From Bacteroidales bacterium (GTDB lineage Bacteria; Bacteroidota; Bacteroidia; Bacteroidales; UBA932): 49,043 nt of DNA. The stretch is from positions 1-49,043 of the forward strand of contig JAFROJ010000033.1 in assembly GCA_017429765.1 (NCBI GenBank), written 5' to 3'. Position numbers and translations under genes: made by a program. Shown piece after piece: positions 1-49,043 of the stretch (its first letter is position 1; each line of letters begins with the position of its first letter). The notes beneath the pieces are model-generated. The model was not told the DNA's origin and did no database searches. It was given only the letters and a program-made list of their open reading frames with translations.

Positions 1-653
1 AATATCCCCACGCGACCTTCGCCGCGATGGTCTCCCGTCTGGATTATTATGTGGGCGACCTGGTGGCCAATTTGAAGGAGCATGGGGTGTATGACAACAC
101 CGTTATCATATTCTCGAGCGACAACGGTCCTCACAGGGAGGGCGGCGCCGATCCCGACTTCTTCGACAGCAACGGCCCCTGGAGGGGGTACAAGAGGGAT
201 GTCTATGAGGGCGGGATCCGGGTCCCGATGATAGTGTCGTGGCCCGGCCACCTCGCTGAAGGGGAGGAGACCGGCTTCATGTGCTCGTTCTGGGATATGA
301 TGCCGACCCTGCGTGACCTCACCGGCTCCGCGCCCGCGGAAGGTCTGGACGGGGTTAGCCTCCTGCCGCTGCTCAGCGGCCATGGCCGCCAGAAGGAACA
401 CGACTACCTCTATTTCGAGTTCCAGGAACTCGGCGGGCGGCAGGCGGTCCGCAAAGGCCCCTGGAAACTTGTGCGTATGGACATAAGGGGAGAGAACCCG
501 AGACACGAGCTTTATAACCTCGACTCCGATTCCGGGGAAACCACTGATCTGGCGATGTCCGAGCCCGCCAAGGTCGAGGAGTTGAAAGCCCTGATGGAGG
601 AGGCGCACACGCCGAATCCTGACTTCCCCCTGCTACCGGAAGAATGGAAATAA
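1..653 (+). CDS. Sulfatase, C-terminal part (5' end outside window)
   Basis: The reading frame is open from base 3, upstream of the first internal ATG at 27, and the protein begins mid-domain (YPHATFAAMVSRLDYYVG), so the gene starts before the window. The visible part is the C-terminal half of a type I (alkaline-phosphatase fold) sulfatase: FSSDNGPH supplies the metal-binding Asp-Asn of the family and RGYKRDVYEGGIRVP is the usual conserved Lys/Gly segment, followed by the small C-terminal subdomain with the common ELYNLDSDSGETTDLA stretch. It would hydrolyse a sulfate ester, probably on a host or plant glycan, in the periplasm. The FGly motif lies outside the window, so the Ser or Cys type cannot be read. 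It is followed after 15 nt by a second sulfatase on the same strand, suggesting an operon. The substrate cannot be told. Confidence 0.93.
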   Translation, partial: YPHATFAAMVSRLDYYVGDLVANLKEHGVYDNTVIIFSSDNGPHREGGADPDFFDSNGPWRGYKRDVYEGGIRVPMIVSWPGHLAEGEETGFMCSFWDMMPTLRDLTGSAPAEGLDGVSLLPLLSGHGRQKEHDYLYFEFQELGGRQAVRKGPWKLVRMDIRGENPRHELYNLDSDSGETTDLAMSEPAKVEELKALMEEAHTPNPDFPLLPEEWK

Positions 654-668
654 GTCACTTATCATTAA

Positions 669-2216
669 ATGAATAGGAAAATCGCGGCCTGCGCCGCCAT
701 CATGCCCGCGGCCCTTGTCCCGTCGCTCTCTCCCGCCCAGGAGAAGGGAGGGGTCGAGCGTCCCAATGTGATAATAATCCTGGCGGACGACCTCGGTTAC
801 GGTGACCTCGGATGCTACGGCGCCAGGAACGTCGTCACACCGAATGTCGACACCGTCGCCTCGCGGGGCACGCGTTTCGTCAACGCCTACGCCACCGCCT
901 CCGTCTCAACACCGTCCCGGTATTCACTCCTCACAGGCCAGTACGCCTGGCGGAGGAATGACACCGACATAGCCGTGGGAGACGCCGGGATGATCATCCG
1001 TCCGGAGCAATACACGATGGCCGACCTTTTCAAGAATGCCGGCTATTCGACCGCCGCGTTCGGCAAATGGCATCTCGGCCTCGGTGACAAGGGAGGGGAG
1101 CAGGACTGGAACGCCCCGCTTCCTTCAGGGCTCGGAGACATCGGTTTCGACTATTCCTACATCATGGCGGCGACTGGCGACCGCGTACCCTGCGTGTTCA
1201 TAGAGAACGGCAAGGTGGCGGACTGGGACCCCTCCGCTCCGATAGAGGTCAGTTACAAAAAGCCATTCGAGGGTGAGCCCCTCGCCAAGGACCATCCTGA
1301 ACTGCTCTATAACCTCAAATCGACCCCTGGCATCGGCCATAACCAGGCCATAGTCAACGGGATAGGCCGCATCGGCTACATGAAAGGCGGAGGCCGAGCT
1401 CTCTGGAAAGACGAGAACATAGCGGACTCCATCACTGTCCATGCCCTGAAGTTCATTGAGGAGAACAAGGACCGGCCGTTCTTCATCTATCTGGCCACCA
1501 ACGATGTCCACGTGCCGCGGTTTCCTCACGAGCGTTTCAGGGGCCGGAGCGGTATGGGGCTCAGGGGCGACGCGATAGTCGAGTTCGACTGGATGGTCGG
1601 AGCGGTCACGAGGGAACTGGACCGGCTCGGCCTCGCGGACAACACCATCCTGATCATCACCAGCGACAACGGGCCTGTCCTTGAGGACGGGTATATGGAT
1701 GACGCCGCCAATCTTCTCAACGGCCACGACCCGGCAGGGAACCTTCGGGGGAACAAATACGGGGTCTATGAGGCCGGCGCCCGTGTGCCGGCTATAGTCA
1801 GATGGCCCGGCAAGGTCACCGAAGGCGCTATCTCGGAGGCTCTTGTGTCCCACGTGGACCTGTTCTCCTCATTCGGAGTCCTGCTGGGCGGCAGGATGCC
1901 CCGAGGGGGAGCTCCGGACAGCCGGAATTCCCTTTCCGCCTGGATGGGAAGGGATCCTTCCGGCCGTGAATATGTCATCGAGCAGGCCAACAACCGTACC
2001 CTGTCCGTCCGGACGAGGGATTGGAAGTATGTCGAGCCAAGCGACGGCCCCGCGGAATACAGTTGGGCCCCTGGTAGCGAGACCGGCTACATGAAAGTCC
2101 CCCAACTCTTCAACCTCAAGACTGACCCGAGGGAGAAAGTGAATGTCGCCGCCGACAATCCGGATGTCTTACGGATGATGCGGGAGATCCTTGATAAGGA
2201 GAGAGGCGAGCGATAG
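669..2216 (+). CDS. Periplasmic sulfatase, serine type
   Basis: 515-aa type I sulfatase with a cleavable N-terminal signal (hydrophobic to about residue 22, ending SLSPAQ). Asp40-Asp41 in IILADDLGYGD are metal ligands. The active-site motif S80-T-P-S-R84 with Gly90 is the serine form of the (C/S)xPxR signature, so Ser80 must be converted to formylglycine by a radical-SAM maturase; such a gene lies at 23592-24914. FGKWHLG and TSDNGP are further catalytic segments. Length is normal for the family. It follows the preceding sulfatase by 15 nt and ends 15 nt before a strong hairpin, so it is the last gene of its operon. Antisense open frames over it are shadows caused by the high GC. Substrate is unknown; sulfated mucin or plant or algal glycan are possibilities, not shown. 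Confidence 0.95.
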   Translation: MNRKIAACAAIMPAALVPSLSPAQEKGGVERPNVIIILADDLGYGDLGCYGARNVVTPNVDTVASRGTRFVNAYATASVSTPSRYSLLTGQYAWRRNDTDIAVGDAGMIIRPEQYTMADLFKNAGYSTAAFGKWHLGLGDKGGEQDWNAPLPSGLGDIGFDYSYIMAATGDRVPCVFIENGKVADWDPSAPIEVSYKKPFEGEPLAKDHPELLYNLKSTPGIGHNQAIVNGIGRIGYMKGGGRALWKDENIADSITVHALKFIEENKDRPFFIYLATNDVHVPRFPHERFRGRSGMGLRGDAIVEFDWMVGAVTRELDRLGLADNTILIITSDNGPVLEDGYMDDAANLLNGHDPAGNLRGNKYGVYEAGARVPAIVRWPGKVTEGAISEALVSHVDLFSSFGVLLGGRMPRGGAPDSRNSLSAWMGRDPSGREYVIEQANNRTLSVRTRDWKYVEPSDGPAEYSWAPGSETGYMKVPQLFNLKTDPREKVNVAADNPDVLRMMREILDKERGER

Positions 2217-2231
2217 AATAGTGAAAAAACG

Positions 2232-2259
2232 AAGAGTCCGGCCAAACGGCCGGACTCTT
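2232..2259. terminator. Bidirectional intrinsic terminator between sulfatase operon and rplS-tRNA operon
   Basis: A perfect 12-bp inverted repeat (AAGAGTCCGGCC / GGCCGGACTCTT) with a 4-nt loop lies between convergent units. On the minus strand the hairpin is followed by CGTTTTTT, so it should end the rplS-tRNA transcript; on the plus strand it is followed by only three T residues and could end the sulfatase transcript less efficiently. Confidence 0.85.
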
Positions 2260-2270
2260 TACAATCTGTG

Positions 2271-2343
2271 AGCGGAATACGAGATTCGAACTCGCGACCC
2301 TCAGCTTGGGAAGCTGATGCTCTACCAACTGAGCTAATTCCGC
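2271..2343 (-). tRNA. tRNA-Gly(CCC)
   Basis: Reading the minus strand, the 7-bp acceptor stem GCGGAAT / ATTCCGC closes a cloverleaf with D arm (TAGCTCAGTTGGTAGAGC), anticodon stem TCAGC/GCTGA around loop TTCCCAA (anticodon CCC) and T arm (GTTCGAATC). The discriminator base is U and no CCA is encoded. It lies 7 nt downstream of tRNA-Arg and just before the hairpin at 2232-2259, so it is the last element of the rplS transcript. Confidence 0.95.
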
Positions 2344-2350
2344 GGTCTTG

Positions 2351-2424
2351 TGATCCCCACAGGATTCAAACCTGTAACCTTCTGATCCGTAGTCAGATGC
2401 TCTATTCAGTTGAGCTAGGGGACC
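2351..2424 (-). tRNA. tRNA-Arg(ACG)
   Basis: Minus-strand cloverleaf: acceptor GGTCCCC / GGGGATC with one G-U pair, D arm TAGCTCAACTGAATAGAGC, anticodon stem TCTGA/TCAGA around loop CTACGGA (anticodon ACG, normally read as ICG after deamination by TadA), and T arm GGTTTGAATCC. Discriminator base A; CCA is not encoded. Its first base is only 6 nt past the rplS stop codon, so it can hardly have its own promoter and must be cut from the rplS transcript. Confidence 0.95.
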
Positions 2425-2430
2425 GATTTG

Positions 2431-2814
2431 CTATTCAGCGGCCTCTTTCTTGGCGCCGGTGAACTTGCGCTCCTTGATCCTGGCCTTCTTACCGGACAGG
2501 TTGCGGAGGTAGAATATCCTGGCCCTGCGGACCTTACCGAACTTGTTCACCTCGATTTTCTCGATGAAAGGTGACTGGAAGGGGAATATCCTCTCAACAC
2601 CGATGCCACCGGAAACCTTGCGGACGGTGAAAGTCCTTGTGGTGGGAGTGGCGCCCCTCATCTGGATGACCACGCCCCTGAAGTTCTGAAGCCTTTCCTT
2701 CTCACCTTCCTTGATCCTGTAGGTCACGGTGATGGTGTCACCGGCCTTGAATTTGGGGAAGTTGGCAACTTTCTCGTTAGCGAAAGATTGCTCTACGATT
2801 TTCATTAAATCCAT
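2431..2814 (-). CDS. rplS: 50S ribosomal protein L19
   Basis: 127-aa protein with the full L19 pattern: [13 protein letters not shown] near the N terminus, [39 protein letters not shown], and the basic C-terminal [22 protein letters not shown]19 sits at the 30S-50S interface of the ribosome. In many bacteria rplS closes an rpsP-rimM-trmD-rplS operon; here it stands alone after its own promoter (2890-2919) and is followed by two tRNA genes with only 6 nt between its TAG stop and tRNA-Arg. The start at 2814 gives a [10 protein letters not shown] terminus; a start three codons later (MKIVEQ) is also possible. Confidence 0.98.
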
Positions 2815-2889
2815 CTCTCAATACTTTTTACGCAACATTACGCACATCACATAACGACCCGTAAGAGGTTGCCCTTAAATTTCGGACTG

Positions 2890-2919
2890 CAAAAGTACGA
2901 ATATTTTTACAATCCCAAA
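2890..2919 (-). promoter_or_regulatory. Bacteroidota-type promoter of rplS
   Basis: On the minus strand TACTTTTG (2890-2897) fits the -7 box TAnnTTTG, and TTTG (2916-2919) lies 18 nt upstream as the -33 box. The predicted transcript has a leader of about 70 nt before rplS. Confidence 0.7.
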
Positions 2920-2948
2920 ACTTTTTTGAGGGAATTATTAAGGAATAT

Positions 2949-4139
2949 TTAAAAAATATCCTTGATCTTGTCGAACACGGCCCTGTCGTCCCTGGAAGGG
3001 TCGGGAGTGAACGACCTGCTGGCCCTCATCGCCTGAAGAGCCGCCTTCTCGTCGCTCGAGAGCCTCTTGGGGATCCAGACCAAGATCTTGACGTAGAGGT
3101 CTCCCGTCCCGCTGCCGTAACCGCTCACGGAGGGAAGGCCTTTCCCTCTAAGCTTGACCACGGCCCCGGACTGTGTGCCGGGCTCTATCTTGACTTTGTA
3201 GGAACCGTCCAGGCAGGGGACCGCAATCTCTGTGCCGAGGATGGCGTCCGTGACCGAGATTGTCGTGGAATAGAACAGGTTGTTCCCGTCCCTTTTGAGA
3301 GTGGAGTGGGCGACCTCCTCGATTATCACAAGGAGATCACCGTTGACACCGTTGTGAGGGGCGGCGTGGCCCTCGCCCCGGAGGGTGAGTTGCATCCCGT
3401 CCTCGACACCGGCGGGGATCTTGACCTTCACTGTCTCCTTTCTCCTGACAAGGCCTGTGCCTCCGCAGGTGCGGCAAGGGTTGGTCACTATCTTGCCCTC
3501 CCCGCCGCACTGGGGGCAGGTTGAGTAAGTCATCGTCCTGCCGAAGAGGGAGTTGGTGACATGCTGGACCTGGCCGGAGCCGTTGCAGGTGGGGCAGGTC
3601 TTGATGTCGGAGGCGTTCTTCGCCCCTCTGCCGCCGCAGTCCGGACATGGCCTGTTGCGCTCGATGCTGATCTCCTTCTCGACCCCCTTGGAGATCTCCT
3701 CGAGAGTCAGGTGGACCCTGGTGCGGATGTCACGTCCTTTGTAGACTCGTGTCTGGGACCTTTCGGATGAGCTCCCGTTGCCGAAACCGAAGCCGCTGAA
3801 GCCGCCTCCGAAACCTCCGAAACCTCCTCCGAAGAGATCGCGGAGAAGGTCTTCCAGGTTCCCGAAGCCACCGCTGAAGTCAGGGGCTCCCTGGCCGTCG
3901 ACACCGGCGAAACCGAACTGGTCGTACCGGGCCTTCTTGTCAGGGTCGCTGAGCACCGAATAGGCCTCTGAGGCCTCCTTGAACTTCTCCTCGGCGGTCT
4001 TCTTCTCGGCGTCGGTACCCTCCACCCAACGGTCGGGATGCCATTTCATGGCGGCCTTCCTGTAGGCCATCTTTATCTCGTCCGCGGTGGCGTTCTTCCC
4101 GACTCCGAGTACCTCGTAATAGTCTCTTTTATCTGCCAT
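2949..4139 (-). CDS. dnaJ: Chaperone protein DnaJ (Hsp40)
   Basis: 396-aa class I J-protein, co-chaperone that delivers substrates to DnaK and stimulates its ATPase. Domains in order: J domain at residues 5-75 with the HPD triad H34-P35-D36; a Gly/Phe-rich linker (about 90-125, GGFGGFGGGFSGFGFG); four zinc-binding CxxCxGxG repeats (CPDCGGRG, CPTCNGSG, CPQCGGEG, CRTCGGTG); and the C-terminal substrate-binding beta domains. Family length is normal. It follows grpE by 12 nt on the same strand, giving a grpE-dnaJ heat-shock operon without dnaK. The Gly/Phe linker and an added WVEGTDAEKK stretch after HPD are typical of Bacteroidales DnaJ. Confidence 0.98.
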   Translation of the reverse strand: MADKRDYYEVLGVGKNATADEIKMAYRKAAMKWHPDRWVEGTDAEKKTAEEKFKEASEAYSVLSDPDKKARYDQFGFAGVDGQGAPDFSGGFGNLEDLLRDLFGGGFGGFGGGFSGFGFGNGSSSERSQTRVYKGRDIRTRVHLTLEEISKGVEKEISIERNRPCPDCGGRGAKNASDIKTCPTCNGSGQVQHVTNSLFGRTMTYSTCPQCGGEGKIVTNPCRTCGGTGLVRRKETVKVKIPAGVEDGMQLTLRGEGHAAPHNGVNGDLLVIIEEVAHSTLKRDGNNLFYSTTISVTDAILGTEIAVPCLDGSYKVKIEPGTQSGAVVKLRGKGLPSVSGYGSGTGDLYVKILVWIPKRLSSDEKAALQAMRASRSFTPDPSRDDRAVFDKIKDIF

Positions 4140-4151
4140 ACGTGTCGCCTC

Positions 4152-4721
4152 CTATATTCCCACGACGACCTTAGCGTAGCGGATCACCTTGCCCGAAAGG
4201 GTGTAACCGGTCTGGACCACATCGTAGACCAAACCTTTCTTCTCCTCCTCGGGGACAGGGATCTGGGCCACGGCCTCATGGAAGTCTGTGTCGAACTTCT
4301 CGTCCAGGGCTTTTATGATCTCCAGTCCCTTGGTCTTAAGGTAAGCCATCAACTTGTTGTAAATCAACTCTGTACCCTCAAGGGCAACCTTGTCGTCGGC
4401 GTCCTTGAGCATCTTGAGCGCCCTCTCGCAATCGTCCAGGACGGGGAGTATGCCTTTTATGATGTCGGCGTTGGCGGTGCCCACAAGCTCGAGCTTCGCC
4501 TCGGCGGAATGCCTGCGGAAATTCTCGAAATCAGCCATCAGGCGGAGATAGTCGTCCTTCTCTTTGGCCACACTGGCCTTCAACTCCTCGTTCTCCTTCC
4601 TCAGGGCGGCCACTGGATCCTCATCTATCTTCTCTTCCTTCTTCTCCTCTTTCACCTCCTCCGCGGCGGTCTGGCTGATCTCCCCGGGATCTGCCGGCTT
4701 CTCAATTTTTTTCTTGCTCAT
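4152..4721 (-). CDS. grpE: Nucleotide exchange factor GrpE
   Basis: 189-aa GrpE, which dimerises and releases ADP from DnaK. A charged, low-complexity N terminus (about residues 1-40, rich in Lys and Glu) leads to a long coiled coil (ALRKENEELKASVAKEKDDYLRLMADFENFRRHSAEAK), then the compact C-terminal wing with FDTDFHEAVAQIPVPEEEKKGLVYDVVQTGYTLSGKVIRYAKVVVG, the conserved family tail. It lies directly upstream of dnaJ (12 nt). A palindrome at 4785-4799 upstream may control the pair. Confidence 0.97.
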   Translation of the reverse strand: MSKKKIEKPADPGEISQTAAEEVKEEKKEEKIDEDPVAALRKENEELKASVAKEKDDYLRLMADFENFRRHSAEAKLELVGTANADIIKGILPVLDDCERALKMLKDADDKVALEGTELIYNKLMAYLKTKGLEIIKALDEKFDTDFHEAVAQIPVPEEEKKGLVYDVVQTGYTLSGKVIRYAKVVVGI

Positions 4722-4759
4722 TGTAGGATATCTTAAACTTCAAACCTCTCCGGACACAT

Positions 4760-4799
4760 CAAATTATCTGCCAACATCATCTCGCTGACAGAATGTCAG
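4760..4799 (-). promoter_or_regulatory. Candidate promoter and operator of grpE-dnaJ
   Basis: Upstream of grpE the perfect palindrome CTGACA-GAA-TGTCAG (4785-4799) stands about 20-30 nt upstream of a weak -7-like TAATTTG (4760-4766, minus strand), where a -33 region would be. This is not the HrcA CIRCE element. A role as a heat-shock operator is an inference from position only. Confidence 0.35.
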
Positions 4800-4811
4800 A
4801 CGAGGCGACTT

Positions 4812-4837
4812 GTCATTCTGAACGAAGTGAAGAATCT
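4812..4837. repeat. Dispersed repeat (GTCATTCTGA...GAAGAATCT family)
   Basis: A 26-bp copy reading GTCATTCTGAAC on one side and GAAGTGAAGAATCT on the other. Relatives occur at 33852-33878 and 48904-48940 in this window. Its edge touches the glpT stop codon (4836-4838). Confidence 0.65.
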
Positions 4838-6218
4838 ATTCTTTCCTCGCCAGATATTGCTCCGCCTTGAAGGTCAGTCCCATCAGCAGGATGGAGATCA
4901 CACAAGCCCCGAGGAACAGGATGAAGACAGTGTCGAGTCCGGCGCTCTTCATCACGAATCCGATCAGGATGTTGGCCAGGACGGCCGTCCCGAGAACATA
5001 GCCCAGGAATCCGGTCAGTCCGGCGGCGGTCCCCGCGGCGTTCTTCGGAGCGAGGTCGAGGGCCTGGACCCCGATCAGCATGACCGGCCCGTAGATGAAG
5101 AAGCCTATCGCGATCAGGCAGGCGATGATGACGGTGAGGTTGTCCAGATTCTTCCAGTAGACGAATATCGCCACCGCCACAAGGGCCATGAACAACATCG
5201 TCGGAAGGGCCCGCCTTCCGTTGAAAACCTTGTCGCTGAGCCAGCCGCAGAACAGGGTTCCGGGGATGGCGGCGAACTCGTAGGCGAAGTAGGCCCAGCC
5301 GGTGCTGGTTATGTCTATTCCCTTGTCTGTCAAGATCTTGGGAGCCCAGTCAAGGCAACCATAGCGGACCATGTAGACGAAGGCGTTGGCGAAGGCGATG
5401 TACCAGAGCAACTTGTTGGAAAGGACTGTCTTGAATATGTCCTTGACCGACATGACCTCCTCGCTCTTCTCGGTGTAGTGCTTGGCGGCGTGACCGGACC
5501 ATTTCTCGATCGAGGGGAGTCCGCAGGACTGCGGCGTGTCCCTGATAAGGCAGTAGGCGACAATCGCTATGAGGATCGCCACGGCGGCTGGGAACACGAA
5601 CGAGCCGATGAGGAAATAGTGGTCGGCGTTGGCCCCGTAGAACCACGAGCCGAACCAGACGGCCCCGTAAGTGGCCATCGGCCCGACAAGGGCCCCGCCC
5701 ACATTGTGGGCGCAGTTCCAGACAGACATCCACGTGCCTCTCTCCTTGATCGAGAACCAATGTGTCATGACCCTGCCGCATGGGGGCCAGCCCATCCCGT
5801 TGAACCATCCCACGAGGAAGTTCAGGAACGACATGAGGGCGATCGCCCAGCCTTTGCGCTCTATCCCGAGCCACTGGACCGGGACTATCATGAAGGCCAT
5901 CGAAAGGGCGGCCATGACAAGTCCGAGAGGCAGGAATTTCCGGGCGTCGCTCCGGTCTGAGACGCTGGCCATCAGGAACTTGGAGAAACCGTAGGCGATA
6001 GCGTTCATCGAGAGGACCACGGCGAGTTCCTCGGTGGTGAAACCGAGAGCCTCAAGCCCGGGGATGGCCATCGAGAAATTCTTACGGACGATGTAGAAGC
6101 CGGCGTAACCGATGAATATGCCCAGGAAGACCTGCAAACGTTTTTTCTTGTAGGCGGAATCGACCCCGGGGCCGGTCATGATCTCTTTGTGAGGAGGAGG
6201 TGCAAGGAATGAGCTCAT
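4836..6218 (-). CDS. glpT: Glycerol-3-phosphate transporter (OPA family MFS)
   Basis: About 460-aa 12-helix permease of the organophosphate:phosphate antiporter family in the inner membrane; GlpT exchanges glycerol-3-phosphate for inorganic phosphate. The resemblance to enterobacterial GlpT is close through the whole chain: IVRKNFSMAIPGLEALGF with the substrate-binding Arg, IAYGFSKFLMASVSDRSDARKFLPLGL, MGWPPCGRVMTHWFS, SVWNCAHNVGGA, RDTPQSCGLP, NKLLWYIAFANAFVYMVRYG with the second Arg, and IYGPVMLIGVQALDLAPKNAAGTAAGLTGF. I chose ATG at 6218 (MSSFLAPPP), because the 22 residues upstream of it look non-family; ATG at 6179 is also possible. It diverges from the DUF1232 gene with only 49 nt between them. 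It could serve uptake of phosphate esters released by the locus at 11-19 kb, but nothing links them directly. Confidence 0.9.
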   Translation of the reverse strand: MSSFLAPPPHKEIMTGPGVDSAYKKKRLQVFLGIFIGYAGFYIVRKNFSMAIPGLEALGFTTEELAVVLSMNAIAYGFSKFLMASVSDRSDARKFLPLGLVMAALSMAFMIVPVQWLGIERKGWAIALMSFLNFLVGWFNGMGWPPCGRVMTHWFSIKERGTWMSVWNCAHNVGGALVGPMATYGAVWFGSWFYGANADHYFLIGSFVFPAAVAILIAIVAYCLIRDTPQSCGLPSIEKWSGHAAKHYTEKSEEVMSVKDIFKTVLSNKLLWYIAFANAFVYMVRYGCLDWAPKILTDKGIDITSTGWAYFAYEFAAIPGTLFCGWLSDKVFNGRRALPTMLFMALVAVAIFVYWKNLDNLTVIIACLIAIGFFIYGPVMLIGVQALDLAPKNAAGTAAGLTGFLGYVLGTAVLANILIGFVMKSAGLDTVFILFLGACVISILLMGLTFKAEQYLARKE

Positions 6219-6251
6219 GACGCGAATATAATCATTATTGATGTTTTTTCG

Positions 6252-6259
6252 TATATTTA
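6252..6259 (+). promoter_or_regulatory. -7 box of the DUF1232 gene
   Basis: TATATTTA, one base off the TAnnTTTG box, ends 8 nt before the ATG at 6268, so the transcript would start at or within a few bases of the start codon. Confidence 0.5.
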
Positions 6260-6267
6260 CAATCGCT

Positions 6268-6651
6268 ATGAAGGCATTGGACAATTACGACAGATACCAG
6301 CGTCATTTCTCGGACGACCAGTTCTGGCAAAAGCTCAAGAGGATGGCCCGCAAGGCCGGCATAAAGGTGGTCTACGCCGCCCTGCTGCTCTACTACGTCC
6401 TCCGCAACCCGGCCACTCCGAGGGCTGACAGGACAAAGATAGTCGGCGCGCTAGGCTACCTCATCCTCCCCACCGACCTCATCCCGGACTTCATCCCTGT
6501 CGCCGGGTACACCGATGACCTCGCCGCCCTGATGTGGGCCCTTTATTCAGTGGCCAGGAATGTGACTCCCGAGGTGAGGATCCAGGCCCGCCAGAAACTG
6601 GGGGAATGGTTCGAGGACTACGACGCCACAGCCCCCGAGGACCAGTCATAG
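6268..6651 (+). CDS. YkvA/DUF1232 family membrane protein
   Basis: 127-aa protein with the DUF1232 core: the hydrophobic AGIKVVYAALLLYYVLRN followed by KIVGALGYLILPTDLIPDFIPVAGYTDDLAALMWAL, the family hallmark (LxPxDLIPDxxPxxGxxDD). The family is widespread, membrane-associated and of unknown function. The start at 6268 (MKALDNYDRYQ) is preferred over the ATG at 6238, because a -7 box (6252-6259) lies between the two. It is followed after 1 nt by the Uup-type ATPase, so the two are probably cotranscribed. Confidence 0.85.
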   Translation: MKALDNYDRYQRHFSDDQFWQKLKRMARKAGIKVVYAALLLYYVLRNPATPRADRTKIVGALGYLILPTDLIPDFIPVAGYTDDLAALMWALYSVARNVTPEVRIQARQKLGEWFEDYDATAPEDQS

Positions 6652-6652
6652 C

Positions 6653-8440
6653 ATGCCCAGCTACCTTCAAATAGAGAACATCTCCAAGTCTTACGGCCCG
6701 AAAATCCTTTTCGAGCGTATCGCTTTCAACATCAACGAGGGGGACAAGATCGCCCTGATAGCCCCAAACGGCACGGGAAAGACCAGCCTTCTCCGGATAC
6801 TTGCAGGGAAAGACAGTTCGGACTCGGGAGGGAAGGTGCTGTTCCTCAAGGACATAAGGATCGCTTTCCTGGAGCAGGAATATGATTTCGACCCGGAAGC
6901 GACGATATGGGACCAGATAGTCTCCGACAGCGCGAGATGGATGGAGGGGCTCGATCCGGAGCATGTGGCCGCCTATGAGCTCCGGATCCGCCAGCTGCTC
7001 ACCAATCTCGGGCTGACCGATCCCGACAGGTTGATGGGCGGGCTGTCCGGGGGAGAGGTGAAGCGAGTGGCGATCACGGTGATGCTCGCCTCCGAGGCCG
7101 ACTTCTACATCATGGACGAGCCGACCAACCATCTGGATATCGAGGCGATAGAGTACCTGGAGAACTACCTCTCCCACGCCCGCTGCACCCTCCTGATGGT
7201 GACTCATGACAGGTACTTCCTCGACAGCGTCGCCAACATCGTGATGGAGCTTGACAGGGGGAGGGTCTACATCTACAAAGGAGATTACCAGAACTACCTC
7301 GAGAAACGTCAGGAGAGGATCGACAATTACAACGCCGAGACAGACAAGGTCCGCAACCTCCTCCGGCGGGAGCTGGAGTGGATGCACGCCAGCCCCTGCG
7401 CCCGCACAGGCAAGGCCAAGGCCAGGAAAAACGCGTTTCACGAGCTTCAGGACAGGGCTTCCCAAGTCTATAGGATCAACACCCTCAACCTCGACGAGGT
7501 CGGCCAGGCGTCAAGGCTAGGCACCAAGATCATCAATTGCCGCGACCTCGGCTTCAGCCTTGGCGGCAAGACCCTGCTTAAGGGCTTCACCTACAATTTC
7601 CAGCGCTACGAGAAGGCCGGGATAGTCGGTGGCAACGGGACCGGTAAGACGACCCTCATCAACATCCTCACCGGGGAGCCGGGGACCGGTTTCCCCTTCG
7701 AGTTGACCGGGAGCGTCGAGAGGGGAGAGTCCCTGAACATAGGTTATTACCGTCAGGACGGGATCTCTTTCGACGAGGGCCAGACAGTTCTTGAGACTGT
7801 TAACGACACCCGCCTGCTCGGGAGGTTCATGTTCCACCACGACATGCTGAACAACAGGATCAGCAAGCTCTCAGGCGGTGAGAAGAGAAGGCTCTACCTC
7901 CTGACCATCCTGACCCGCCAGCCTAACCTGCTTGTGATGGACGAGCCGACCAACGACCTGGACATCATGACCCTGAATGTGCTGGAGGAGTATCTCAAGG
8001 AATATCAAGGCACTCTGATAATAGTCTCTCACGACCGTCACTTCCTTGACCGGCTCGTGGATCACCTGCTCATATTCCAGGAAGACGGCACACTGAAGGA
8101 CTATGTCGGGAGTTACAGCCAGTACAGGGCCTCCCGGCCCCATGTCCAACGTCGCCCCGAGCCTGTCGAGGGCCCGAGGGAGCCGGTGGCCCGGCAGGCC
8201 CACCAGGGGGTTGACGCCGGCGGCCAGAAAGCCAGGAAACTGTCCTACAAGGAGAGCCGGGAGCTGGAAAGTCTTGAGGCACAGATAGAATCGTTGACCG
8301 CTGAGAAGGCGGATCTGGAATCGAGGCTGTCGGGAGGACTGACTGATCCGGTCGAGTTGAGGAAGGTCTCGGAAAGGTTCTCAGAGGTCACGTCACTTCT
8401 GGACGCGGCCGAGACACGATGGCTGGAGCTTTCTATTTGA
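6653..8440 (+). CDS. uup: ABC-F ATPase, Uup type
   Basis: 595-aa soluble protein with two ABC domains and no membrane segment, as in the ABC-F group that acts on ribosomes or nucleic acid. First ATPase: Walker A APNGTGKT (37-44), signature LSGGEVKRV, Walker B YIMDEPTNHLD. Second: GGNGTGKTT, LSGGEKRRL, LVMDEPTNDLD. A linker between them and a C-terminal coiled coil (KLSYKESRELESLEAQIESLTAEKADLESRL) match Uup rather than EttA. Between the second ATPase and the coiled coil sits an odd stretch (RRPEPVEGPREPVARQAHQG), encoded by a short dispersed repeat at about 8159-8192. The stop overlaps the convergent trkA stop by 8 nt. Confidence 0.92.
   Translation: MPSYLQIENISKSYGPKILFERIAFNINEGDKIALIAPNGTGKTSLLRILAGKDSSDSGGKVLFLKDIRIAFLEQEYDFDPEATIWDQIVSDSARWMEGLDPEHVAAYELRIRQLLTNLGLTDPDRLMGGLSGGEVKRVAITVMLASEADFYIMDEPTNHLDIEAIEYLENYLSHARCTLLMVTHDRYFLDSVANIVMELDRGRVYIYKGDYQNYLEKRQERIDNYNAETDKVRNLLRRELEWMHASPCARTGKAKARKNAFHELQDRASQVYRINTLNLDEVGQASRLGTKIINCRDLGFSLGGKTLLKGFTYNFQRYEKAGIVGGNGTGKTTLINILTGEPGTGFPFELTGSVERGESLNIGYYRQDGISFDEGQTVLETVNDTRLLGRFMFHHDMLNNRISKLSGGEKRRLYLLTILTRQPNLLVMDEPTNDLDIMTLNVLEEYLKEYQGTLIIVSHDRHFLDRLVDHLLIFQEDGTLKDYVGSYSQYRASRPHVQRRPEPVEGPREPVARQAHQGVDAGGQKARKLSYKESRELESLEAQIESLTAEKADLESRLSGGLTDPVELRKVSERFSEVTSLLDAAETRWLELSI
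8159..8192 (+). repeat. Dispersed short repeat inserted in frame in uup
   Basis: The core GAGCCTGTCGAGGGCC (8159-8174) differs by one base from the copy at about 34504-34519. It encodes EPVEGP in the linker between the second ATPase domain and the C-terminal coiled coil, where Uup proteins need no conserved sequence. Confidence 0.6.
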
Positions 8441-9791
8441 AGAATCTGTCTACTTCCTTGACAGCGTGAGGAAGGGCGAAGACCACAACCCTGTCATATT
8501 CCTCGATCCTGGTCGAGCCCACGGCGATCATCGACTCGCTGCCCCTGATCACACCTCCGATCACGGAGTCTTTGGGGAAGGTGAGGTCTTTCAGCGCGCC
8601 CTTCGTGATGGCGCTGCCCGGAGGCACCGTGTACTCAAGAACCTCGGCGTCGGTCCCGCTCATGTATTTGACAAGCCTGGCCTTCCCGCTCAAAGTGAAC
8701 TTGAACAGGCGGCCGGCCGTGATAAGCTTCTTGTTGATCACGGAGTCGACACCCATCTCCTCGGCCAGATGGATGTACTCGATGTTCTCGACCTCGGCGA
8801 TTGTCCTCTCTACCCCGAATTTCTTCGCAGAGACGCAGGCCAGAACGTTCGCCTCATCCCTGCCGGTCAGAGCCAGAAACGCGTCACATTCCCTGACTCC
8901 TTCCTCGAGGAGGAGCCCGGAGTCGCGCCCGTCCCCGACCACAACCACCACATTGTCAGGCAATTTCTCTGACAGGGCAACGGCCCTGTCCCGGTCTTTC
9001 TCGAGGATCTTCACCAGGCTGACCTTCTTGCTGAGCTGCTCCGCCGCCAGCTCGGCGATCTTGGAGCCTCCGAGGATCATCACATTGTCGGTCTCGACAT
9101 GGTTCTTTCCGAGGAATTTCATCAGGAACCTTATCCCCTCCCGCGTCGCGATGATGAAGACCAGGTCGTGGTACATCAGCTTGGTGTCGAATTTCGGCAT
9201 GATGGTCTTGCCTCCACGGGAGATCGCGATGACCCTGAACTGGAGCTCGTCCTTCGTGGTGATGGCGGCGAACTCGGCTATCTTCATGTCCAGAAGGGGA
9301 GAGTCCTCCTCCAGCTTGAACACCTCCACCTGGAGTTTGCCCCTCGCGAAATCCATCGACTCGGTGGTCGACGAGTGCTTGAGGATGTCGAATATCTCGT
9401 CGGCGGCGAGCTTCTCGGGACAGAACATCAACTCTATGCCCATCTGTTTGAATATGAGCTTGTTCTCCGCTGTCAGGAAATCGTTGTCGTCAATCCTGGC
9501 GGTGACTTTCCTCGCGCCGAGGTTCTTGGCGATCAGGGCGCTGACTATGTTGACGTCCTGTGGCACGAACGGCACGACCGAGATGAACAGGTCGGCGTTC
9601 TGAACGTCCGCCTCCCTCATCACTCTCAACGACGAGGGCTGGCCCTGGATGGCCATGACATCGGCGATCGCCGTGATATTCTTGAGCCTCTGGGGGTTTT
9701 CGTCGATGATCGTGATGTCGTTCGCCTCCTGGCGCAGCATCTTGGCGAGATGGGATCCGACCTCACCGGCCCCTTGAATGACGATTTTCAT
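8433..9791 (-). CDS. trkA: Trk-type potassium uptake regulatory subunit TrkA
   Basis: 452-aa cytoplasmic NAD-binding regulator of Trk/Ktr potassium channels. Two tandem RCK units are visible: the first opens with the Rossmann motif GAGEVG (7-12) and IIDENPQRL, the second with VMILGGSKIAELAAEQL and ILEKDRDRAVALSEKLP; each is followed by a TrkA_C domain (…VFKLEEDSPLLDMKIAEF; …EVLEYTVPPGSAITKGALKDLTFP). ATG at 9791 is chosen because the protein then starts at MKIVIQGAGEVG and AAGGAAACGG precedes it. It overlaps the upstream glycosyltransferase as ATGA (4 nt), so translation is probably coupled. No TrkH channel gene is next to it. Confidence 0.95.
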   Translation of the reverse strand: MKIVIQGAGEVGSHLAKMLRQEANDITIIDENPQRLKNITAIADVMAIQGQPSSLRVMREADVQNADLFISVVPFVPQDVNIVSALIAKNLGARKVTARIDDNDFLTAENKLIFKQMGIELMFCPEKLAADEIFDILKHSSTTESMDFARGKLQVEVFKLEEDSPLLDMKIAEFAAITTKDELQFRVIAISRGGKTIMPKFDTKLMYHDLVFIIATREGIRFLMKFLGKNHVETDNVMILGGSKIAELAAEQLSKKVSLVKILEKDRDRAVALSEKLPDNVVVVVGDGRDSGLLLEEGVRECDAFLALTGRDEANVLACVSAKKFGVERTIAEVENIEYIHLAEEMGVDSVINKKLITAGRLFKFTLSGKARLVKYMSGTDAEVLEYTVPPGSAITKGALKDLTFPKDSVIGGVIRGSESMIAVGSTRIEEYDRVVVFALPHAVKEVDRFFK

Positions 9792-10891
9792 ATCCGTTTC
9801 CTTAGATAGGCAAATATACCATTTCCTTTGAATATCGCCAAAGGGATGATCCAACCTGGGAATAGCGCTGGGGCGGGAACACCCTGATGGCTTTCAATAA
9901 AGCTCTGGATGTCAGCGACTTCCGTCTTTGTTGCCAACTTCCTGTACTCCTTGTGCGCCTCTGTCACGGACTTGAACAGCGAGACTCTTCCGGTCAGGAG
10001 GTAAACCATGGCCGAGCAAATGTCGAGGAAATACCTGAAGGATATGGTCCTGCCCGCCTTCCTGACCGCCCTCACGGCCGCTTTCGACGGGGTTTTCCCG
10101 GAATATTCAAGGGCGTGGGTCTTGGCGAGGTTGTTCCTTAGAGTCAAGAGGTTGTTGCGGTAGTTCAGCCTGAGCTTCCAGGGGGAGTCGTTGGGCAGGG
10201 TGCCGCCTCCCACGTGATAGACCACCGAATCGGGGACCACGTTGACAGACCTTCCCTCAAGCTGGAGCCTCCAGCAGAGGTCTATCTCCTCCATGTGGGC
10301 GAAAAATCTCCCGTCAAGCCCTCCGGCTTTCTCGAAGTCATCCCTCCTCACCATGAGGCAGGCCCCTGTGGCCCAGAAGACCTTGGCGGGGGAGTCGTAC
10401 TGCCCCTCGTCCCTCTCAAGCCTTTTAAGGACCCTCCCCCGGCAGAAAGGATAGCCGTAACGGTCTAGCAGGCCGCCGGCGGCCCCGGCGTACTCGAAAC
10501 TACCCCTGTCTTGCCATGAGTGGAGCTTCGGGGCGCAGGCGGCGCATTCGGGATGGCTCTCCATCCACTTGACAAGCGGCTCAAGCCAGCCTTCGGTCAC
10601 CTCGATGTCCGAGTTGATGAGAGTGAAAAACTCAAGGTCGGCTCCATCGGGGGAATCGACCAGGGCCTTGAAGGCAAGGTTGTAACCTCCGGTGAAGCCG
10701 TGGTTCCTGTCGAACCGGATCAACCTGGTCCCCGGGAACTCCCCGGTCATGAGCTCGACCGACCCGTCAGTGGAGCCGTTGTCAGCGACCACCACCTCGG
10801 CGCCCTCCGGCAAACTTGCCAGAAGGCCCGGAAGGAACCTCTTGAGAAAGTCCCTGGTGTTCCAGTTGAGTATGACGACAGCGGTCCTCAT
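9788..10891 (-). CDS. Glycosyltransferase family 2
   Basis: 367-aa GT-A fold glycosyltransferase that transfers a sugar from a nucleotide donor, typically to polysaccharide or lipid-linked glycan. N-terminal VVILNWNTRDFLKRFLPGLL and VVVADNGSTDGS are the donor-binding elements, LINSDIEV holds the DxD-like motif, and FWATGACLMVRRDDFEKAGGLDGRFFAHMEEIDLCWRLQ is the typical rhamnosyl-type acceptor region (ED/EEIDLCWR). A hydrophobic stretch near the C terminus (SFRYFLDICSAMVYLLTG) may anchor it at the membrane. It is the first gene of an operon with trkA (ATGA overlap). A -7 box (10898-10905) ends 6 nt before the ATG, so the message is probably leaderless or nearly so. Confidence 0.9.
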   Translation of the reverse strand: MRTAVVILNWNTRDFLKRFLPGLLASLPEGAEVVVADNGSTDGSVELMTGEFPGTRLIRFDRNHGFTGGYNLAFKALVDSPDGADLEFFTLINSDIEVTEGWLEPLVKWMESHPECAACAPKLHSWQDRGSFEYAGAAGGLLDRYGYPFCRGRVLKRLERDEGQYDSPAKVFWATGACLMVRRDDFEKAGGLDGRFFAHMEEIDLCWRLQLEGRSVNVVPDSVVYHVGGGTLPNDSPWKLRLNYRNNLLTLRNNLAKTHALEYSGKTPSKAAVRAVRKAGRTISFRYFLDICSAMVYLLTGRVSLFKSVTEAHKEYRKLATKTEVADIQSFIESHQGVPAPALFPGWIIPLAIFKGNGIFAYLRKRI

Positions 10892-10897
10892 CGCTTA

Positions 10898-10905
10898 CAA
10901 ACTTA
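10898..10905 (-). promoter_or_regulatory. -7 box of the glycosyltransferase-trkA operon
   Basis: TAAGTTTG on the minus strand fits TAnnTTTG and ends 6 nt before the ATG at 10891. A TTTG at 10930-10933 could be the -33 element, although the 24-nt gap is a little long. Confidence 0.5.
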
Positions 10906-10937
10906 TAAAAAAAGTTGTGATTTTTTTGACAAATGCC

Positions 10938-11094
10938 TATTTTTGAATCGTTTTTATGGGTTATTAAAAGGTTTTTAGTAAGTGAATCGCAGACAGGTCA
11001 ATCCCTATTTGTGTGCTACTCAATCAGTTCGCATGCGCGGGCATGCGTATGCGAACTTTTTGCCCGACCAAATTCTAACTACCAAATATCTTTA
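10938..11094 (+). promoter_or_regulatory. susC leader: two candidate promoters around a hairpin with a T run
   Basis: P1 is TATTTTTG (10938-10945). Downstream, GTTCGCAT (11027-11034) pairs with ATGCGAAC (11049-11056), with inner CGCATG/CATGCG complementarity, and is followed directly by TTTTT (11057-11061): the shape of an intrinsic terminator. P2 is TATCTTTA (11087-11094), 31 nt before the susC ATG. No gene is transcribed into this hairpin from the left, so it may be an attenuator on a P1 transcript. This is inference from sequence shape. Confidence 0.4.
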
Positions 11095-11125
11095 ATTTCA
11101 CTTTATTAATTAACACCACAAACCT

Positions 11126-14100
11126 ATGTTGCACAGAAAACAGCTGATATTGACACTTTTGTTGTCAATGGTTGCTACGTTCGGACTGTTCGCGCAGAAC
11201 CGGACGGTGACGGGTGTTGTCCGCGACTCCAAGGGAGCTGCCCTTCCTGGCGCGGGAGTGATGCTCGTCGGTACAACCCAGGGAGCCGTGACCGACATCA
11301 ACGGTAACTTCTCCCTCTCCGTGCCATCCGGGGCCGTCGTCCTCGACGTGTCCTCTCTGGGTTATGTCTCCAGGAAGGTCGAAGTGCCTGCCGGACAGAA
11401 CAACGTCACTGTTGTCCTCGAGGATGACTCATTCTCGCTGACCGAGACTGTCGTTGTCGGTTATGGAACCCAGAAGAAGGTCAACCTTACCGGTGCCGTC
11501 GAGGCCCTTGAGGGAGAAGCCCTCGAAGGCCGTACCGGCGCCAACCTGACCCAGATGCTGGTCGGAGCGATTCCTAACCTCAACATCACCCTGGCCGACG
11601 GTAAGCCGGGACGTACCGCCGACTTCAATGTCCGTGGTACCGGCTCCATCAACGGTGGAAGCGCCCTCGTCCTCGTGGACGGTGTCGAGTCCGACCCCTC
11701 GATGATCAACCCTGACGACATCGAGAGTATCTCCGTCCTTAAGGACGCCGCCTCCTCCGCCATCTACGGAGCCAGGGCCCCTTATGGAGTCGTCCTCATC
11801 ACCACGAAGAACGCGGCCGCCGGCAAGGCAAAGGTCACCTACAACGGCAACTTCTCGATGCAGAAGCCCGAGAACCTCCTCGACCTCGTCACCGACGGTT
11901 ATGTCTGGGCCGAGCACTTCTACAAAGCCTACAACAACTACCAGCTCTCCAACCCCTCCGGTATCAACAAGACCCAGCAGTTCTCACTGGCCTGGCTCGA
12001 GGAGTACAAGAGGCGCCATGACAGCGGCAACTTCGGCCAGGTCATCTCCGACGGCTCGATCGGAACCAAGGGCCGTTACGTCTACTATCCCGAGAACGTC
12101 GACTACATCGGCACCCTCTACAAGGACTGGGTGTTCAGCCAGAGCCACAACCTCTCGGTCTCCGGAACTGACGGCAAGTTCGACTACTTCCTCTCCGGCC
12201 GTTACTACTACTACGACGGACTCTATGACCATCCGACGCAGACCGACCACTACAAGTCCTACAACACCCGCTTCAAGGCCGGTTACCAGGTGACTCCTTG
12301 GTTGAAGATCAACGACAACATCGAGATCGCCTACAACAACTACTACAACCCCCTGACCTTCTCCGAGGGATCAGGTGAGATCTGGAGGTGTATCGCCGAC
12401 GAGGGTCACCCCTCATCCCCGATCTACAACGAGGACGGCACTGTCACCTATTCCGGCGTCTACACCATCGGTGACCTCTTCCAGGGCAAGAGCGGCCAGA
12501 CCACCATCAACGAGGTCCTGAGGAACACCGCTTCCTTCACCGCCAAGTTCCTTGACAACCGCCTGAGGGTCAACGGCGACTTCACCTACAGGAAGAAGAC
12601 CTACGACCGCAACAAGAGGCAGGTCCGCACCCAGTACTCCAAGGGAGTCGACTCCAACGGGGATCCCCTTATGGAGACCATCGCCTCCGCCCCCCAGTCC
12701 AGGATGTACGAATACGCCGACGCGACCCGTTATCTCGCGACTAACCTCTACGCCGAGTTCGAGGAGACCTTCGCCCAGAAGCATTATTTCAAGGCTATGG
12801 GTGGTTGGAACTACGAGCAGAGCCAGTACAAGAGGATCAACGAGGACAACACCGACCTCCTCACCCCTGATGTGGAGAACATCAACCTCGCTTTCGGAAC
12901 AGATTCCAAGACTGTGGCCTCCTCATGGTCGGCCTACAAGTTCGGAGGTTTCTTCGGAAGGTTGAACTACAGTTATGACAACCGTTACCTCATCGAGTTC
13001 AACGGCCGTTATGACGTCTCCTCCAGGTTCCCCGCCAACCACCGCTGGGCCTTCTTCCCTTCGGTCTCCGTGGGTTGGAGGGTCACTGAGGAGCCTTGGT
13101 GGAATGTTTCCCCCGACGCCGTCTCCCAACTCAAGCTCCGCGCCTCCTACGGCTCGCTGGGTAACGCCAACGGTCTGGGCAACTACCAGTTCAAGCAGAC
13201 TCTCGGAGTCTCCACTTCTGATTACATCCTCAACGGGATCAAGCAGCGTTACCTTTCATCTCCCGGCGCCCTCCCCGAGGACCTGACCTGGGAGACCGCC
13301 ACCACCTATGACGGAGGTATCGACTTCGGCTTCCTCAACGGAAGGCTCTCCGGATCCGCTGACTACTATCTCCGTAAGACCACCGACATGATCGTGGCCG
13401 GCCCCACCGTCCCGAACGTGTTCGGAACCTCTTCACCCAAGGGCAACTACGCCGACCTTTCCACCTACGGTTTCGAGGTCAGCCTGACCTGGAAGGATAG
13501 TTTTGACCTCGGCGGCAAGCCTTTCGGCTATAGCGTCAGGGCCACCCTGTCCGACTACTACTCGATCATCGACAAGTACAACAACGCCCAGAAGACCCTC
13601 TCCACCAACGCCAACCAGTCCCTCGCCGGCAACTACTACGAGGGCATGAGGATGGGTGAGCTCTGGGGCTTCGTCTCCAACGGTCTCTGGCAGGACCAGG
13701 CGGCCATCGACGCCGCCGAGGCCGGCGCCCAGGCCGCGGGCCAGAAGTATTTCAACCCTCTCATCAGGGCCACCAAGGACTACAAGACCCGCCTGGGTGA
13801 CACCAAGTACGAGGACCTGAACGGCAACGGCTACATCGACCGCGGCAAGAACACCGTCGACGATTCGGGCGACCGTAAGATCATCGGTAACGAGGATCCC
13901 CGCTACATGTACAGCTTCACCCTCAACGCTGACTGGAACAACTTCTGGTTCACTGCGTTCTTCCAGGGCGTGGGCAAGCAGGACTGGTATCCTTCCAACG
14001 AGACTTCCACAATGTGGGGACAGTACAACCGTCCTTACGGTTACTTCCCGAAGTGGCATCTGGGCAACTACTGGACCGAGGATAACACCGACGCCTACCT

Positions 14101-14434
14101 GCCTCGTTACTCCGGCTACAACGACACCTTCTACAAGGGTACCTGGGCCGCCAACACCCGTTACCTCCAGAATGTGGCCTACATCCGCCTGAAGAACATC
14201 CAGTTCGGTTACAACCTGCCCAAGTCGCTGGTCAGCAAGATCAACGTCGAGCAGATCGGAATCTACTTCACTGGTGAGAATGTCTGGACCTGGTCTCCCC
14301 TGTACAAGTTGACAAGGGACATCAACGTCTCCAACATCGGTGTGTCTGATATCGACCTCAACACCGGCCGCGGCGACGCCTACAACTACCCGATCATGAC
14401 CACCTACTCACTTGGTATCAACATCACTATCTAA
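11126..14434 (+). CDS. SusC-like TonB-dependent outer-membrane transporter
   Basis: 1102-aa SusC/RagA-type protein. In order: signal peptide (MLHRKQLILTLLLSMVATFGLFAQ), a carboxypeptidase-regulatory-like beta domain (about 25-105, TVTGVVRDSKGAALPGAGVMLVGTTQGAVTDINGNFSL), the TonB-box-like TETVVVGYGTQKK, a plug domain (about 115-235 with FNVRGTGSINGGSALVLVDGV and VLKDAASSAIYGARAPYGVVLITTK), and a 22-strand barrel ending in aromatic residues (TTYSLGINITI). It imports ligands captured with the SusD partner encoded next. The codon use is strongly biased to C-ending codons, suggesting high expression, and the GAATAT/ATATTC hexamer common elsewhere is absent from the gene. No ECF sigma factor or hybrid two-component regulator is adjacent. 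Confidence 0.97.
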   Translation: MLHRKQLILTLLLSMVATFGLFAQNRTVTGVVRDSKGAALPGAGVMLVGTTQGAVTDINGNFSLSVPSGAVVLDVSSLGYVSRKVEVPAGQNNVTVVLEDDSFSLTETVVVGYGTQKKVNLTGAVEALEGEALEGRTGANLTQMLVGAIPNLNITLADGKPGRTADFNVRGTGSINGGSALVLVDGVESDPSMINPDDIESISVLKDAASSAIYGARAPYGVVLITTKNAAAGKAKVTYNGNFSMQKPENLLDLVTDGYVWAEHFYKAYNNYQLSNPSGINKTQQFSLAWLEEYKRRHDSGNFGQVISDGSIGTKGRYVYYPENVDYIGTLYKDWVFSQSHNLSVSGTDGKFDYFLSGRYYYYDGLYDHPTQTDHYKSYNTRFKAGYQVTPWLKINDNIEIAYNNYYNPLTFSEGSGEIWRCIADEGHPSSPIYNEDGTVTYSGVYTIGDLFQGKSGQTTINEVLRNTASFTAKFLDNRLRVNGDFTYRKKTYDRNKRQVRTQYSKGVDSNGDPLMETIASAPQSRMYEYADATRYLATNLYAEFEETFAQKHYFKAMGGWNYEQSQYKRINEDNTDLLTPDVENINLAFGTDSKTVASSWSAYKFGGFFGRLNYSYDNRYLIEFNGRYDVSSRFPANHRWAFFPSVSVGWRVTEEPWWNVSPDAVSQLKLRASYGSLGNANGLGNYQFKQTLGVSTSDYILNGIKQRYLSSPGALPEDLTWETATTYDGGIDFGFLNGRLSGSADYYLRKTTDMIVAGPTVPNVFGTSSPKGNYADLSTYGFEVSLTWKDSFDLGGKPFGYSVRATLSDYYSIIDKYNNAQKTLSTNANQSLAGNYYEGMRMGELWGFVSNGLWQDQAAIDAAEAGAQAAGQKYFNPLIRATKDYKTRLGDTKYEDLNGNGYIDRGKNTVDDSGDRKIIGNEDPRYMYSFTLNADWNNFWFTAFFQGVGKQDWYPSNETSTMWGQYNRPYGYFPKWHLGNYWTEDNTDAYLPRYSGYNDTFYKGTWAANTRYLQNVAYIRLKNIQFGYNLPKSLVSKINVEQIGIYFTGENVWTWSPLYKLTRDINVSNIGVSDIDLNTGRGDAYNYPIMTTYSLGINITI

Positions 14435-16286
14435 AACGGATCACACGATTAAAAAGAATATATTCGCACTTCTTGCAATAGGAGCGTTGCTGATCACCGC
14501 CTGCGACTTCAACGAGGAGCCCAAGTCCTCCGCCAGTGTCGACATGGTGTTCAGTTCCGAGGGTGGTCTGCAGACCTATGCATATTCATTCTACCAAGTC
14601 CTCCCGACTTACGCTGACGCTTCCCACAGGAACGCCACCCTGGACTACGGTCCCAAGCAGTCCGTGAGCGGAATGGAGGTTGGTGCCTACACGGTCAACA
14701 CTTCCACCAGCTGGTCATGGACCGCGCTGCGTAACATCAACTTCTTCCTCGAGAACAATGTCGACGAGAGGGTTCCCGCGGCTGTCCGTAACAACTACAG
14801 CGGAATAGCCCGCCTGTTCAGGGCCCGTTTCTACTTCGACAAGCTCGTCACCTACGGCCCTGTCCCGTGGATCGACAAGGTCTTCAACTCCCCGGAGGAT
14901 CCCGACCTTTACAATCCCCGTGACACCAGGGATCTCATTATCAGCAAGATAATCGAGGATCTCGATTTCGCCTACAACAACATCACGGTCGCCAGCGCCA
15001 CTTCCAACTCCTCGACCGTCAACAAGTGGATCGCGATGGGCTTCAAGTCCCGCGTCTGCCTGTTCGAGGCCGCCTGGAGAAAGTACCACGCCAACGACCA
15101 GCTTGACGTGGCCCGCACCGGCTGCACCCAGTACTCGGCGAACGACCTCTACAACCTGGCCGCCCAGGCCGCGAAGGAGGTTATCGACAAGGGCCCCTAC
15201 AAACTCCATGGTGGCACAGCCTACAAGGGTGGTGGTACCGGAGCCTACCGCGAGCTCTTCACTTCCATCGACACCCAGACCGACGAGGTCATGCTCGCCA
15301 TCGTCTGCGACGCCGCCATCCAGCTCGGAGAGAACAACTGGTGGTGGAACTCCTCCACCTATGGTCCTCACCTCGGGATGTCCCGCAAGTTCGCGAAGAC
15401 CTACCTGAACATCGACGGCACCCCGTACAACGAGTTCAACGACGACGGCTCCTACAAGCAGTTCTTCGAGGAGACCAAGGGTCGTGACCCTCGTATGAAC
15501 ATGACCCTGCGCGCCTATGACTACATCCGCAAGACCCCTGCAGGCGACGCTCTCACGCCCGCCAACTTCCAGGGTCACGCGCTGTCCGGCTACCAGGTGA
15601 CCAAGTTCGTCATGGATGACATCAGCTACGACGACGCCCGTACCAACGACAACAACACTCCTCTGATGCGTCTGGGAGAGATCTTGCTGAACTACGCCGA
15701 GGCTAAGGCGGAGCTTGGCACCCTCACCGACGCCGACTGGGCCCAGACCGTGGGCGCCCTGCGCAAGAGGGCCGGAATCACCGGCGGTACCGCCGCCACC
15801 GGCACCCTGACCGCGAGACCCACCGAGGCTGACCCGTACATGGCCGCCTATTATCCCCCGATGGCCAACAATCCCGTGCTGCTCGAGGTCATGCGCGAGA
15901 GGGAGATCGAGCTCGCTTACGAGGGCTTCCGCCTGATCGACCTCAAGCGCTGGGGTCTCTGCAACCTCTGGGTCGAGGATCCTTGGGAGGGAATATTCAT
16001 CCCCGCGATCAACGCCCCGGTCGACCTCAACGGCGACGGTAAGGCTGACGCTTACTTCTACGACACCGACTCCATCGGTGACTCCTCACAGGCCGCCATC
16101 GGTGTCTATGTCGGTACGAAGAAGAACAACTACCTGAATGTCAAACCTGTCGATGGTGGTTACTTCATCTACTACGCCATGCCCGGCAGGGATTGGCCTC
16201 AGAGGCAGTATCTCTATCCTATCCCTCAGGTCGTTCTCGATCTCAACTCGGACAAGAACCAGTTGACCCAGAACCCCGGTTGGTAG
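14412..16286 (+). CDS. SusD/RagB-like surface lipoprotein (non-ATG start)
   Basis: About 612-624-aa SusD-family lipoprotein that caps the SusC barrel and binds the ligand. N terminus KKNIFALLAIGALLITAC gives a type II signal with the lipidated Cys after LLITA; a charged DFNEEP tail suggests surface export. N-terminal SusD-like and C-terminal RagB/SusD segments are clear (RARFYFDKLVTYGPVPWIDK, PLMRLGEILLNYAEAKAELG, LLEVMREREIELAYEGFRLIDLKRWG). There is no ATG at a sensible place: the family-like start is the in-frame ATT at 14448 (IKKNIF), 13 nt after the susC stop; the only common alternative is TTG at 14412, overlapping susC by 23 nt. I give the TTG coordinate but consider ATT, or an ATG misread as ATT, equally likely. 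Confidence 0.93.
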   Translation: MVSTSLSKTDHTIKKNIFALLAIGALLITACDFNEEPKSSASVDMVFSSEGGLQTYAYSFYQVLPTYADASHRNATLDYGPKQSVSGMEVGAYTVNTSTSWSWTALRNINFFLENNVDERVPAAVRNNYSGIARLFRARFYFDKLVTYGPVPWIDKVFNSPEDPDLYNPRDTRDLIISKIIEDLDFAYNNITVASATSNSSTVNKWIAMGFKSRVCLFEAAWRKYHANDQLDVARTGCTQYSANDLYNLAAQAAKEVIDKGPYKLHGGTAYKGGGTGAYRELFTSIDTQTDEVMLAIVCDAAIQLGENNWWWNSSTYGPHLGMSRKFAKTYLNIDGTPYNEFNDDGSYKQFFEETKGRDPRMNMTLRAYDYIRKTPAGDALTPANFQGHALSGYQVTKFVMDDISYDDARTNDNNTPLMRLGEILLNYAEAKAELGTLTDADWAQTVGALRKRAGITGGTAATGTLTARPTEADPYMAAYYPPMANNPVLLEVMREREIELAYEGFRLIDLKRWGLCNLWVEDPWEGIFIPAINAPVDLNGDGKADAYFYDTDSIGDSSQAAIGVYVGTKKNNYLNVKPVDGGYFIYYAMPGRDWPQRQYLYPIPQVVLDLNSDKNQLTQNPGW

Positions 16287-16302
16287 TCGATCCTGTTTGA
16301 TC

Positions 16303-16348
16303 GAGGAAGTTCCTTCAGGATTTTTCCTGACGGAACTTCCTCTTTTTT
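16303..16348 (+). terminator. Intrinsic terminator after susD
   Basis: GAGGAAGTTCC (16303-16313) pairs with GGAACTTCCTC (16332-16342); a 6-bp inner stem TCAGGA/TCCTGA closes a TTTT loop. The hairpin is followed by six T. It separates susD from the lipoprotein gene, whose -7 box starts 3 nt further on. Confidence 0.9.
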
Positions 16349-16350
16349 GT

Positions 16351-16358
16351 TATATTTG
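16351..16358 (+). promoter_or_regulatory. -7 box of the phosphatase-fold lipoprotein gene
   Basis: TATATTTG, a perfect TAnnTTTG box, ends 4 nt before the ATG at 16363. The transcript should therefore begin at or next to the start codon. A -33 box would fall inside the terminator hairpin of susD. Confidence 0.65.
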
Positions 16359-16362
16359 TGAC

Positions 16363-17298
16363 ATGATAAGACTGTCCAGATTGTTTTTGGCCATCGCAGG
16401 GTCGGTTTCTCTCCTCACCGGATGCGGAAAGGAGAAGCCTCTGGATTTTGACATCGACCGTCCTTCTTACGATAGCAATCAGGCTGACCTACAGAAGTAT
16501 CCAGCTTCGGGAGAGATCAAGATAATCAGTTTCAACGTCCGTTACGGTACCGCCAAGGAGACCAACTCGAGCAACAATTGGTCGAACCGGTCCGCGGCCT
16601 GCCTGGCGATGATAAAAGACCACAAGCCGACCTGCATAGGCTTCCAGGAGGCCGTCTATGACATCCAGTTCCTATGGTTCAAGGATCAGCTCAAGGACGA
16701 GTACGACGGATTCGGGGTAGGTCGCGACAACGGCAAGGACAAGGGGGAGTGCATGGGCATCCTTTACCGGAAGTCCGAGGTCAAGTTGATCGACGGCGGC
16801 ACTTTCTGGCTGTCCCCGACCCCTGACCTCTGCTCCAAGGCTGTCGAATGGGACGCGGCCTGCTTCCGCACCGCCACCTGGGGAATATTCGAGGTCATCG
16901 CCACCGGCAAGCGTTTCTGCTACATCAACACTCATCTCGACCACAAGGGCTCTAAGGCCCGCTCGGAATCGATGAAACTGATCGCGGAGCGCTTCCGGCA
17001 GTACAATCCTGACTACAGCCTTCCCCAGTTCCTCTCCGCCGACTTCAACGCCCAGCCCTCGGACGCGATATTCCAGAGTATCCCCAACATGCGCAACTCA
17101 AGGGACCTGGCCCCTTCCGGCAAGACCGACAACAACACCACCTACAACGCCTGGGGCAACAACAGCAATTCCCACATAGACAACATCTTGTTCTCCTCTC
17201 CCGCCCAGGTGAAGGAATATCACACCATAACAGAACCTTACAACAGCGTGGCGTACCTGTCGGATCATTTCCCGATCTACGCCATCTTCTCGCTTTAA
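16363..17298 (+). CDS. Endonuclease/exonuclease/phosphatase-family lipoprotein
   Basis: 311-aa exported lipoprotein: MIRLSRLFLAIAGSVSLLTGC has a lipobox with Cys21. The rest is the DNase I-like EEP fold used by phosphodiesterases, inositol phosphatases and sphingomyelinases: IISFNVRYGT, CIGFQEAVYD with the metal-binding Glu, CYINTHLDHKG with catalytic His, FLSADFNAQPSD with Asp-x-Asn, HIDNILFSS and the terminal YLSDHFPIYA (Ser-Asp-His). All core catalytic elements are present. It probably cleaves phosphate ester or diester bonds at the cell surface or in the periplasm. ATG 16363 is chosen over an upstream in-frame ATT-containing frame because a promoter box ends just before it. The phosphatase-glycosidase fusion follows after 4 nt, so the two form a unit. 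Confidence 0.9.
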   Translation: MIRLSRLFLAIAGSVSLLTGCGKEKPLDFDIDRPSYDSNQADLQKYPASGEIKIISFNVRYGTAKETNSSNNWSNRSAACLAMIKDHKPTCIGFQEAVYDIQFLWFKDQLKDEYDGFGVGRDNGKDKGECMGILYRKSEVKLIDGGTFWLSPTPDLCSKAVEWDAACFRTATWGIFEVIATGKRFCYINTHLDHKGSKARSESMKLIAERFRQYNPDYSLPQFLSADFNAQPSDAIFQSIPNMRNSRDLAPSGKTDNNTTYNAWGNNSNSHIDNILFSSPAQVKEYHTITEPYNSVAYLSDHFPIYAIFSL

Positions 17299-17302
17299 CA
17301 TA

Positions 17303-19438
17303 ATGACCGTCTCCATGAAACACATTCTCGTCGCCGCGGCCCTGACTCTTTGTCTTTGCGCCGCCAACGCCCAGGATCCCAGGACCCTGACATGGTCCTA
17401 CAAGCCTTATCCCGATGTCGAGACCGCCTGGACGAAGGCCCCGGCCGGGTACAAGCCGTTCTACATGTCAACCTTCTCCCGTCACGGGAGCCGCTATCTT
17501 CTCTCGGACGAGGCCTACACCAAGCCGCTGGAGATCCTTGAGGCCGCGGGTAGGGGAGGCTTCCTGACCGAGACCGGCAAGAGCCTTCTCGAGGATGTCA
17601 GGAAGATAGCCGACGACGCTGTCGGCCTTTCCGGGATGCTTCTCCCGAGAGGCGGGCGGGAGCATCGGCACATCATGGAGAGGACGGTTTCCCGCTATCC
17701 TGAGATATTCACTGGCTCCGACAGCAAGATCGACGTCTACGCTTCGACGAGCCAGAGATGCATCATGAGTATGGCCTACAGCCTGGACGCCATCACGGCC
17801 AAGAACCCGAAGATGAGGTACGACCGCCATGTCGGCCCGAAGGTCCAGGGAATAGTGTTCAACTCCTTCCCGGTCTCCGCGGCGTCAAGGGAGTACGGCC
17901 GTGACTACGACGGCAGGGTCCTGGCCGAGGGGGCTAACGAGGCCCTCCTCGACAAGATATTCACCTACGGCGAGGCCGGCAAGGCGAAGTACATGGATCA
18001 GGTGGACCGCGCGAGACTCACCCGGTACCTCTGGGAGCTCGCCATCGACAACGCCCTCAACGACGAGCTCGGTGTGGATCTTTTCAAGTACTTCGATTAC
18101 AATGACTTCTACGGGGTCTGGAGAGCCGTGAACTGGAAGGAGTATTTCATAATCGGCCCTTCTGAGGAGTACGGGGAGATCGTCCGCGATGAGGCCTCCA
18201 CCACCCTCAGGCACATGATCGAGCACGCCGACAAGGCCCTGGCCGACGGGGAGTACAAGGCCACTCTCAGGTACGGCCACGACTCCCAGCTGGCCCCCTT
18301 GGCCGTCGAGATGGACATCGAGGGCTGTTGCGAGCCGGTGGCTGATCCGGACCATCCGGAGAAGACCTGGATCCTCGACGATATCTGCCCGATGGGCGCC
18401 AACATCCAGATGGTGTTCTTCAAGAAGAAAGGGTCGAAGGACATCCTTGTGAAGGTCCACCTCAATGAGAACGAGGTGAGGATCGCCGGGGTCAAGACCG
18501 ACAAGTGGCCCTACTACCACTGGTCCGACCTGCGCGCCCATTACATGGACGTCCTGGAGAACCGTCCGGCGTTCAACAAGGGCGGATGGCAGCGCGACAC
18601 GGTCCAGGACGGTCTGGTCTACCTGCGTTACAGCGGCAAGGAGGAGTTCTCCGGTGCCCAGCAGATCGTCTCCGCCGTCGATGTGGACCTGAACAATCCC
18701 CGCTACAGCGTGAAGTTCACCTACGACAAGGACAGGATCTCGACTTCTGACGCCTTCAAGAAGGCCGGCGCCGTGGCCACGATCAACGCCACCTACGAGC
18801 CGGAGTCGGTGTTCATCAAGGTGGACGGGGAGGTATTCCAGAATATTCCCAGTGACATAGTACCCACCGTCGGCGGTGTCCCTCAGTGGAAGAGTGACTG
18901 CTCCATCAGCACCGATGGCAAGGATGTCAAGATTGAATATACCGGCAAGGGCCTCACTGTGCCGGAGCAGAGGGAGGCTTACGCGGCTTCGGCCTATCCC
19001 GACGTGTTCACCAGCGCCCCGATGCTCATCGACGACTTCATCCCGGTAGGGAAGTACTTCGCCACCAGCACCTTGACCCAGGAGCAGTTGGAGAAACTCT
19101 TCTACGAGGACCCTGTCCGCCACCAGGGTGTCAGGCATCCCCGTTCCGCCGCCGCCCTCACCGAAGACAACCATCTCATCCTGCTCGTCGTGGACGGCCG
19201 CAGGCCGGGAATCGCCGAGGGGATGAGCGCCTATGAGCTCACTTCCTTCATAGAGAAGCATTTCCACCCCCGCCAGGCGATCAACCTGGACGGCGGCGGA
19301 TCAACCGCCCTTTGCGTCAAGGGGATGGGACAGACAGAGACAGATGTGGTCAATTACCCCTCCAAATCCCGCACCTTCAAGCATGACCAGGAGCGCCGGG
19401 TGATCACCCACATCCACATTCTCGACAACCAGGAATAA
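17303..19438 (+). CDS. Histidine acid phosphatase fused to phosphodiester glycosidase (NAGPA-type) domain
   Basis: 711-aa exported two-domain enzyme. A signal peptide (MKHILVAAALTLCLCAANAQ if ATG 17315 is used) precedes a histidine acid phosphatase domain, about residues 25-450: the nucleophile motif R60-H61-G62-S63-R64 and the proton-donor motif GH326-D327 (RYGHDSQLAPLA) are both intact, as in phytases and MINPP. From about residue 460 a second domain begins (NNPRYSVKFTYDKDRIS…AVATINATYE), with HPRSAAALTEDNHLILLVVDGRRPGIAEGM and INLDGGGSTALCVKG: the phosphodiester glycosidase family of the lysosomal uncovering enzyme NAGPA, which removes GlcNAc from a phosphodiester. The fusion would cleave a sugar-phosphodiester and then the phosphate monoester. 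Substrate unknown; the start could be 17303 or 17315. Confidence 0.9.
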   Translation: MTVSMKHILVAAALTLCLCAANAQDPRTLTWSYKPYPDVETAWTKAPAGYKPFYMSTFSRHGSRYLLSDEAYTKPLEILEAAGRGGFLTETGKSLLEDVRKIADDAVGLSGMLLPRGGREHRHIMERTVSRYPEIFTGSDSKIDVYASTSQRCIMSMAYSLDAITAKNPKMRYDRHVGPKVQGIVFNSFPVSAASREYGRDYDGRVLAEGANEALLDKIFTYGEAGKAKYMDQVDRARLTRYLWELAIDNALNDELGVDLFKYFDYNDFYGVWRAVNWKEYFIIGPSEEYGEIVRDEASTTLRHMIEHADKALADGEYKATLRYGHDSQLAPLAVEMDIEGCCEPVADPDHPEKTWILDDICPMGANIQMVFFKKKGSKDILVKVHLNENEVRIAGVKTDKWPYYHWSDLRAHYMDVLENRPAFNKGGWQRDTVQDGLVYLRYSGKEEFSGAQQIVSAVDVDLNNPRYSVKFTYDKDRISTSDAFKKAGAVATINATYEPESVFIKVDGEVFQNIPSDIVPTVGGVPQWKSDCSISTDGKDVKIEYTGKGLTVPEQREAYAASAYPDVFTSAPMLIDDFIPVGKYFATSTLTQEQLEKLFYEDPVRHQGVRHPRSAAALTEDNHLILLVVDGRRPGIAEGMSAYELTSFIEKHFHPRQAINLDGGGSTALCVKGMGQTETDVVNYPSKSRTFKHDQERRVITHIHILDNQE

Positions 19439-19455
19439 TCCTGATTTAAATACGA

Positions 19456-19489
19456 ACAGGCGGAGCCCGAGAAGGCCCCGCCTGTTTTT
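19456..19489 (+). terminator. Intrinsic terminator of the susCD-phosphatase locus
   Basis: ACAGGCGGAGCC pairs with GGCCCCGCCTGT (one mismatch) over a short CGAGAA loop, followed by five T. It lies between the convergent fusion gene and slyD-like gene. Confidence 0.75.
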
Positions 19490-19506
19490 AATGTTCCGCG
19501 AACCCG

Positions 19507-20034
19507 CTAGTCCTTGTGGCAGTCGCCATGATGGCAGCAGTCGCCGTCGTCGTGGTGCTTGCAGGGATGGCCCTTCTTGAGCTCTTTCTCGGTGGCTTCC
19601 CTGACCTCGACCACCTTGCCGGTGAAATTCAAGGTCTTGCCTGCCATGGGATGGTTGAAATCCATGACAACCTTCTCGTCGGTGACAATGTGGACGATGC
19701 CGTTCACAACCTGTCCCGTGTCGCTCATCATCGGGATCATCCTGCCCACCGCGAGGAGGTCGTCCCGGACCTTCCCGTCGATCATGAACGCCTCCTTGGG
19801 CAGGTCGATCAGTTTGGTCTCGTCAAAGACGCCGTAACCCTCCTCGGGGGTGAGAGTGAAGGCGAACTCCTCTCCGGGTTCCTTGCCTTCCACCTCGCTC
19901 TCGAACTTGGGGAGAAGCATCCCTGTTCCGTGAATATACTCAAGCGGGCGGGTCTCGTCGGCCTTGTCCGCCAGGGCCCCGTCCACGATCAGCTCATAGG
20001 TGAGGCTGACGACTTTGTTCTTTTCTGCTTTCAT
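19507..20034 (-). CDS. slyD: FKBP-type peptidyl-prolyl isomerase, SlyD-like
   Basis: 175-aa cytoplasmic prolyl isomerase/chaperone. The split FKBP domain is visible (VSLTYELIVDG…PLEYIHGTGMLLPKFESEVEGKEPGEEFAFTLTPEEGYGVFDE), with the insert-in-flap region between it and the closing FNHPMAGKTLNFTGKVVEVREATEKEL. The tail is a His/Cys/Asp metal-binding stretch (HPCKHHDDGDCCHHGDCHKD), as in SlyD, which binds nickel and zinc. The start lies 24 nt after the tldE stop, so it may be cotranscribed with the zeta-like, tldD and tldE genes. Convergent with the fusion gene. Confidence 0.93.
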   Translation of the reverse strand: MKAEKNKVVSLTYELIVDGALADKADETRPLEYIHGTGMLLPKFESEVEGKEPGEEFAFTLTPEEGYGVFDETKLIDLPKEAFMIDGKVRDDLLAVGRMIPMMSDTGQVVNGIVHIVTDEKVVMDFNHPMAGKTLNFTGKVVEVREATEKELKKGHPCKHHDDGDCCHHGDCHKD

Positions 20035-20058
20035 CTATCTATATATTAATTAATGATT

Positions 20059-21426
20059 TCAAGCGCTGAAATCCACATCCTTGAACGCCAGGGTCGGGAT
20101 GAGCTTCGACTTGCAGGCCCTCGCGTCGTCCCCGGCGGCCAGGAGGTTCCCCCAGAGGGTCAGGAGATTGCCGGTTATGAGCGTCTCCCTGACCGGATGG
20201 ACGATCTTCCCGTCCTTGAACAGGAACCCCTCGACCCCGAAGGAGAAGTCGCCCGTCGCCGAGTTGCTGTTCCCCCCGTTGAATCCCGTGACGAGAACGC
20301 CGTCCCCGACAAGGGCCATGATCCCGTCCCTGTCCATGGTCGAGGGCTTTTCGAGCCATGGCGCCACACAGGGCTCCAGGACGGGCCTCATCACATCCTC
20401 TATGGTCGGGGCGATCCCCATCTTGTTCGACATGTAGGTGTTCACGAAATATTCCTTCACAACGCCCTTCTCGATCACGGGAGTCTCTTTCGAGGCCACT
20501 CCCTCCGAGTCGAAAAGCCGGGAGCCTGTCCGGCCTTCGCGGAGAGGCCTGTCCCAAATATCGAGCCATTCCGGGAAAATCCTCTTCCCGAGAGAGTCGA
20601 GAAGGAAAGAGTTCTTCTGCTGGAGCGAGAACGCGCTGAGCGCCGCCGTCAGGGGAGTGACGAGCCTCGAGGAGTTCTCGCTGTCCACGACCATGGTGTA
20701 TTTGCCGCCCGGGATGGCGACAGGGCCGATCTGGGCAGTCGCCCTCTGGAAGGCAGTCTCGCCGCAGTCTTTGATATTCAGGTCTTTAAGCCTTGGGGTG
20801 GAGTCCCACCAATAACCGCTGAATCGGTTGCCCCCGGCGTCCTTCACCGTCATCTCGACCCCATATTCAAAAGAGGTCTCGGTGTGGCGGCACCGCAGGC
20901 CGTTGGAGTCCAGGACGAGGGAGTCGAAGATCGAGTCGGAATATTCCCCCTCCTCGGAGATCAGTCCGTCCGCCTCCCTTATCTTGAATATCGAGGCGTC
21001 CATCGCCATCCTGAGCCTCTCGTCCGAGGTCAGGGTGGGGTAGGACGGGTCATAGAGGTCAAGTTCCCTTCCGGTCTGGGCGTTCTTGGCTGTCCTTGAC
21101 GGGTCCGGAAGATCCCTGCACGGATCCTCCGCCAGCATCCTCACTGTCGCGACTGATCTGTTTATGAAGCTGTCCAACTCGCTCTCAATCAGCCTGTTGG
21201 TCGAGAAAGTCCCGTACTTCCCGTCCACGAACAGGCAGACACTCATCGACCTGTCCAGGCAGTGACTGACCTTGTCGAGCTCCCCGTTCAGTGTGCCGAA
21301 AAGCTCCATAAGGCTTTTATTCAGGGTGACCCGAGCTTTGTCCGCCCCGGCCGCCAGCGCCTTCTCAAGGCAAGTCTCGGCTATCCTGATCTCTTCAGCC
21401 GAAAGCATCCCGTTGATCTCTCCCAT
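20059..21426 (-). CDS. tldE: TldE/PmbA-family metallopeptidase subunit
   Basis: 455-aa partner subunit of the TldD/TldE heterodimeric peptidase, which degrades unfolded peptides and matures certain peptide antibiotics. It lacks the HExxxH motif, as is normal for TldE, but has the family's C-terminal beta region (FSFGVEGFLFKDGKIVHPVRETLITGNLLTLWGNLLAAGDDARACKS) and the N-terminal SMSVCLFVDGKYGTFSTN. It follows tldD with 1 nt between, which fits stoichiometric expression. The gene uses some A/T-ending codons (TTGATATTC) where its neighbours use C. Confidence 0.93.
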   Translation of the reverse strand: MGEINGMLSAEEIRIAETCLEKALAAGADKARVTLNKSLMELFGTLNGELDKVSHCLDRSMSVCLFVDGKYGTFSTNRLIESELDSFINRSVATVRMLAEDPCRDLPDPSRTAKNAQTGRELDLYDPSYPTLTSDERLRMAMDASIFKIREADGLISEEGEYSDSIFDSLVLDSNGLRCRHTETSFEYGVEMTVKDAGGNRFSGYWWDSTPRLKDLNIKDCGETAFQRATAQIGPVAIPGGKYTMVVDSENSSRLVTPLTAALSAFSLQQKNSFLLDSLGKRIFPEWLDIWDRPLREGRTGSRLFDSEGVASKETPVIEKGVVKEYFVNTYMSNKMGIAPTIEDVMRPVLEPCVAPWLEKPSTMDRDGIMALVGDGVLVTGFNGGNSNSATGDFSFGVEGFLFKDGKIVHPVRETLITGNLLTLWGNLLAAGDDARACKSKLIPTLAFKDVDFSA

Positions 21427-21427
21427 C

Positions 21428-22939
21428 CTATTCTCCTCCTACCGTTAAACTGTCCACCAGCACTGTCGGGATCCCGCAGGAGACCGGGCAGCTCTGCCCC
21501 TTCCCGCAAGTCCAGGCCCCCTCGTCCACCTTCGGGTCGTTCCCGACGGCGACAATGTCCGCCAGCGCCTGGGGGCCGTTGCCGATTATATTGATATCCT
21601 TCACCGGCATAGTCAGCCGGCCGTCCTCGATGAGGAAGCCGCTCTTCACGAAGAAGGTGAAGTCGCCTTCGCCGATCTGCACCTGCCCGTTGCTGAACTG
21701 GTCCACGTAGATTCCTTTCCTGACGGAGGCTATAATGTCCTCCTTCGCCGATTTTCCCCCGAGCATGTAGGTCGCTCTCATGCGGGGGATCGGGGCGTAG
21801 CGGAAACTCTCCCTGCGCCCGTTGCCGGTGGAGGAGACCCCGAAATGGGTGGCGCTGACGCGGTCGTGGAGGTAGGACTCCAGGATCCCGTCCCTCACCA
21901 TGAAGGTCTTCTGCCCGGGGACTCCCTCGTCGTCGAGATTGACCGCTCCCCGGTTGCCGGTGATGGTCCCGTCATCGACTATAGAAATGTCCTCCCGGCA
22001 GACTCTCTCGCCGATCCGACCGCTGAATATCGATTGCCCTTTCCTGTTGAAGTCGGCCTCGAAGGCGTGTCCCATGGCCTCGTGGAGCAGGATTCCGGAG
22101 GCACCGGCGCCCATCACGACCGGCATCCGGCCGCCCTTGGGCCTCTTGGCGGCGAACCTCTCATCCACGCCTTTCACCGCCTCCGCGGCGAGTTCCTCGA
22201 GGAGGGCGTCTGTCAGCATCTCCACCCCTGCCCGATAGCTTCTTGAGACAGTCTTGTTCTCGATCCTTCCGTCCTGGATGAACACTATCGACGCGGCGAT
22301 GGTGCCCATGGGGCGGGTGTCGAAGGTGAGCTCGCCGAGGGAGTTGAACATGAGGATGTCAGAGACTTGGTCGGAGAGGGAGATTATGACCTTGTGCACC
22401 CGGGGATCCTTGGCGCTGATGGTACGCTGGAGGCGTTCCATGAAAGGCTTGAACCCGCCGGCCTCAGCCTCGCGCCAGTCCAGCGCCATCGGGTAGCGGT
22501 CCTTCGGGAAACCGGGTAGCCGGTCGCGACCTTGGCTACCGGCCGTACTCAGCCGCGGCGAAGCGAGGATGGACTCGTCCGGAGTCAGAGGTCGGACCGG
22601 CTCTTGGATTGGCTCTCGGACCGGCGATTGCCGGGATGCTCCGGAGGCGATCAGGGCGGCTGCCTTGACGGCCGAGGCCATCGACCGCATGTCCGTGCTC
22701 TCCGAATAGGCGTACCCCGTACGGTCTCCCTTCAGGACACGTATCCCCACGCCATAATCCACGTGGAATCCCCCCGAGGAGACAATCCCGTCCCTCAGCA
22801 GCAACTCATGGCACGTCGTGTTCTCGAAATAGAGGTCGCTGTAGCTTCCTCCCTCCTTTATTCCTGACCAGACCAGCTCCTCAAGCCCCTGCCTGGTCAC
22901 CTGGAACAGGTCCAGGTAGTAACTCTCGTTGTTATACAT
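21428..22939 (-). CDS. tldD: TldD-family metallopeptidase (catalytic subunit)
   Basis: 503-aa catalytic subunit; the zinc motif H286-E287-x3-H291 (LLHEAMGH) is present, followed by AFEADFNRKGQSIFSGRIGERVC and the C-terminal SGFLIEDGRLTMPVKDINIIGNG…CGKGQSCPVSCGIPTVLV. Family members are usually about 480 residues or shorter; the extra length here is at about residues 103-146, where a Pro/Arg-rich stretch (SPVREPIQEPVRPL…STAGSQGRDRLPG) looks like repeat-derived sequence and includes a DNA inverted repeat (GGTAGCC/GGCTACC, 22515-22540). It overlaps the upstream kinase-like gene by 8 nt and precedes tldE by 1 nt. Confidence 0.94.
   Translation of the reverse strand: MYNNESYYLDLFQVTRQGLEELVWSGIKEGGSYSDLYFENTTCHELLLRDGIVSSGGFHVDYGVGIRVLKGDRTGYAYSESTDMRSMASAVKAAALIASGASRQSPVREPIQEPVRPLTPDESILASPRLSTAGSQGRDRLPGFPKDRYPMALDWREAEAGGFKPFMERLQRTISAKDPRVHKVIISLSDQVSDILMFNSLGELTFDTRPMGTIAASIVFIQDGRIENKTVSRSYRAGVEMLTDALLEELAAEAVKGVDERFAAKRPKGGRMPVVMGAGASGILLHEAMGHAFEADFNRKGQSIFSGRIGERVCREDISIVDDGTITGNRGAVNLDDEGVPGQKTFMVRDGILESYLHDRVSATHFGVSSTGNGRRESFRYAPIPRMRATYMLGGKSAKEDIIASVRKGIYVDQFSNGQVQIGEGDFTFFVKSGFLIEDGRLTMPVKDINIIGNGPQALADIVAVGNDPKVDEGAWTCGKGQSCPVSCGIPTVLVDSLTVGGE
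22515..22630. repeat. Probable repeat-derived insertion within tldD
   Basis: GGTAGCC (22515-22521) and GGCTACC (22534-22540) form an inverted repeat, and GGACCGGCTCTTGG/GGCTCTCGGACCGG repeats follow. The stretch encodes REPIQEPVRP-type sequence resembling the PEPVEG linkers elsewhere in the window. The match to the dispersed repeat core is loose, so this is tentative. Confidence 0.4.
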
Positions 22940-23552
22940 TCTTTCTCTTGCTCGCTTCCCTCAACTCTTTCTCGTAGGCCGAGTTGATGGTCTTGATCTT
23001 GCCGAAGGCCTCAGGATCCCTCACAGTCAGCCCCGCCTCCGAGCTCTCCGCCACCAGCTTGAGCTTGTCCTCTGAGTTGTCGCAGATTATCCACCTGTCG
23101 CTGACCGGCATGAAATCCCTGAACAAATAGTGCAGGCCCACGTTGTAGCGCCTCCGGATTGTCTCCTCCTTGATGTTATGCCCCCCGGAGGCCACTCTCG
23201 CCTTGACCCTGGAGACAGCCAGGTCAGGGGAGTTCAGCCAGAGGTAGAGGATGGTCACATGGTAACCTATCGCCTTGGCGTCCTTGATCACCTTCAGTAG
23301 AGATCTCGTGGCCAGGGTCGTCTCGATGCAGAAGTCCTTCCTCTGCTCGAGAAGGCGCTTCATCTTGATCAGCATATAGCGGCTGGCGCCGACGGAGGCT
23401 GTCTCAGGGCTGAACGGGGCGAGGTGTTTCGCGAACTCGTCGGAGTTCACGAACTCGCTGCAGCCGAGCATCTCAGGAAGAACCGCGTAGGAGGCGGTGG
23501 TCTTGCCCGAGCCGTTGCAGCCGGATATGATGAAGAGCCTTGGCATATTCAT
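22932..23552 (-). CDS. Zeta-toxin-like P-loop kinase
   Basis: About 204-206-aa P-loop protein of the zeta-toxin-like family: Walker A GCNGSGKTT near the N terminus, then FVNSDEFAKHLAPFSPETASVGASRYMLIKM, ETTLATRSLLKVIKDAKAIGYHVTILYLWL and the basic NIKEETIRRRYNVGLHYLFRDFMPVSDRWIICDNS. Zeta toxins phosphorylate UDP-N-acetylglucosamine; chromosomal relatives of this short type usually lack an epsilon antitoxin, and none is seen here. The upstream extension of the frame to 24029 is antisense to the sulfatase maturase and rejected. A -7 box (23555-23562) lies so close that the message probably starts just before ATG 23546, making that start likelier than 23552. It overlaps tldD by 8 nt. Confidence 0.85.
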   Translation of the reverse strand: MNMPRLFIISGCNGSGKTTASYAVLPEMLGCSEFVNSDEFAKHLAPFSPETASVGASRYMLIKMKRLLEQRKDFCIETTLATRSLLKVIKDAKAIGYHVTILYLWLNSPDLAVSRVKARVASGGHNIKEETIRRRYNVGLHYLFRDFMPVSDRWIICDNSEDKLKLVAESSEAGLTVRDPEAFGKIKTINSAYEKELREASKRKNV

Positions 23553-23554
23553 CA

Positions 23555-23562
23555 CAAAAATA
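23555..23562 (-). promoter_or_regulatory. -7 box of the zeta-like-tldD-tldE operon
   Basis: TATTTTTG on the minus strand fits TAnnTTTG. It ends 2 nt before ATG 23552 and 8 nt before ATG 23546, so the second start is the likely one and the leader almost absent. Confidence 0.55.
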
Positions 23563-23591
23563 CTAAATTCGCGTGAAGTGACCTCCATTAA

Positions 23592-24914
23592 ATGATTAAT
23601 TCCTCGACAATCACTTTGGGCGACGCCGTCAAGGAATCCCGTCCGACCGCCTTCTCCACCATGGTGAAACCGGCCGGCTCGGCGTGCAACCTCGATTGCT
23701 CCTATTGCTACTACCTCGACAAGACCATCCAGTACGGAGGCAAGGAGGCTGTGATGAGTGACGCGCTGCTCGAGGAATATATCCGGCAATATATCACCGC
23801 CAACGCCGTTGACACCGTGACCTTCTGCTGGCACGGGGGCGAGCCCCTTCTTCTCGGGTTGGATTTCTACCGCAAGGCGGTCGGGTTCCAGAGGAAGTAC
23901 GCTTCGGGGAAAAGGATAATCAACACCATCCAGACCAACGCCACCCTGATCGATGAGAATTGGTGCGAGTTCTTCAGGATGAATAACTTCCTTGTGGGGG
24001 TATCGCTCGACGGCCCCTGGGATATTCATGACGGCTTCCGCCTCGACAAGCTGGGGAGACCGACCTGGGAGAGGGTGATGGCCTCGGTGGAGACGCTTAA
24101 GCGTTTCGGCGTGGAGTTCAACACCCTGAGTGTCGTGAACTCCCGCTGCGAGGGCCGCGGGAAGGAGATATATTCATTCTTCAAGTCCATCGGGAGCCAT
24201 TACATGCAGTTCCTCCCCGCCGTGGAGCACGTTGTGGACAGGCCAGACTTCCACAGGCCGGTGATAGTCTCGCCGGAGACCCCCGGGGCTATGCTGGCCC
24301 CGTGGAGCGTGAGCGCCAAAGGCTACGGAGAGTTCCTCAAGGACATTTTCGACGAGTGGGTCGTGAGCGACGTGGGGGAATATTACGTGCAGATGTTCGA
24401 CGCGACCCTGGCCCAGTACTGCAACGTCCGGCCCGGGGTCTGCTCGATGTGCGAGACCTGCGGCGACTGCCTCGTGGTGGAGCATAACGGGGACGTCTAC
24501 AACTGCGACCATTTCGTCTATCCGGAGTACCTGCTCGGGAACATCAAGGAGCGGCCGCTGGTTGACATCTACAACGATCCCAAGCGGTTCCGCTTCGGGG
24601 TGGCCAAGAGGACGGGCCTGCCCAGGGAGTGCCTGAAGTGCCGTTTTTATTTCGCCTGCCGTGGAGAATGCCCGAAGCACCGCTTCCTCGCCCCGGCACC
24701 GGTCGGTGAGCCAGTCGAACCGGCTGTCGGATCACCGGCGGGGCCCGCCGCTCCGTTCGTGCCCGCGAGGAACGCCCTCTGCGCCGGGCTGAAAGACTAT
24801 TTCAGGTACACCCAGCCCTATTTCGAGAAGATGAGGGATCTGCTATTGTTGAAAAAGGCCCCGGCCGGAGTGATGCCGTGGGCCCGTAAAAGAATGAGTG
24901 AGAATGGAAGATAG
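23592..24914 (+). CDS. Anaerobic sulfatase maturase (radical SAM, SPASM domain)
   Basis: 440-aa radical SAM enzyme that oxidises the active-site Ser or Cys of sulfatases to formylglycine. The SAM cluster motif C32-x3-C36-x2-C39 (ACNLDCSYCYYLD) follows FSTMVKPAGS, the anSME hallmark. FCWHGGEPLLLGLDFYRKAV and TIQTNATLIDENWCEFF are further conserved elements. The C-terminal SPASM cysteines are present (CSMCETCGDCLVVEHNGDVYNCDHF; CLKCRFYFACRGECPKHRF; LCAGL). Between PKHRF and LCAGL, a gap of about 12 residues in relatives is expanded to over 30 (APVGEPVEPAVGSPAGPAAPFVP), encoded by repeat-like DNA. It can serve the serine-type sulfatase at 669-2216. It overlaps the next gene by 11 nt. Confidence 0.94.
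   Translation: MINSSTITLGDAVKESRPTAFSTMVKPAGSACNLDCSYCYYLDKTIQYGGKEAVMSDALLEEYIRQYITANAVDTVTFCWHGGEPLLLGLDFYRKAVGFQRKYASGKRIINTIQTNATLIDENWCEFFRMNNFLVGVSLDGPWDIHDGFRLDKLGRPTWERVMASVETLKRFGVEFNTLSVVNSRCEGRGKEIYSFFKSIGSHYMQFLPAVEHVVDRPDFHRPVIVSPETPGAMLAPWSVSAKGYGEFLKDIFDEWVVSDVGEYYVQMFDATLAQYCNVRPGVCSMCETCGDCLVVEHNGDVYNCDHFVYPEYLLGNIKERPLVDIYNDPKRFRFGVAKRTGLPRECLKCRFYFACRGECPKHRFLAPAPVGEPVEPAVGSPAGPAAPFVPARNALCAGLKDYFRYTQPYFEKMRDLLLLKKAPAGVMPWARKRMSENGR
24694..24765 (+). repeat. Repeat-derived in-frame insertion within the sulfatase maturase
   Basis: Contains GAGCCAGTCGAACCGGC, a diverged copy of the GAGCCTGTCGAAGGGC core, with direct and inverted GC-rich repeats (CACCGGTCGG, ATCACCGGCGGGG). 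It encodes a Pro/Val/Glu/Ala linker between two auxiliary-cluster cysteine groups. Confidence 0.5.
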
Positions 24915-25608
24915 CGTCAGGCGGCTGCTCGTCGAGTGGGCCGAGACTTACAATGACCCCAAGTATTTCCTTGAGGACCCGATAGCCTTCCCGCGGCGGT
25001 TCGCCGGAATGGCCAGGTCCGGCCGGGCCTCGGTCAAGGATGTCGAGGTCGCGGCCATATTCGCCGCCCATTTCGCCTGGGGCCGCCGGGCGATGATAGT
25101 CAGGGACTGCGGCAGGCTGTTCGACGAGATGGGCTGGAGGCCATATGAATATGTGATGAGAGGGGAGTGGCGCTCCGATCCATGCAGCATCCACCGCACA
25201 GTCAAGTGGTGCGATGTGGCGGCTATCTGCTCCCGCCTGAAGACTGTGTATGAGGAGCTTCCGAGCCTGGAGGCTTTGAGCCAGGAGGAGATCCGGGCCA
25301 GGATATTCGGACAGAAGCCCGACCCCAAGGCGCCCAACAAGAAGATCAACATGATGCGCCGCTGGATGGTCCGGCGGGACGGCAAGGTTGATCTCGGCCT
25401 TTGGAAAGACACCGATCCGGCGAGCCTCCTGATCCCTCTCGACGTCCACGTCTATGACGAGGCTGTCGCCCTAGGCCTGACCTCCCGGAAGCCCAAGGAC
25501 ATAGTCACAGTAAAAGAAATCACCGGGGTGTTCGATGACATCTTCCCCGGTGATCCATGCAAAGGTGACTTCTCGCTATTCGGCTACGGAGTCACACATC
25601 CGAGATAA
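24904..25608 (+). CDS. TIGR02757/DUF2400 family protein
   Basis: 234-aa protein of a family of unknown function found in Bacteroidota and some other groups. Recognisable segments are DVEVAAIFAAHFAWGRRAMIVRD near residue 40-60, HRTVKWCDVAAICSRL, NKKINMMRRWMVRRDGKVDLGLWK and the C-terminal LDVHVYDEAVALGLTSRKPKDIVTVKEITGVFDDIFPGDPCKGDFSLFGYGV. The helical pattern and the LDVHV motif recall base-excision glycosylases of the HhH-GPD type, but no catalytic site can be asserted. ATG 24904 (MEDSVRR) is preferred over GTG 24898. It overlaps the sulfatase maturase by 11 nt and converges on the POT gene with 5 nt between. Confidence 0.9.
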   Translation: MEDSVRRLLVEWAETYNDPKYFLEDPIAFPRRFAGMARSGRASVKDVEVAAIFAAHFAWGRRAMIVRDCGRLFDEMGWRPYEYVMRGEWRSDPCSIHRTVKWCDVAAICSRLKTVYEELPSLEALSQEEIRARIFGQKPDPKAPNKKINMMRRWMVRRDGKVDLGLWKDTDPASLLIPLDVHVYDEAVALGLTSRKPKDIVTVKEITGVFDDIFPGDPCKGDFSLFGYGVTHPR

Positions 25609-25613
25609 TAATT

Positions 25614-27176
25614 CTAAGAGTTAGTCACTCTCTCAAGCCATTTCACCATCCCGAACATGACGCCCATCGAGATGAGGCAGAGGCAGGCGAAAACGCCCCA
25701 GCACCATCCCAGAGGCATGACATTGTACATCTTCGGGCCGAGGAAGAGGAAGAGGTTCCCGACGGCGGTCGCCCCGAGCCAAAGTCCCTGGCAGAGACCC
25801 TGCATGCTCTTAGGGGCCACCTTCGACACGAAGGAAAGTCCGAGAGGGGAGATGAAAAGCTCGGCGACAGTCAGGAAGAAGTACATCACGATCAGCACCC
25901 ACGGACCGGCCTTCATGGAAGCCTGGGCGGCGGTGTCCTGGGCGAGGAAATCCTGGGCTGAAGGATAGCCCATATTGAAGGAGAACAGGGACAGGAAGAT
26001 GTACGCTATCGCCGCTATTCCCATTCCGTAGGCGATCTTTCTCGGGGTGGAGATCTGACGGCCTCTCTTGCCGAGCCAGCCGAAGAACCACATGATGAAA
26101 GGAGTGAGGACAATCACGAAGAACGGGTTGACAGCCTGCCAGATCTCAGGGGCTATCTTGCTGGTGTTCACGAAGTCACGAGCGAAGAATGAGAGCGATT
26201 GGCCGTTCTGGTGGAAACTGAACCAGAAGAAAATCACGACGCCGAGGACGGCGAACAGGGCATACATCCTCTGCTTGATCTCCTTAGCCATGGCGAGTTT
26301 CTCCTCCTCCGTGTAATCTGAGGAGACAGCGGACTCTTTCTTCCCGGGATTCGGGAACAAACGCTTTGTGCAAAGGAATATCGTCAGGGAGATCAGCATG
26401 GCGATCACCGAGGCGATGAATGAGAAATGGACTCCAGTGTTGAAATAGTCAAGGTAATTCGAGCAGAACTGGCCGATGGCCTCGGTGTTGGCGGGATCGA
26501 GAACCGCTCCGGCGTTGGCGGCCTCCGCGATCAGGTTATTTGACACGGTGCCGTCAGTTATGAAGTTGTGGCACAGGCGGGGCAGCTGGGCGTTGTAGGA
26601 CACATTGTGGAGCCCGAGCCACCATTGGCGGATCAACGGGGCCACAAAGGGGGCGATAAGACCTCCGATGTTGATGAACACATAGAAGATCTGGAATCCG
26701 GAGTCGCGCTGGCCCTGGGCCCACTTCAGTTTCTCAGGCCCTTCCTTGGCGGCCTCGGCCTCGAAGTCATCGTAGAGCTGGCCGACTATGGCCTGGAGAT
26801 TACCCTTGAACAGACCGTTACCGAAGGCGATCAGGAATAGGGCGACGCAAGTGAAAGGAAGCAGCCAGATCTTGTTCGTCGGCGTGGCGAAAATCGGGAT
26901 GGACAGCAGAGCGTAACCTACCGCCATGACAATCAATCCCTTCTGGATGGTACCCTTGTAATCGGACGTCTTGTCCGCTATGATTCCGCCGACGAGGGCG
27001 AGAACATAGATGCCACAGTAGAAGAATGAATAGATAACACCAGCGCTTGTGTCGGTGAGACCGAACTTCGAGCAGAGGAACAGAGTCAGGACCGCGTTCA
27101 TGATGTAGTAGCCGAAACGCTCTCCCATATTACTGAGGGCGGCCGCTAGCAGTCCTTTAGGATGGTTTTTGAACAT
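25614..27176 (-). CDS. POT-family proton-dependent peptide transporter
   Basis: 520-aa inner-membrane permease of the PTR2/POT family, taking up di- and tripeptides with protons. The N-terminal SNMGERFGYYIMNAVLTLFL carries the ExxERFxYY proton-coupling motif, followed by GVIYSFFYCGIYVLALVGGIIADKTSDYKG and a central FQIFYVFINIGGLIAPFV (the PTR2 signature region). About 12-14 hydrophobic segments are evident, with the GNLFLFLGPKMY and AELFISPLGLSFVSKVAPKSMQGLCQGLW stretches of the family near the C terminus. Bacteroidales homologues have this length. The gene stands alone between the TIGR02757 gene and a repeat-rich intergenic region. Confidence 0.93.
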   Translation of the reverse strand: MFKNHPKGLLAAALSNMGERFGYYIMNAVLTLFLCSKFGLTDTSAGVIYSFFYCGIYVLALVGGIIADKTSDYKGTIQKGLIVMAVGYALLSIPIFATPTNKIWLLPFTCVALFLIAFGNGLFKGNLQAIVGQLYDDFEAEAAKEGPEKLKWAQGQRDSGFQIFYVFINIGGLIAPFVAPLIRQWWLGLHNVSYNAQLPRLCHNFITDGTVSNNLIAEAANAGAVLDPANTEAIGQFCSNYLDYFNTGVHFSFIASVIAMLISLTIFLCTKRLFPNPGKKESAVSSDYTEEEKLAMAKEIKQRMYALFAVLGVVIFFWFSFHQNGQSLSFFARDFVNTSKIAPEIWQAVNPFFVIVLTPFIMWFFGWLGKRGRQISTPRKIAYGMGIAAIAYIFLSLFSFNMGYPSAQDFLAQDTAAQASMKAGPWVLIVMYFFLTVAELFISPLGLSFVSKVAPKSMQGLCQGLWLGATAVGNLFLFLGPKMYNVMPLGWCWGVFACLCLISMGVMFGMVKWLERVTNS

Positions 27177-27235
27177 ATTTGTTTGTTTTGGTTTGATTCC
27201 AAAATGATTCCTTAAAAATACGTATTATTGTCCGA

Positions 27236-27440
27236 TTCTCCAAATCCGCCCCCCTCAAGCCCCGCCTGCCCAGTCTCCTGCCTCCTCTCTCCCTGCCGCC
27301 TTTTACCTTCCACCACTTTCTGCCGTGTTCCCTCCATGTTCCCTCCATGTTCTGCCGTGTTTCACCTTATTTACCTCCTTTTAAGCCTTTCACACTTCCT
27401 GCCACCAACACTTCTTGCCTCCCACACTTCCTGCCTCCCG
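27236..27440. other. Pyrimidine-rich non-coding stretch
   Basis: A 200-bp stretch on the plus strand is rich in C and T and poor in purines, with small direct repeats (GTTCCCTCCAT twice at about 27327-27350, CACTTCCTGCC-type at about 27391-27435). Open frames across it have no credible protein character. It leads directly into the 52-bp array. Confidence 0.5.
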
Positions 27441-27625
27441 GTCCAGGTGGAACCAGGCATGTCGCGCCTGCGCCGAAATACCCCAGAAATCGGCGCCGGT
27501 GGAACCAGGCATGTCGCGCCTGCGCCGAAATACCCCCGAAACCGGTCCAGGTGGAACCTGGCATGTCGCGCCTGCGCCGAAATGCCCCTGAAACCGGTCC
27601 AGGTGGAACAGCAGAAGTCGCGCAT
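27440..27625. repeat. 52-bp tandem repeat array 1 (four copies)
   Basis: GGTGGAAC recurs at 27446, 27498, 27550 and 27602, exactly 52 bp apart; the last copy is cut off. Units share CAGGTGGAAC, CATGTCGCGCCTGCGCCGAAA and a CC/GAAACCGGTC end. CAGGTG and CGCCTG can pair around a variable loop, so each unit can fold into a hairpin. The array lies about 75 bp beyond the 3' end of the transposase gene. Confidence 0.9.
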
Positions 27626-27699
27626 GAGCCGGAAAGGAGGAAGGAAGGGTTTGGGACAGGGAAGGGGTAGACACGGTCACGCCATCCGGCAAGGTCTAT

Positions 27700-28584
27700 T
27701 CAGAAGTTTTCCAGAAATCTGGTGACATCTGAATATTCAATTCCAAGAATCCTGGCGATTTGGTTGAGGTCCGCGCTGAAGCGTCGTCGTACCTCTGACA
27801 CAAGCGTCGCCATCTCATCGGTCGTGAGATCCGCTTGAAAGGATTTCCGGAATAGAGAATGGCATAGGTCCGGAACCGCTGAGGAGATCACCTGATCCTT
27901 GAAAGAAACGCTTCTCGAATTATTCTCGAGGCGCCGTCTCGCTTTCGAGGAATTGATCAAGAAATAATTCAGCCTCTTGGGAGTACGGAAAAGAGATTCG
28001 ACAAAGGAGACAGGCACATATGATTCCGGAAGGATATACCCATTCTCCCCGACAACCATATTCCCGGGAACAGAATCCCTGCTGTGGAGTAGTCGGGTTC
28101 TTCCTTTCATCGATAAGCTGTCTATCCTTCTTCCCTTCGGTCTAGTCATTTTGAAATATGTGTCACCGGTTCCCCAGGGATAGTCCGTCGGCTGGAGGCA
28201 GATGTTCGCCGCGACACTGTTCATCAGTACATATGCTATCGCCCTCTCGAGCGACTCGTCCTCAATCCCGAGGCTCTGACTGTCAACACCGTTATTCCTG
28301 AAGAAATCCTTAACCCCATATTTCCTGTGAAGTCGCATGCTGAACCTTCTTTTGAACTCGGAAATAAACGCTCGAGCTTCTTCCTCCCGGCATTGAAGGA
28401 CAAAGTGCACATGGTTCGACATCAGTATGAAAGCCAGCACGTTAACCCCTATGGCGAAGGATACTATCGCCACGTAGTTCATGGCCACTCTGAAATCGTC
28501 GTCGTCCCTGAACCAGATCTTGTCGGTGAGATGATCCGTGGTGATGAGGAAGAAACTCATCTCCTCTGAAGTGTAAGATTCCAT
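27700..28584 (-). CDS. REP-associated tyrosine transposase-like protein (RAYT, Y1/HUH)
   Basis: 294-aa Y1-type HUH endonuclease. N-terminal FFLITTDHLTDKIWF leads to the metal site H58-V-H60 in ILMSNHVHFVLQ, and Y118 in RAIAYVLMNSVAANICLQPTDYPWGTGDTYF is the likely nucleophile, matching the YxxxNP..DYPWSS pattern of RAYT proteins. The last 80 residues (ADLTTDEMATLVSEVRRRFSADLNQIARILGIEYSDVTRFLENF) look like a helix-turn-helix that may read the repeat. RAYTs bind and process hairpin repeats; here 52-bp arrays flank the gene on both sides. Base composition is less GC-rich than the neighbours. No IS ends or target duplications are evident. Confidence 0.88.
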   Translation of the reverse strand: MESYTSEEMSFFLITTDHLTDKIWFRDDDDFRVAMNYVAIVSFAIGVNVLAFILMSNHVHFVLQCREEEARAFISEFKRRFSMRLHRKYGVKDFFRNNGVDSQSLGIEDESLERAIAYVLMNSVAANICLQPTDYPWGTGDTYFKMTRPKGRRIDSLSMKGRTRLLHSRDSVPGNMVVGENGYILPESYVPVSFVESLFRTPKRLNYFLINSSKARRRLENNSRSVSFKDQVISSAVPDLCHSLFRKSFQADLTTDEMATLVSEVRRRFSADLNQIARILGIEYSDVTRFLENF

Positions 28585-28658
28585 AGTCGTTTAAGTTTTC
28601 TCAAAAATAGGGAATCACCTCTGAATATCCAAACTTTCACCTTAATTCCTATGAAACC

Positions 28659-28855
28659 GGTTCAGGTGGAACAGCAGAAGTTGCGCCTGCGCCGAAATAC
28701 CCCTGAAATCGGTGCAGGTGGAACCGTGCGTGTCGCGCCTGCGCCGAAATCCCCCCGAAACCGGTCCAGGTGGAACCGTGCATGTCGCGCCTGCGCCGAA
28801 ATCCCCCCGAAACCGGTCCAGGTGGAACCTGGCATGTCGCGCCTGCGCCGGTCAA
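28659..28855. repeat. 52-bp tandem repeat array 2 (four copies)
   Basis: GGTGGAAC recurs at 28665, 28717, 28769 and 28821, exactly 52 bp apart, in the same orientation as array 1. Units share CAGGTGGAAC and GTCGCGCCTGCGCCGAAAT. The array lies about 80 bp upstream of the transposase start. Confidence 0.9.
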
Positions 28856-28920
28856 GGCAGGAGTGGGGATGAGAGAGAGCCGCGGGAGCGGGGGGTGTAT
28901 GAATATTCAGAGGCTTTTGT

Positions 28921-28928
28921 TATATTTG
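28921..28928 (+). promoter_or_regulatory. -7 box of the lipid A acyltransferase gene
   Basis: TATATTTG is a perfect TAnnTTTG box. It ends 23 nt before ATG 28952, with AAGAAGGAG just upstream of the start as a ribosome-binding site. Confidence 0.65.
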
Positions 28929-28951
28929 TAAACTATTAAGGTAAGAAGGAG

Positions 28952-29869
28952 ATGAGGATCGGGACGGTCATTATGAAAGGGGTCATGCGGGCGCTGGGGG
29001 CGCTTCCGCTAGGCTTCCACTATGCCTGCGCCCGGCCGATGAGCTGGTTCCTGGGAAAGGTCATGAGGTACCGCAGGGACGTTGTGATGGTCAATCTCTC
29101 CCGCTCCTTCCCCGACAAGAAGTATAAGGAACTCAACGAGATAGCCGATCGCTTCTACTCATGGTTCGGCCGCTTGGCCGCTGAGACGATCTGGTTCGGG
29201 GGCTGCCGGAACCCAGAGCGCCTGCACCGTCAAAGGCTGGTTGAATATTCAAACATCGACCTCTTCGACGAGGTGTACCGGGAGAGTAAGGGGATGGTGG
29301 TCCTGTCCGCTCATATGGGCAACTGGGAGCTGGTCGGAGGTGTCTTCTGCTATGATTACCGGGAAGGCGGCCGGAGGCCGGAGGGCTTGGAGACCAATGA
29401 TGTGGTCTTCGTCTACAAGCCTCTAAAGAGCAAGATGTGGAACGAGATTTTCAGGGTCAACCGCTGCGCCCCCGTGCTTTACCTCAATTATGACAGTTAT
29501 GTGAGTTCCGAGGACTTCCTCCGCTTCGCCATAAAGAACAGGTCCCACAAGTACATCTACAACTCCATATCCGACCAGAGCCCTTACTGGAACTCGACGG
29601 CGAACGATACAGTGGAGTTCATGAACCAGAAGACCAAGACCATGCTCGGGGGCGCGTCCATCGCCAGCAAGTTCGGCTGGGCGGTGCTGTACTCTGCCAT
29701 GGTGCCGAGGGAAGGCGGCGGCTACGAGTGGCGGTTCACCGAGATCACCAGGGACGCCTCCTCGATGACGCCCCACGAGATCATGCGGGAGTATTACAGT
29801 CTCCTCCAGGCGGACATCGAGGCTTATCCCTGGTGCTACCTGTGGTCCCACAAAAGATGGAAGAAATGA
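28952..29869 (+). CDS. Lipid A biosynthesis acyltransferase (LpxL/HtrB family)
   Basis: 305-aa inner-membrane acyltransferase that adds a secondary acyl chain to lipid A. The catalytic motif is H121-MGNW-E126 (HxxxxE, in LSAHMGNWELVGG). A hydrophobic N-terminal region and the VYKPLKSKMWNEIFR and SDQSPYWNSTANDTVEFMNQKT segments (binding pocket and GAP-like block) fit the family. RBS AAGAAGGAG precedes ATG 28952 by a few bases. It overlaps the next possible start as ATGA, so the DUF4831 gene is in the same operon. Confidence 0.93.
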   Translation: MRIGTVIMKGVMRALGALPLGFHYACARPMSWFLGKVMRYRRDVVMVNLSRSFPDKKYKELNEIADRFYSWFGRLAAETIWFGGCRNPERLHRQRLVEYSNIDLFDEVYRESKGMVVLSAHMGNWELVGGVFCYDYREGGRRPEGLETNDVVFVYKPLKSKMWNEIFRVNRCAPVLYLNYDSYVSSEDFLRFAIKNRSHKYIYNSISDQSPYWNSTANDTVEFMNQKTKTMLGGASIASKFGWAVLYSAMVPREGGGYEWRFTEITRDASSMTPHEIMREYYSLLQADIEAYPWCYLWSHKRWKK

Positions 29870-29880
29870 TATTTAAAATT

Positions 29881-30906
29881 ATGAATATGAGAATGAATCG
29901 AAGACTGTCGACCCTTGTCGCGCTCGCCCTTGCGCCCGCGGCCGCCGCGCTCGCGCAGGACGCGATGGGGACTGTTTCCTACGCCCTGCCCAAGACGACC
30001 ATCACCTTTGAGGTAGAGGCCGTCCTGGAGAACTTCTACGCGGGCCCCTACGCCAAATATGCCCAGAAATACCTGGGTGTCAACGCCCGCCAGGAAGACC
30101 AGCGGACCTGCACCCTGAGCGCCGTCAAGATGACCCCGTACATCGAGGCCGACCAGACCCAGCGCTACTATGTCACCCCCGACAAGGGCGCCCTGTCCTT
30201 CCTGTCCCTGACTTCCCAGGGCCTTGTCGCCGTCAGCGACGGCTCCTTCGGCAACGGCTCCCAGTGGAGGTTCGCCTCCCAGGCCGGGGCTGATTTCTCC
30301 GACAAGGGGGTGAGCTCGAACCTGACTTCCGAGGCCACGACCCTGTTCCGCGGGGTTGATGGCAACCGTGTGGCTGTCCAGCAGAACATGGTAGTACAGA
30401 AGTCCCTTGAGCAGAGGGCCCAGGAGGCCGCCGAGATGATATTCGACCTCCGTAAGAAGAGGGTACAAATCGTGACCGGCGACACCGATGCCACCTACAG
30501 CGGGGAGGCCATGGGAGCCGCGCTCGCCGAGATCGCCGCCCTGGAGAAGGAATATATGTCCATGTTCATAGGCTACAGCGACTTCCAGACCCAGAAGATG
30601 AAGTGCGACGTGGTTCCCGAGAAGGACCGCAAGTCACAGACCTATGTCGCTTTCCGCCTCTCCGACACCGACGGGATAGTCTCCTCCGACAACATGTCCG
30701 GAAAGCCTTATCTCCTCGAGCTGACCCCCCAGGCTGTCTCTCCCGCCTCCGGGAAGCCGGCCGCCGCGAAGGGCGCCGTCGCCGTCTACAGGATCCCGGC
30801 GATCTGCTCTGTGAAGCTCACCGACGGAGTGAACCCTATCCTTCAGGACCGCGTGGCCGTCTATCAGCTCGGCTACGAGAGCTATTTCCCGATTTCATCG
30901 AAATAA
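29881..30906 (+). CDS. DUF4831 family exported protein
   Basis: 341-aa protein with an N-terminal signal (MNRRLSTLVALALAPAAAALAQ) and the DUF4831 body: FYAGPYAKYAQKYLGVNARQEDQRTCTLSAVKM, LFRGVDGNRVAVQQNMVVQKSLEQRAQEAAEMIFDLRKKRVQIVTGDTDATYSGEAMGAALAEIAALEKEYMSMFIGYS and the closing AVYRIPAICSVKLTDG. The family occurs in Bacteroidota and its function is not known. ATG 29866 (ATGA overlap with the preceding gene), 29881 or 29887 could all be the start; the extension upstream to 29728 is antisense-like and rejected. Likely cotranscribed with the acyltransferase. Confidence 0.85.
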   Translation: MNMRMNRRLSTLVALALAPAAAALAQDAMGTVSYALPKTTITFEVEAVLENFYAGPYAKYAQKYLGVNARQEDQRTCTLSAVKMTPYIEADQTQRYYVTPDKGALSFLSLTSQGLVAVSDGSFGNGSQWRFASQAGADFSDKGVSSNLTSEATTLFRGVDGNRVAVQQNMVVQKSLEQRAQEAAEMIFDLRKKRVQIVTGDTDATYSGEAMGAALAEIAALEKEYMSMFIGYSDFQTQKMKCDVVPEKDRKSQTYVAFRLSDTDGIVSSDNMSGKPYLLELTPQAVSPASGKPAAAKGAVAVYRIPAICSVKLTDGVNPILQDRVAVYQLGYESYFPISSK

Positions 30907-30918
30907 ACACATAACACT

Positions 30919-32379
30919 ATGACAATCAAAGATCTAGAGCCAAAGGCCGTTTGGGAGAATTTCTATGGCCTGACAAGGGTTCCCCGCCCTTCAAAGCACG
31001 AGGGAAAAGTCCAGGAATACCTGCTCCAGTGGGGCAAGGACCATGGTGTTGACGTCAAGCGCGACGACACCGGCAACATCATATTCACAGCCCCCGCCAC
31101 TCCCGGGTTCGAGAACCGCAAGGGCGTCATCATGCAGGCCCACATGGACATGGTTCCCCAGAAGACCGCTGAGACCAAGCACGACTTCCTGACCGATCCC
31201 ATCGAGACCGAGATAAAAGGGGAGTGGGTGGCCGCCAAGGGTACCACCCTCGGAGCGGACAACGGAATCGGGGTCGCCCTCGCCCTGTCCGTCCTTCAGG
31301 ACAAGACCCTCAAGCACTGCCCGCTGGAGGCCCTCATCACCTATGACGAGGAGACCGGCATGACCGGAGCCAACGCCCTAAAGCCCGGCGTCCTGAAGGG
31401 TGACATCCTCTTGAACCTCGACTCCGAGGAGGAGGGTGAGCTCTGCACCGGATGCGCCGGAGGAATCGACGGCAGCGCCGACTTCAGGTACAGGACCTAT
31501 AAGACCCCCGAGGGATATGTCTGCTACAAGATCACGGTCAAGGGTCTCAAGGGAGGCCACTCCGGAATGGATATCTCCCTGTTCAGGGGTAACGCCAACA
31601 AGGCCGTCTGCCGTATCCTCAAGGCTGTCATTGACGAGTTCCCCGGCGTGAAGGTCGCCGGCATCACCGGAGGATCACTGCGCAACGCCATCCCCTTCGA
31701 GGCCGAGGCTGTCATTCTCATCCCCTCCGCCGAGTCCCGCAAGGTCAAGGCCCTGGTCGGGAAGACGTTCGCCGACTGCCAGTTCGAGTTCCAATATTCA
31801 GATCCCGAGATGGTCATGTTCTACGACAAGGTCGCGAAGGTCGCTCCCCGTTACATCAGCCCGAAGGTCATCGTGAGCGCCCTCAAGGCCATCCTGGCCT
31901 GCCCTCACGGCGTGCGCAGGATGAGCGACACCATCCCCGGTCTGACCGAGACTTCCACGAATATGGCCATCATCCGCGCGGAGAAGGGACACCTGACCGT
32001 CCACTCGCTCACCAGGAGCTCCATCGACGCCGCCAAGATGTTCCTCGCCGACCAGATCCGCTACGTCTTTGAGCTAGCCGGCGCTGAATATTCACTCTCA
32101 GGAGCCTACAGCGGCTGGACCCCGAAGCTCGGCACGCCGATGATCAAGGTCCTCGAGGACACCTACAAGAAACTCTTCGGGAAGGACCTGAAGATCACCG
32201 CCACCCACGGAGGCCTCGAGTGCGCCATCATGGGAGCCAAGTATCCCAACTGGGAGATGGTCTCGATAGGACCCACCATCGTGCACCCGCACTCCCCGGA
32301 CGAGAGGGTGAAGATCGACACGGTCGCCCAGACCTGGGAGTACCTCAAGGCGGTCCTTGAGGCGGTCCCGGAGAAGTAG
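30919..32379 (+). CDS. pepD: Aminoacyl-histidine dipeptidase (PepD)
   Basis: 486-aa M20-family dinuclear zinc dipeptidase (PepD is about 485 aa in E. coli), which cleaves Xaa-His and other dipeptides in the cytoplasm. Metal ligands are visible: MQAHMDMVPQ (His and Asp), LGADNGIGVALAL (bridging Asp), YDEETGMTGA (catalytic Glu and ligand Glu), and LNLDSEEEGELCTGCAGG. The lid and dimerisation region follows with GGHSGMDISLFRGNANK, and TATHGGLECAI…GPTIVHPHSPDERV closes the domain with the last His ligand. It starts 12 nt after the DUF4831 stop. Confidence 0.96.
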   Translation: MTIKDLEPKAVWENFYGLTRVPRPSKHEGKVQEYLLQWGKDHGVDVKRDDTGNIIFTAPATPGFENRKGVIMQAHMDMVPQKTAETKHDFLTDPIETEIKGEWVAAKGTTLGADNGIGVALALSVLQDKTLKHCPLEALITYDEETGMTGANALKPGVLKGDILLNLDSEEEGELCTGCAGGIDGSADFRYRTYKTPEGYVCYKITVKGLKGGHSGMDISLFRGNANKAVCRILKAVIDEFPGVKVAGITGGSLRNAIPFEAEAVILIPSAESRKVKALVGKTFADCQFEFQYSDPEMVMFYDKVAKVAPRYISPKVIVSALKAILACPHGVRRMSDTIPGLTETSTNMAIIRAEKGHLTVHSLTRSSIDAAKMFLADQIRYVFELAGAEYSLSGAYSGWTPKLGTPMIKVLEDTYKKLFGKDLKITATHGGLECAIMGAKYPNWEMVSIGPTIVHPHSPDERVKIDTVAQTWEYLKAVLEAVPEK

Positions 32380-32408
32380 AATCTTTTTGCGAAGTCACGA
32401 TTTTTGAC

Positions 32409-32457
32409 TATATTTGCAGTCCTTTGGGTTGGCATACGTTCCCCGAAGGACTGCAAA
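32409..32457 (+). promoter_or_regulatory. rpsF promoter and leader hairpin (candidate S6:S18 autoregulatory leader)
   Basis: TATATTTG (32409-32416) is the -7 box. TTTGCAGTCCTTTGGG (32413-32428) pairs with CCCGAAGGACTGCAAA (32442-32457): 16 bp with one G-U pair, across a 13-nt loop. Transcription should start near 32421-32424, so only the inner part (CCTTTGGG/CCCGAAGG) is in the RNA. The leader is over 60 nt. A control by S6:S18 binding is known for other rpsF leaders; here it is inferred from position. Confidence 0.5.
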
Positions 32458-32485
32458 TTATTTATTATCAAAACCTTACAACAAA

Positions 32486-32923
32486 ATGTTAAAACAGTAC
32501 GAGACCGTTTTCATCGCTACTCCCGTTTTGTCTGAACAACAGATGAAGGAAGCGGTTGCCAAGTACACCAAGCTGATCGCCGACAACGGTGGCGAGGTTG
32601 TGTACGAGGAAGACTGGGGCCTCCGTCAGCTGGCTTATCCGATCCAGCACAAGACCTCCGGCTTCTATTATCTTATCCAGTTCCAGGCCGATCCCACTTT
32701 CGTGGAGATTCTGGAGACCCAGTATTTCCGTGACGAGAGGATCATCAGGTTCCTGACCGTGGCTCTTGACAAGGACGCCGTCGAATACGCCGAGCGCCGT
32801 CGCCAGAACAGGAATAAGGCCGCCCAGGCCCCTGCCGCCGAGCCCGTCTCTGAGCCTGCCCCCGCTCCCGTAGAGGAGGCCGTCGAGCCTGCCGAGGAGA
32901 ACAATGAAGAGAACAACGCTTAA
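32486..32923 (+). CDS. rpsF: 30S ribosomal protein S6
   Basis: 145-aa S6 with core MLKQYETVFIATPVLSEQQMKEAV…WGLRQLAYPIQHKTSGFYYLIQF…FRDERIIRFLTVALDKDAVEYAERRR, followed by an acidic Ala/Pro/Glu-rich tail (AAQAPAAEPVSEPAPAPVEEAVEPAEENNEENNA, about 35 residues) beyond the usual fold. S6 pairs with S18 on the 30S platform. The start at 32486 is chosen because it gives the family N terminus MLKQYET; the longer frame begins inside the leader hairpin. First gene of rpsF-rpsR-rplI. Confidence 0.98.
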   Translation: MLKQYETVFIATPVLSEQQMKEAVAKYTKLIADNGGEVVYEEDWGLRQLAYPIQHKTSGFYYLIQFQADPTFVEILETQYFRDERIIRFLTVALDKDAVEYAERRRQNRNKAAQAPAAEPVSEPAPAPVEEAVEPAEENNEENNA

Positions 32924-32941
32924 TACAAGGAGGAAAACACT

Positions 32942-33220
32942 ATGGCACAGAATGACACCCAGAACGCTGGAATCCGCTATCTGAACCCTCCGACAGTCGA
33001 GGTCAGGAAGAAGAAATACTGCCGCTTCAAGAAGGCTGGTATCAAGTATGTTGACTACAAGGACCCTGAGTTCCTCAAGAAGTTCCTCAACGAGCAGGGT
33101 AAGATTCTTCCCCGCCGTATCACCGGCACTTCCCTCAAGTTCCAGAGAAAGGTCGCCAAGGCCGTCAAGAGGGCCCGTTCCCTCGCTCTGCTTCCGTATG
33201 TCACTGACCTTCTTAAATAA
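32942..33220 (+). CDS. rpsR: 30S ribosomal protein S18
   Basis: 92-aa S18: [67 protein letters not shown] is the canonical core. A strong ribosome-binding site (AAGGAGGAAAACACT) precedes the ATG. Lies 18 nt after rpsF and 15 nt before rplI, the standard order. Confidence 0.99.
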
Positions 33221-33235
33221 TAGGAGAGCGCGATC

Positions 33236-33682
33236 ATGAAGATTATATTGAAGAAAGAAGTCACCAATCTCGGCGAGGCCGGTGATGTGGTGGAGGTCAA
33301 GGGTGGTTACGCTCAGAATTACCTGATCCCTCAGGGTTTCGCCACTGTCGCGACTCCCTCTGCTCTTAAGCAGCTCGAGGAGACCAAGCGTCAGAGGGCT
33401 CACAAGGAGGCTAAGCTTGTCGCCGACGCCGAGGCTCTCGCCGCTAAGATCGAGGCCGCCGAGGTGAAGGTCGCTGTCAAGGTCAGCGAGAGCGGCAAGA
33501 TCTATGGCTCGGTCACTAACGGTCACATTGAGGACGCCCTCAAGGCTCTCGGGATTGAGGTCGACAAGAAGAACATCACTATCCCCGAGGACATCAAGGC
33601 TCTGGGAGAGTACGAGGGTACTGTCAAGTGCTACAAGGCTGTCAAGGCCGCCCTCAAGTTCATCGTCGAGGCCGAGGCGTAA
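33236..33682 (+). CDS. rplI: 50S ribosomal protein L9
   Basis: 148-aa L9: the N-terminal domain MKIILKKEVTNLGEAGDVVEVKGGYAQNYLIPQGFA, a long charged helix (KQLEETKRQRAHKEAKLVADAEALAAKIEAAEV) and the C-terminal VKVSESGKIYGSVTNGHIEDALKALGIEVDKKNITIPEDIKALGEYEGTVK domain are all present. Length is normal. Last gene of rpsF-rpsR-rplI. Confidence 0.99.
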   Translation: MKIILKKEVTNLGEAGDVVEVKGGYAQNYLIPQGFATVATPSALKQLEETKRQRAHKEAKLVADAEALAAKIEAAEVKVAVKVSESGKIYGSVTNGHIEDALKALGIEVDKKNITIPEDIKALGEYEGTVKCYKAVKAALKFIVEAEA

Positions 33683-33750
33683 GAGATCCTTTCGCCTTAC
33701 GCCTTTCGCCCTACGCCTTCCGTCGGGCCTTTGGCTCAGGCTTTTGGAAT

Positions 33751-33785
33751 ATTTTCCCCTGCCGTCATGGTGGGGGAAGATTTTT
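33751..33785 (+). terminator. Candidate terminator of rpsF-rpsR-rplI
   Basis: ATTTTCCCC (33751-33759) pairs with GGGGAAGAT (33773-33781, one G-T pair), followed by TTTTT. It lies about 70 bp past the rplI stop; just upstream is a duplicated 14-nt stretch (TTTCGCCTTACGCC / TTTCGCCCTACGCC). Confidence 0.5.
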
Positions 33786-33851
33786 ATGTCCCGACAGATT
33801 GCCCCTGAGTCCGCGGCTTAGGGGCCGGCCCTTGGCTGGCTTAGGGGCCGG

Positions 33852-33878
33852 AGATTCTTCGCTTCGCTCAGAATGACA
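33852..33878. repeat. Dispersed repeat (AGATTCTTCGC...TCAGAATGACA family)
   Basis: A further copy of the element at 4812-4837, in inverse orientation (AGATTCTTCGC ... GCTCAGAATGACA). Just before it, GGCTTAGGGGCCGG occurs twice (about 33819-33854), part of a GC-rich repeat mosaic. Confidence 0.6.
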
Positions 33879-33889
33879 GGCTGGCTCAG

Positions 33890-34112
33890 GGATGTGCTGC
33901 CACAGGTGAGACTTTTCATGTCCCACCAGCGGCATCTCAGCCAGGTTTTCGCCGCAGGTGAAACTCGTTTTCTCCCATCTGTCGCACATAGCGGTTGTGG
34001 CCGGTCCAGGTGCGACGTGGTTGGTTCCACCTGTGCTGTTTTGCCTGTGTTTTCGGCGCGGGTGCGACATGGATTGTTCCACCTGAGCCGTTTTGGGGGA
34101 TCGTTATATATC
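33890..34112 (-). repeat. 52-bp tandem repeat array 3 (four diverged copies, inverted)
   Basis: GGTG recurs at 33905, 33957, 34009 and 34061, exactly 52 bp apart. On the minus strand the units read CAGGTGGAAC...CATGTCGC...GCGCCGAAAA, the same order as arrays 1 and 2, so this is the same repeat family in the opposite orientation, with more divergence. CAGGTG/CACCTG can pair in one copy perfectly and in others with one mismatch. No transposase is beside it. Confidence 0.75.
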
Positions 34113-34115
34113 ATA

Positions 34116-34215
34116 GGTGGCTCTTCGGGCAGGATTTCGCCGGATTTATGTCCGGAGCGTTTCCGTTGGTGGCTCTTCGGGCAGGAATATGCCGTATTTA
34201 TGCCCGCCACGGCCC
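34116..34215. repeat. Duplicated 52-bp unit of a different sequence
   Basis: GGTGGCTCTTCGGGCAGGA occurs at 34116 and again at 34168, 52 bp apart, with the following bases similar (CGCCGgatttATG / GCCGtatttATG). The period equals that of the neighbouring array, but the sequence is not clearly related. Confidence 0.5.
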
Positions 34216-34277
34216 TTCGACCGTTCGCCACGGCCCTTCGACCGGCTCAGGGACCGTAAATGGAGGCTCAGGGACCG
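34205..34277 (-). repeat. Dispersed short repeats (GGCCCTTCGACCGGCTCAGGG family)
   Basis: CCACGGCCCTTCGACCG occurs twice in tandem at about 34208 and 34229, then GGCTCAGGGACCG at about 34245 and 34264. On the minus strand these are copies of the GAGCCTGTCGAAGGGC core found in uup and at about 34504. Non-coding here. Confidence 0.6.
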
Positions 34278-34303
34278 GGAAAGGTTCGGGTCCGGAAAAG
34301 TGC

Positions 34304-34561
34304 TCAGGCCTTGCCCTTGAAAAGATAATATTCGTGCACGAGGCTGCGGTAGCCGAGGCGCTTGAGGGTGGAGTAGCGGACGCGGTAGTTGGCCTTGGAG
34401 TGCTTGCCGGTGGAGAGGAAGCGGAGGTTCTGCTGGAGGTAGTTGTCGAGCTCCCGCAGGCCCTCCACGCTGTTGATGAGAGGGAAAAACCACCCTGTCC
34501 CTGAGCCTGTCGAAGGGCCGGCCCGGCGGACGCCAGAGATGGTTACGTCCATTTCAGTCAT
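34304..34561 (-). CDS. Small ORF resembling a reverse transcriptase C-terminal tail (possible remnant)
   Basis: 85-aa frame. Residues 25-85 (LINSVEGLRELDNYLQQNLRFLSTGKHSKANYRVRYSTLKRLGYRSLVHEYYLFKGKA) look like the basic C-terminal end of reverse-transcriptase-type proteins, not like random sequence, but I cannot assign the family with certainty. Residues 14-23 (AGPSTGSGTG) are encoded by a copy of the dispersed repeat (about 34496-34523), so the N terminus is probably repeat-derived. The segment lacks the RT catalytic region and there is a stop upstream of its ATG. It may be a decayed gene rather than a functional one. Confidence 0.45.
   Translation of the reverse strand: MTEMDVTISGVRRAGPSTGSGTGWFFPLINSVEGLRELDNYLQQNLRFLSTGKHSKANYRVRYSTLKRLGYRSLVHEYYLFKGKA
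34496..34523 (-). repeat. Dispersed short repeat (GAGCCTGTCGAAGGGC core)
   Basis: On the plus strand GTCCCTGAGCCTGTCGAAGG reads through the small ORF at 34304-34561; the core GAGCCTGTCGAAGGGC is at about 34503-34518. It is the cleanest copy in the window and encodes GPSTGSG in the ORF frame. Confidence 0.65.
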
Positions 34562-34635
34562 CGCTTATCTAGTGTGCACGACTTCCTCGAATGCGCCTCG
34601 GCTTTGCAATGAAGTGACTGTACTGTTATTCGTCT

Positions 34636-35676
34636 TTAGTCATCATCCATTTTACTATGCGCTTCTATAATGCGGAGCGCCTCTCTCTCCAATGATTGCT
34701 GACTCGGCAGGAACAGTTGGTAACGGCTCACGAATAGTTTGTTCGTAATTCCTTCCAAAGCATATTTCACTGTCAACCGATCTTTATCAGTTCCTAATAC
34801 TATTCCGAATGGATCGCTATCACCATCTGTACATACCTCATGCTTGAAGAAGTCGATGTACAGATTCATCTGGCCTATGTCTTGGTGATCCGCCTTGCCT
34901 TTCTTTAAATCTATCAAGCAATATGTCTTAAGGATCACATTATAAAAGACCAAGTCTACATAGAAATGCCTTCCCTCCAGGGATATCCTATACTGGCGTC
35001 CGACAAATGCGAATCCTTTGCCCAATTCCAGCATGAACCTGCTCAAATTATCTGCCAGGGCATCCTCAAGGCTTTTCTCTGACCATATAGGATCCTCTGG
35101 CAGGCCAGTGAATTCCAAAACATACGGATCATGGATGATGTCTTCAGGAGATTGTATCTCGACACCCTTTCGAGCGATTCTAAGAACCTCTTTCTTGTCT
35201 TTTGATAAGGATAACCTTTGATAAAGCATACTCCGGATCTGTCGCTTCAATTCCCTTACACTCCATCGCTGGCTTTCACATTCTTTTGTATAGAAGCCTA
35301 TCTCTAGCGGGTCGTCAAGCTTTAGAATCTCGTAATAATGGCTCCAACTTAATTTGCGGGACACTGTCCCGCATTTTGGGAACACCAGATAGAACCTCTT
35401 AATATACTGTAAGTTAGTTCTCCCAAATCCTTTTCCAAATCGAATCGTCAGGTCCTCTGACAGACGGTTTAGGAGATTGGCTCCATACTCGGCACGGTCA
35501 TCTCCTTTCTGTTCATACTCTACAATGTACCTACCAATCTCCCAATACGTTCGTGTAAGCGTAGTGTTGATGGCAGTAGCTACTCTGGCTCTGGCTTCCA
35601 TAAGCAAAGAACCAATACTCTCGACCAATTCTCCATACTGAGAAGTTGCATGATCACTTACCACTTTCATAATCAT
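34636..35676 (-). CDS. DUF1016 (YhcG-type) PD-(D/E)xK nuclease-domain protein
   Basis: 346-aa protein of the YhcG/DUF1016 family. N-terminal region (about 15-165) with TYWEIGRYIVEYEQKGDDRAEYGANLLNRLSEDLTIRFGKGFGRTNLQYIKRFYLVFP and LSWSHYYEILKLDDPLEIGFYTKECESQRWSVRELKRQI; C-terminal nuclease-like domain with FVGRQYRISLEGRHFYVDLVFYNVILKTYCLIDLKKGKADHQDIGQMNLYIDFF, in which Asp of YVDLVFY and the DLKKGK core suggest the PD-(D/E)xK site. Members turn up near restriction and mobile genes; the function is unknown. The gene is clearly more AT-rich than its neighbours and has no GAATAT hexamer, which points to recent transfer. Confidence 0.9.
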   Translation of the reverse strand: MIMKVVSDHATSQYGELVESIGSLLMEARARVATAINTTLTRTYWEIGRYIVEYEQKGDDRAEYGANLLNRLSEDLTIRFGKGFGRTNLQYIKRFYLVFPKCGTVSRKLSWSHYYEILKLDDPLEIGFYTKECESQRWSVRELKRQIRSMLYQRLSLSKDKKEVLRIARKGVEIQSPEDIIHDPYVLEFTGLPEDPIWSEKSLEDALADNLSRFMLELGKGFAFVGRQYRISLEGRHFYVDLVFYNVILKTYCLIDLKKGKADHQDIGQMNLYIDFFKHEVCTDGDSDPFGIVLGTDKDRLTVKYALEGITNKLFVSRYQLFLPSQQSLEREALRIIEAHSKMDDD

Positions 35677-35689
35677 TTAGTGTTAGTTA

Positions 35690-35737
35690 ATATAAAAACG
35701 CACCGCGACATAGGTACGATCTCCCATATCGCGGTGC
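35690..35737 (-). terminator. Terminator of the parE-acyltransferase-acyl-CoA ligase operon
   Basis: GCACCGCGA (35700-35708) pairs with TCGCGGTGC (35729-35737), with further pairing inside (ATAGG/CCCAT). On the minus strand it is followed by CGTTTTTATA. It lies between the ligase stop and the DUF1016 start, 14 nt upstream of the DUF1016 ATG, so the T run may also be part of the DUF1016 promoter. Confidence 0.75.
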
Positions 35738-35785
35738 AGTCTCTGCGTACTGCGGCAGTCAGTATTGCTTAATAAAGATAGTCAG

Positions 35786-37450
35786 TTACTTCTCGTCGTC
35801 GGGCTTGAAGAATTTGTACTTGAAGCGGCGGATCTTCTGGGTGGCGGTCTTCTCGAAGTCCTCCTTCATCACGTCGACCTCGCCGATGTTCGACTGCTTG
35901 CCGACACGCTTGTTGACATATTCCATGACCGACTTCTTAAGCGACTCGATGTTCTCGAAGAGCTTCTCCTCCTTCTCGATGACGTTCCAGTCGATGACGT
36001 CCTCGTCGAACTTCACCAGCGCCACCAGTTTCCCGTCACGCTCAATGACGAGGGACTCGTTGACCCCGCGCATGTTGTTGATCACCTGCTCGATCTCCTC
36101 GGGATAGATGTTCTCGCCAGACGGGCCCACGATCATGTTCCCGAGGCGCCCCTTGATGTAATAGCGCCCCTTGGAGTCCATGCAGGCCAGGTCGTTGGTG
36201 CGGAACCAGCCGTCGTCCGTCAGGGCGGCGCGGGTGCGCTCCGGGTCGCGGTAATAGCCGAGCATGACGTTGTCGCCCTTCGCCACGATCTCGCCCTCCC
36301 CGGTGGCCGGATCGACATTCTGGAGCCTCACCTCGACATTGTAGGCCGGCACCCCGATGGAACCGACGGCCGTCTTCCCGACGCACGCGTTTGTGATCAG
36401 CGGGGCGGTCTCGGTGAGTCCGTAGCCGATGGCGTAGGGGAAGCGGGCCTTGAGAAGGAACTCCTCCACGGTAGGGTCGAGCTTTGAGCCGCCGATCCCG
36501 AAAAACTTCAGCTTGCCGCCGAAAGCATTGTAGACCTTCCGCCCCACAAGGAAATAGAGCAGCCAGGGAGCCTTCCGTCTCATCCAGGACAGGGTGCGGC
36601 TCTTCTCGATGGTGGGAGACACGCTGTTGCGATAGATTTTCTCGATGATCAGCGGCACCGAACACATGATCGTGGGACGGACCTTCTTCATCGCACCCAT
36701 CAGGATCGACGGTGTCGGGGGTTTCTTAATATAGTACACGCAGCCTCCCACGAACAGGGGATAGAGGACGCTGAAAGCCATCTCGTAGGTGTGGGACATC
36801 GGGAGGATCGAGAGCCAGCGGTCCCTCTTCCCGGCCGGCTGGGCGTGATAGGCGGCGATGATGTTCTGGCAGAAGTTGCGGTGGCTGAGCATTACCCCCT
36901 TGGCGTTGCCGGAAGTTCCTGACGTGTAGATGATTGAGGCGAGGTCATCAGCCTGGGGCTCGGAGGATCGGCCCTCGCAGGTGAAAGCGTTGTCGTCCTT
37001 CTTGATGAACTCGAAGGTCTCGATGTCAATCACGAGGGTGAGCCTGTCACGGACCTCGTCCGAGATTATCTTCAGGAGCCTCTTTGACACGAATATGGCC
37101 TTGCACTCGGAGTGGGTGAGAATATTCGTGACCTCGCTCTCGGAGGAGTCCGGGAGAATCGGCACCGTGACCCTGCCGAAGGGAACACAAGAGAACATCG
37201 CCACAGTCCAGTTGGGCATGTTGTTGGACAGGATGCCCACCTTGTCCCCGGCGCTGATCCCGAAGCGGTTGAAACGCTGGGAAAGCTCCAGGCACTTGTG
37301 CTTGAAAGACTCGTAGGTGTATTCCTGACCGCCGTCCACGAAGCGGGACAGAGGTCTGCCACCGTAGGTGTCGGTCGCCATCTCGAAGAGTTTCGAGAGG
37401 GTGGTCACATAATTTTCCTTGCTCTGTCTGAATGGGTTACGGATCGCCAT
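35786..37450 (-). CDS. Long-chain fatty-acid-CoA ligase-like AMP-binding protein
   Basis: 554-aa ANL-superfamily adenylating enzyme that would activate a fatty acid with ATP and CoA. The P-loop-like SIIYTSGTSGNAKGVMLSHRNF is intact, with YALGYGLTE-type IGYGLTETAPLITNAC, TNDLACMDSKGRYYIKGRLGNMIVGPSGENIYPEEIE (hinge) and the C-terminal Lys region (EDFEKTATQKIRRFKYKF). Length is about 50 residues below the largest family members. ATG 37450 gives MAIRNPF; another ATG lies 5 nt upstream in a different frame. It follows the PlsC-like gene by 10 nt, and terminates at 35690-35737. Confidence 0.93.
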   Translation of the reverse strand: MAIRNPFRQSKENYVTTLSKLFEMATDTYGGRPLSRFVDGGQEYTYESFKHKCLELSQRFNRFGISAGDKVGILSNNMPNWTVAMFSCVPFGRVTVPILPDSSESEVTNILTHSECKAIFVSKRLLKIISDEVRDRLTLVIDIETFEFIKKDDNAFTCEGRSSEPQADDLASIIYTSGTSGNAKGVMLSHRNFCQNIIAAYHAQPAGKRDRWLSILPMSHTYEMAFSVLYPLFVGGCVYYIKKPPTPSILMGAMKKVRPTIMCSVPLIIEKIYRNSVSPTIEKSRTLSWMRRKAPWLLYFLVGRKVYNAFGGKLKFFGIGGSKLDPTVEEFLLKARFPYAIGYGLTETAPLITNACVGKTAVGSIGVPAYNVEVRLQNVDPATGEGEIVAKGDNVMLGYYRDPERTRAALTDDGWFRTNDLACMDSKGRYYIKGRLGNMIVGPSGENIYPEEIEQVINNMRGVNESLVIERDGKLVALVKFDEDVIDWNVIEKEEKLFENIESLKKSVMEYVNKRVGKQSNIGEVDVMKEDFEKTATQKIRRFKYKFFKPDDEK

Positions 37451-37460
37451 CGCATTTGGG

Positions 37461-38021
37461 TTAATGAGTGATGTAGCCTTCGGGATGCTTTCCTTGCAGA
37501 CGCATTTCCTCGTAGATCGCCTGGATGCGCTCTGTGTCGGCCCGGGCGTCGTCAGTCAGTTCCACCTTCTCGCCGGCGCCGATCCTCTTGGTGCCCCAGT
37601 CGAAGAAGCCCATGTAGACAGGGCAGCCCACCGCCTTGGCGATGAGGTGGTAGCCGGTCTTCCATCTCTTGACGGGCTTTCTGGTGCCCTCCGGGGCGAT
37701 GGCCAGGATGAAGGTCTCCTCTCCCTCCATCTGGTCGATGAGACTCTTGACCATCGAGGTGGCGTTTGTCCTGTCCACGGGGACAGCCCCCATCCGCTTG
37801 AGCAGCGGGCCGATGGGCCAGAAGAAGAACTCCTTCTTGATCATGACCTTGGCCTTCTGGGCGTCGAACTGGGTGTAGAAAAGGTAGGAGACAATGAAAT
37901 CTTTGGCGGAGGTGTGCGGCACACCGAGAATGACAGCTTTATTCTCCGGGACCGGACCGCCTACAGTGGTCCATCCCATCTTCCTCAGCGCCCATCCGCA
38001 GAATCTGGCCCAACGAGACAT
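37461..38021 (-). CDS. PlsC-like lysophospholipid acyltransferase
   Basis: 186-aa acyltransferase of the PlsC/LPLAT fold. NKAVILGVPHTSAKDFIVSY has the catalytic HxxxxD (H-TSAK-D), MIKKEFFFWPIGPLLKRMGAVPVDR is motif II/III and ILAIAPEGTRK is the substrate-binding EGTR motif. It is short compared with PlsC but complete. The substrate is likely a lysophospholipid or glycerol-phosphate ester at the membrane. It lies between parE and the acyl-CoA ligase, both with about 10 nt gaps, and is probably translated from the same mRNA. Confidence 0.92.
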   Translation of the reverse strand: MSRWARFCGWALRKMGWTTVGGPVPENKAVILGVPHTSAKDFIVSYLFYTQFDAQKAKVMIKKEFFFWPIGPLLKRMGAVPVDRTNATSMVKSLIDQMEGEETFILAIAPEGTRKPVKRWKTGYHLIAKAVGCPVYMGFFDWGTKRIGAGEKVELTDDARADTERIQAIYEEMRLQGKHPEGYITH

Positions 38022-38031
38022 GGCTTGAATA

Positions 38032-39969
38032 TTAAATGTTCACATCCTCGAGCTCCACCTCGGACTTGAGGTTCGCCCTGATGAAGTTCTGGCGGTCGAC
38101 AGTGTTGTCGCCCATGTAGAATTCCATGATGTCCGAGATCGACTCCTCGTCGGAGAGCTTGATGAGATCCAGCCTCATGTTCTCGCCTATGAAGTCCACG
38201 AACTCGTTCGATGAGATCTCGCCCAGTCCCTTGAAGCGGGTGATCTGCACGGCGGTCTTGAGGGCCTTGACGGCCTTCTCCTTCTCCTCGATGGAAAAGC
38301 AGTAGCGCCTCTCCTTCTTGTTCGCCACCCTGAACAGAGGCGTCTGGAGGATATGGATATGCCCGCGGCGGATCAGGTCGGGATAGTATTTCATGAAGAA
38401 GGTGACCACCAGCATCCTGATGTGCATCCCGTCGTCGTCCGCGTCGGTAGCCACGATGATGTTGTTGTAGCGGAGGTTGTCGAGGTCGTCCTCGACGCCG
38501 AGGGCGGAGATCAAAAGGTTAAGCTCCTCATTCTCAGCCACCTTTTTGCGACCTTCCTTGTAGCAGTTGATGGGCTTTCCCCTGAGGCTGAACACGGCCT
38601 GGTAGTTGGCGTCCCTCACCTTGGTGATGGTGCCGGAAGCGGAGTCACCCTCGGTTATGAATATGCTCGATTTCTCACCCATCTCCTCCTTCCCCTTGGG
38701 AAGCTTGTCGCTGAAGTGGAAGCGGCAGTCGCGGAGTTTCTTGTTGTAGAGATTCGCCTTCTTGTTCCTCTCGCGGGTCTTCTTCTGGATGCCGGCGATC
38801 TCCTCGCGCTCAGCCTGGGACTCCTTGATCTTGTTCTCGATGATGGGGACAAGGTCCAGATGGATCCTGAGGTAGTTGTCCAGGTGACGGGCCACGAAGT
38901 CGTTGACGAAGGACCTGATGGTCGGCCCCCGGTCGATCTCAAGTGAGCCGTCGGCGTTCTGGATCTTCTTGCCCTGGTTGTCGGTCTTGTATTTCTCCCA
39001 CATGTAGGTGGAGCCGAGCTTGGTCTTGGTCTGGCCCTCGAAATTGGGCTCCTGGATCTGGATGCTGATGGCCCCGATGATGCCCTGGCGGCAGTCCTCA
39101 GGCTTGTAGTCCTTCTTGAAATAGTCCTTCAAGGTCTTGGCTATAGCCTCCCTGAAAGCGGCGAGGTGGGTGCCTCCGTCGCGGGTGTTCTGGCCGTTGA
39201 CGAAGGAGGAGATGTTCTCCCCGTAGGAGTTGCCGTGGGTGAGGACTATCTCGATGTCGTCGTCCTCGAGGTGAATGGGCTCGTAGAGGGGAGTCTCGGC
39301 CATATTCTCGCGCACGAGGTCGAGGAGGCCGTTCTCGGATTTGTAGGGGGTGCCGTTGAGGACGAGGGTCAAGCCTTTCTTAAGGTAGGAATAGTTCTTG
39401 ACCATGGTCTCCACGTAGTCCAGGTTGAACTCGAAGCCTCCGAACATCTCCTTGTCGGGGGTGAACACCACGAGGGTGCCGTTCTTCTCGTTGACCTTCT
39501 CCTTCTTGCCGCTCCCGGTCAGCTCGCCCCTTGTGTAGCTGGCCCAGGAACTCTCTCCCTCACGGAAAGACTCGACATAGAAGCTCTCGGAAAGGGCGTT
39601 GACAGCCTTCGTTCCGACTCCGTTCAGTCCGACGGATTTCTTGAAGACCTTGTCGTCGAATTTTCCTCCGGTGTTGAGCTCGCTGGTGGCCTTCACGACC
39701 GATCCGAGGGGAATCCCGCGGCCGAAGTCCCTGACCTTGACCTGGTTCCCTTCGACGTCGATGAGGATCTTGTTGCCGAATCCGGCTGAATACTCATCGA
39801 TGCAGTTGTCCACGATCTCCTTCAGGAGAACGTAGATGCCGTCGCCGGGGTTGGACCCGTTCCCGAGGCGGCCGATGTACATTCCGGGTCTGCGCCGGAT
39901 GTGCTCCACCCCTTCCAGGGTCTTTATATGGGATTCGTTGTAGTCTTCAAAAGTCAGTTTCTCTGCCAT
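38032..39969 (-). CDS. parE: DNA topoisomerase IV subunit B
   Basis: 645-aa ATPase subunit of a type IIA topoisomerase that decatenates daughter chromosomes. GHKL ATPase: EHIRRRPGMYIGRLGNGSNPGDGIYVLLKEIVDNCIDEYSAGFG, DFGRGIPLG and VGLNGVGTKAVNALS. Toprim/catalytic lobe: SIFITEGDSASGTITKVRDANYQAVFSLRGKPINCYK, and DADDDGMHIRMLVVTFF. The mostly Bacteroidota form SSIFITEGDSASGT favours ParE over GyrB (EGDSAGGSA form). ATG 39969 (MAEKLTFEDYNESHIKTLEG) is chosen because the 35 residues upstream are non-family. ParC is not next to it; the downstream genes are lipid-acyl genes. Confidence 0.95.
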   Translation of the reverse strand: MAEKLTFEDYNESHIKTLEGVEHIRRRPGMYIGRLGNGSNPGDGIYVLLKEIVDNCIDEYSAGFGNKILIDVEGNQVKVRDFGRGIPLGSVVKATSELNTGGKFDDKVFKKSVGLNGVGTKAVNALSESFYVESFREGESSWASYTRGELTGSGKKEKVNEKNGTLVVFTPDKEMFGGFEFNLDYVETMVKNYSYLKKGLTLVLNGTPYKSENGLLDLVRENMAETPLYEPIHLEDDDIEIVLTHGNSYGENISSFVNGQNTRDGGTHLAAFREAIAKTLKDYFKKDYKPEDCRQGIIGAISIQIQEPNFEGQTKTKLGSTYMWEKYKTDNQGKKIQNADGSLEIDRGPTIRSFVNDFVARHLDNYLRIHLDLVPIIENKIKESQAEREEIAGIQKKTRERNKKANLYNKKLRDCRFHFSDKLPKGKEEMGEKSSIFITEGDSASGTITKVRDANYQAVFSLRGKPINCYKEGRKKVAENEELNLLISALGVEDDLDNLRYNNIIVATDADDDGMHIRMLVVTFFMKYYPDLIRRGHIHILQTPLFRVANKKERRYCFSIEEKEKAVKALKTAVQITRFKGLGEISSNEFVDFIGENMRLDLIKLSDEESISDIMEFYMGDNTVDRQNFIRANLKSEVELEDVNI

Positions 39970-40010
39970 CTCGTAAATTCTCGCGATATAATCACGCGAA
40001 TTTACGAACT

Positions 40011-40038
40011 TTTGGATTGATTTGAAAAAGTATCTTTG
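40011..40038 (+). promoter_or_regulatory. Promoter of the DUF1573 gene
   Basis: TATCTTTG (40031-40038) fits the -7 box and TTTG at 40011-40014 lies 16 nt upstream as a short-spaced -33. It diverges from parE. Confidence 0.5.
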
Positions 40039-40090
40039 TAGCTTTGCAATCCATTTTTGGAAAGGTATTTGCAATGGCCTTCTGGCAGCA

Positions 40091-41299
40091 ATGAAAGGTA
40101 CGATGAGAAAGTCGCTTATTCATACATTCTTAATCTCACTCCTCGCGGCCGTGTCCGGTCTTCCCGCTGTGGCCCAGGGATCCGCCGCCGACAATGTTTT
40201 CGGCGGGGTGGTGCGTCTGGACAAGACTGTCCATGATTTCGGGGACATCCTCGTCACCGACGGTCCTGTCTCATGCACCTTCACCGCGACCAACGTTGGG
40301 GACAAGCCTCTTGTCATCTACAACGTCGTGTCCTCCTGCGGCTGCACCGATGTCGAGTGGACCCGCCAGCCACTGAAGCCGGGCGAGAAAGGTGTCATCA
40401 AGGCGACTTACAAGAACGACGAGGGAGCCTATCCCTTCGACAAGAACCTGACCGTCTATTTCTCCGAGCCTAAGCAGCCTGTCATCCTGCGCCTCCGCGG
40501 CGAGAGCCACAAGAAGAAGATGTCTCTCAAGGAGATGTACACTGTCCGTTTCGGAGACCTCGGGTTCAAGACCGTCGACATCAAGGGCGGGAACCTTTCC
40601 CAGGGACAGCAGAGAAGCGGAGAGGTGACGGTCGCCAATGTGGGGTCGAAGCCTGTCTCGGTCAAGTTCGAGGATGTGAGCGACGGCCTTTCCGTCAAGC
40701 TCTCGCAGAATCCGATCCCGGCCGGGACGACAGCTAAGCTCACGTACACAATCACTTCCGACAGGGATCACTGGGGCAAGAACTACTACTATGCCACTCC
40801 CGTGGTGGACGGGAAGGTGCTGAAGGCAGTCGTCTCTCCCTCTTCGGAGCAGAGGCGGGAAGAGGCTGGCACAGAGGCTATTGTCGCCGATCCCAATCCA
40901 CTTCTCGGGGCGGGGAAGTCCAGGATAGGAATATACACCATCACCAAGGAGGACTTCTCCTCCATGACTAAGGAGCAGCGGGACGCGGCTCCTGTCCCGG
41001 TCGCCGCCGAGAGCAGCTTCTCGTTCGGCAAGGTCAAGTCCGGGACCAAGGTGAAAGGTGTCTTCGAGATAAGTAACAAGGGCAAGAGCCCGTTCAAGGT
41101 GTATAAGATCGATTCGGAGAGTTCCAAGCTGACCGCTTCCGGTTTCAAGGATGTCGCGCCCGGTGGCAAGGGCCGGCTTGAGGTGAGTCTCGACACTTCC
41201 ACCTTCCCGAAAGGGGAGTGCCTCGTCATCCTGACGTTGACCACGAACTCGCCCTCGAGACCGATCATGAACCTCTTCCTGACCGGCTGGATCGAATAG
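40091..41299 (+). CDS. DUF1573 (OmpL47/Ig-like) exported protein
   Basis: About 402-aa exported protein (signal SLIHTFLISLLAAVSGLPAVAQ) built from at least two DUF1573 Ig-like units. The first: LDKTVHDFGDILVTDGPVSCTFTATNVGDKPLVIYNVVSSCGCTDVEWTRQPLKPGEKGVIKATY…PFDKNLTVYF; the second around SFSFGKVKSGTKVKGVFEISNKGKSPFKVYKIDSESSKLTASGFKDVAPGGKGRLEVSLDTSTFPKGECLVILTLTTNSPSRP. Function of the domain is unknown; it is common in Bacteroidota. Start 40091 or 40103 (MRKSLIH) are both good; the upstream frame runs through the promoter. Confidence 0.88.
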   Translation: MKGTMRKSLIHTFLISLLAAVSGLPAVAQGSAADNVFGGVVRLDKTVHDFGDILVTDGPVSCTFTATNVGDKPLVIYNVVSSCGCTDVEWTRQPLKPGEKGVIKATYKNDEGAYPFDKNLTVYFSEPKQPVILRLRGESHKKKMSLKEMYTVRFGDLGFKTVDIKGGNLSQGQQRSGEVTVANVGSKPVSVKFEDVSDGLSVKLSQNPIPAGTTAKLTYTITSDRDHWGKNYYYATPVVDGKVLKAVVSPSSEQRREEAGTEAIVADPNPLLGAGKSRIGIYTITKEDFSSMTKEQRDAAPVPVAAESSFSFGKVKSGTKVKGVFEISNKGKSPFKVYKIDSESSKLTASGFKDVAPGGKGRLEVSLDTSTFPKGECLVILTLTTNSPSRPIMNLFLTGWIE

Positions 41300-41309
41300 G
41301 TGTCCCTGA

Positions 41310-42365
41310 ATGTTTGAGATAGTCACAGAAGCCCTCCGCTCCGCCATCCTGGTCTCGGGACTGGTGGTCGTGATGATGATGCTCATCGAGTCGTTGAACG
41401 TGGAGTCTGACGGAAGGATATTCCGCGGGCTCCGGAAGTCGGGCTTCGCTCAGGTGGTTTTCTCCGCCCTCCTGGGGTCGGTCCCGGGCTGTGTCGGAGG
41501 ATTCGCTGTGGTCTCCCTTTACACCCACAGGATGCTGGGCTTCGGGGCCCTCGTGGCGATGATGATCGCCACGGCCGGCGACGAGTCCTTCATGATGCTC
41601 GCCCTATTCCCGGGTAAGGCGGCGCTCCTGTTCCTGATCCTGTTCGTCCTTGCCGTGGTCGCGGGACTCGTCATAGACAAGTTCTGGAAGGGCGCCCGCC
41701 CTATTCCCACCCGTCTGGAGGACACCTATGAGCTCCACGATGACTGCCGTCACGACCATCACGACGCCCCAAGCGCCCGCCCCGGCAGACATTTCGGGTG
41801 GAAGAGGCTGGTGATGTTCCTTGGCGTGGCGGTCTTCGTCACGGCCCTCGTCTCCGGCTTCCTGGAGGAGGAAGCCCCGGAGCCTGACGGCCTCGGACTA
41901 TTCGACGAGAAGTGGATGTTCTGGCTCTTCGGAGCCCTCAGTCTCGTTGTCCTGGCCGCGCTCATCCTCGCCTCCGACCATTTCGTTGAGGAGCACCTGT
42001 GGGAACACATTATCCGCAAGCACCTTCCCAGCATATTCGCCTGGACTTTCGGGGTGCTCGTGATAATTGGGACCCTGTTCCATCTCGTGGACTTGGAGTC
42101 CTGGATAAAAGGCAACACCGCCCTTCTCATCCTGATCGCCATCGCGGTCGGGCTCATCCCCGAGTCGGGGCCCCACCTTGTGTTCGTGACCCTCTTCGCG
42201 GCGGGCGTGATTCCTTTCCCGGTCCTGCTTGCCAACTCGATCGTCCAGGACGGCCACGCCTCGCTCCCCCTGCTCGCCGACAGCAAGACCGCCTTCGTCA
42301 AGGCTAAAGCCGTCAAAGTCCTCCTCGGTCTGGCGGTTTTTGTGGTGTGGGGTTTGTTATTGTGA
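41310..42365 (+). CDS. Putative 10-TM heavy-metal exporter (ArsP_2 family)
   Basis: 351-aa polytopic membrane protein. The N-terminal hydrophobic run SAILVSGLVVVMMMLIES, FSALLGSVPGCVGGFAVVSLYTHRMLGFGALVAMMIATAGDESFMMLAL, a cytoplasmic His-rich loop (ELHDDCRHDHHDAPSARPGRH) and the C-terminal LIPESGPHLVFVTLFAAGVIPFPVLLANSIVQDGHASLPLLADSKTAFVKAKAVK are those of the putative 10-TM heavy-metal exporter family. The conserved ESGPH and QDGHASLPLL motifs are visible. The metal is not known; arsenic or manganese have been suggested for relatives. It lies 10 nt after the DUF1573 gene. Confidence 0.85.
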   Translation: MFEIVTEALRSAILVSGLVVVMMMLIESLNVESDGRIFRGLRKSGFAQVVFSALLGSVPGCVGGFAVVSLYTHRMLGFGALVAMMIATAGDESFMMLALFPGKAALLFLILFVLAVVAGLVIDKFWKGARPIPTRLEDTYELHDDCRHDHHDAPSARPGRHFGWKRLVMFLGVAVFVTALVSGFLEEEAPEPDGLGLFDEKWMFWLFGALSLVVLAALILASDHFVEEHLWEHIIRKHLPSIFAWTFGVLVIIGTLFHLVDLESWIKGNTALLILIAIAVGLIPESGPHLVFVTLFAAGVIPFPVLLANSIVQDGHASLPLLADSKTAFVKAKAVKVLLGLAVFVVWGLLL

Positions 42366-42375
42366 TTATTAGATT

Positions 42376-42383
42376 TATCTTTG
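42376..42383 (+). promoter_or_regulatory. -7 box of the ferredoxin gene
   Basis: TATCTTTG fits TAnnTTTG and ends 32 nt before ATG 42416. ACTAAGGAATT before the ATG offers a ribosome-binding site. Confidence 0.6.
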
Positions 42384-42415
42384 TACCAATTTTATTATAA
42401 TAAAACTAAGGAATT

Positions 42416-42589
42416 ATGGCTTACAAGATTTCTGAGACTGATTGCATCGCTTGCGGAACCTGTGCCGGTGAGTGCCCGCAGGGCGCTATCCACGAGGGGG
42501 ATTTCTACACGATCGACCCCGATGTCTGCATTGATTGCGGCACTTGCGCCGACGCTTGCCCCATGGGCGCCATCTCTCCCGGCGAGTGA
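42416..42589 (+). CDS. 2[4Fe-4S] ferredoxin (57 aa)
   Basis: A 57-aa protein too short for most gene finders: MAYKISETDCIACGTCAGEC then PQGAIHEGDFYTIDPDVCID, and CGTCADACPMGAISPGE. Two CxxCxxCxxxCP motifs (residues 10-21 and 38-49) hold two [4Fe-4S] clusters, as in clostridial-type ferredoxins, which carry electrons for fermentative oxidoreductases such as pyruvate:ferredoxin oxidoreductase. ATG 42416 follows AAGGAATT. The terminator at 42610-42636 ends this monocistronic unit. Confidence 0.97.
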   Translation: MAYKISETDCIACGTCAGECPQGAIHEGDFYTIDPDVCIDCGTCADACPMGAISPGE

Positions 42590-42609
42590 TCCGACTCAAG
42601 TTTAATCGA

Positions 42610-42636
42610 GCCTCGCGCCCCGGCGCGGGGCTTTTT
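42610..42636 (+). terminator. Intrinsic terminator after ferredoxin
   Basis: GCCTCGCGCC pairs with GGCGCGGGGC around a CC loop and is followed by five T (42632-42636). It separates the ferredoxin from the M16 peptidase. Confidence 0.88.
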
Positions 42637-42650
42637 CAACAATAGACAAT

Positions 42651-45461
42651 ATGAGAAGATTATTGATCATTGTCGCGTCTGCCGCCATTGTCCTTTCCTC
42701 TTTCGCGGCCGGCGCGCAACAGCTTCCCAACGATCCCGCTGTGCGTAAAGGCCAGCTGGAGAATGGCTTGACCTATTACATCAGGCACAACGACAAGCCC
42801 GCCCAGAGGGCTGAGTTCTACCTCGCGACCAATGTCGGCGCGATCCAGGAGACCCCGGATCAGGACGGCCTGGCCCACTTCCTGGAGCACATGTGCTTCA
42901 ACGGCACGAAGAACTTCCCCGAGAAGGGTATCCTGAACTGGTTGCAGAGCATCGGCGCCTCTTTCGGAGGCAATGTCAACGCCTCGACCGGCATCGACCA
43001 GACACAGTACATGCTGAATAACATCCCGCTCATCCGCGAGACTGTGGTCGACACCTGCCTCCTTATTCTCCACGACTATTCCCATTTCGTGACCAACGAT
43101 CCCGTGGAGATCGACAAGGAGAGACCCGTCATCATCGAGGAGAGACGAAGCCGCCGCGACGCCCAGTGGAGGACTTTCGAGCGCTCTCTTCCTATTATTT
43201 ATGGCGACACCAAATATTCAACCTGCACCCTGATCGGAAGCCAGGAGAACCTGGAGACCTTCAAGCCCGAGAGCCTGGTCAATTTCTACCGGACCTGGTA
43301 CCGTCCGGACATGCAGGCGGTCGTGGTCGTCGGTGACGTGGATGTCGACGCCGTGGAAGCCAAGATCAAGAGTATTTGGTCGGATATTCCGGCGGCCGAG
43401 AACCCCAAGCCAAAGGACATGATCACGATGAAGGACTTCACCGAGCCCCGCGTGGGGATCTTCACCGACCCGGAGACCACCGTCCCCACAGTCGAGCTTC
43501 TATGGATCAGCGACGCCCGGGACGAGGCTATGAACAGCACCCCGACCGGATATTCCCTCGACTTGATCGAGACCATTGTCTCGACTGTGATGTCGGAGCG
43601 TTTCAATGATGTCACCGCCAAGGCGGACGCCCCTTATCTCCAGGGAGTCTTCGGGATCGGCAAGGTCTGCGAGGCCTTCGAGGCTGTCATGGGGCAGGTC
43701 GCCCTCAAGGAGGACAACATCGCCGGCGGCTTCAAGGATTTCCTTATCGAGATCGAGAAGATGAGCCGTCACGGCTTCTCCGACGCTGAGGTAGGGAGGG
43801 CTAAGGACAACATCCTCGCTTCCCTGGAAAAGGCTGTCAACGAGGCTGAGACCAGGAAGAACCCGGAGTTCGTCCATCCCCTGGTCAGCAATTTCTTCGA
43901 CAATGAGGCCTACATGGAGCCCCAGGTCGAGTATGATCTCGCCAAGGCTTTCCTCGACCAGATCGACGCCGGGATCCTCAATCAGGTCATCTCAGAGATG
44001 ATTCCCGAGGATAATCTGGTGATAGTTTACAGCGGCCCAGAGAAGGCCGGAATAGCGACCCCGACCAAGGAGGCCCTGCTGGCCGCCTTCGATGAGGCGA
44101 AGGCCGCCGAGATCGAGGCTCCCGCCGAGGAGGCCGCCGCGGAGCCCTTCCTTGACCCTTCCGCCCTGAAGGGCGCCAAGGTCAAGAAGACCCGTTCCTC
44201 AGCCTATGGCTCGACAGAGTGGACCTTGAAGAACGGAGTCAAGGTCCTTGTCCTCCCCACTGACTATAAGAAAGACCAGATCCTCTTCAACATCTTCAAG
44301 CCGGGCGGTAAGACTTTGATTCCCACCGAGGATCTCGACTCATTTGACGGCTCTATCTACAGCGTGTTCGAGTCGATGCAGGGTATCTCCAAGTTCAAGG
44401 GGACCGAGGTCACCAAGATGCTTTCCGGCAAGAATATGTCCGAGAGGTCTTACATCGACGGATTGTACAACGGCGTGACCGGATCGTCCTCAGTGAAGGA
44501 TCTCGAGACCGCCTTCCAGCTCATGTACCTTGAGTTCACGGATCCGAGGTTCGACAGCGAGGAGTGGGACAACGCTGTCTCACAGTTGAAAGCCATTCTT
44601 CCGAACGCCCTCGGCACACCATCTTTCATTCTCCAGAAAGAGATGAATGACTTCTTCTACGGGAACAACCCCAGGAACAAGTTCATCTCGATGGAGACCT
44701 TGGACAAGGCCAGCGTGGCTGTCGCCGAGAAGAATTACCGTTCCTTGTTCGCCGACGCGGCCGGTGCCGATATGGTCATCATCGGTGATGTCGATCTCGA
44801 GACACTCAAGCCTCTGGTCGAGAAATATGTCGGTTCTCTCCCGAAGGGCAAGAAAGCCCCTAAGATCAAGGATGTCACTCCCCGTCTGGTCAAAGGTGAG
44901 AACTTGAGGACCATCCAGACCGACATGGAGACTCCAAAGTCTACCGTGATCCAGATGTACACGGATTACAGCCCTTACACCGTGAAAGCGGAGGTGATGG
45001 CCAAGGCGGTCAGCTATGTGCTCGACCAGATCTACACCGAGACCCTTCGCGAGGACGAGGGCGGCACCTACGGCGCCTCGACCAGCGCTAGCGCCGGACT
45101 CGAGCCCGAGCCGATCCGCTTGATCCAAGTCGCGTTCGCGTGCAAGCCTGAGATGACCGGGAAGCTCAAGACAATCGCCCGCGAAAAGTTCCGCGAGCTC
45201 TCCGAGAACGGCCCCACCGACGAGCAGCTCACCCGCACGATCGAGAACTTCAAGAAGAATATTCCCGAGAACCGCATCAACAACAGCTACTGGATGAACA
45301 ATCTTGTGAGGTACCTCAAGTACGGTCTCGACTACGACAAGGACTATGAGGAGGCTGTCTCCGGCATCTCCAAGGAGGCGATCCGGGAGGCCGCGGCCAA
45401 GTTGTACAACTCCGGTAACTTCATCGAACTCGTTCAGGTGCCCGGCGAGACCGCCGAGTAA
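42651..45461 (+). CDS. M16-family zinc peptidase (pitrilysin-like)
   Basis: 936-aa exported metallopeptidase. A signal peptide (MRRLLIIVASAAIVLSSFAAGAQ) leads to the N-terminal M16 domain with the inverted zinc motif H76-F-L-E79-H80 and a distal Glu in the EIDKERPVIIEERRSRR region. The second, inactive M16 repeat runs from about residue 520 (STEWTLKNGVKVLVLPTDYKKDQI) to the end (ENFKKNIPENRINNSYWMNNLVRYL). A low-complexity Ala/Glu linker (AKAAEIEAPAEEAAAEPF) joins the halves. Periplasmic peptide breakdown is the likely role. It begins right after the ferredoxin terminator, and a terminator-like inverted repeat follows at 45465-45508. Confidence 0.95.
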   Translation: MRRLLIIVASAAIVLSSFAAGAQQLPNDPAVRKGQLENGLTYYIRHNDKPAQRAEFYLATNVGAIQETPDQDGLAHFLEHMCFNGTKNFPEKGILNWLQSIGASFGGNVNASTGIDQTQYMLNNIPLIRETVVDTCLLILHDYSHFVTNDPVEIDKERPVIIEERRSRRDAQWRTFERSLPIIYGDTKYSTCTLIGSQENLETFKPESLVNFYRTWYRPDMQAVVVVGDVDVDAVEAKIKSIWSDIPAAENPKPKDMITMKDFTEPRVGIFTDPETTVPTVELLWISDARDEAMNSTPTGYSLDLIETIVSTVMSERFNDVTAKADAPYLQGVFGIGKVCEAFEAVMGQVALKEDNIAGGFKDFLIEIEKMSRHGFSDAEVGRAKDNILASLEKAVNEAETRKNPEFVHPLVSNFFDNEAYMEPQVEYDLAKAFLDQIDAGILNQVISEMIPEDNLVIVYSGPEKAGIATPTKEALLAAFDEAKAAEIEAPAEEAAAEPFLDPSALKGAKVKKTRSSAYGSTEWTLKNGVKVLVLPTDYKKDQILFNIFKPGGKTLIPTEDLDSFDGSIYSVFESMQGISKFKGTEVTKMLSGKNMSERSYIDGLYNGVTGSSSVKDLETAFQLMYLEFTDPRFDSEEWDNAVSQLKAILPNALGTPSFILQKEMNDFFYGNNPRNKFISMETLDKASVAVAEKNYRSLFADAAGADMVIIGDVDLETLKPLVEKYVGSLPKGKKAPKIKDVTPRLVKGENLRTIQTDMETPKSTVIQMYTDYSPYTVKAEVMAKAVSYVLDQIYTETLREDEGGTYGASTSASAGLEPEPIRLIQVAFACKPEMTGKLKTIAREKFRELSENGPTDEQLTRTIENFKKNIPENRINNSYWMNNLVRYLKYGLDYDKDYEEAVSGISKEAIREAAAKLYNSGNFIELVQVPGETAE

Positions 45462-45463
45462 TC

Positions 45464-45525
45464 TTTTACGAAATTTTTGAAAAAATTATTGTCTTTCGTA
45501 AATTTTTTATATATTTGCGAAAGAC
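45464..45525 (+). promoter_or_regulatory. Inverted repeats around the NfeD-like promoter (terminator and possible operator)
   Basis: TATATTTG (45510-45517) is the -7 box. GTCTTTCGTAAAT (45491-45503) pairs with ATTTGCGAAAGAC (45513-45525) around the box. The left arm also pairs with TTTACGAAA (45465-45473) upstream and is then followed by TTTTTT, giving a terminator-like arrangement for the M16 gene. The two pairings share bases. Operator function is inferred from symmetry only. Confidence 0.45.
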
Positions 45526-45541
45526 ATTAATTATATTCGTT

Positions 45542-46159
45542 ATGATCGCTTGGTGGAATTCACTCAGTACGGTTATGCAGGTCCTCTGGGCCATAACCCT
45601 TTCAGCCTCACTTATTTTTGTGATCCAGACCGTCTTGACTTTCCTCGGGATAGGTGGAGACGGCGGGATCGACGCTGACGTTGACATGGGCGGAGACGTC
45701 GATTTCGGAGGCGGAGACGGCACTTTCGACGCCGACCCGTCGATGAATCTCCTGACTTTCCGCAACTTCGTCAACTTCTGTCTCGGATTCGGCTGGACAG
45801 CTGTCCTGATGCGGGACAAGGTCAAGTCCGACTTCCTGCTCATGCTGGTCGCCGTCATTGTCGGAATCGGCCTTGTGGCCGCCGTGATGTGGCTCTTCAA
45901 ATGGCTGAGCGGGATGCAGCAGAGCGGGAATATCGACGTCCACTCGGCGGCCGTAGGCTGCGAGGGGAAGGTCTATCTCACCATCCCCGGCGAGCGGGCC
46001 GGCGAGGGCAAGGTCCAGATCACCATCAACAACTCCGTGCGCGAGTACGACGCCCTTTGCGAGGGTGACACAATCCCGACCGGAGCCCCCATCAAGGTCG
46101 TCGGGGTCGTCAACGACCACACCCTCATCGTCGAGGAGATCACCCCCACAATCATCTGA
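45542..46159 (+). CDS. NfeD-like membrane protein
   Basis: 205-aa membrane protein: hydrophobic VMQVLWAITLSASLIFVIQTVLTFLGIGG, an acidic Gly-rich loop (DGGIDADVDMGGDVDFGGGDG), a second pair of segments (VNFCLGFGWTAVLM; DFLLMLVAVIVGIGLVAAVMWLFKWL), and a C-terminal OB-like domain (GCEGKVYLTIPGERAGEGKVQITINNSVREYDALCEGDTIPTGAPIKVVGVVNDHTLIVEEI). It precedes a flotillin gene by 41 nt; NfeD-like and flotillin genes often form an operon for membrane-microdomain assembly. ATG 45542 is chosen over 45515, which would begin in the promoter. Confidence 0.87.
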   Translation: MIAWWNSLSTVMQVLWAITLSASLIFVIQTVLTFLGIGGDGGIDADVDMGGDVDFGGGDGTFDADPSMNLLTFRNFVNFCLGFGWTAVLMRDKVKSDFLLMLVAVIVGIGLVAAVMWLFKWLSGMQQSGNIDVHSAAVGCEGKVYLTIPGERAGEGKVQITINNSVREYDALCEGDTIPTGAPIKVVGVVNDHTLIVEEITPTII

Positions 46160-46200
46160 CAATTAATATATTCCAATAATATTCCAAAAATCACATAACC

Positions 46201-47613
46201 ATGGACATCACCCTTTTGCTTATCATTGTCGCCGTCCTCTTCGTGACATTCGCGGCGATCCTGAAGCGCTACAAGCGCTGTCCTTCCGACAAGATTCTGG
46301 TTATCTACGGTAAGACCGGGAAGAACAAGAGCGGTTCCATCTCCTCCGCGAGGTGCATCCACGGAGGCGCCGCCTTCATCTGGCCTGTGTTCCAGGACTA
46401 TGCCTTCCTCGACCTCAAGCCCATCTCGATCGAGTGCAACCTGACTAACGCCCTTTCCAAGCAGAACATCCGTGTCGACGTGCCTTGCCGCTTCACCGTG
46501 GGTATCTCCACCGAGGCCGACAGCATGACCAACGCCGCCGAGCGTCTGCTCGGGCTCTCCACCGACAGCATCCAGAACATCGCGACTGACATTCTCTTCG
46601 GACAGCTCCGTCTTGTCATCGCCACGATGGACATCGAGGAGATCAACGCCGACCGTGACAAGTTCCTCGCCGCAGTCAGCCAGAATGTCGAGGCTGAGCT
46701 CCGCAAGATCGGCCTGAAGCTCATCAACGTGAATGTCACCGACATCCGTGACGAGTCCGGCTACATCGAGGCTCTCGGTAAGGAGGCAGCCGCCAAGGCT
46801 ATCAACGACGCGAAGAAGAGCGTGGCCGAGCAGAACCGTTACGGTGAGATTGGTAAGGCTGAGGCCGACAGGGACAAGGACATCCGTATCGCCGAGACCC
46901 AGAGGGACACCCGTATCAAGACGGCCGCCGCGAACGCTTTGGCTGTCCAGGGTGAGAACACCTCCAAGATCGAGATCGCGAACTCCGACGCCGCCCGTCG
47001 CGAGAAGGAGGCCGAGGCTTCCCGAATCGCCGTGGCCGCTGAGAAGGTCCAGGCCGCCAAGGCTCTCCAGGAGGCCTACCAGAGCGAGCGTGACGCTGAG
47101 CTCGCCCGCGCCGAGAGGGAGAAGGCCACCCAGCAGGCCAACATCGTTGTGCCCGCGCAGATCGACAAGGAAAGGCTCATCATCGAGGCCGAGGCCGAGG
47201 CTGAGAAGCTGCGCAGGACCGCCAAGGGAGAGGCCGACGCCATCTTCGCCAAGATGGAGGCCCAGGCCCGCGGTACCTTGGAGATATTGACCAAGCAGGC
47301 CGACGGTTTCGCCCAGTTGGTCAGCGCCGCTGAGGGTGACGCCCAGAAGGCTGTCCTGATGATGATCTCCGACCGTCTGCCCGAGCTCGTCAAGACCCAG
47401 GTCGAGGCCGTGAAGGGCATCAAGATCGACAAGGTCACCGTCTGGGACGGCAACGGCGGCAAGGACGGCAAGACTTCCACCGCGAATTTCATCTCCGGGC
47501 TTATGGGCTCGGTGCCCCCTCTTCAGGATCTGTTCAAGATGGCCGGCATGAGCCTTCCTGAATACATGAAAGGGAAGGACGTGGCGAAGCCTGAGGAGCA
47601 GGTGAACGAGTAA
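46201..47613 (+). CDS. Flotillin family protein (SPFH domain)
   Basis: 470-aa SPFH protein: an N-terminal membrane segment (ITLLLIIVAVLFVTFAAIL), the SPFH domain (about 30-190, KRCPSDKILVIYG…IRVDVPCRFTVGISTEADSMTNAAERLLGLSTDSIQNIATDILFGQLRLVIATMDIEEINADRDKFLAAVSQNVEAELRKIGLKLINVNVTDIRD), and a long Ala/Glu-rich coiled coil with EAEAEAEKLRRTAKGEADAIFAKMEAQARG. Such proteins oligomerise at membrane microdomains. It follows the NfeD-like gene. Codon use is highly biased and no GAATAT hexamer occurs, suggesting strong expression. Confidence 0.95.
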   Translation: MDITLLLIIVAVLFVTFAAILKRYKRCPSDKILVIYGKTGKNKSGSISSARCIHGGAAFIWPVFQDYAFLDLKPISIECNLTNALSKQNIRVDVPCRFTVGISTEADSMTNAAERLLGLSTDSIQNIATDILFGQLRLVIATMDIEEINADRDKFLAAVSQNVEAELRKIGLKLINVNVTDIRDESGYIEALGKEAAAKAINDAKKSVAEQNRYGEIGKAEADRDKDIRIAETQRDTRIKTAAANALAVQGENTSKIEIANSDAARREKEAEASRIAVAAEKVQAAKALQEAYQSERDAELARAEREKATQQANIVVPAQIDKERLIIEAEAEAEKLRRTAKGEADAIFAKMEAQARGTLEILTKQADGFAQLVSAAEGDAQKAVLMMISDRLPELVKTQVEAVKGIKIDKVTVWDGNGGKDGKTSTANFISGLMGSVPPLQDLFKMAGMSLPEYMKGKDVAKPEEQVNE

Positions 47614-47631
47614 TATGGAGGATTAGCGACT

Positions 47632-47844
47632 ATGCCAATAATAGTAAATGTCGATGTGATGCTGGCGAGGCGGAAGATGACTTCCGCCGAGCTGGCTGAA
47701 AAGATCGGCATCTCGGCCGTGAACCTGTCGATCCTGAAGACGGGAAAGGCCAAGGGTGTCCGGTTCAGCACTCTCGACGCGATCTGCAAAGCCCTTGATT
47801 GCCAGCCTGGCGATCTCCTGGAGTACCGCCCGCCAACCGAATAG
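47632..47844 (+). CDS. Small XRE-family regulator (HTH, Cro/CI type)
   Basis: 70-aa protein that is one helix-turn-helix: MLARRKMTSAELAEKIGISAVNLSILKTGKAKGVRFSTLDAICKALDCQPGDLLEY. Proteins of this type (YozG-like) are stand-alone transcription regulators, often beside a DUF2975 membrane gene, which is not seen here. TGGAGG precedes the start. It lies 18 nt after flotillin and 9 nt before the next gene, so it may be cotranscribed with both. Confidence 0.92.
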   Translation: MPIIVNVDVMLARRKMTSAELAEKIGISAVNLSILKTGKAKGVRFSTLDAICKALDCQPGDLLEYRPPTE

Positions 47845-47853
47845 CGTCCTGAT

Positions 47854-48804
47854 ATGAGAAAGTTATTGACTTTGTCTCTGCTGTTCTGGGCATCAGCTTG
47901 CCTGATGGCCCAGAACATCCCGTCTGATTCCCAGTGGTACGACGGGTGGAACAATTATGTCGCCTCTTACAGGGAGGACGGGAAGATTCTCATGCAGGCC
48001 ATGGCCGAGGGTGAGAAGCTTGAGTTCCAGTTATTCCCTGTAAAGGACGAGGACTACGATTACATCCTCCTCGAGGGGCCCGACAAGACCGCCGAGCTTC
48101 CTTATCCGGAGGAGTTGACTGTCAAATACTTCCACGAGGATGGCAAAGAGGTTCTATGCCTCTATGAATATGGGGAGCTCACCGGTGTCATGGTCAAGAC
48201 CATCCTTCCCTCAAGGGTTAACAGCGCCTTGAACCTGAACACTCGCCTGAACGGGACCTACAGGGTCGATCCCTATGGGAACACCATAGTCATCAGCGAC
48301 GGTGTCGGCACTTTCGACGGCAGGAAGGTCTATTTCAAGATGGAGACCTTCAACGACCTGGCCACCGGTGTCCTGAAAGTGGATAGCGGCTCTCCGGTCG
48401 AGGGATCCTGGGAGTTCGTCCCGACTGTCGCCGGATTCCACGTCTATCCCGGCACCTTCGACTCCTATCCGACCTTCCAGCGCACAGGGGAGCCTTTCAC
48501 TCTCATCGAGTCGGATCCCGCCAAAGGACGCTTCGATTTCGCCTCCAGGATCATTCTCGACAACGCCTGCCTCAGGCGCTACAAGAAATCCACCCTCCGC
48601 CTGATGCGGGGCGAGATCCTGGCCCGTCACGGCTATGTCTTCGACTCGGAGGACCTTCAGGCCTATTTCGCCAAGCAGCCCTGGTACAAGCCGGTCGCCT
48701 CGAACGAGGGGATCGAGCTCTCCTTCATCGAGAGGTTGAACGTCGACCTCATCAAGAACGCCGAGTCCGACCCCGATCACGACCAGTTCGTCAGCGAGGA
48801 GTAA
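47854..48804 (+). CDS. Exported YARHG-domain protein of unknown function
   Basis: 316-aa exported protein (signal MRKLLTLSLLFWASACLMAQ). The last 100 residues hold a YARHG domain: LRLMRGEILARHGYVFDSEDLQAYFAKQPWYKPV (A-R-H-G with W at the end), a small extracellular domain of unknown role. The middle (about 130-235, NTRLNGTYRVDPYGNTIVISDGVGTFDGRKVYFKMETF…YPTFQRTGEPFTLIE) is a beta-rich region with no family I recognise. It is the last gene of the flotillin-XRE group. Confidence 0.85.
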   Translation: MRKLLTLSLLFWASACLMAQNIPSDSQWYDGWNNYVASYREDGKILMQAMAEGEKLEFQLFPVKDEDYDYILLEGPDKTAELPYPEELTVKYFHEDGKEVLCLYEYGELTGVMVKTILPSRVNSALNLNTRLNGTYRVDPYGNTIVISDGVGTFDGRKVYFKMETFNDLATGVLKVDSGSPVEGSWEFVPTVAGFHVYPGTFDSYPTFQRTGEPFTLIESDPAKGRFDFASRIILDNACLRRYKKSTLRLMRGEILARHGYVFDSEDLQAYFAKQPWYKPVASNEGIELSFIERLNVDLIKNAESDPDHDQFVSEE

Positions 48805-48823
48805 ATTCCTCTGTACTAAATTA

Positions 48824-48858
48824 ATAAAGCCCGGCTCAAACGGAGAGTCGGGCTTTAT
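48824..48858 (+). terminator. Intrinsic terminator after the YARHG gene
   Basis: AAAGCCCG pairs with CGGGCTTT over an imperfect central part (GCTC/GAG), followed by ATGG rather than a long T run, so it works mainly as a stem with flanking T on the other strand. It may be bidirectional. Confidence 0.6.
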
Positions 48859-48903
48859 GGTTATTCAACGTCAGGATCATTTCCCGGCAGCGAGCCGGGG
48901 AGA

Positions 48904-48940
48904 AGATTCTTCGGCAGGTTTTACCTGCCTCAGAATGACA
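48904..48940. repeat. Dispersed repeat (AGATTCTTCG...CAGAATGACA) with inner hairpin
   Basis: AGATTCTTCG and CTCAGAATGACA flank GGCAGG-TTTTA-CCTGCC, a perfect hairpin. The ends match the copies at 4812-4837 and 33852-33878, but the centre differs. Confidence 0.6.
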
Positions 48941-48967
48941 TAGGACTTCCATCCTGATCGTCCCCCT

Positions 48968-49043
48968 GTCATCCTGAGCGTCCTTTTTGTCATCCTGAGC
49001 GTCCTTTTTGTCATCCTGAGCGTCCTTTTTGTCATCCTGAGCG
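48968..49043. repeat. 21-bp tandem repeat array (cut by window edge)
   Basis: After a partial GTCATCCTGAGCG (48968-48980), three exact 21-bp units follow (48981-49001, 49002-49022, 49023-49043), each TCCTTTTTGTC then ATCCTGAGCG. The copies are identical, so the expansion is young. It is an A/T-and-C variant of the GTCATTCTGA family and continues past the window. Confidence 0.85.

What the first reader, a model, noticed from the sequence alone, without database searches (positions are those of the whole stretch)
109..48172. Hexamer GAATAT/ATATTC strongly over-represented and apparently shaping codon choice
Reading both strands I count about 90 occurrences of GAATAT or ATATTC in 49 kb, about a dozen as the full palindrome GAATATTC (for example 10099, 15990, 16882, 18839, 27731, 28900, 29243, 32087, 37121, 45258). 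At about 60 % GC base composition predicts about 10. The alternative GAATAC/GTATTC, which also encodes Glu-Tyr, I see only about ten times. In genes that otherwise prefer GAG, TAC and ATC, Glu-Tyr is often GAA-TAT and Ile-Phe ATA-TTC. The motif is missing from susC (3.3 kb), from flotillin, from rpsF-rpsR-rplI and from the AT-rich DUF1016 gene, where chance should give it more often. It behaves like a selected signal: a nucleoid-protein site, an uptake or recombination signal, or a modification target.
Basis: partly seen in the sequence, partly recalled or inferred. Interest (0 to 1): 0.72.

Follow-up and report, generated by a model that had tools for sequence, protein, structure and literature searches.

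The report
Iterated GAATAT word in gut Bacteroidales
A gut bacterium of the Bacteroidales carries one six-letter DNA word several times more often than its genes require, and a cousin carries a different but related word, which hints at an unknown machinery that reads a lineage's own DNA.

Summary
Confirmed and widened. The window holds 92 GAATAT/ATATTC and 11 GAATATTC against 12, 19 and 41 expected by Markov orders 1 to 3. In 377 kb of the same genome the word exceeds a synonymous-codon shuffle 4.2-fold (594 vs 141.5) in all six frame/strand classes, so codon pairing does not explain it. Spacing is random, strand bias absent, and filling of permitted positions is even across genes and independent of neighbouring words. 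The 'missing' genes offer few permitted positions. The word marks one clade of rumen/gut Bacteroidales MAGs. Two other genomes instead iterate CATATG (4,230 vs 79 and 3,353 vs 39 control). Both words contain ATAT, so they look like dialects. Words are lost more slowly, and near-misses gain the word somewhat faster, than control codons; one hypermutable step cannot do that. A HIP-style matching methyltransferase was not found in the CATATG genomes (five Pfam families). I favour an unidentified sequence-reading factor that biases fixation at every site, as uptake sequences do. The existence of the word is near certain; the mechanism is inferred.

The parts
108..48171 (.). 92 GAATAT/ATATTC words (48 on +, 44 on -), about 1.9 per kb
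   Evidence: positions and counts; Poisson-like spacing, CV 0.98, in the 377 kb sample that includes the window
10101..10108 (.). palindrome GAATATTC
15991..15998 (.). palindrome GAATATTC
16883..16890 (.). palindrome GAATATTC
18841..18848 (.). palindrome GAATATTC
20939..20946 (.). palindrome GAATATTC
27731..27738 (.). palindrome GAATATTC
28901..28908 (.). palindrome GAATATTC
29243..29250 (.). palindrome GAATATTC
32086..32093 (.). palindrome GAATATTC
37120..37127 (.). palindrome GAATATTC
45257..45264 (.). palindrome GAATATTC
38032..39969 (-). GyrB/ParE-like topoisomerase gene, used to find and place relatives (not itself part of the signal)
   Evidence: (PF00204, PF01751)

Best explanation
GAATAT, more fully (G/T)GAATAT and strongest as GAATATTC, is a clade-specific iterated genome word. 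SHOWN: it is a property of the DNA, independent of reading frame and strand; permitted positions are filled evenly and independently of each other; the filling persists while background codon usage drifts; another lineage carries CATATG at a similar density, and both words contain ATAT. INFERRED: a sequence-specific, perhaps two-fold symmetric DNA-reading protein, whose flank preference differs between lineages, gives alleles carrying the word a small advantage in fixation (roughly 0.7 to 2.4 scaled units by my estimate). The route I think most likely is self-DNA recognition during DNA uptake or recombination, a molecular drive like that of DNA uptake sequences. The reader protein is unknown.
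For: Codon shuffle 594 vs 141.5; GAATAT phases 168/23, 46/6.7, 76/35 and ATATTC phases 170/58, 55/9.2, 79/9.5. Genome-wide GAATATTC 288 vs 8 for the reversed control. Permitted positions are filled 17 to 60 % by class, not over-dispersed over 274 genes, and regardless of the distance to the next word (0.85 to 1.24 from 7 bases to 2 kb). Filling of Glu-Tyr is 0.38 to 0.64 in 13 clade genomes and 0.45 in the own genome while the GAA share runs from 0.15 to 0.51. In 9 hand-picked pairs on non-overlapping branches GAATAT losses were 27 of 287 (60.6 expected) and gains 27 of 177 (17.0); ATATTC losses 13 of 265 (53.0), gains 13 of 125 (9.6). Graded flanks: GGGAATAT 11.2x down to TAGAATAT 1.1x. CATATG 4,230/79 and 3,353/39 in two relatives; 225 vs 40 and 70 vs 12 by codon shuffle. 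The own genome avoids the other dialect (CATATG 0.36) with the word's own codons held fixed. A ComEC-type gene (PF03772) is present in 24 of 25 genomes.
Against: No reader protein was found. The ComEC-type gene is equally present in genomes without the word. Known uptake sequences are 9 to 10 bases and not palindromes (PMC1939737, passages); CATATG is a palindromic hexamer without flank preference. Intergenic enrichment is modest (63 vs 24 or 37.5), and other A/T-rich words such as AATATA are as strongly enriched there. Sites are conserved no more than most control words. In one search gains are raised only 1.35 to 1.6-fold, the loss- and gain-based strengths for ATATTC disagree (about 2.3 vs 0.65), and the pairs are unpolarised. 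I know of no competence in this group (recall).
Confidence: 0.4

Rival explanations
1. HIP-like word: a resident DNA methyltransferase modifies the word and a methylation-directed repair process creates and protects it, as proposed for HIP1 in cyanobacteria.
For: Same look: iterated, strand-symmetric, lineage alternatives, near-misses at end positions enriched. The own genome has three PF00145 matches, one beside a Vsr gene, plus a type I MTase with a specificity subunit and an MmeI-like type IIG enzyme. G443, which enriches ATAT words, has one PF07669 match over cut-off.
Against: G444 and G445 have no PF01555, PF02086, PF00145 or PF02384 match and only sub-cut-off PF07669 matches. PF00145 and Vsr matches are both absent from enriched G427, G430, G431 and G434.
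Confidence: 0.2
2. An abundant nucleoid or topology protein binds the word, and selection on global DNA packaging favours each copy.
For: Even genome-wide placement, independent sites, ATAT core with TpA steps.
Against: A six-base word that differs between close lineages is unusual for nucleoid proteins (recall); only weak 10.5-bp phasing (0.086 vs 0.047 null); one clade member, G437, lacks the word (0.73x).
Confidence: 0.2
3. Context-dependent mutation or repair bias alone makes the word.
For: Site conservation like that of control words; even filling of permitted positions.
Against: Losses are slowed to 0.25 to 0.45 of expectation, and the biased changes include transversions (ATC or ATT vs ATA in ATATTC), so neither deamination nor one hot near-miss explains it. 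The specificity spans 6 to 8 bases with a sharp lineage difference.
Confidence: 0.15
4. Codon-pair or tRNA effect on Glu-Tyr and Ile-Phe.
For: The largest absolute excess is in frame 0.
Against: Every other frame on both strands is enriched 2.2 to 8.3-fold, and intergenic DNA modestly too.
Confidence: 0.02

Closest known systems
DNA uptake sequences and their dialects in Neisseriaceae (PMC3630211 and PMC1939737, passages seen)
   Same: Thousands of copies per small genome (5,918 in 2.4 Mb of Kingella oralis in PMC3630211; here 4,230 CATATG in one 2.6 Mb genome), clade-specific dialects that share a short core (CTG there, ATAT here), graded over-representation of near-matches.
   Different: 9- to 10-mers, non-palindromic, bound by ComP in Neisseriaceae; here a hexamer or palindrome, in Bacteroidales, with no known reader and no uptake test.
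HIP1 and alternate HIPs of cyanobacteria (PMC4390886, abstract and section 3.4 part 1 read)
   Same: Short iterated words, lineage replacements, deviations at the end positions.
   Different: GC-rich palindromes with matching methyltransferases; here AT-centred words, one not a palindrome, and no methyltransferase match over cut-off in the two CATATG genomes.
Chi recombination sites (features recalled)
   Same: Over-represented oligonucleotide.
   Different: No strand polarity: 343 vs 322 over 21 stretches, heterogeneity p 0.76, correlation with GC skew -0.17; the other dialect is palindromic.

Membership tests
DNA uptake sequence (DUS/USS) | word strongly over-represented genome-wide | tested here: met
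DNA uptake sequence (DUS/USS) | clade-specific dialects following phylogeny and sharing a core | tested here: met
   GAATAT confined to one 28-row clade (not in all its rows), CATATG in the pair L074+L075, ATAT in both; 53 loci outside the clade do not rank GAATAT among their first five words
DNA uptake sequence (DUS/USS) | enhances uptake or transformation | not testable with these tools
   needs a cultured strain
DNA uptake sequence (DUS/USS) | DNA-import channel ComEC present | tested here: met
   PF03772 in 24 of 25 genomes, word-poor ones included, so not discriminating
DNA uptake sequence (DUS/USS) | ComP-type pilin receptor | not tested
HIP (highly iterated palindrome) | word is a palindrome | tested here: inconclusive
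   CATATG yes; GAATAT is not, though GAATATTC is its strongest 8-mer form, 17.3x
HIP (highly iterated palindrome) | methyltransferase specific for the word in the genome | tested here: not met
   CATATG genomes G444 and G445: no match over cut-off in PF01555, PF02086, PF00145, PF02384, PF07669. Other MTase families untested, genomes are drafts. For GAATAT genomes: several MTases, none of the five families in every one, targets unknown
Chi site | polarity with replication | tested here: not met
   no strand bias by stretch or with GC skew
Very short patch repair (Dcm/Vsr) product | word-rich genomes carry Vsr | tested here: not met
   Vsr absent in enriched G427, G430, G431, G434, G192, G134 and in G443 to G445

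The most novel reading that the evidence does not exclude
Some lineages of a large Bacteroidales genus (probably Cryptobacteroides) mark their own genomes with a switchable short word (flank variants around ATAT), read by an unknown factor outside the tested methyltransferase families that makes every matching position in the chromosome drift toward the current dialect: a further iterated-word system beside uptake sequences and HIPs, with no earlier report from Bacteroidales in my searches.
Probability: 0.45. Interest if true: 0.8.

Novelty: new variant of a known kind. Interest (0 to 1): 0.64.

Why it matters
Why some bacterial genomes fill with one short word is, to my knowledge, explained for uptake sequences and still open for HIP1. 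Here a clade keeps its word at a steady level under changing codon usage, one member lacks it and another lineage has a different one, with hundreds of sequenced relatives, so a reader gene could be sought by comparing gene content. If the word is a self-recognition mark, it would predict which gut species can exchange DNA.

Tried and rejected
Chance and low-order composition: rejected. Codon-pair explanation: rejected by frame and strand independence. Chi-like polarity: not seen. Regular spacing: spacing is exponential (CV 0.98), weak 10.5-bp phasing only. Density-dependent need for about one site per kb: no saturation. Deamination of a methylated near-miss: transversions are biased too and losses are slowed. 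Vsr or Dcm as cause: patchy presence. A third lineage with the CATATG dialect (G203, 2,028 copies vs 41 control) did not hold up: 18 vs 10.8 by codon shuffle in 32 kb of a 43.6 % GC sample. GAATAT enrichment in other Bacteroidales families: 14 genomes, 4 to 20 kb each, ratios 0.5 to 1.6, highest z 3.4. Bending of proteins: Glu-Tyr dipeptides are in excess in the own genome (1.27), but so are Asp-Tyr (1.23), and Ile-Phe are not (0.94), so this is not claimed. Literature: searches returned lists of 10 to 15 papers out of 10 to 8,601 holding the terms (open-access library only); no title or abstract start in those lists reports such a word in Cryptobacteroides or Bacteroidales. One search was on Vsr.

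Limits: gene calls come from my own simple script, not a standard annotator, and missed the DUF1016 gene; most tests use 377 kb of the 2.36 Mb own genome; relatives are draft MAGs and some samples are short. Ortholog pairs share sites and are not independent. One search uses 9 pairs that I picked by hand; it is unpolarised, so its gain and loss counts are equal by construction and only their rates are compared; positions with no base-level change or fewer than 5 base cases were skipped, and their number was not printed. Clade locus L066 was left out of the ortholog set. Several G handles are probably the genomes of named loci (equal CATATG counts and sizes: G088/G431, G134/G435, G192/G436, G060/G438, G325/G444, G107/G443) and are not independent. 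The script stopped at G132 (2.5 kb stretch); G020 and G022 were rerun, G132 was not.
Full report
Observation. The window has 48 GAATAT and 44 ATATTC on the + strand and 11 full palindromes GAATATTC; the alternative GAATAC/GTATTC occurs 10 times. GC is 57.3 %. Markov models of order 1, 2 and 3 expect 12.0, 19.3 and 41.0 words. The whole genome (2.36 Mb, 75 contigs; the window is the listed stretch of contig 17) has 288 GAATATTC against 8 for the reversed control. The hexamer itself was not counted genome-wide; in 377 kb it lies at 604 distinct places, 1.6 per kb.

Not codons. In that 377 kb (20 fetched stretches plus the window, 274 called genes) a synonymous-codon shuffle within genes gives 141.5 where 594 are seen, and 5.2 palindromes where 58 are seen; the word is first of all hexamers. 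All three codon phases on both strands are enriched, 2.2 to 8.3-fold. Intergenic DNA (34 kb) has 63 against 24 (order 1) or 37.5 (order 2); there the word is only sixth, behind words such as AATATA and TAATAA. Glu-Tyr is GAA-TAT in 168 of 373 cases although GAA is 15 % of Glu codons; Ile-Phe is ATA-TTC in 170 of 281 although ATA is 19 % of Ile codons.

Shape of the word. By codon shuffle GGAATAT is 7.4x and TGAATAT 6.7x, but AGAATAT 2.1x and CGAATAT 2.6x; GAATATTC is 17.3x. With the word's own codons held fixed, near-misses at the last base (GAATAA 2.29, GAATAG 2.45) and AAATAT (2.07) stay enriched, whereas other ATAT contexts are depleted (CATATA 0.29, GATATA 0.29, GTATAT 0.21, CATATG 0.36). 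The preference is graded around A-ATAT.

Placement. Gaps between words are exponential (CV 0.98). There is no strand bias (343 vs 322, heterogeneity p 0.76) and no clear relation to GC skew (r -0.17, 21 stretches). Given the protein sequence, 17 to 60 % of permitted positions hold the word, by phase, without over-dispersion over 274 genes (chi2 184) and without a trend along genes; the 13 genes with GC3 of 0.85 or more are low, 26 vs 40.9. Filling does not depend on the distance to the next word (0.85 to 1.24 from 7 bases to 2 kb), so there is no sign that one word per kb is enough.

Relatives. A scan of named genomes with the GyrB-like protein gave 80 loci of Bacteroidales MAGs, many from ruminant guts, two titled Candidatus Cryptobacteroides. 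That the own genus is Cryptobacteroides is an inference: same-genus genome G134 has the same counts and listed places as G435, the genome of locus L064, titled Candidatus Cryptobacteroides faecihippi. GAATAT ranks among the five most codon-shuffle-enriched hexamers in 16 of 80 loci, all inside one fully supported clade of 27 loci and the window, and in 0 of the 53 loci outside it; several of the other 11 in-clade loci are short. With 54 to 102 kb per genome, 15 clade genomes gave 2.0 to 3.5-fold in 13 (first word in 11, second in 2), 1.7 in G438 and 0.73 in G437. G437 branches near the clade's base, so it may have lost the word or never had it. In 14 genomes of other Bacteroidales families the ratio was 0.5 to 1.6. 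Among 400 genus genomes, the own included, GAATATTC counts ran from 3 to 511.

A second dialect. Loci L074 and L075 showed CATATG instead. Whole-genome counts are 4,230 vs 79 (reversed control) in G444 and 3,353 vs 39 in G445; the other 41 of 43 genomes had 44 to 1,368. Codon shuffle gives 225 vs 40 and 70 vs 12, with no flank preference. G443 (1,368 vs 69) enriches ATAT with looser flanks, CATATG 4.3x and GAATAT 2.4x, and G430 does so in part. GAATATTC reads GA-ATAT-TC and CATATG reads C-ATAT-G: both are two-fold symmetric around ATAT. GAATAT genomes and CATATG genomes each favour their own flanks; pooled loci L076 to L124 lie at 0.86 to 1.26 for the ten N-ATAT-N words. The strong CATATG form was confirmed only in G444 and G445; G203, a candidate, failed.

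Force. Single sites are conserved about as much as synonymous control words. In frame 0 GAATAT has odds ratio 2.4 (GAATAC 2.5, GAGTAT 5.3, GAGTAC 21, GACTAT 3.4) and ATATTC 18.5 (ATCTTC 16.5). In frames 1 and 2 the ratios of shared to expected sites, 1.5 to 3.2 for the two words, lie within or near those of phase-matched controls (1.1 to 6.7); the odds ratio of GAATAT in frame 1 is very high (298), with several controls undefined. Against this, the level of filling is steady: Glu-Tyr filling is 0.38 to 0.64 over 13 clade genomes and 0.45 in the own genome although its GAA share has fallen to 0.15. In 9 hand-picked pairs on non-overlapping branches GAATAT was lost in 27 of 287 opportunities (60.6 expected from all codons of those residues) and gained in 27 of 177 (17.0); ATATTC was lost in 13 of 265 (53.0) and gained in 13 of 125 (9.6). 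Exceptions (identity 0.6 to 0.8) are the Asn position of GAATAT in phase 2 (loss 0.58 vs 0.49), the Tyr position (loss 0.32 vs 0.33, though gain 0.50 vs 0.26) and some classes with under 15 words. Slow loss with faster gain fits a fixation bias of roughly 0.7 to 2.4 scaled units (my estimate) and not a single hot near-miss. Glu-Tyr dipeptides are in excess in the own genome (1.27; clade 1.08; loci without the word 0.73), but Asp-Tyr rises likewise (1.23, 1.07, 0.93) and Ile-Phe does not, so I claim no effect on proteins.

Methyltransferases. No PF01555 match lies in G000, G443, G444 or G445 (33 genomes), nor PF02086 (32 genomes). PF00145 has three matches in G000 and none in G443 to G445 (24 genomes); PF02384 two in G000 and none in G443 to G445 (24 genomes); PF07669 two in G000, one over cut-off in G443 and only sub-cut-off matches in G444 and G445 (24 genomes). 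In G000 one PF00145 gene is followed by a Vsr gene (PF03852 1.9e-31, TIGR00632 4.7e-43). PF00145 and Vsr matches also lie close together in G416, G422, G423, G425 and G429, near pyrF-like genes in all six and clpX/clpP-like genes in these five (these names are mine from the sequence, not from a search). Vsr is absent from word-rich G427, G430, G431, G434, G192 and G134. G000 also has a type I MTase with a specificity subunit and an MmeI-like type IIG enzyme read as two overlapping frames. None of the five families is found over cut-off in every word-rich genome. Other methyltransferase families were not tested.

Reading. What is shown is a DNA-level, strand-symmetric, lineage-specific pull toward one word, with a second lineage using another flank of the same core. 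What is inferred is a sequence-reading factor. The pattern works most like DNA uptake sequence dialects, which share a three-base core and follow phylogeny (PMC3630211, passages), and resembles HIPs of cyanobacteria (PMC4390886, abstract and section 3.4 part 1), whose link to a matching methyltransferase was not met here for CATATG. A ComEC-type gene is present in 24 of 25 genomes, word-rich or not, so uptake is possible but untested. I do not file it as a DUS or a HIP.

Noticed in passing
L209:5488-7233 (G000 contig 2): Dcm-like C5 methyltransferase followed by a Vsr mismatch endonuclease; similar pairs in five other clade genomes.
   Followed up: partly
L191:214-3004 (G000 contig 34): MmeI-family type IIG restriction-modification enzyme read as two overlapping frames (667 + 286 aa), the target-recognition domain in the second.
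   Followed up: partly
L073, L140-L144 (G443): CATG almost absent: 30 vs 460.5 expected by codon shuffle (0.07), as restriction avoidance would give.
   Followed up: no
own 377 kb sample: GTATAC absent (0 vs 33 expected) and CTGCAG rare (26 vs 98.5) in coding DNA.
   Followed up: no
own 377 kb sample: Second-tier words TCCCGA, ATCCCG and CGGGAA are 1.75 to 1.9 times the codon-shuffle expectation even with GAATAT masked.
   Followed up: no
window:34636-35676: AT-rich (43 % GC) DUF1016/YhcG PDDEXK nuclease gene without the word; possibly acquired (inference from GC).
   Followed up: no
   Followed up: partly
L078 and L083: CATCGG/ATCGGC 2.2 to 3-fold over codon shuffle in two members of one small clade, a possible further word.
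   Followed up: no
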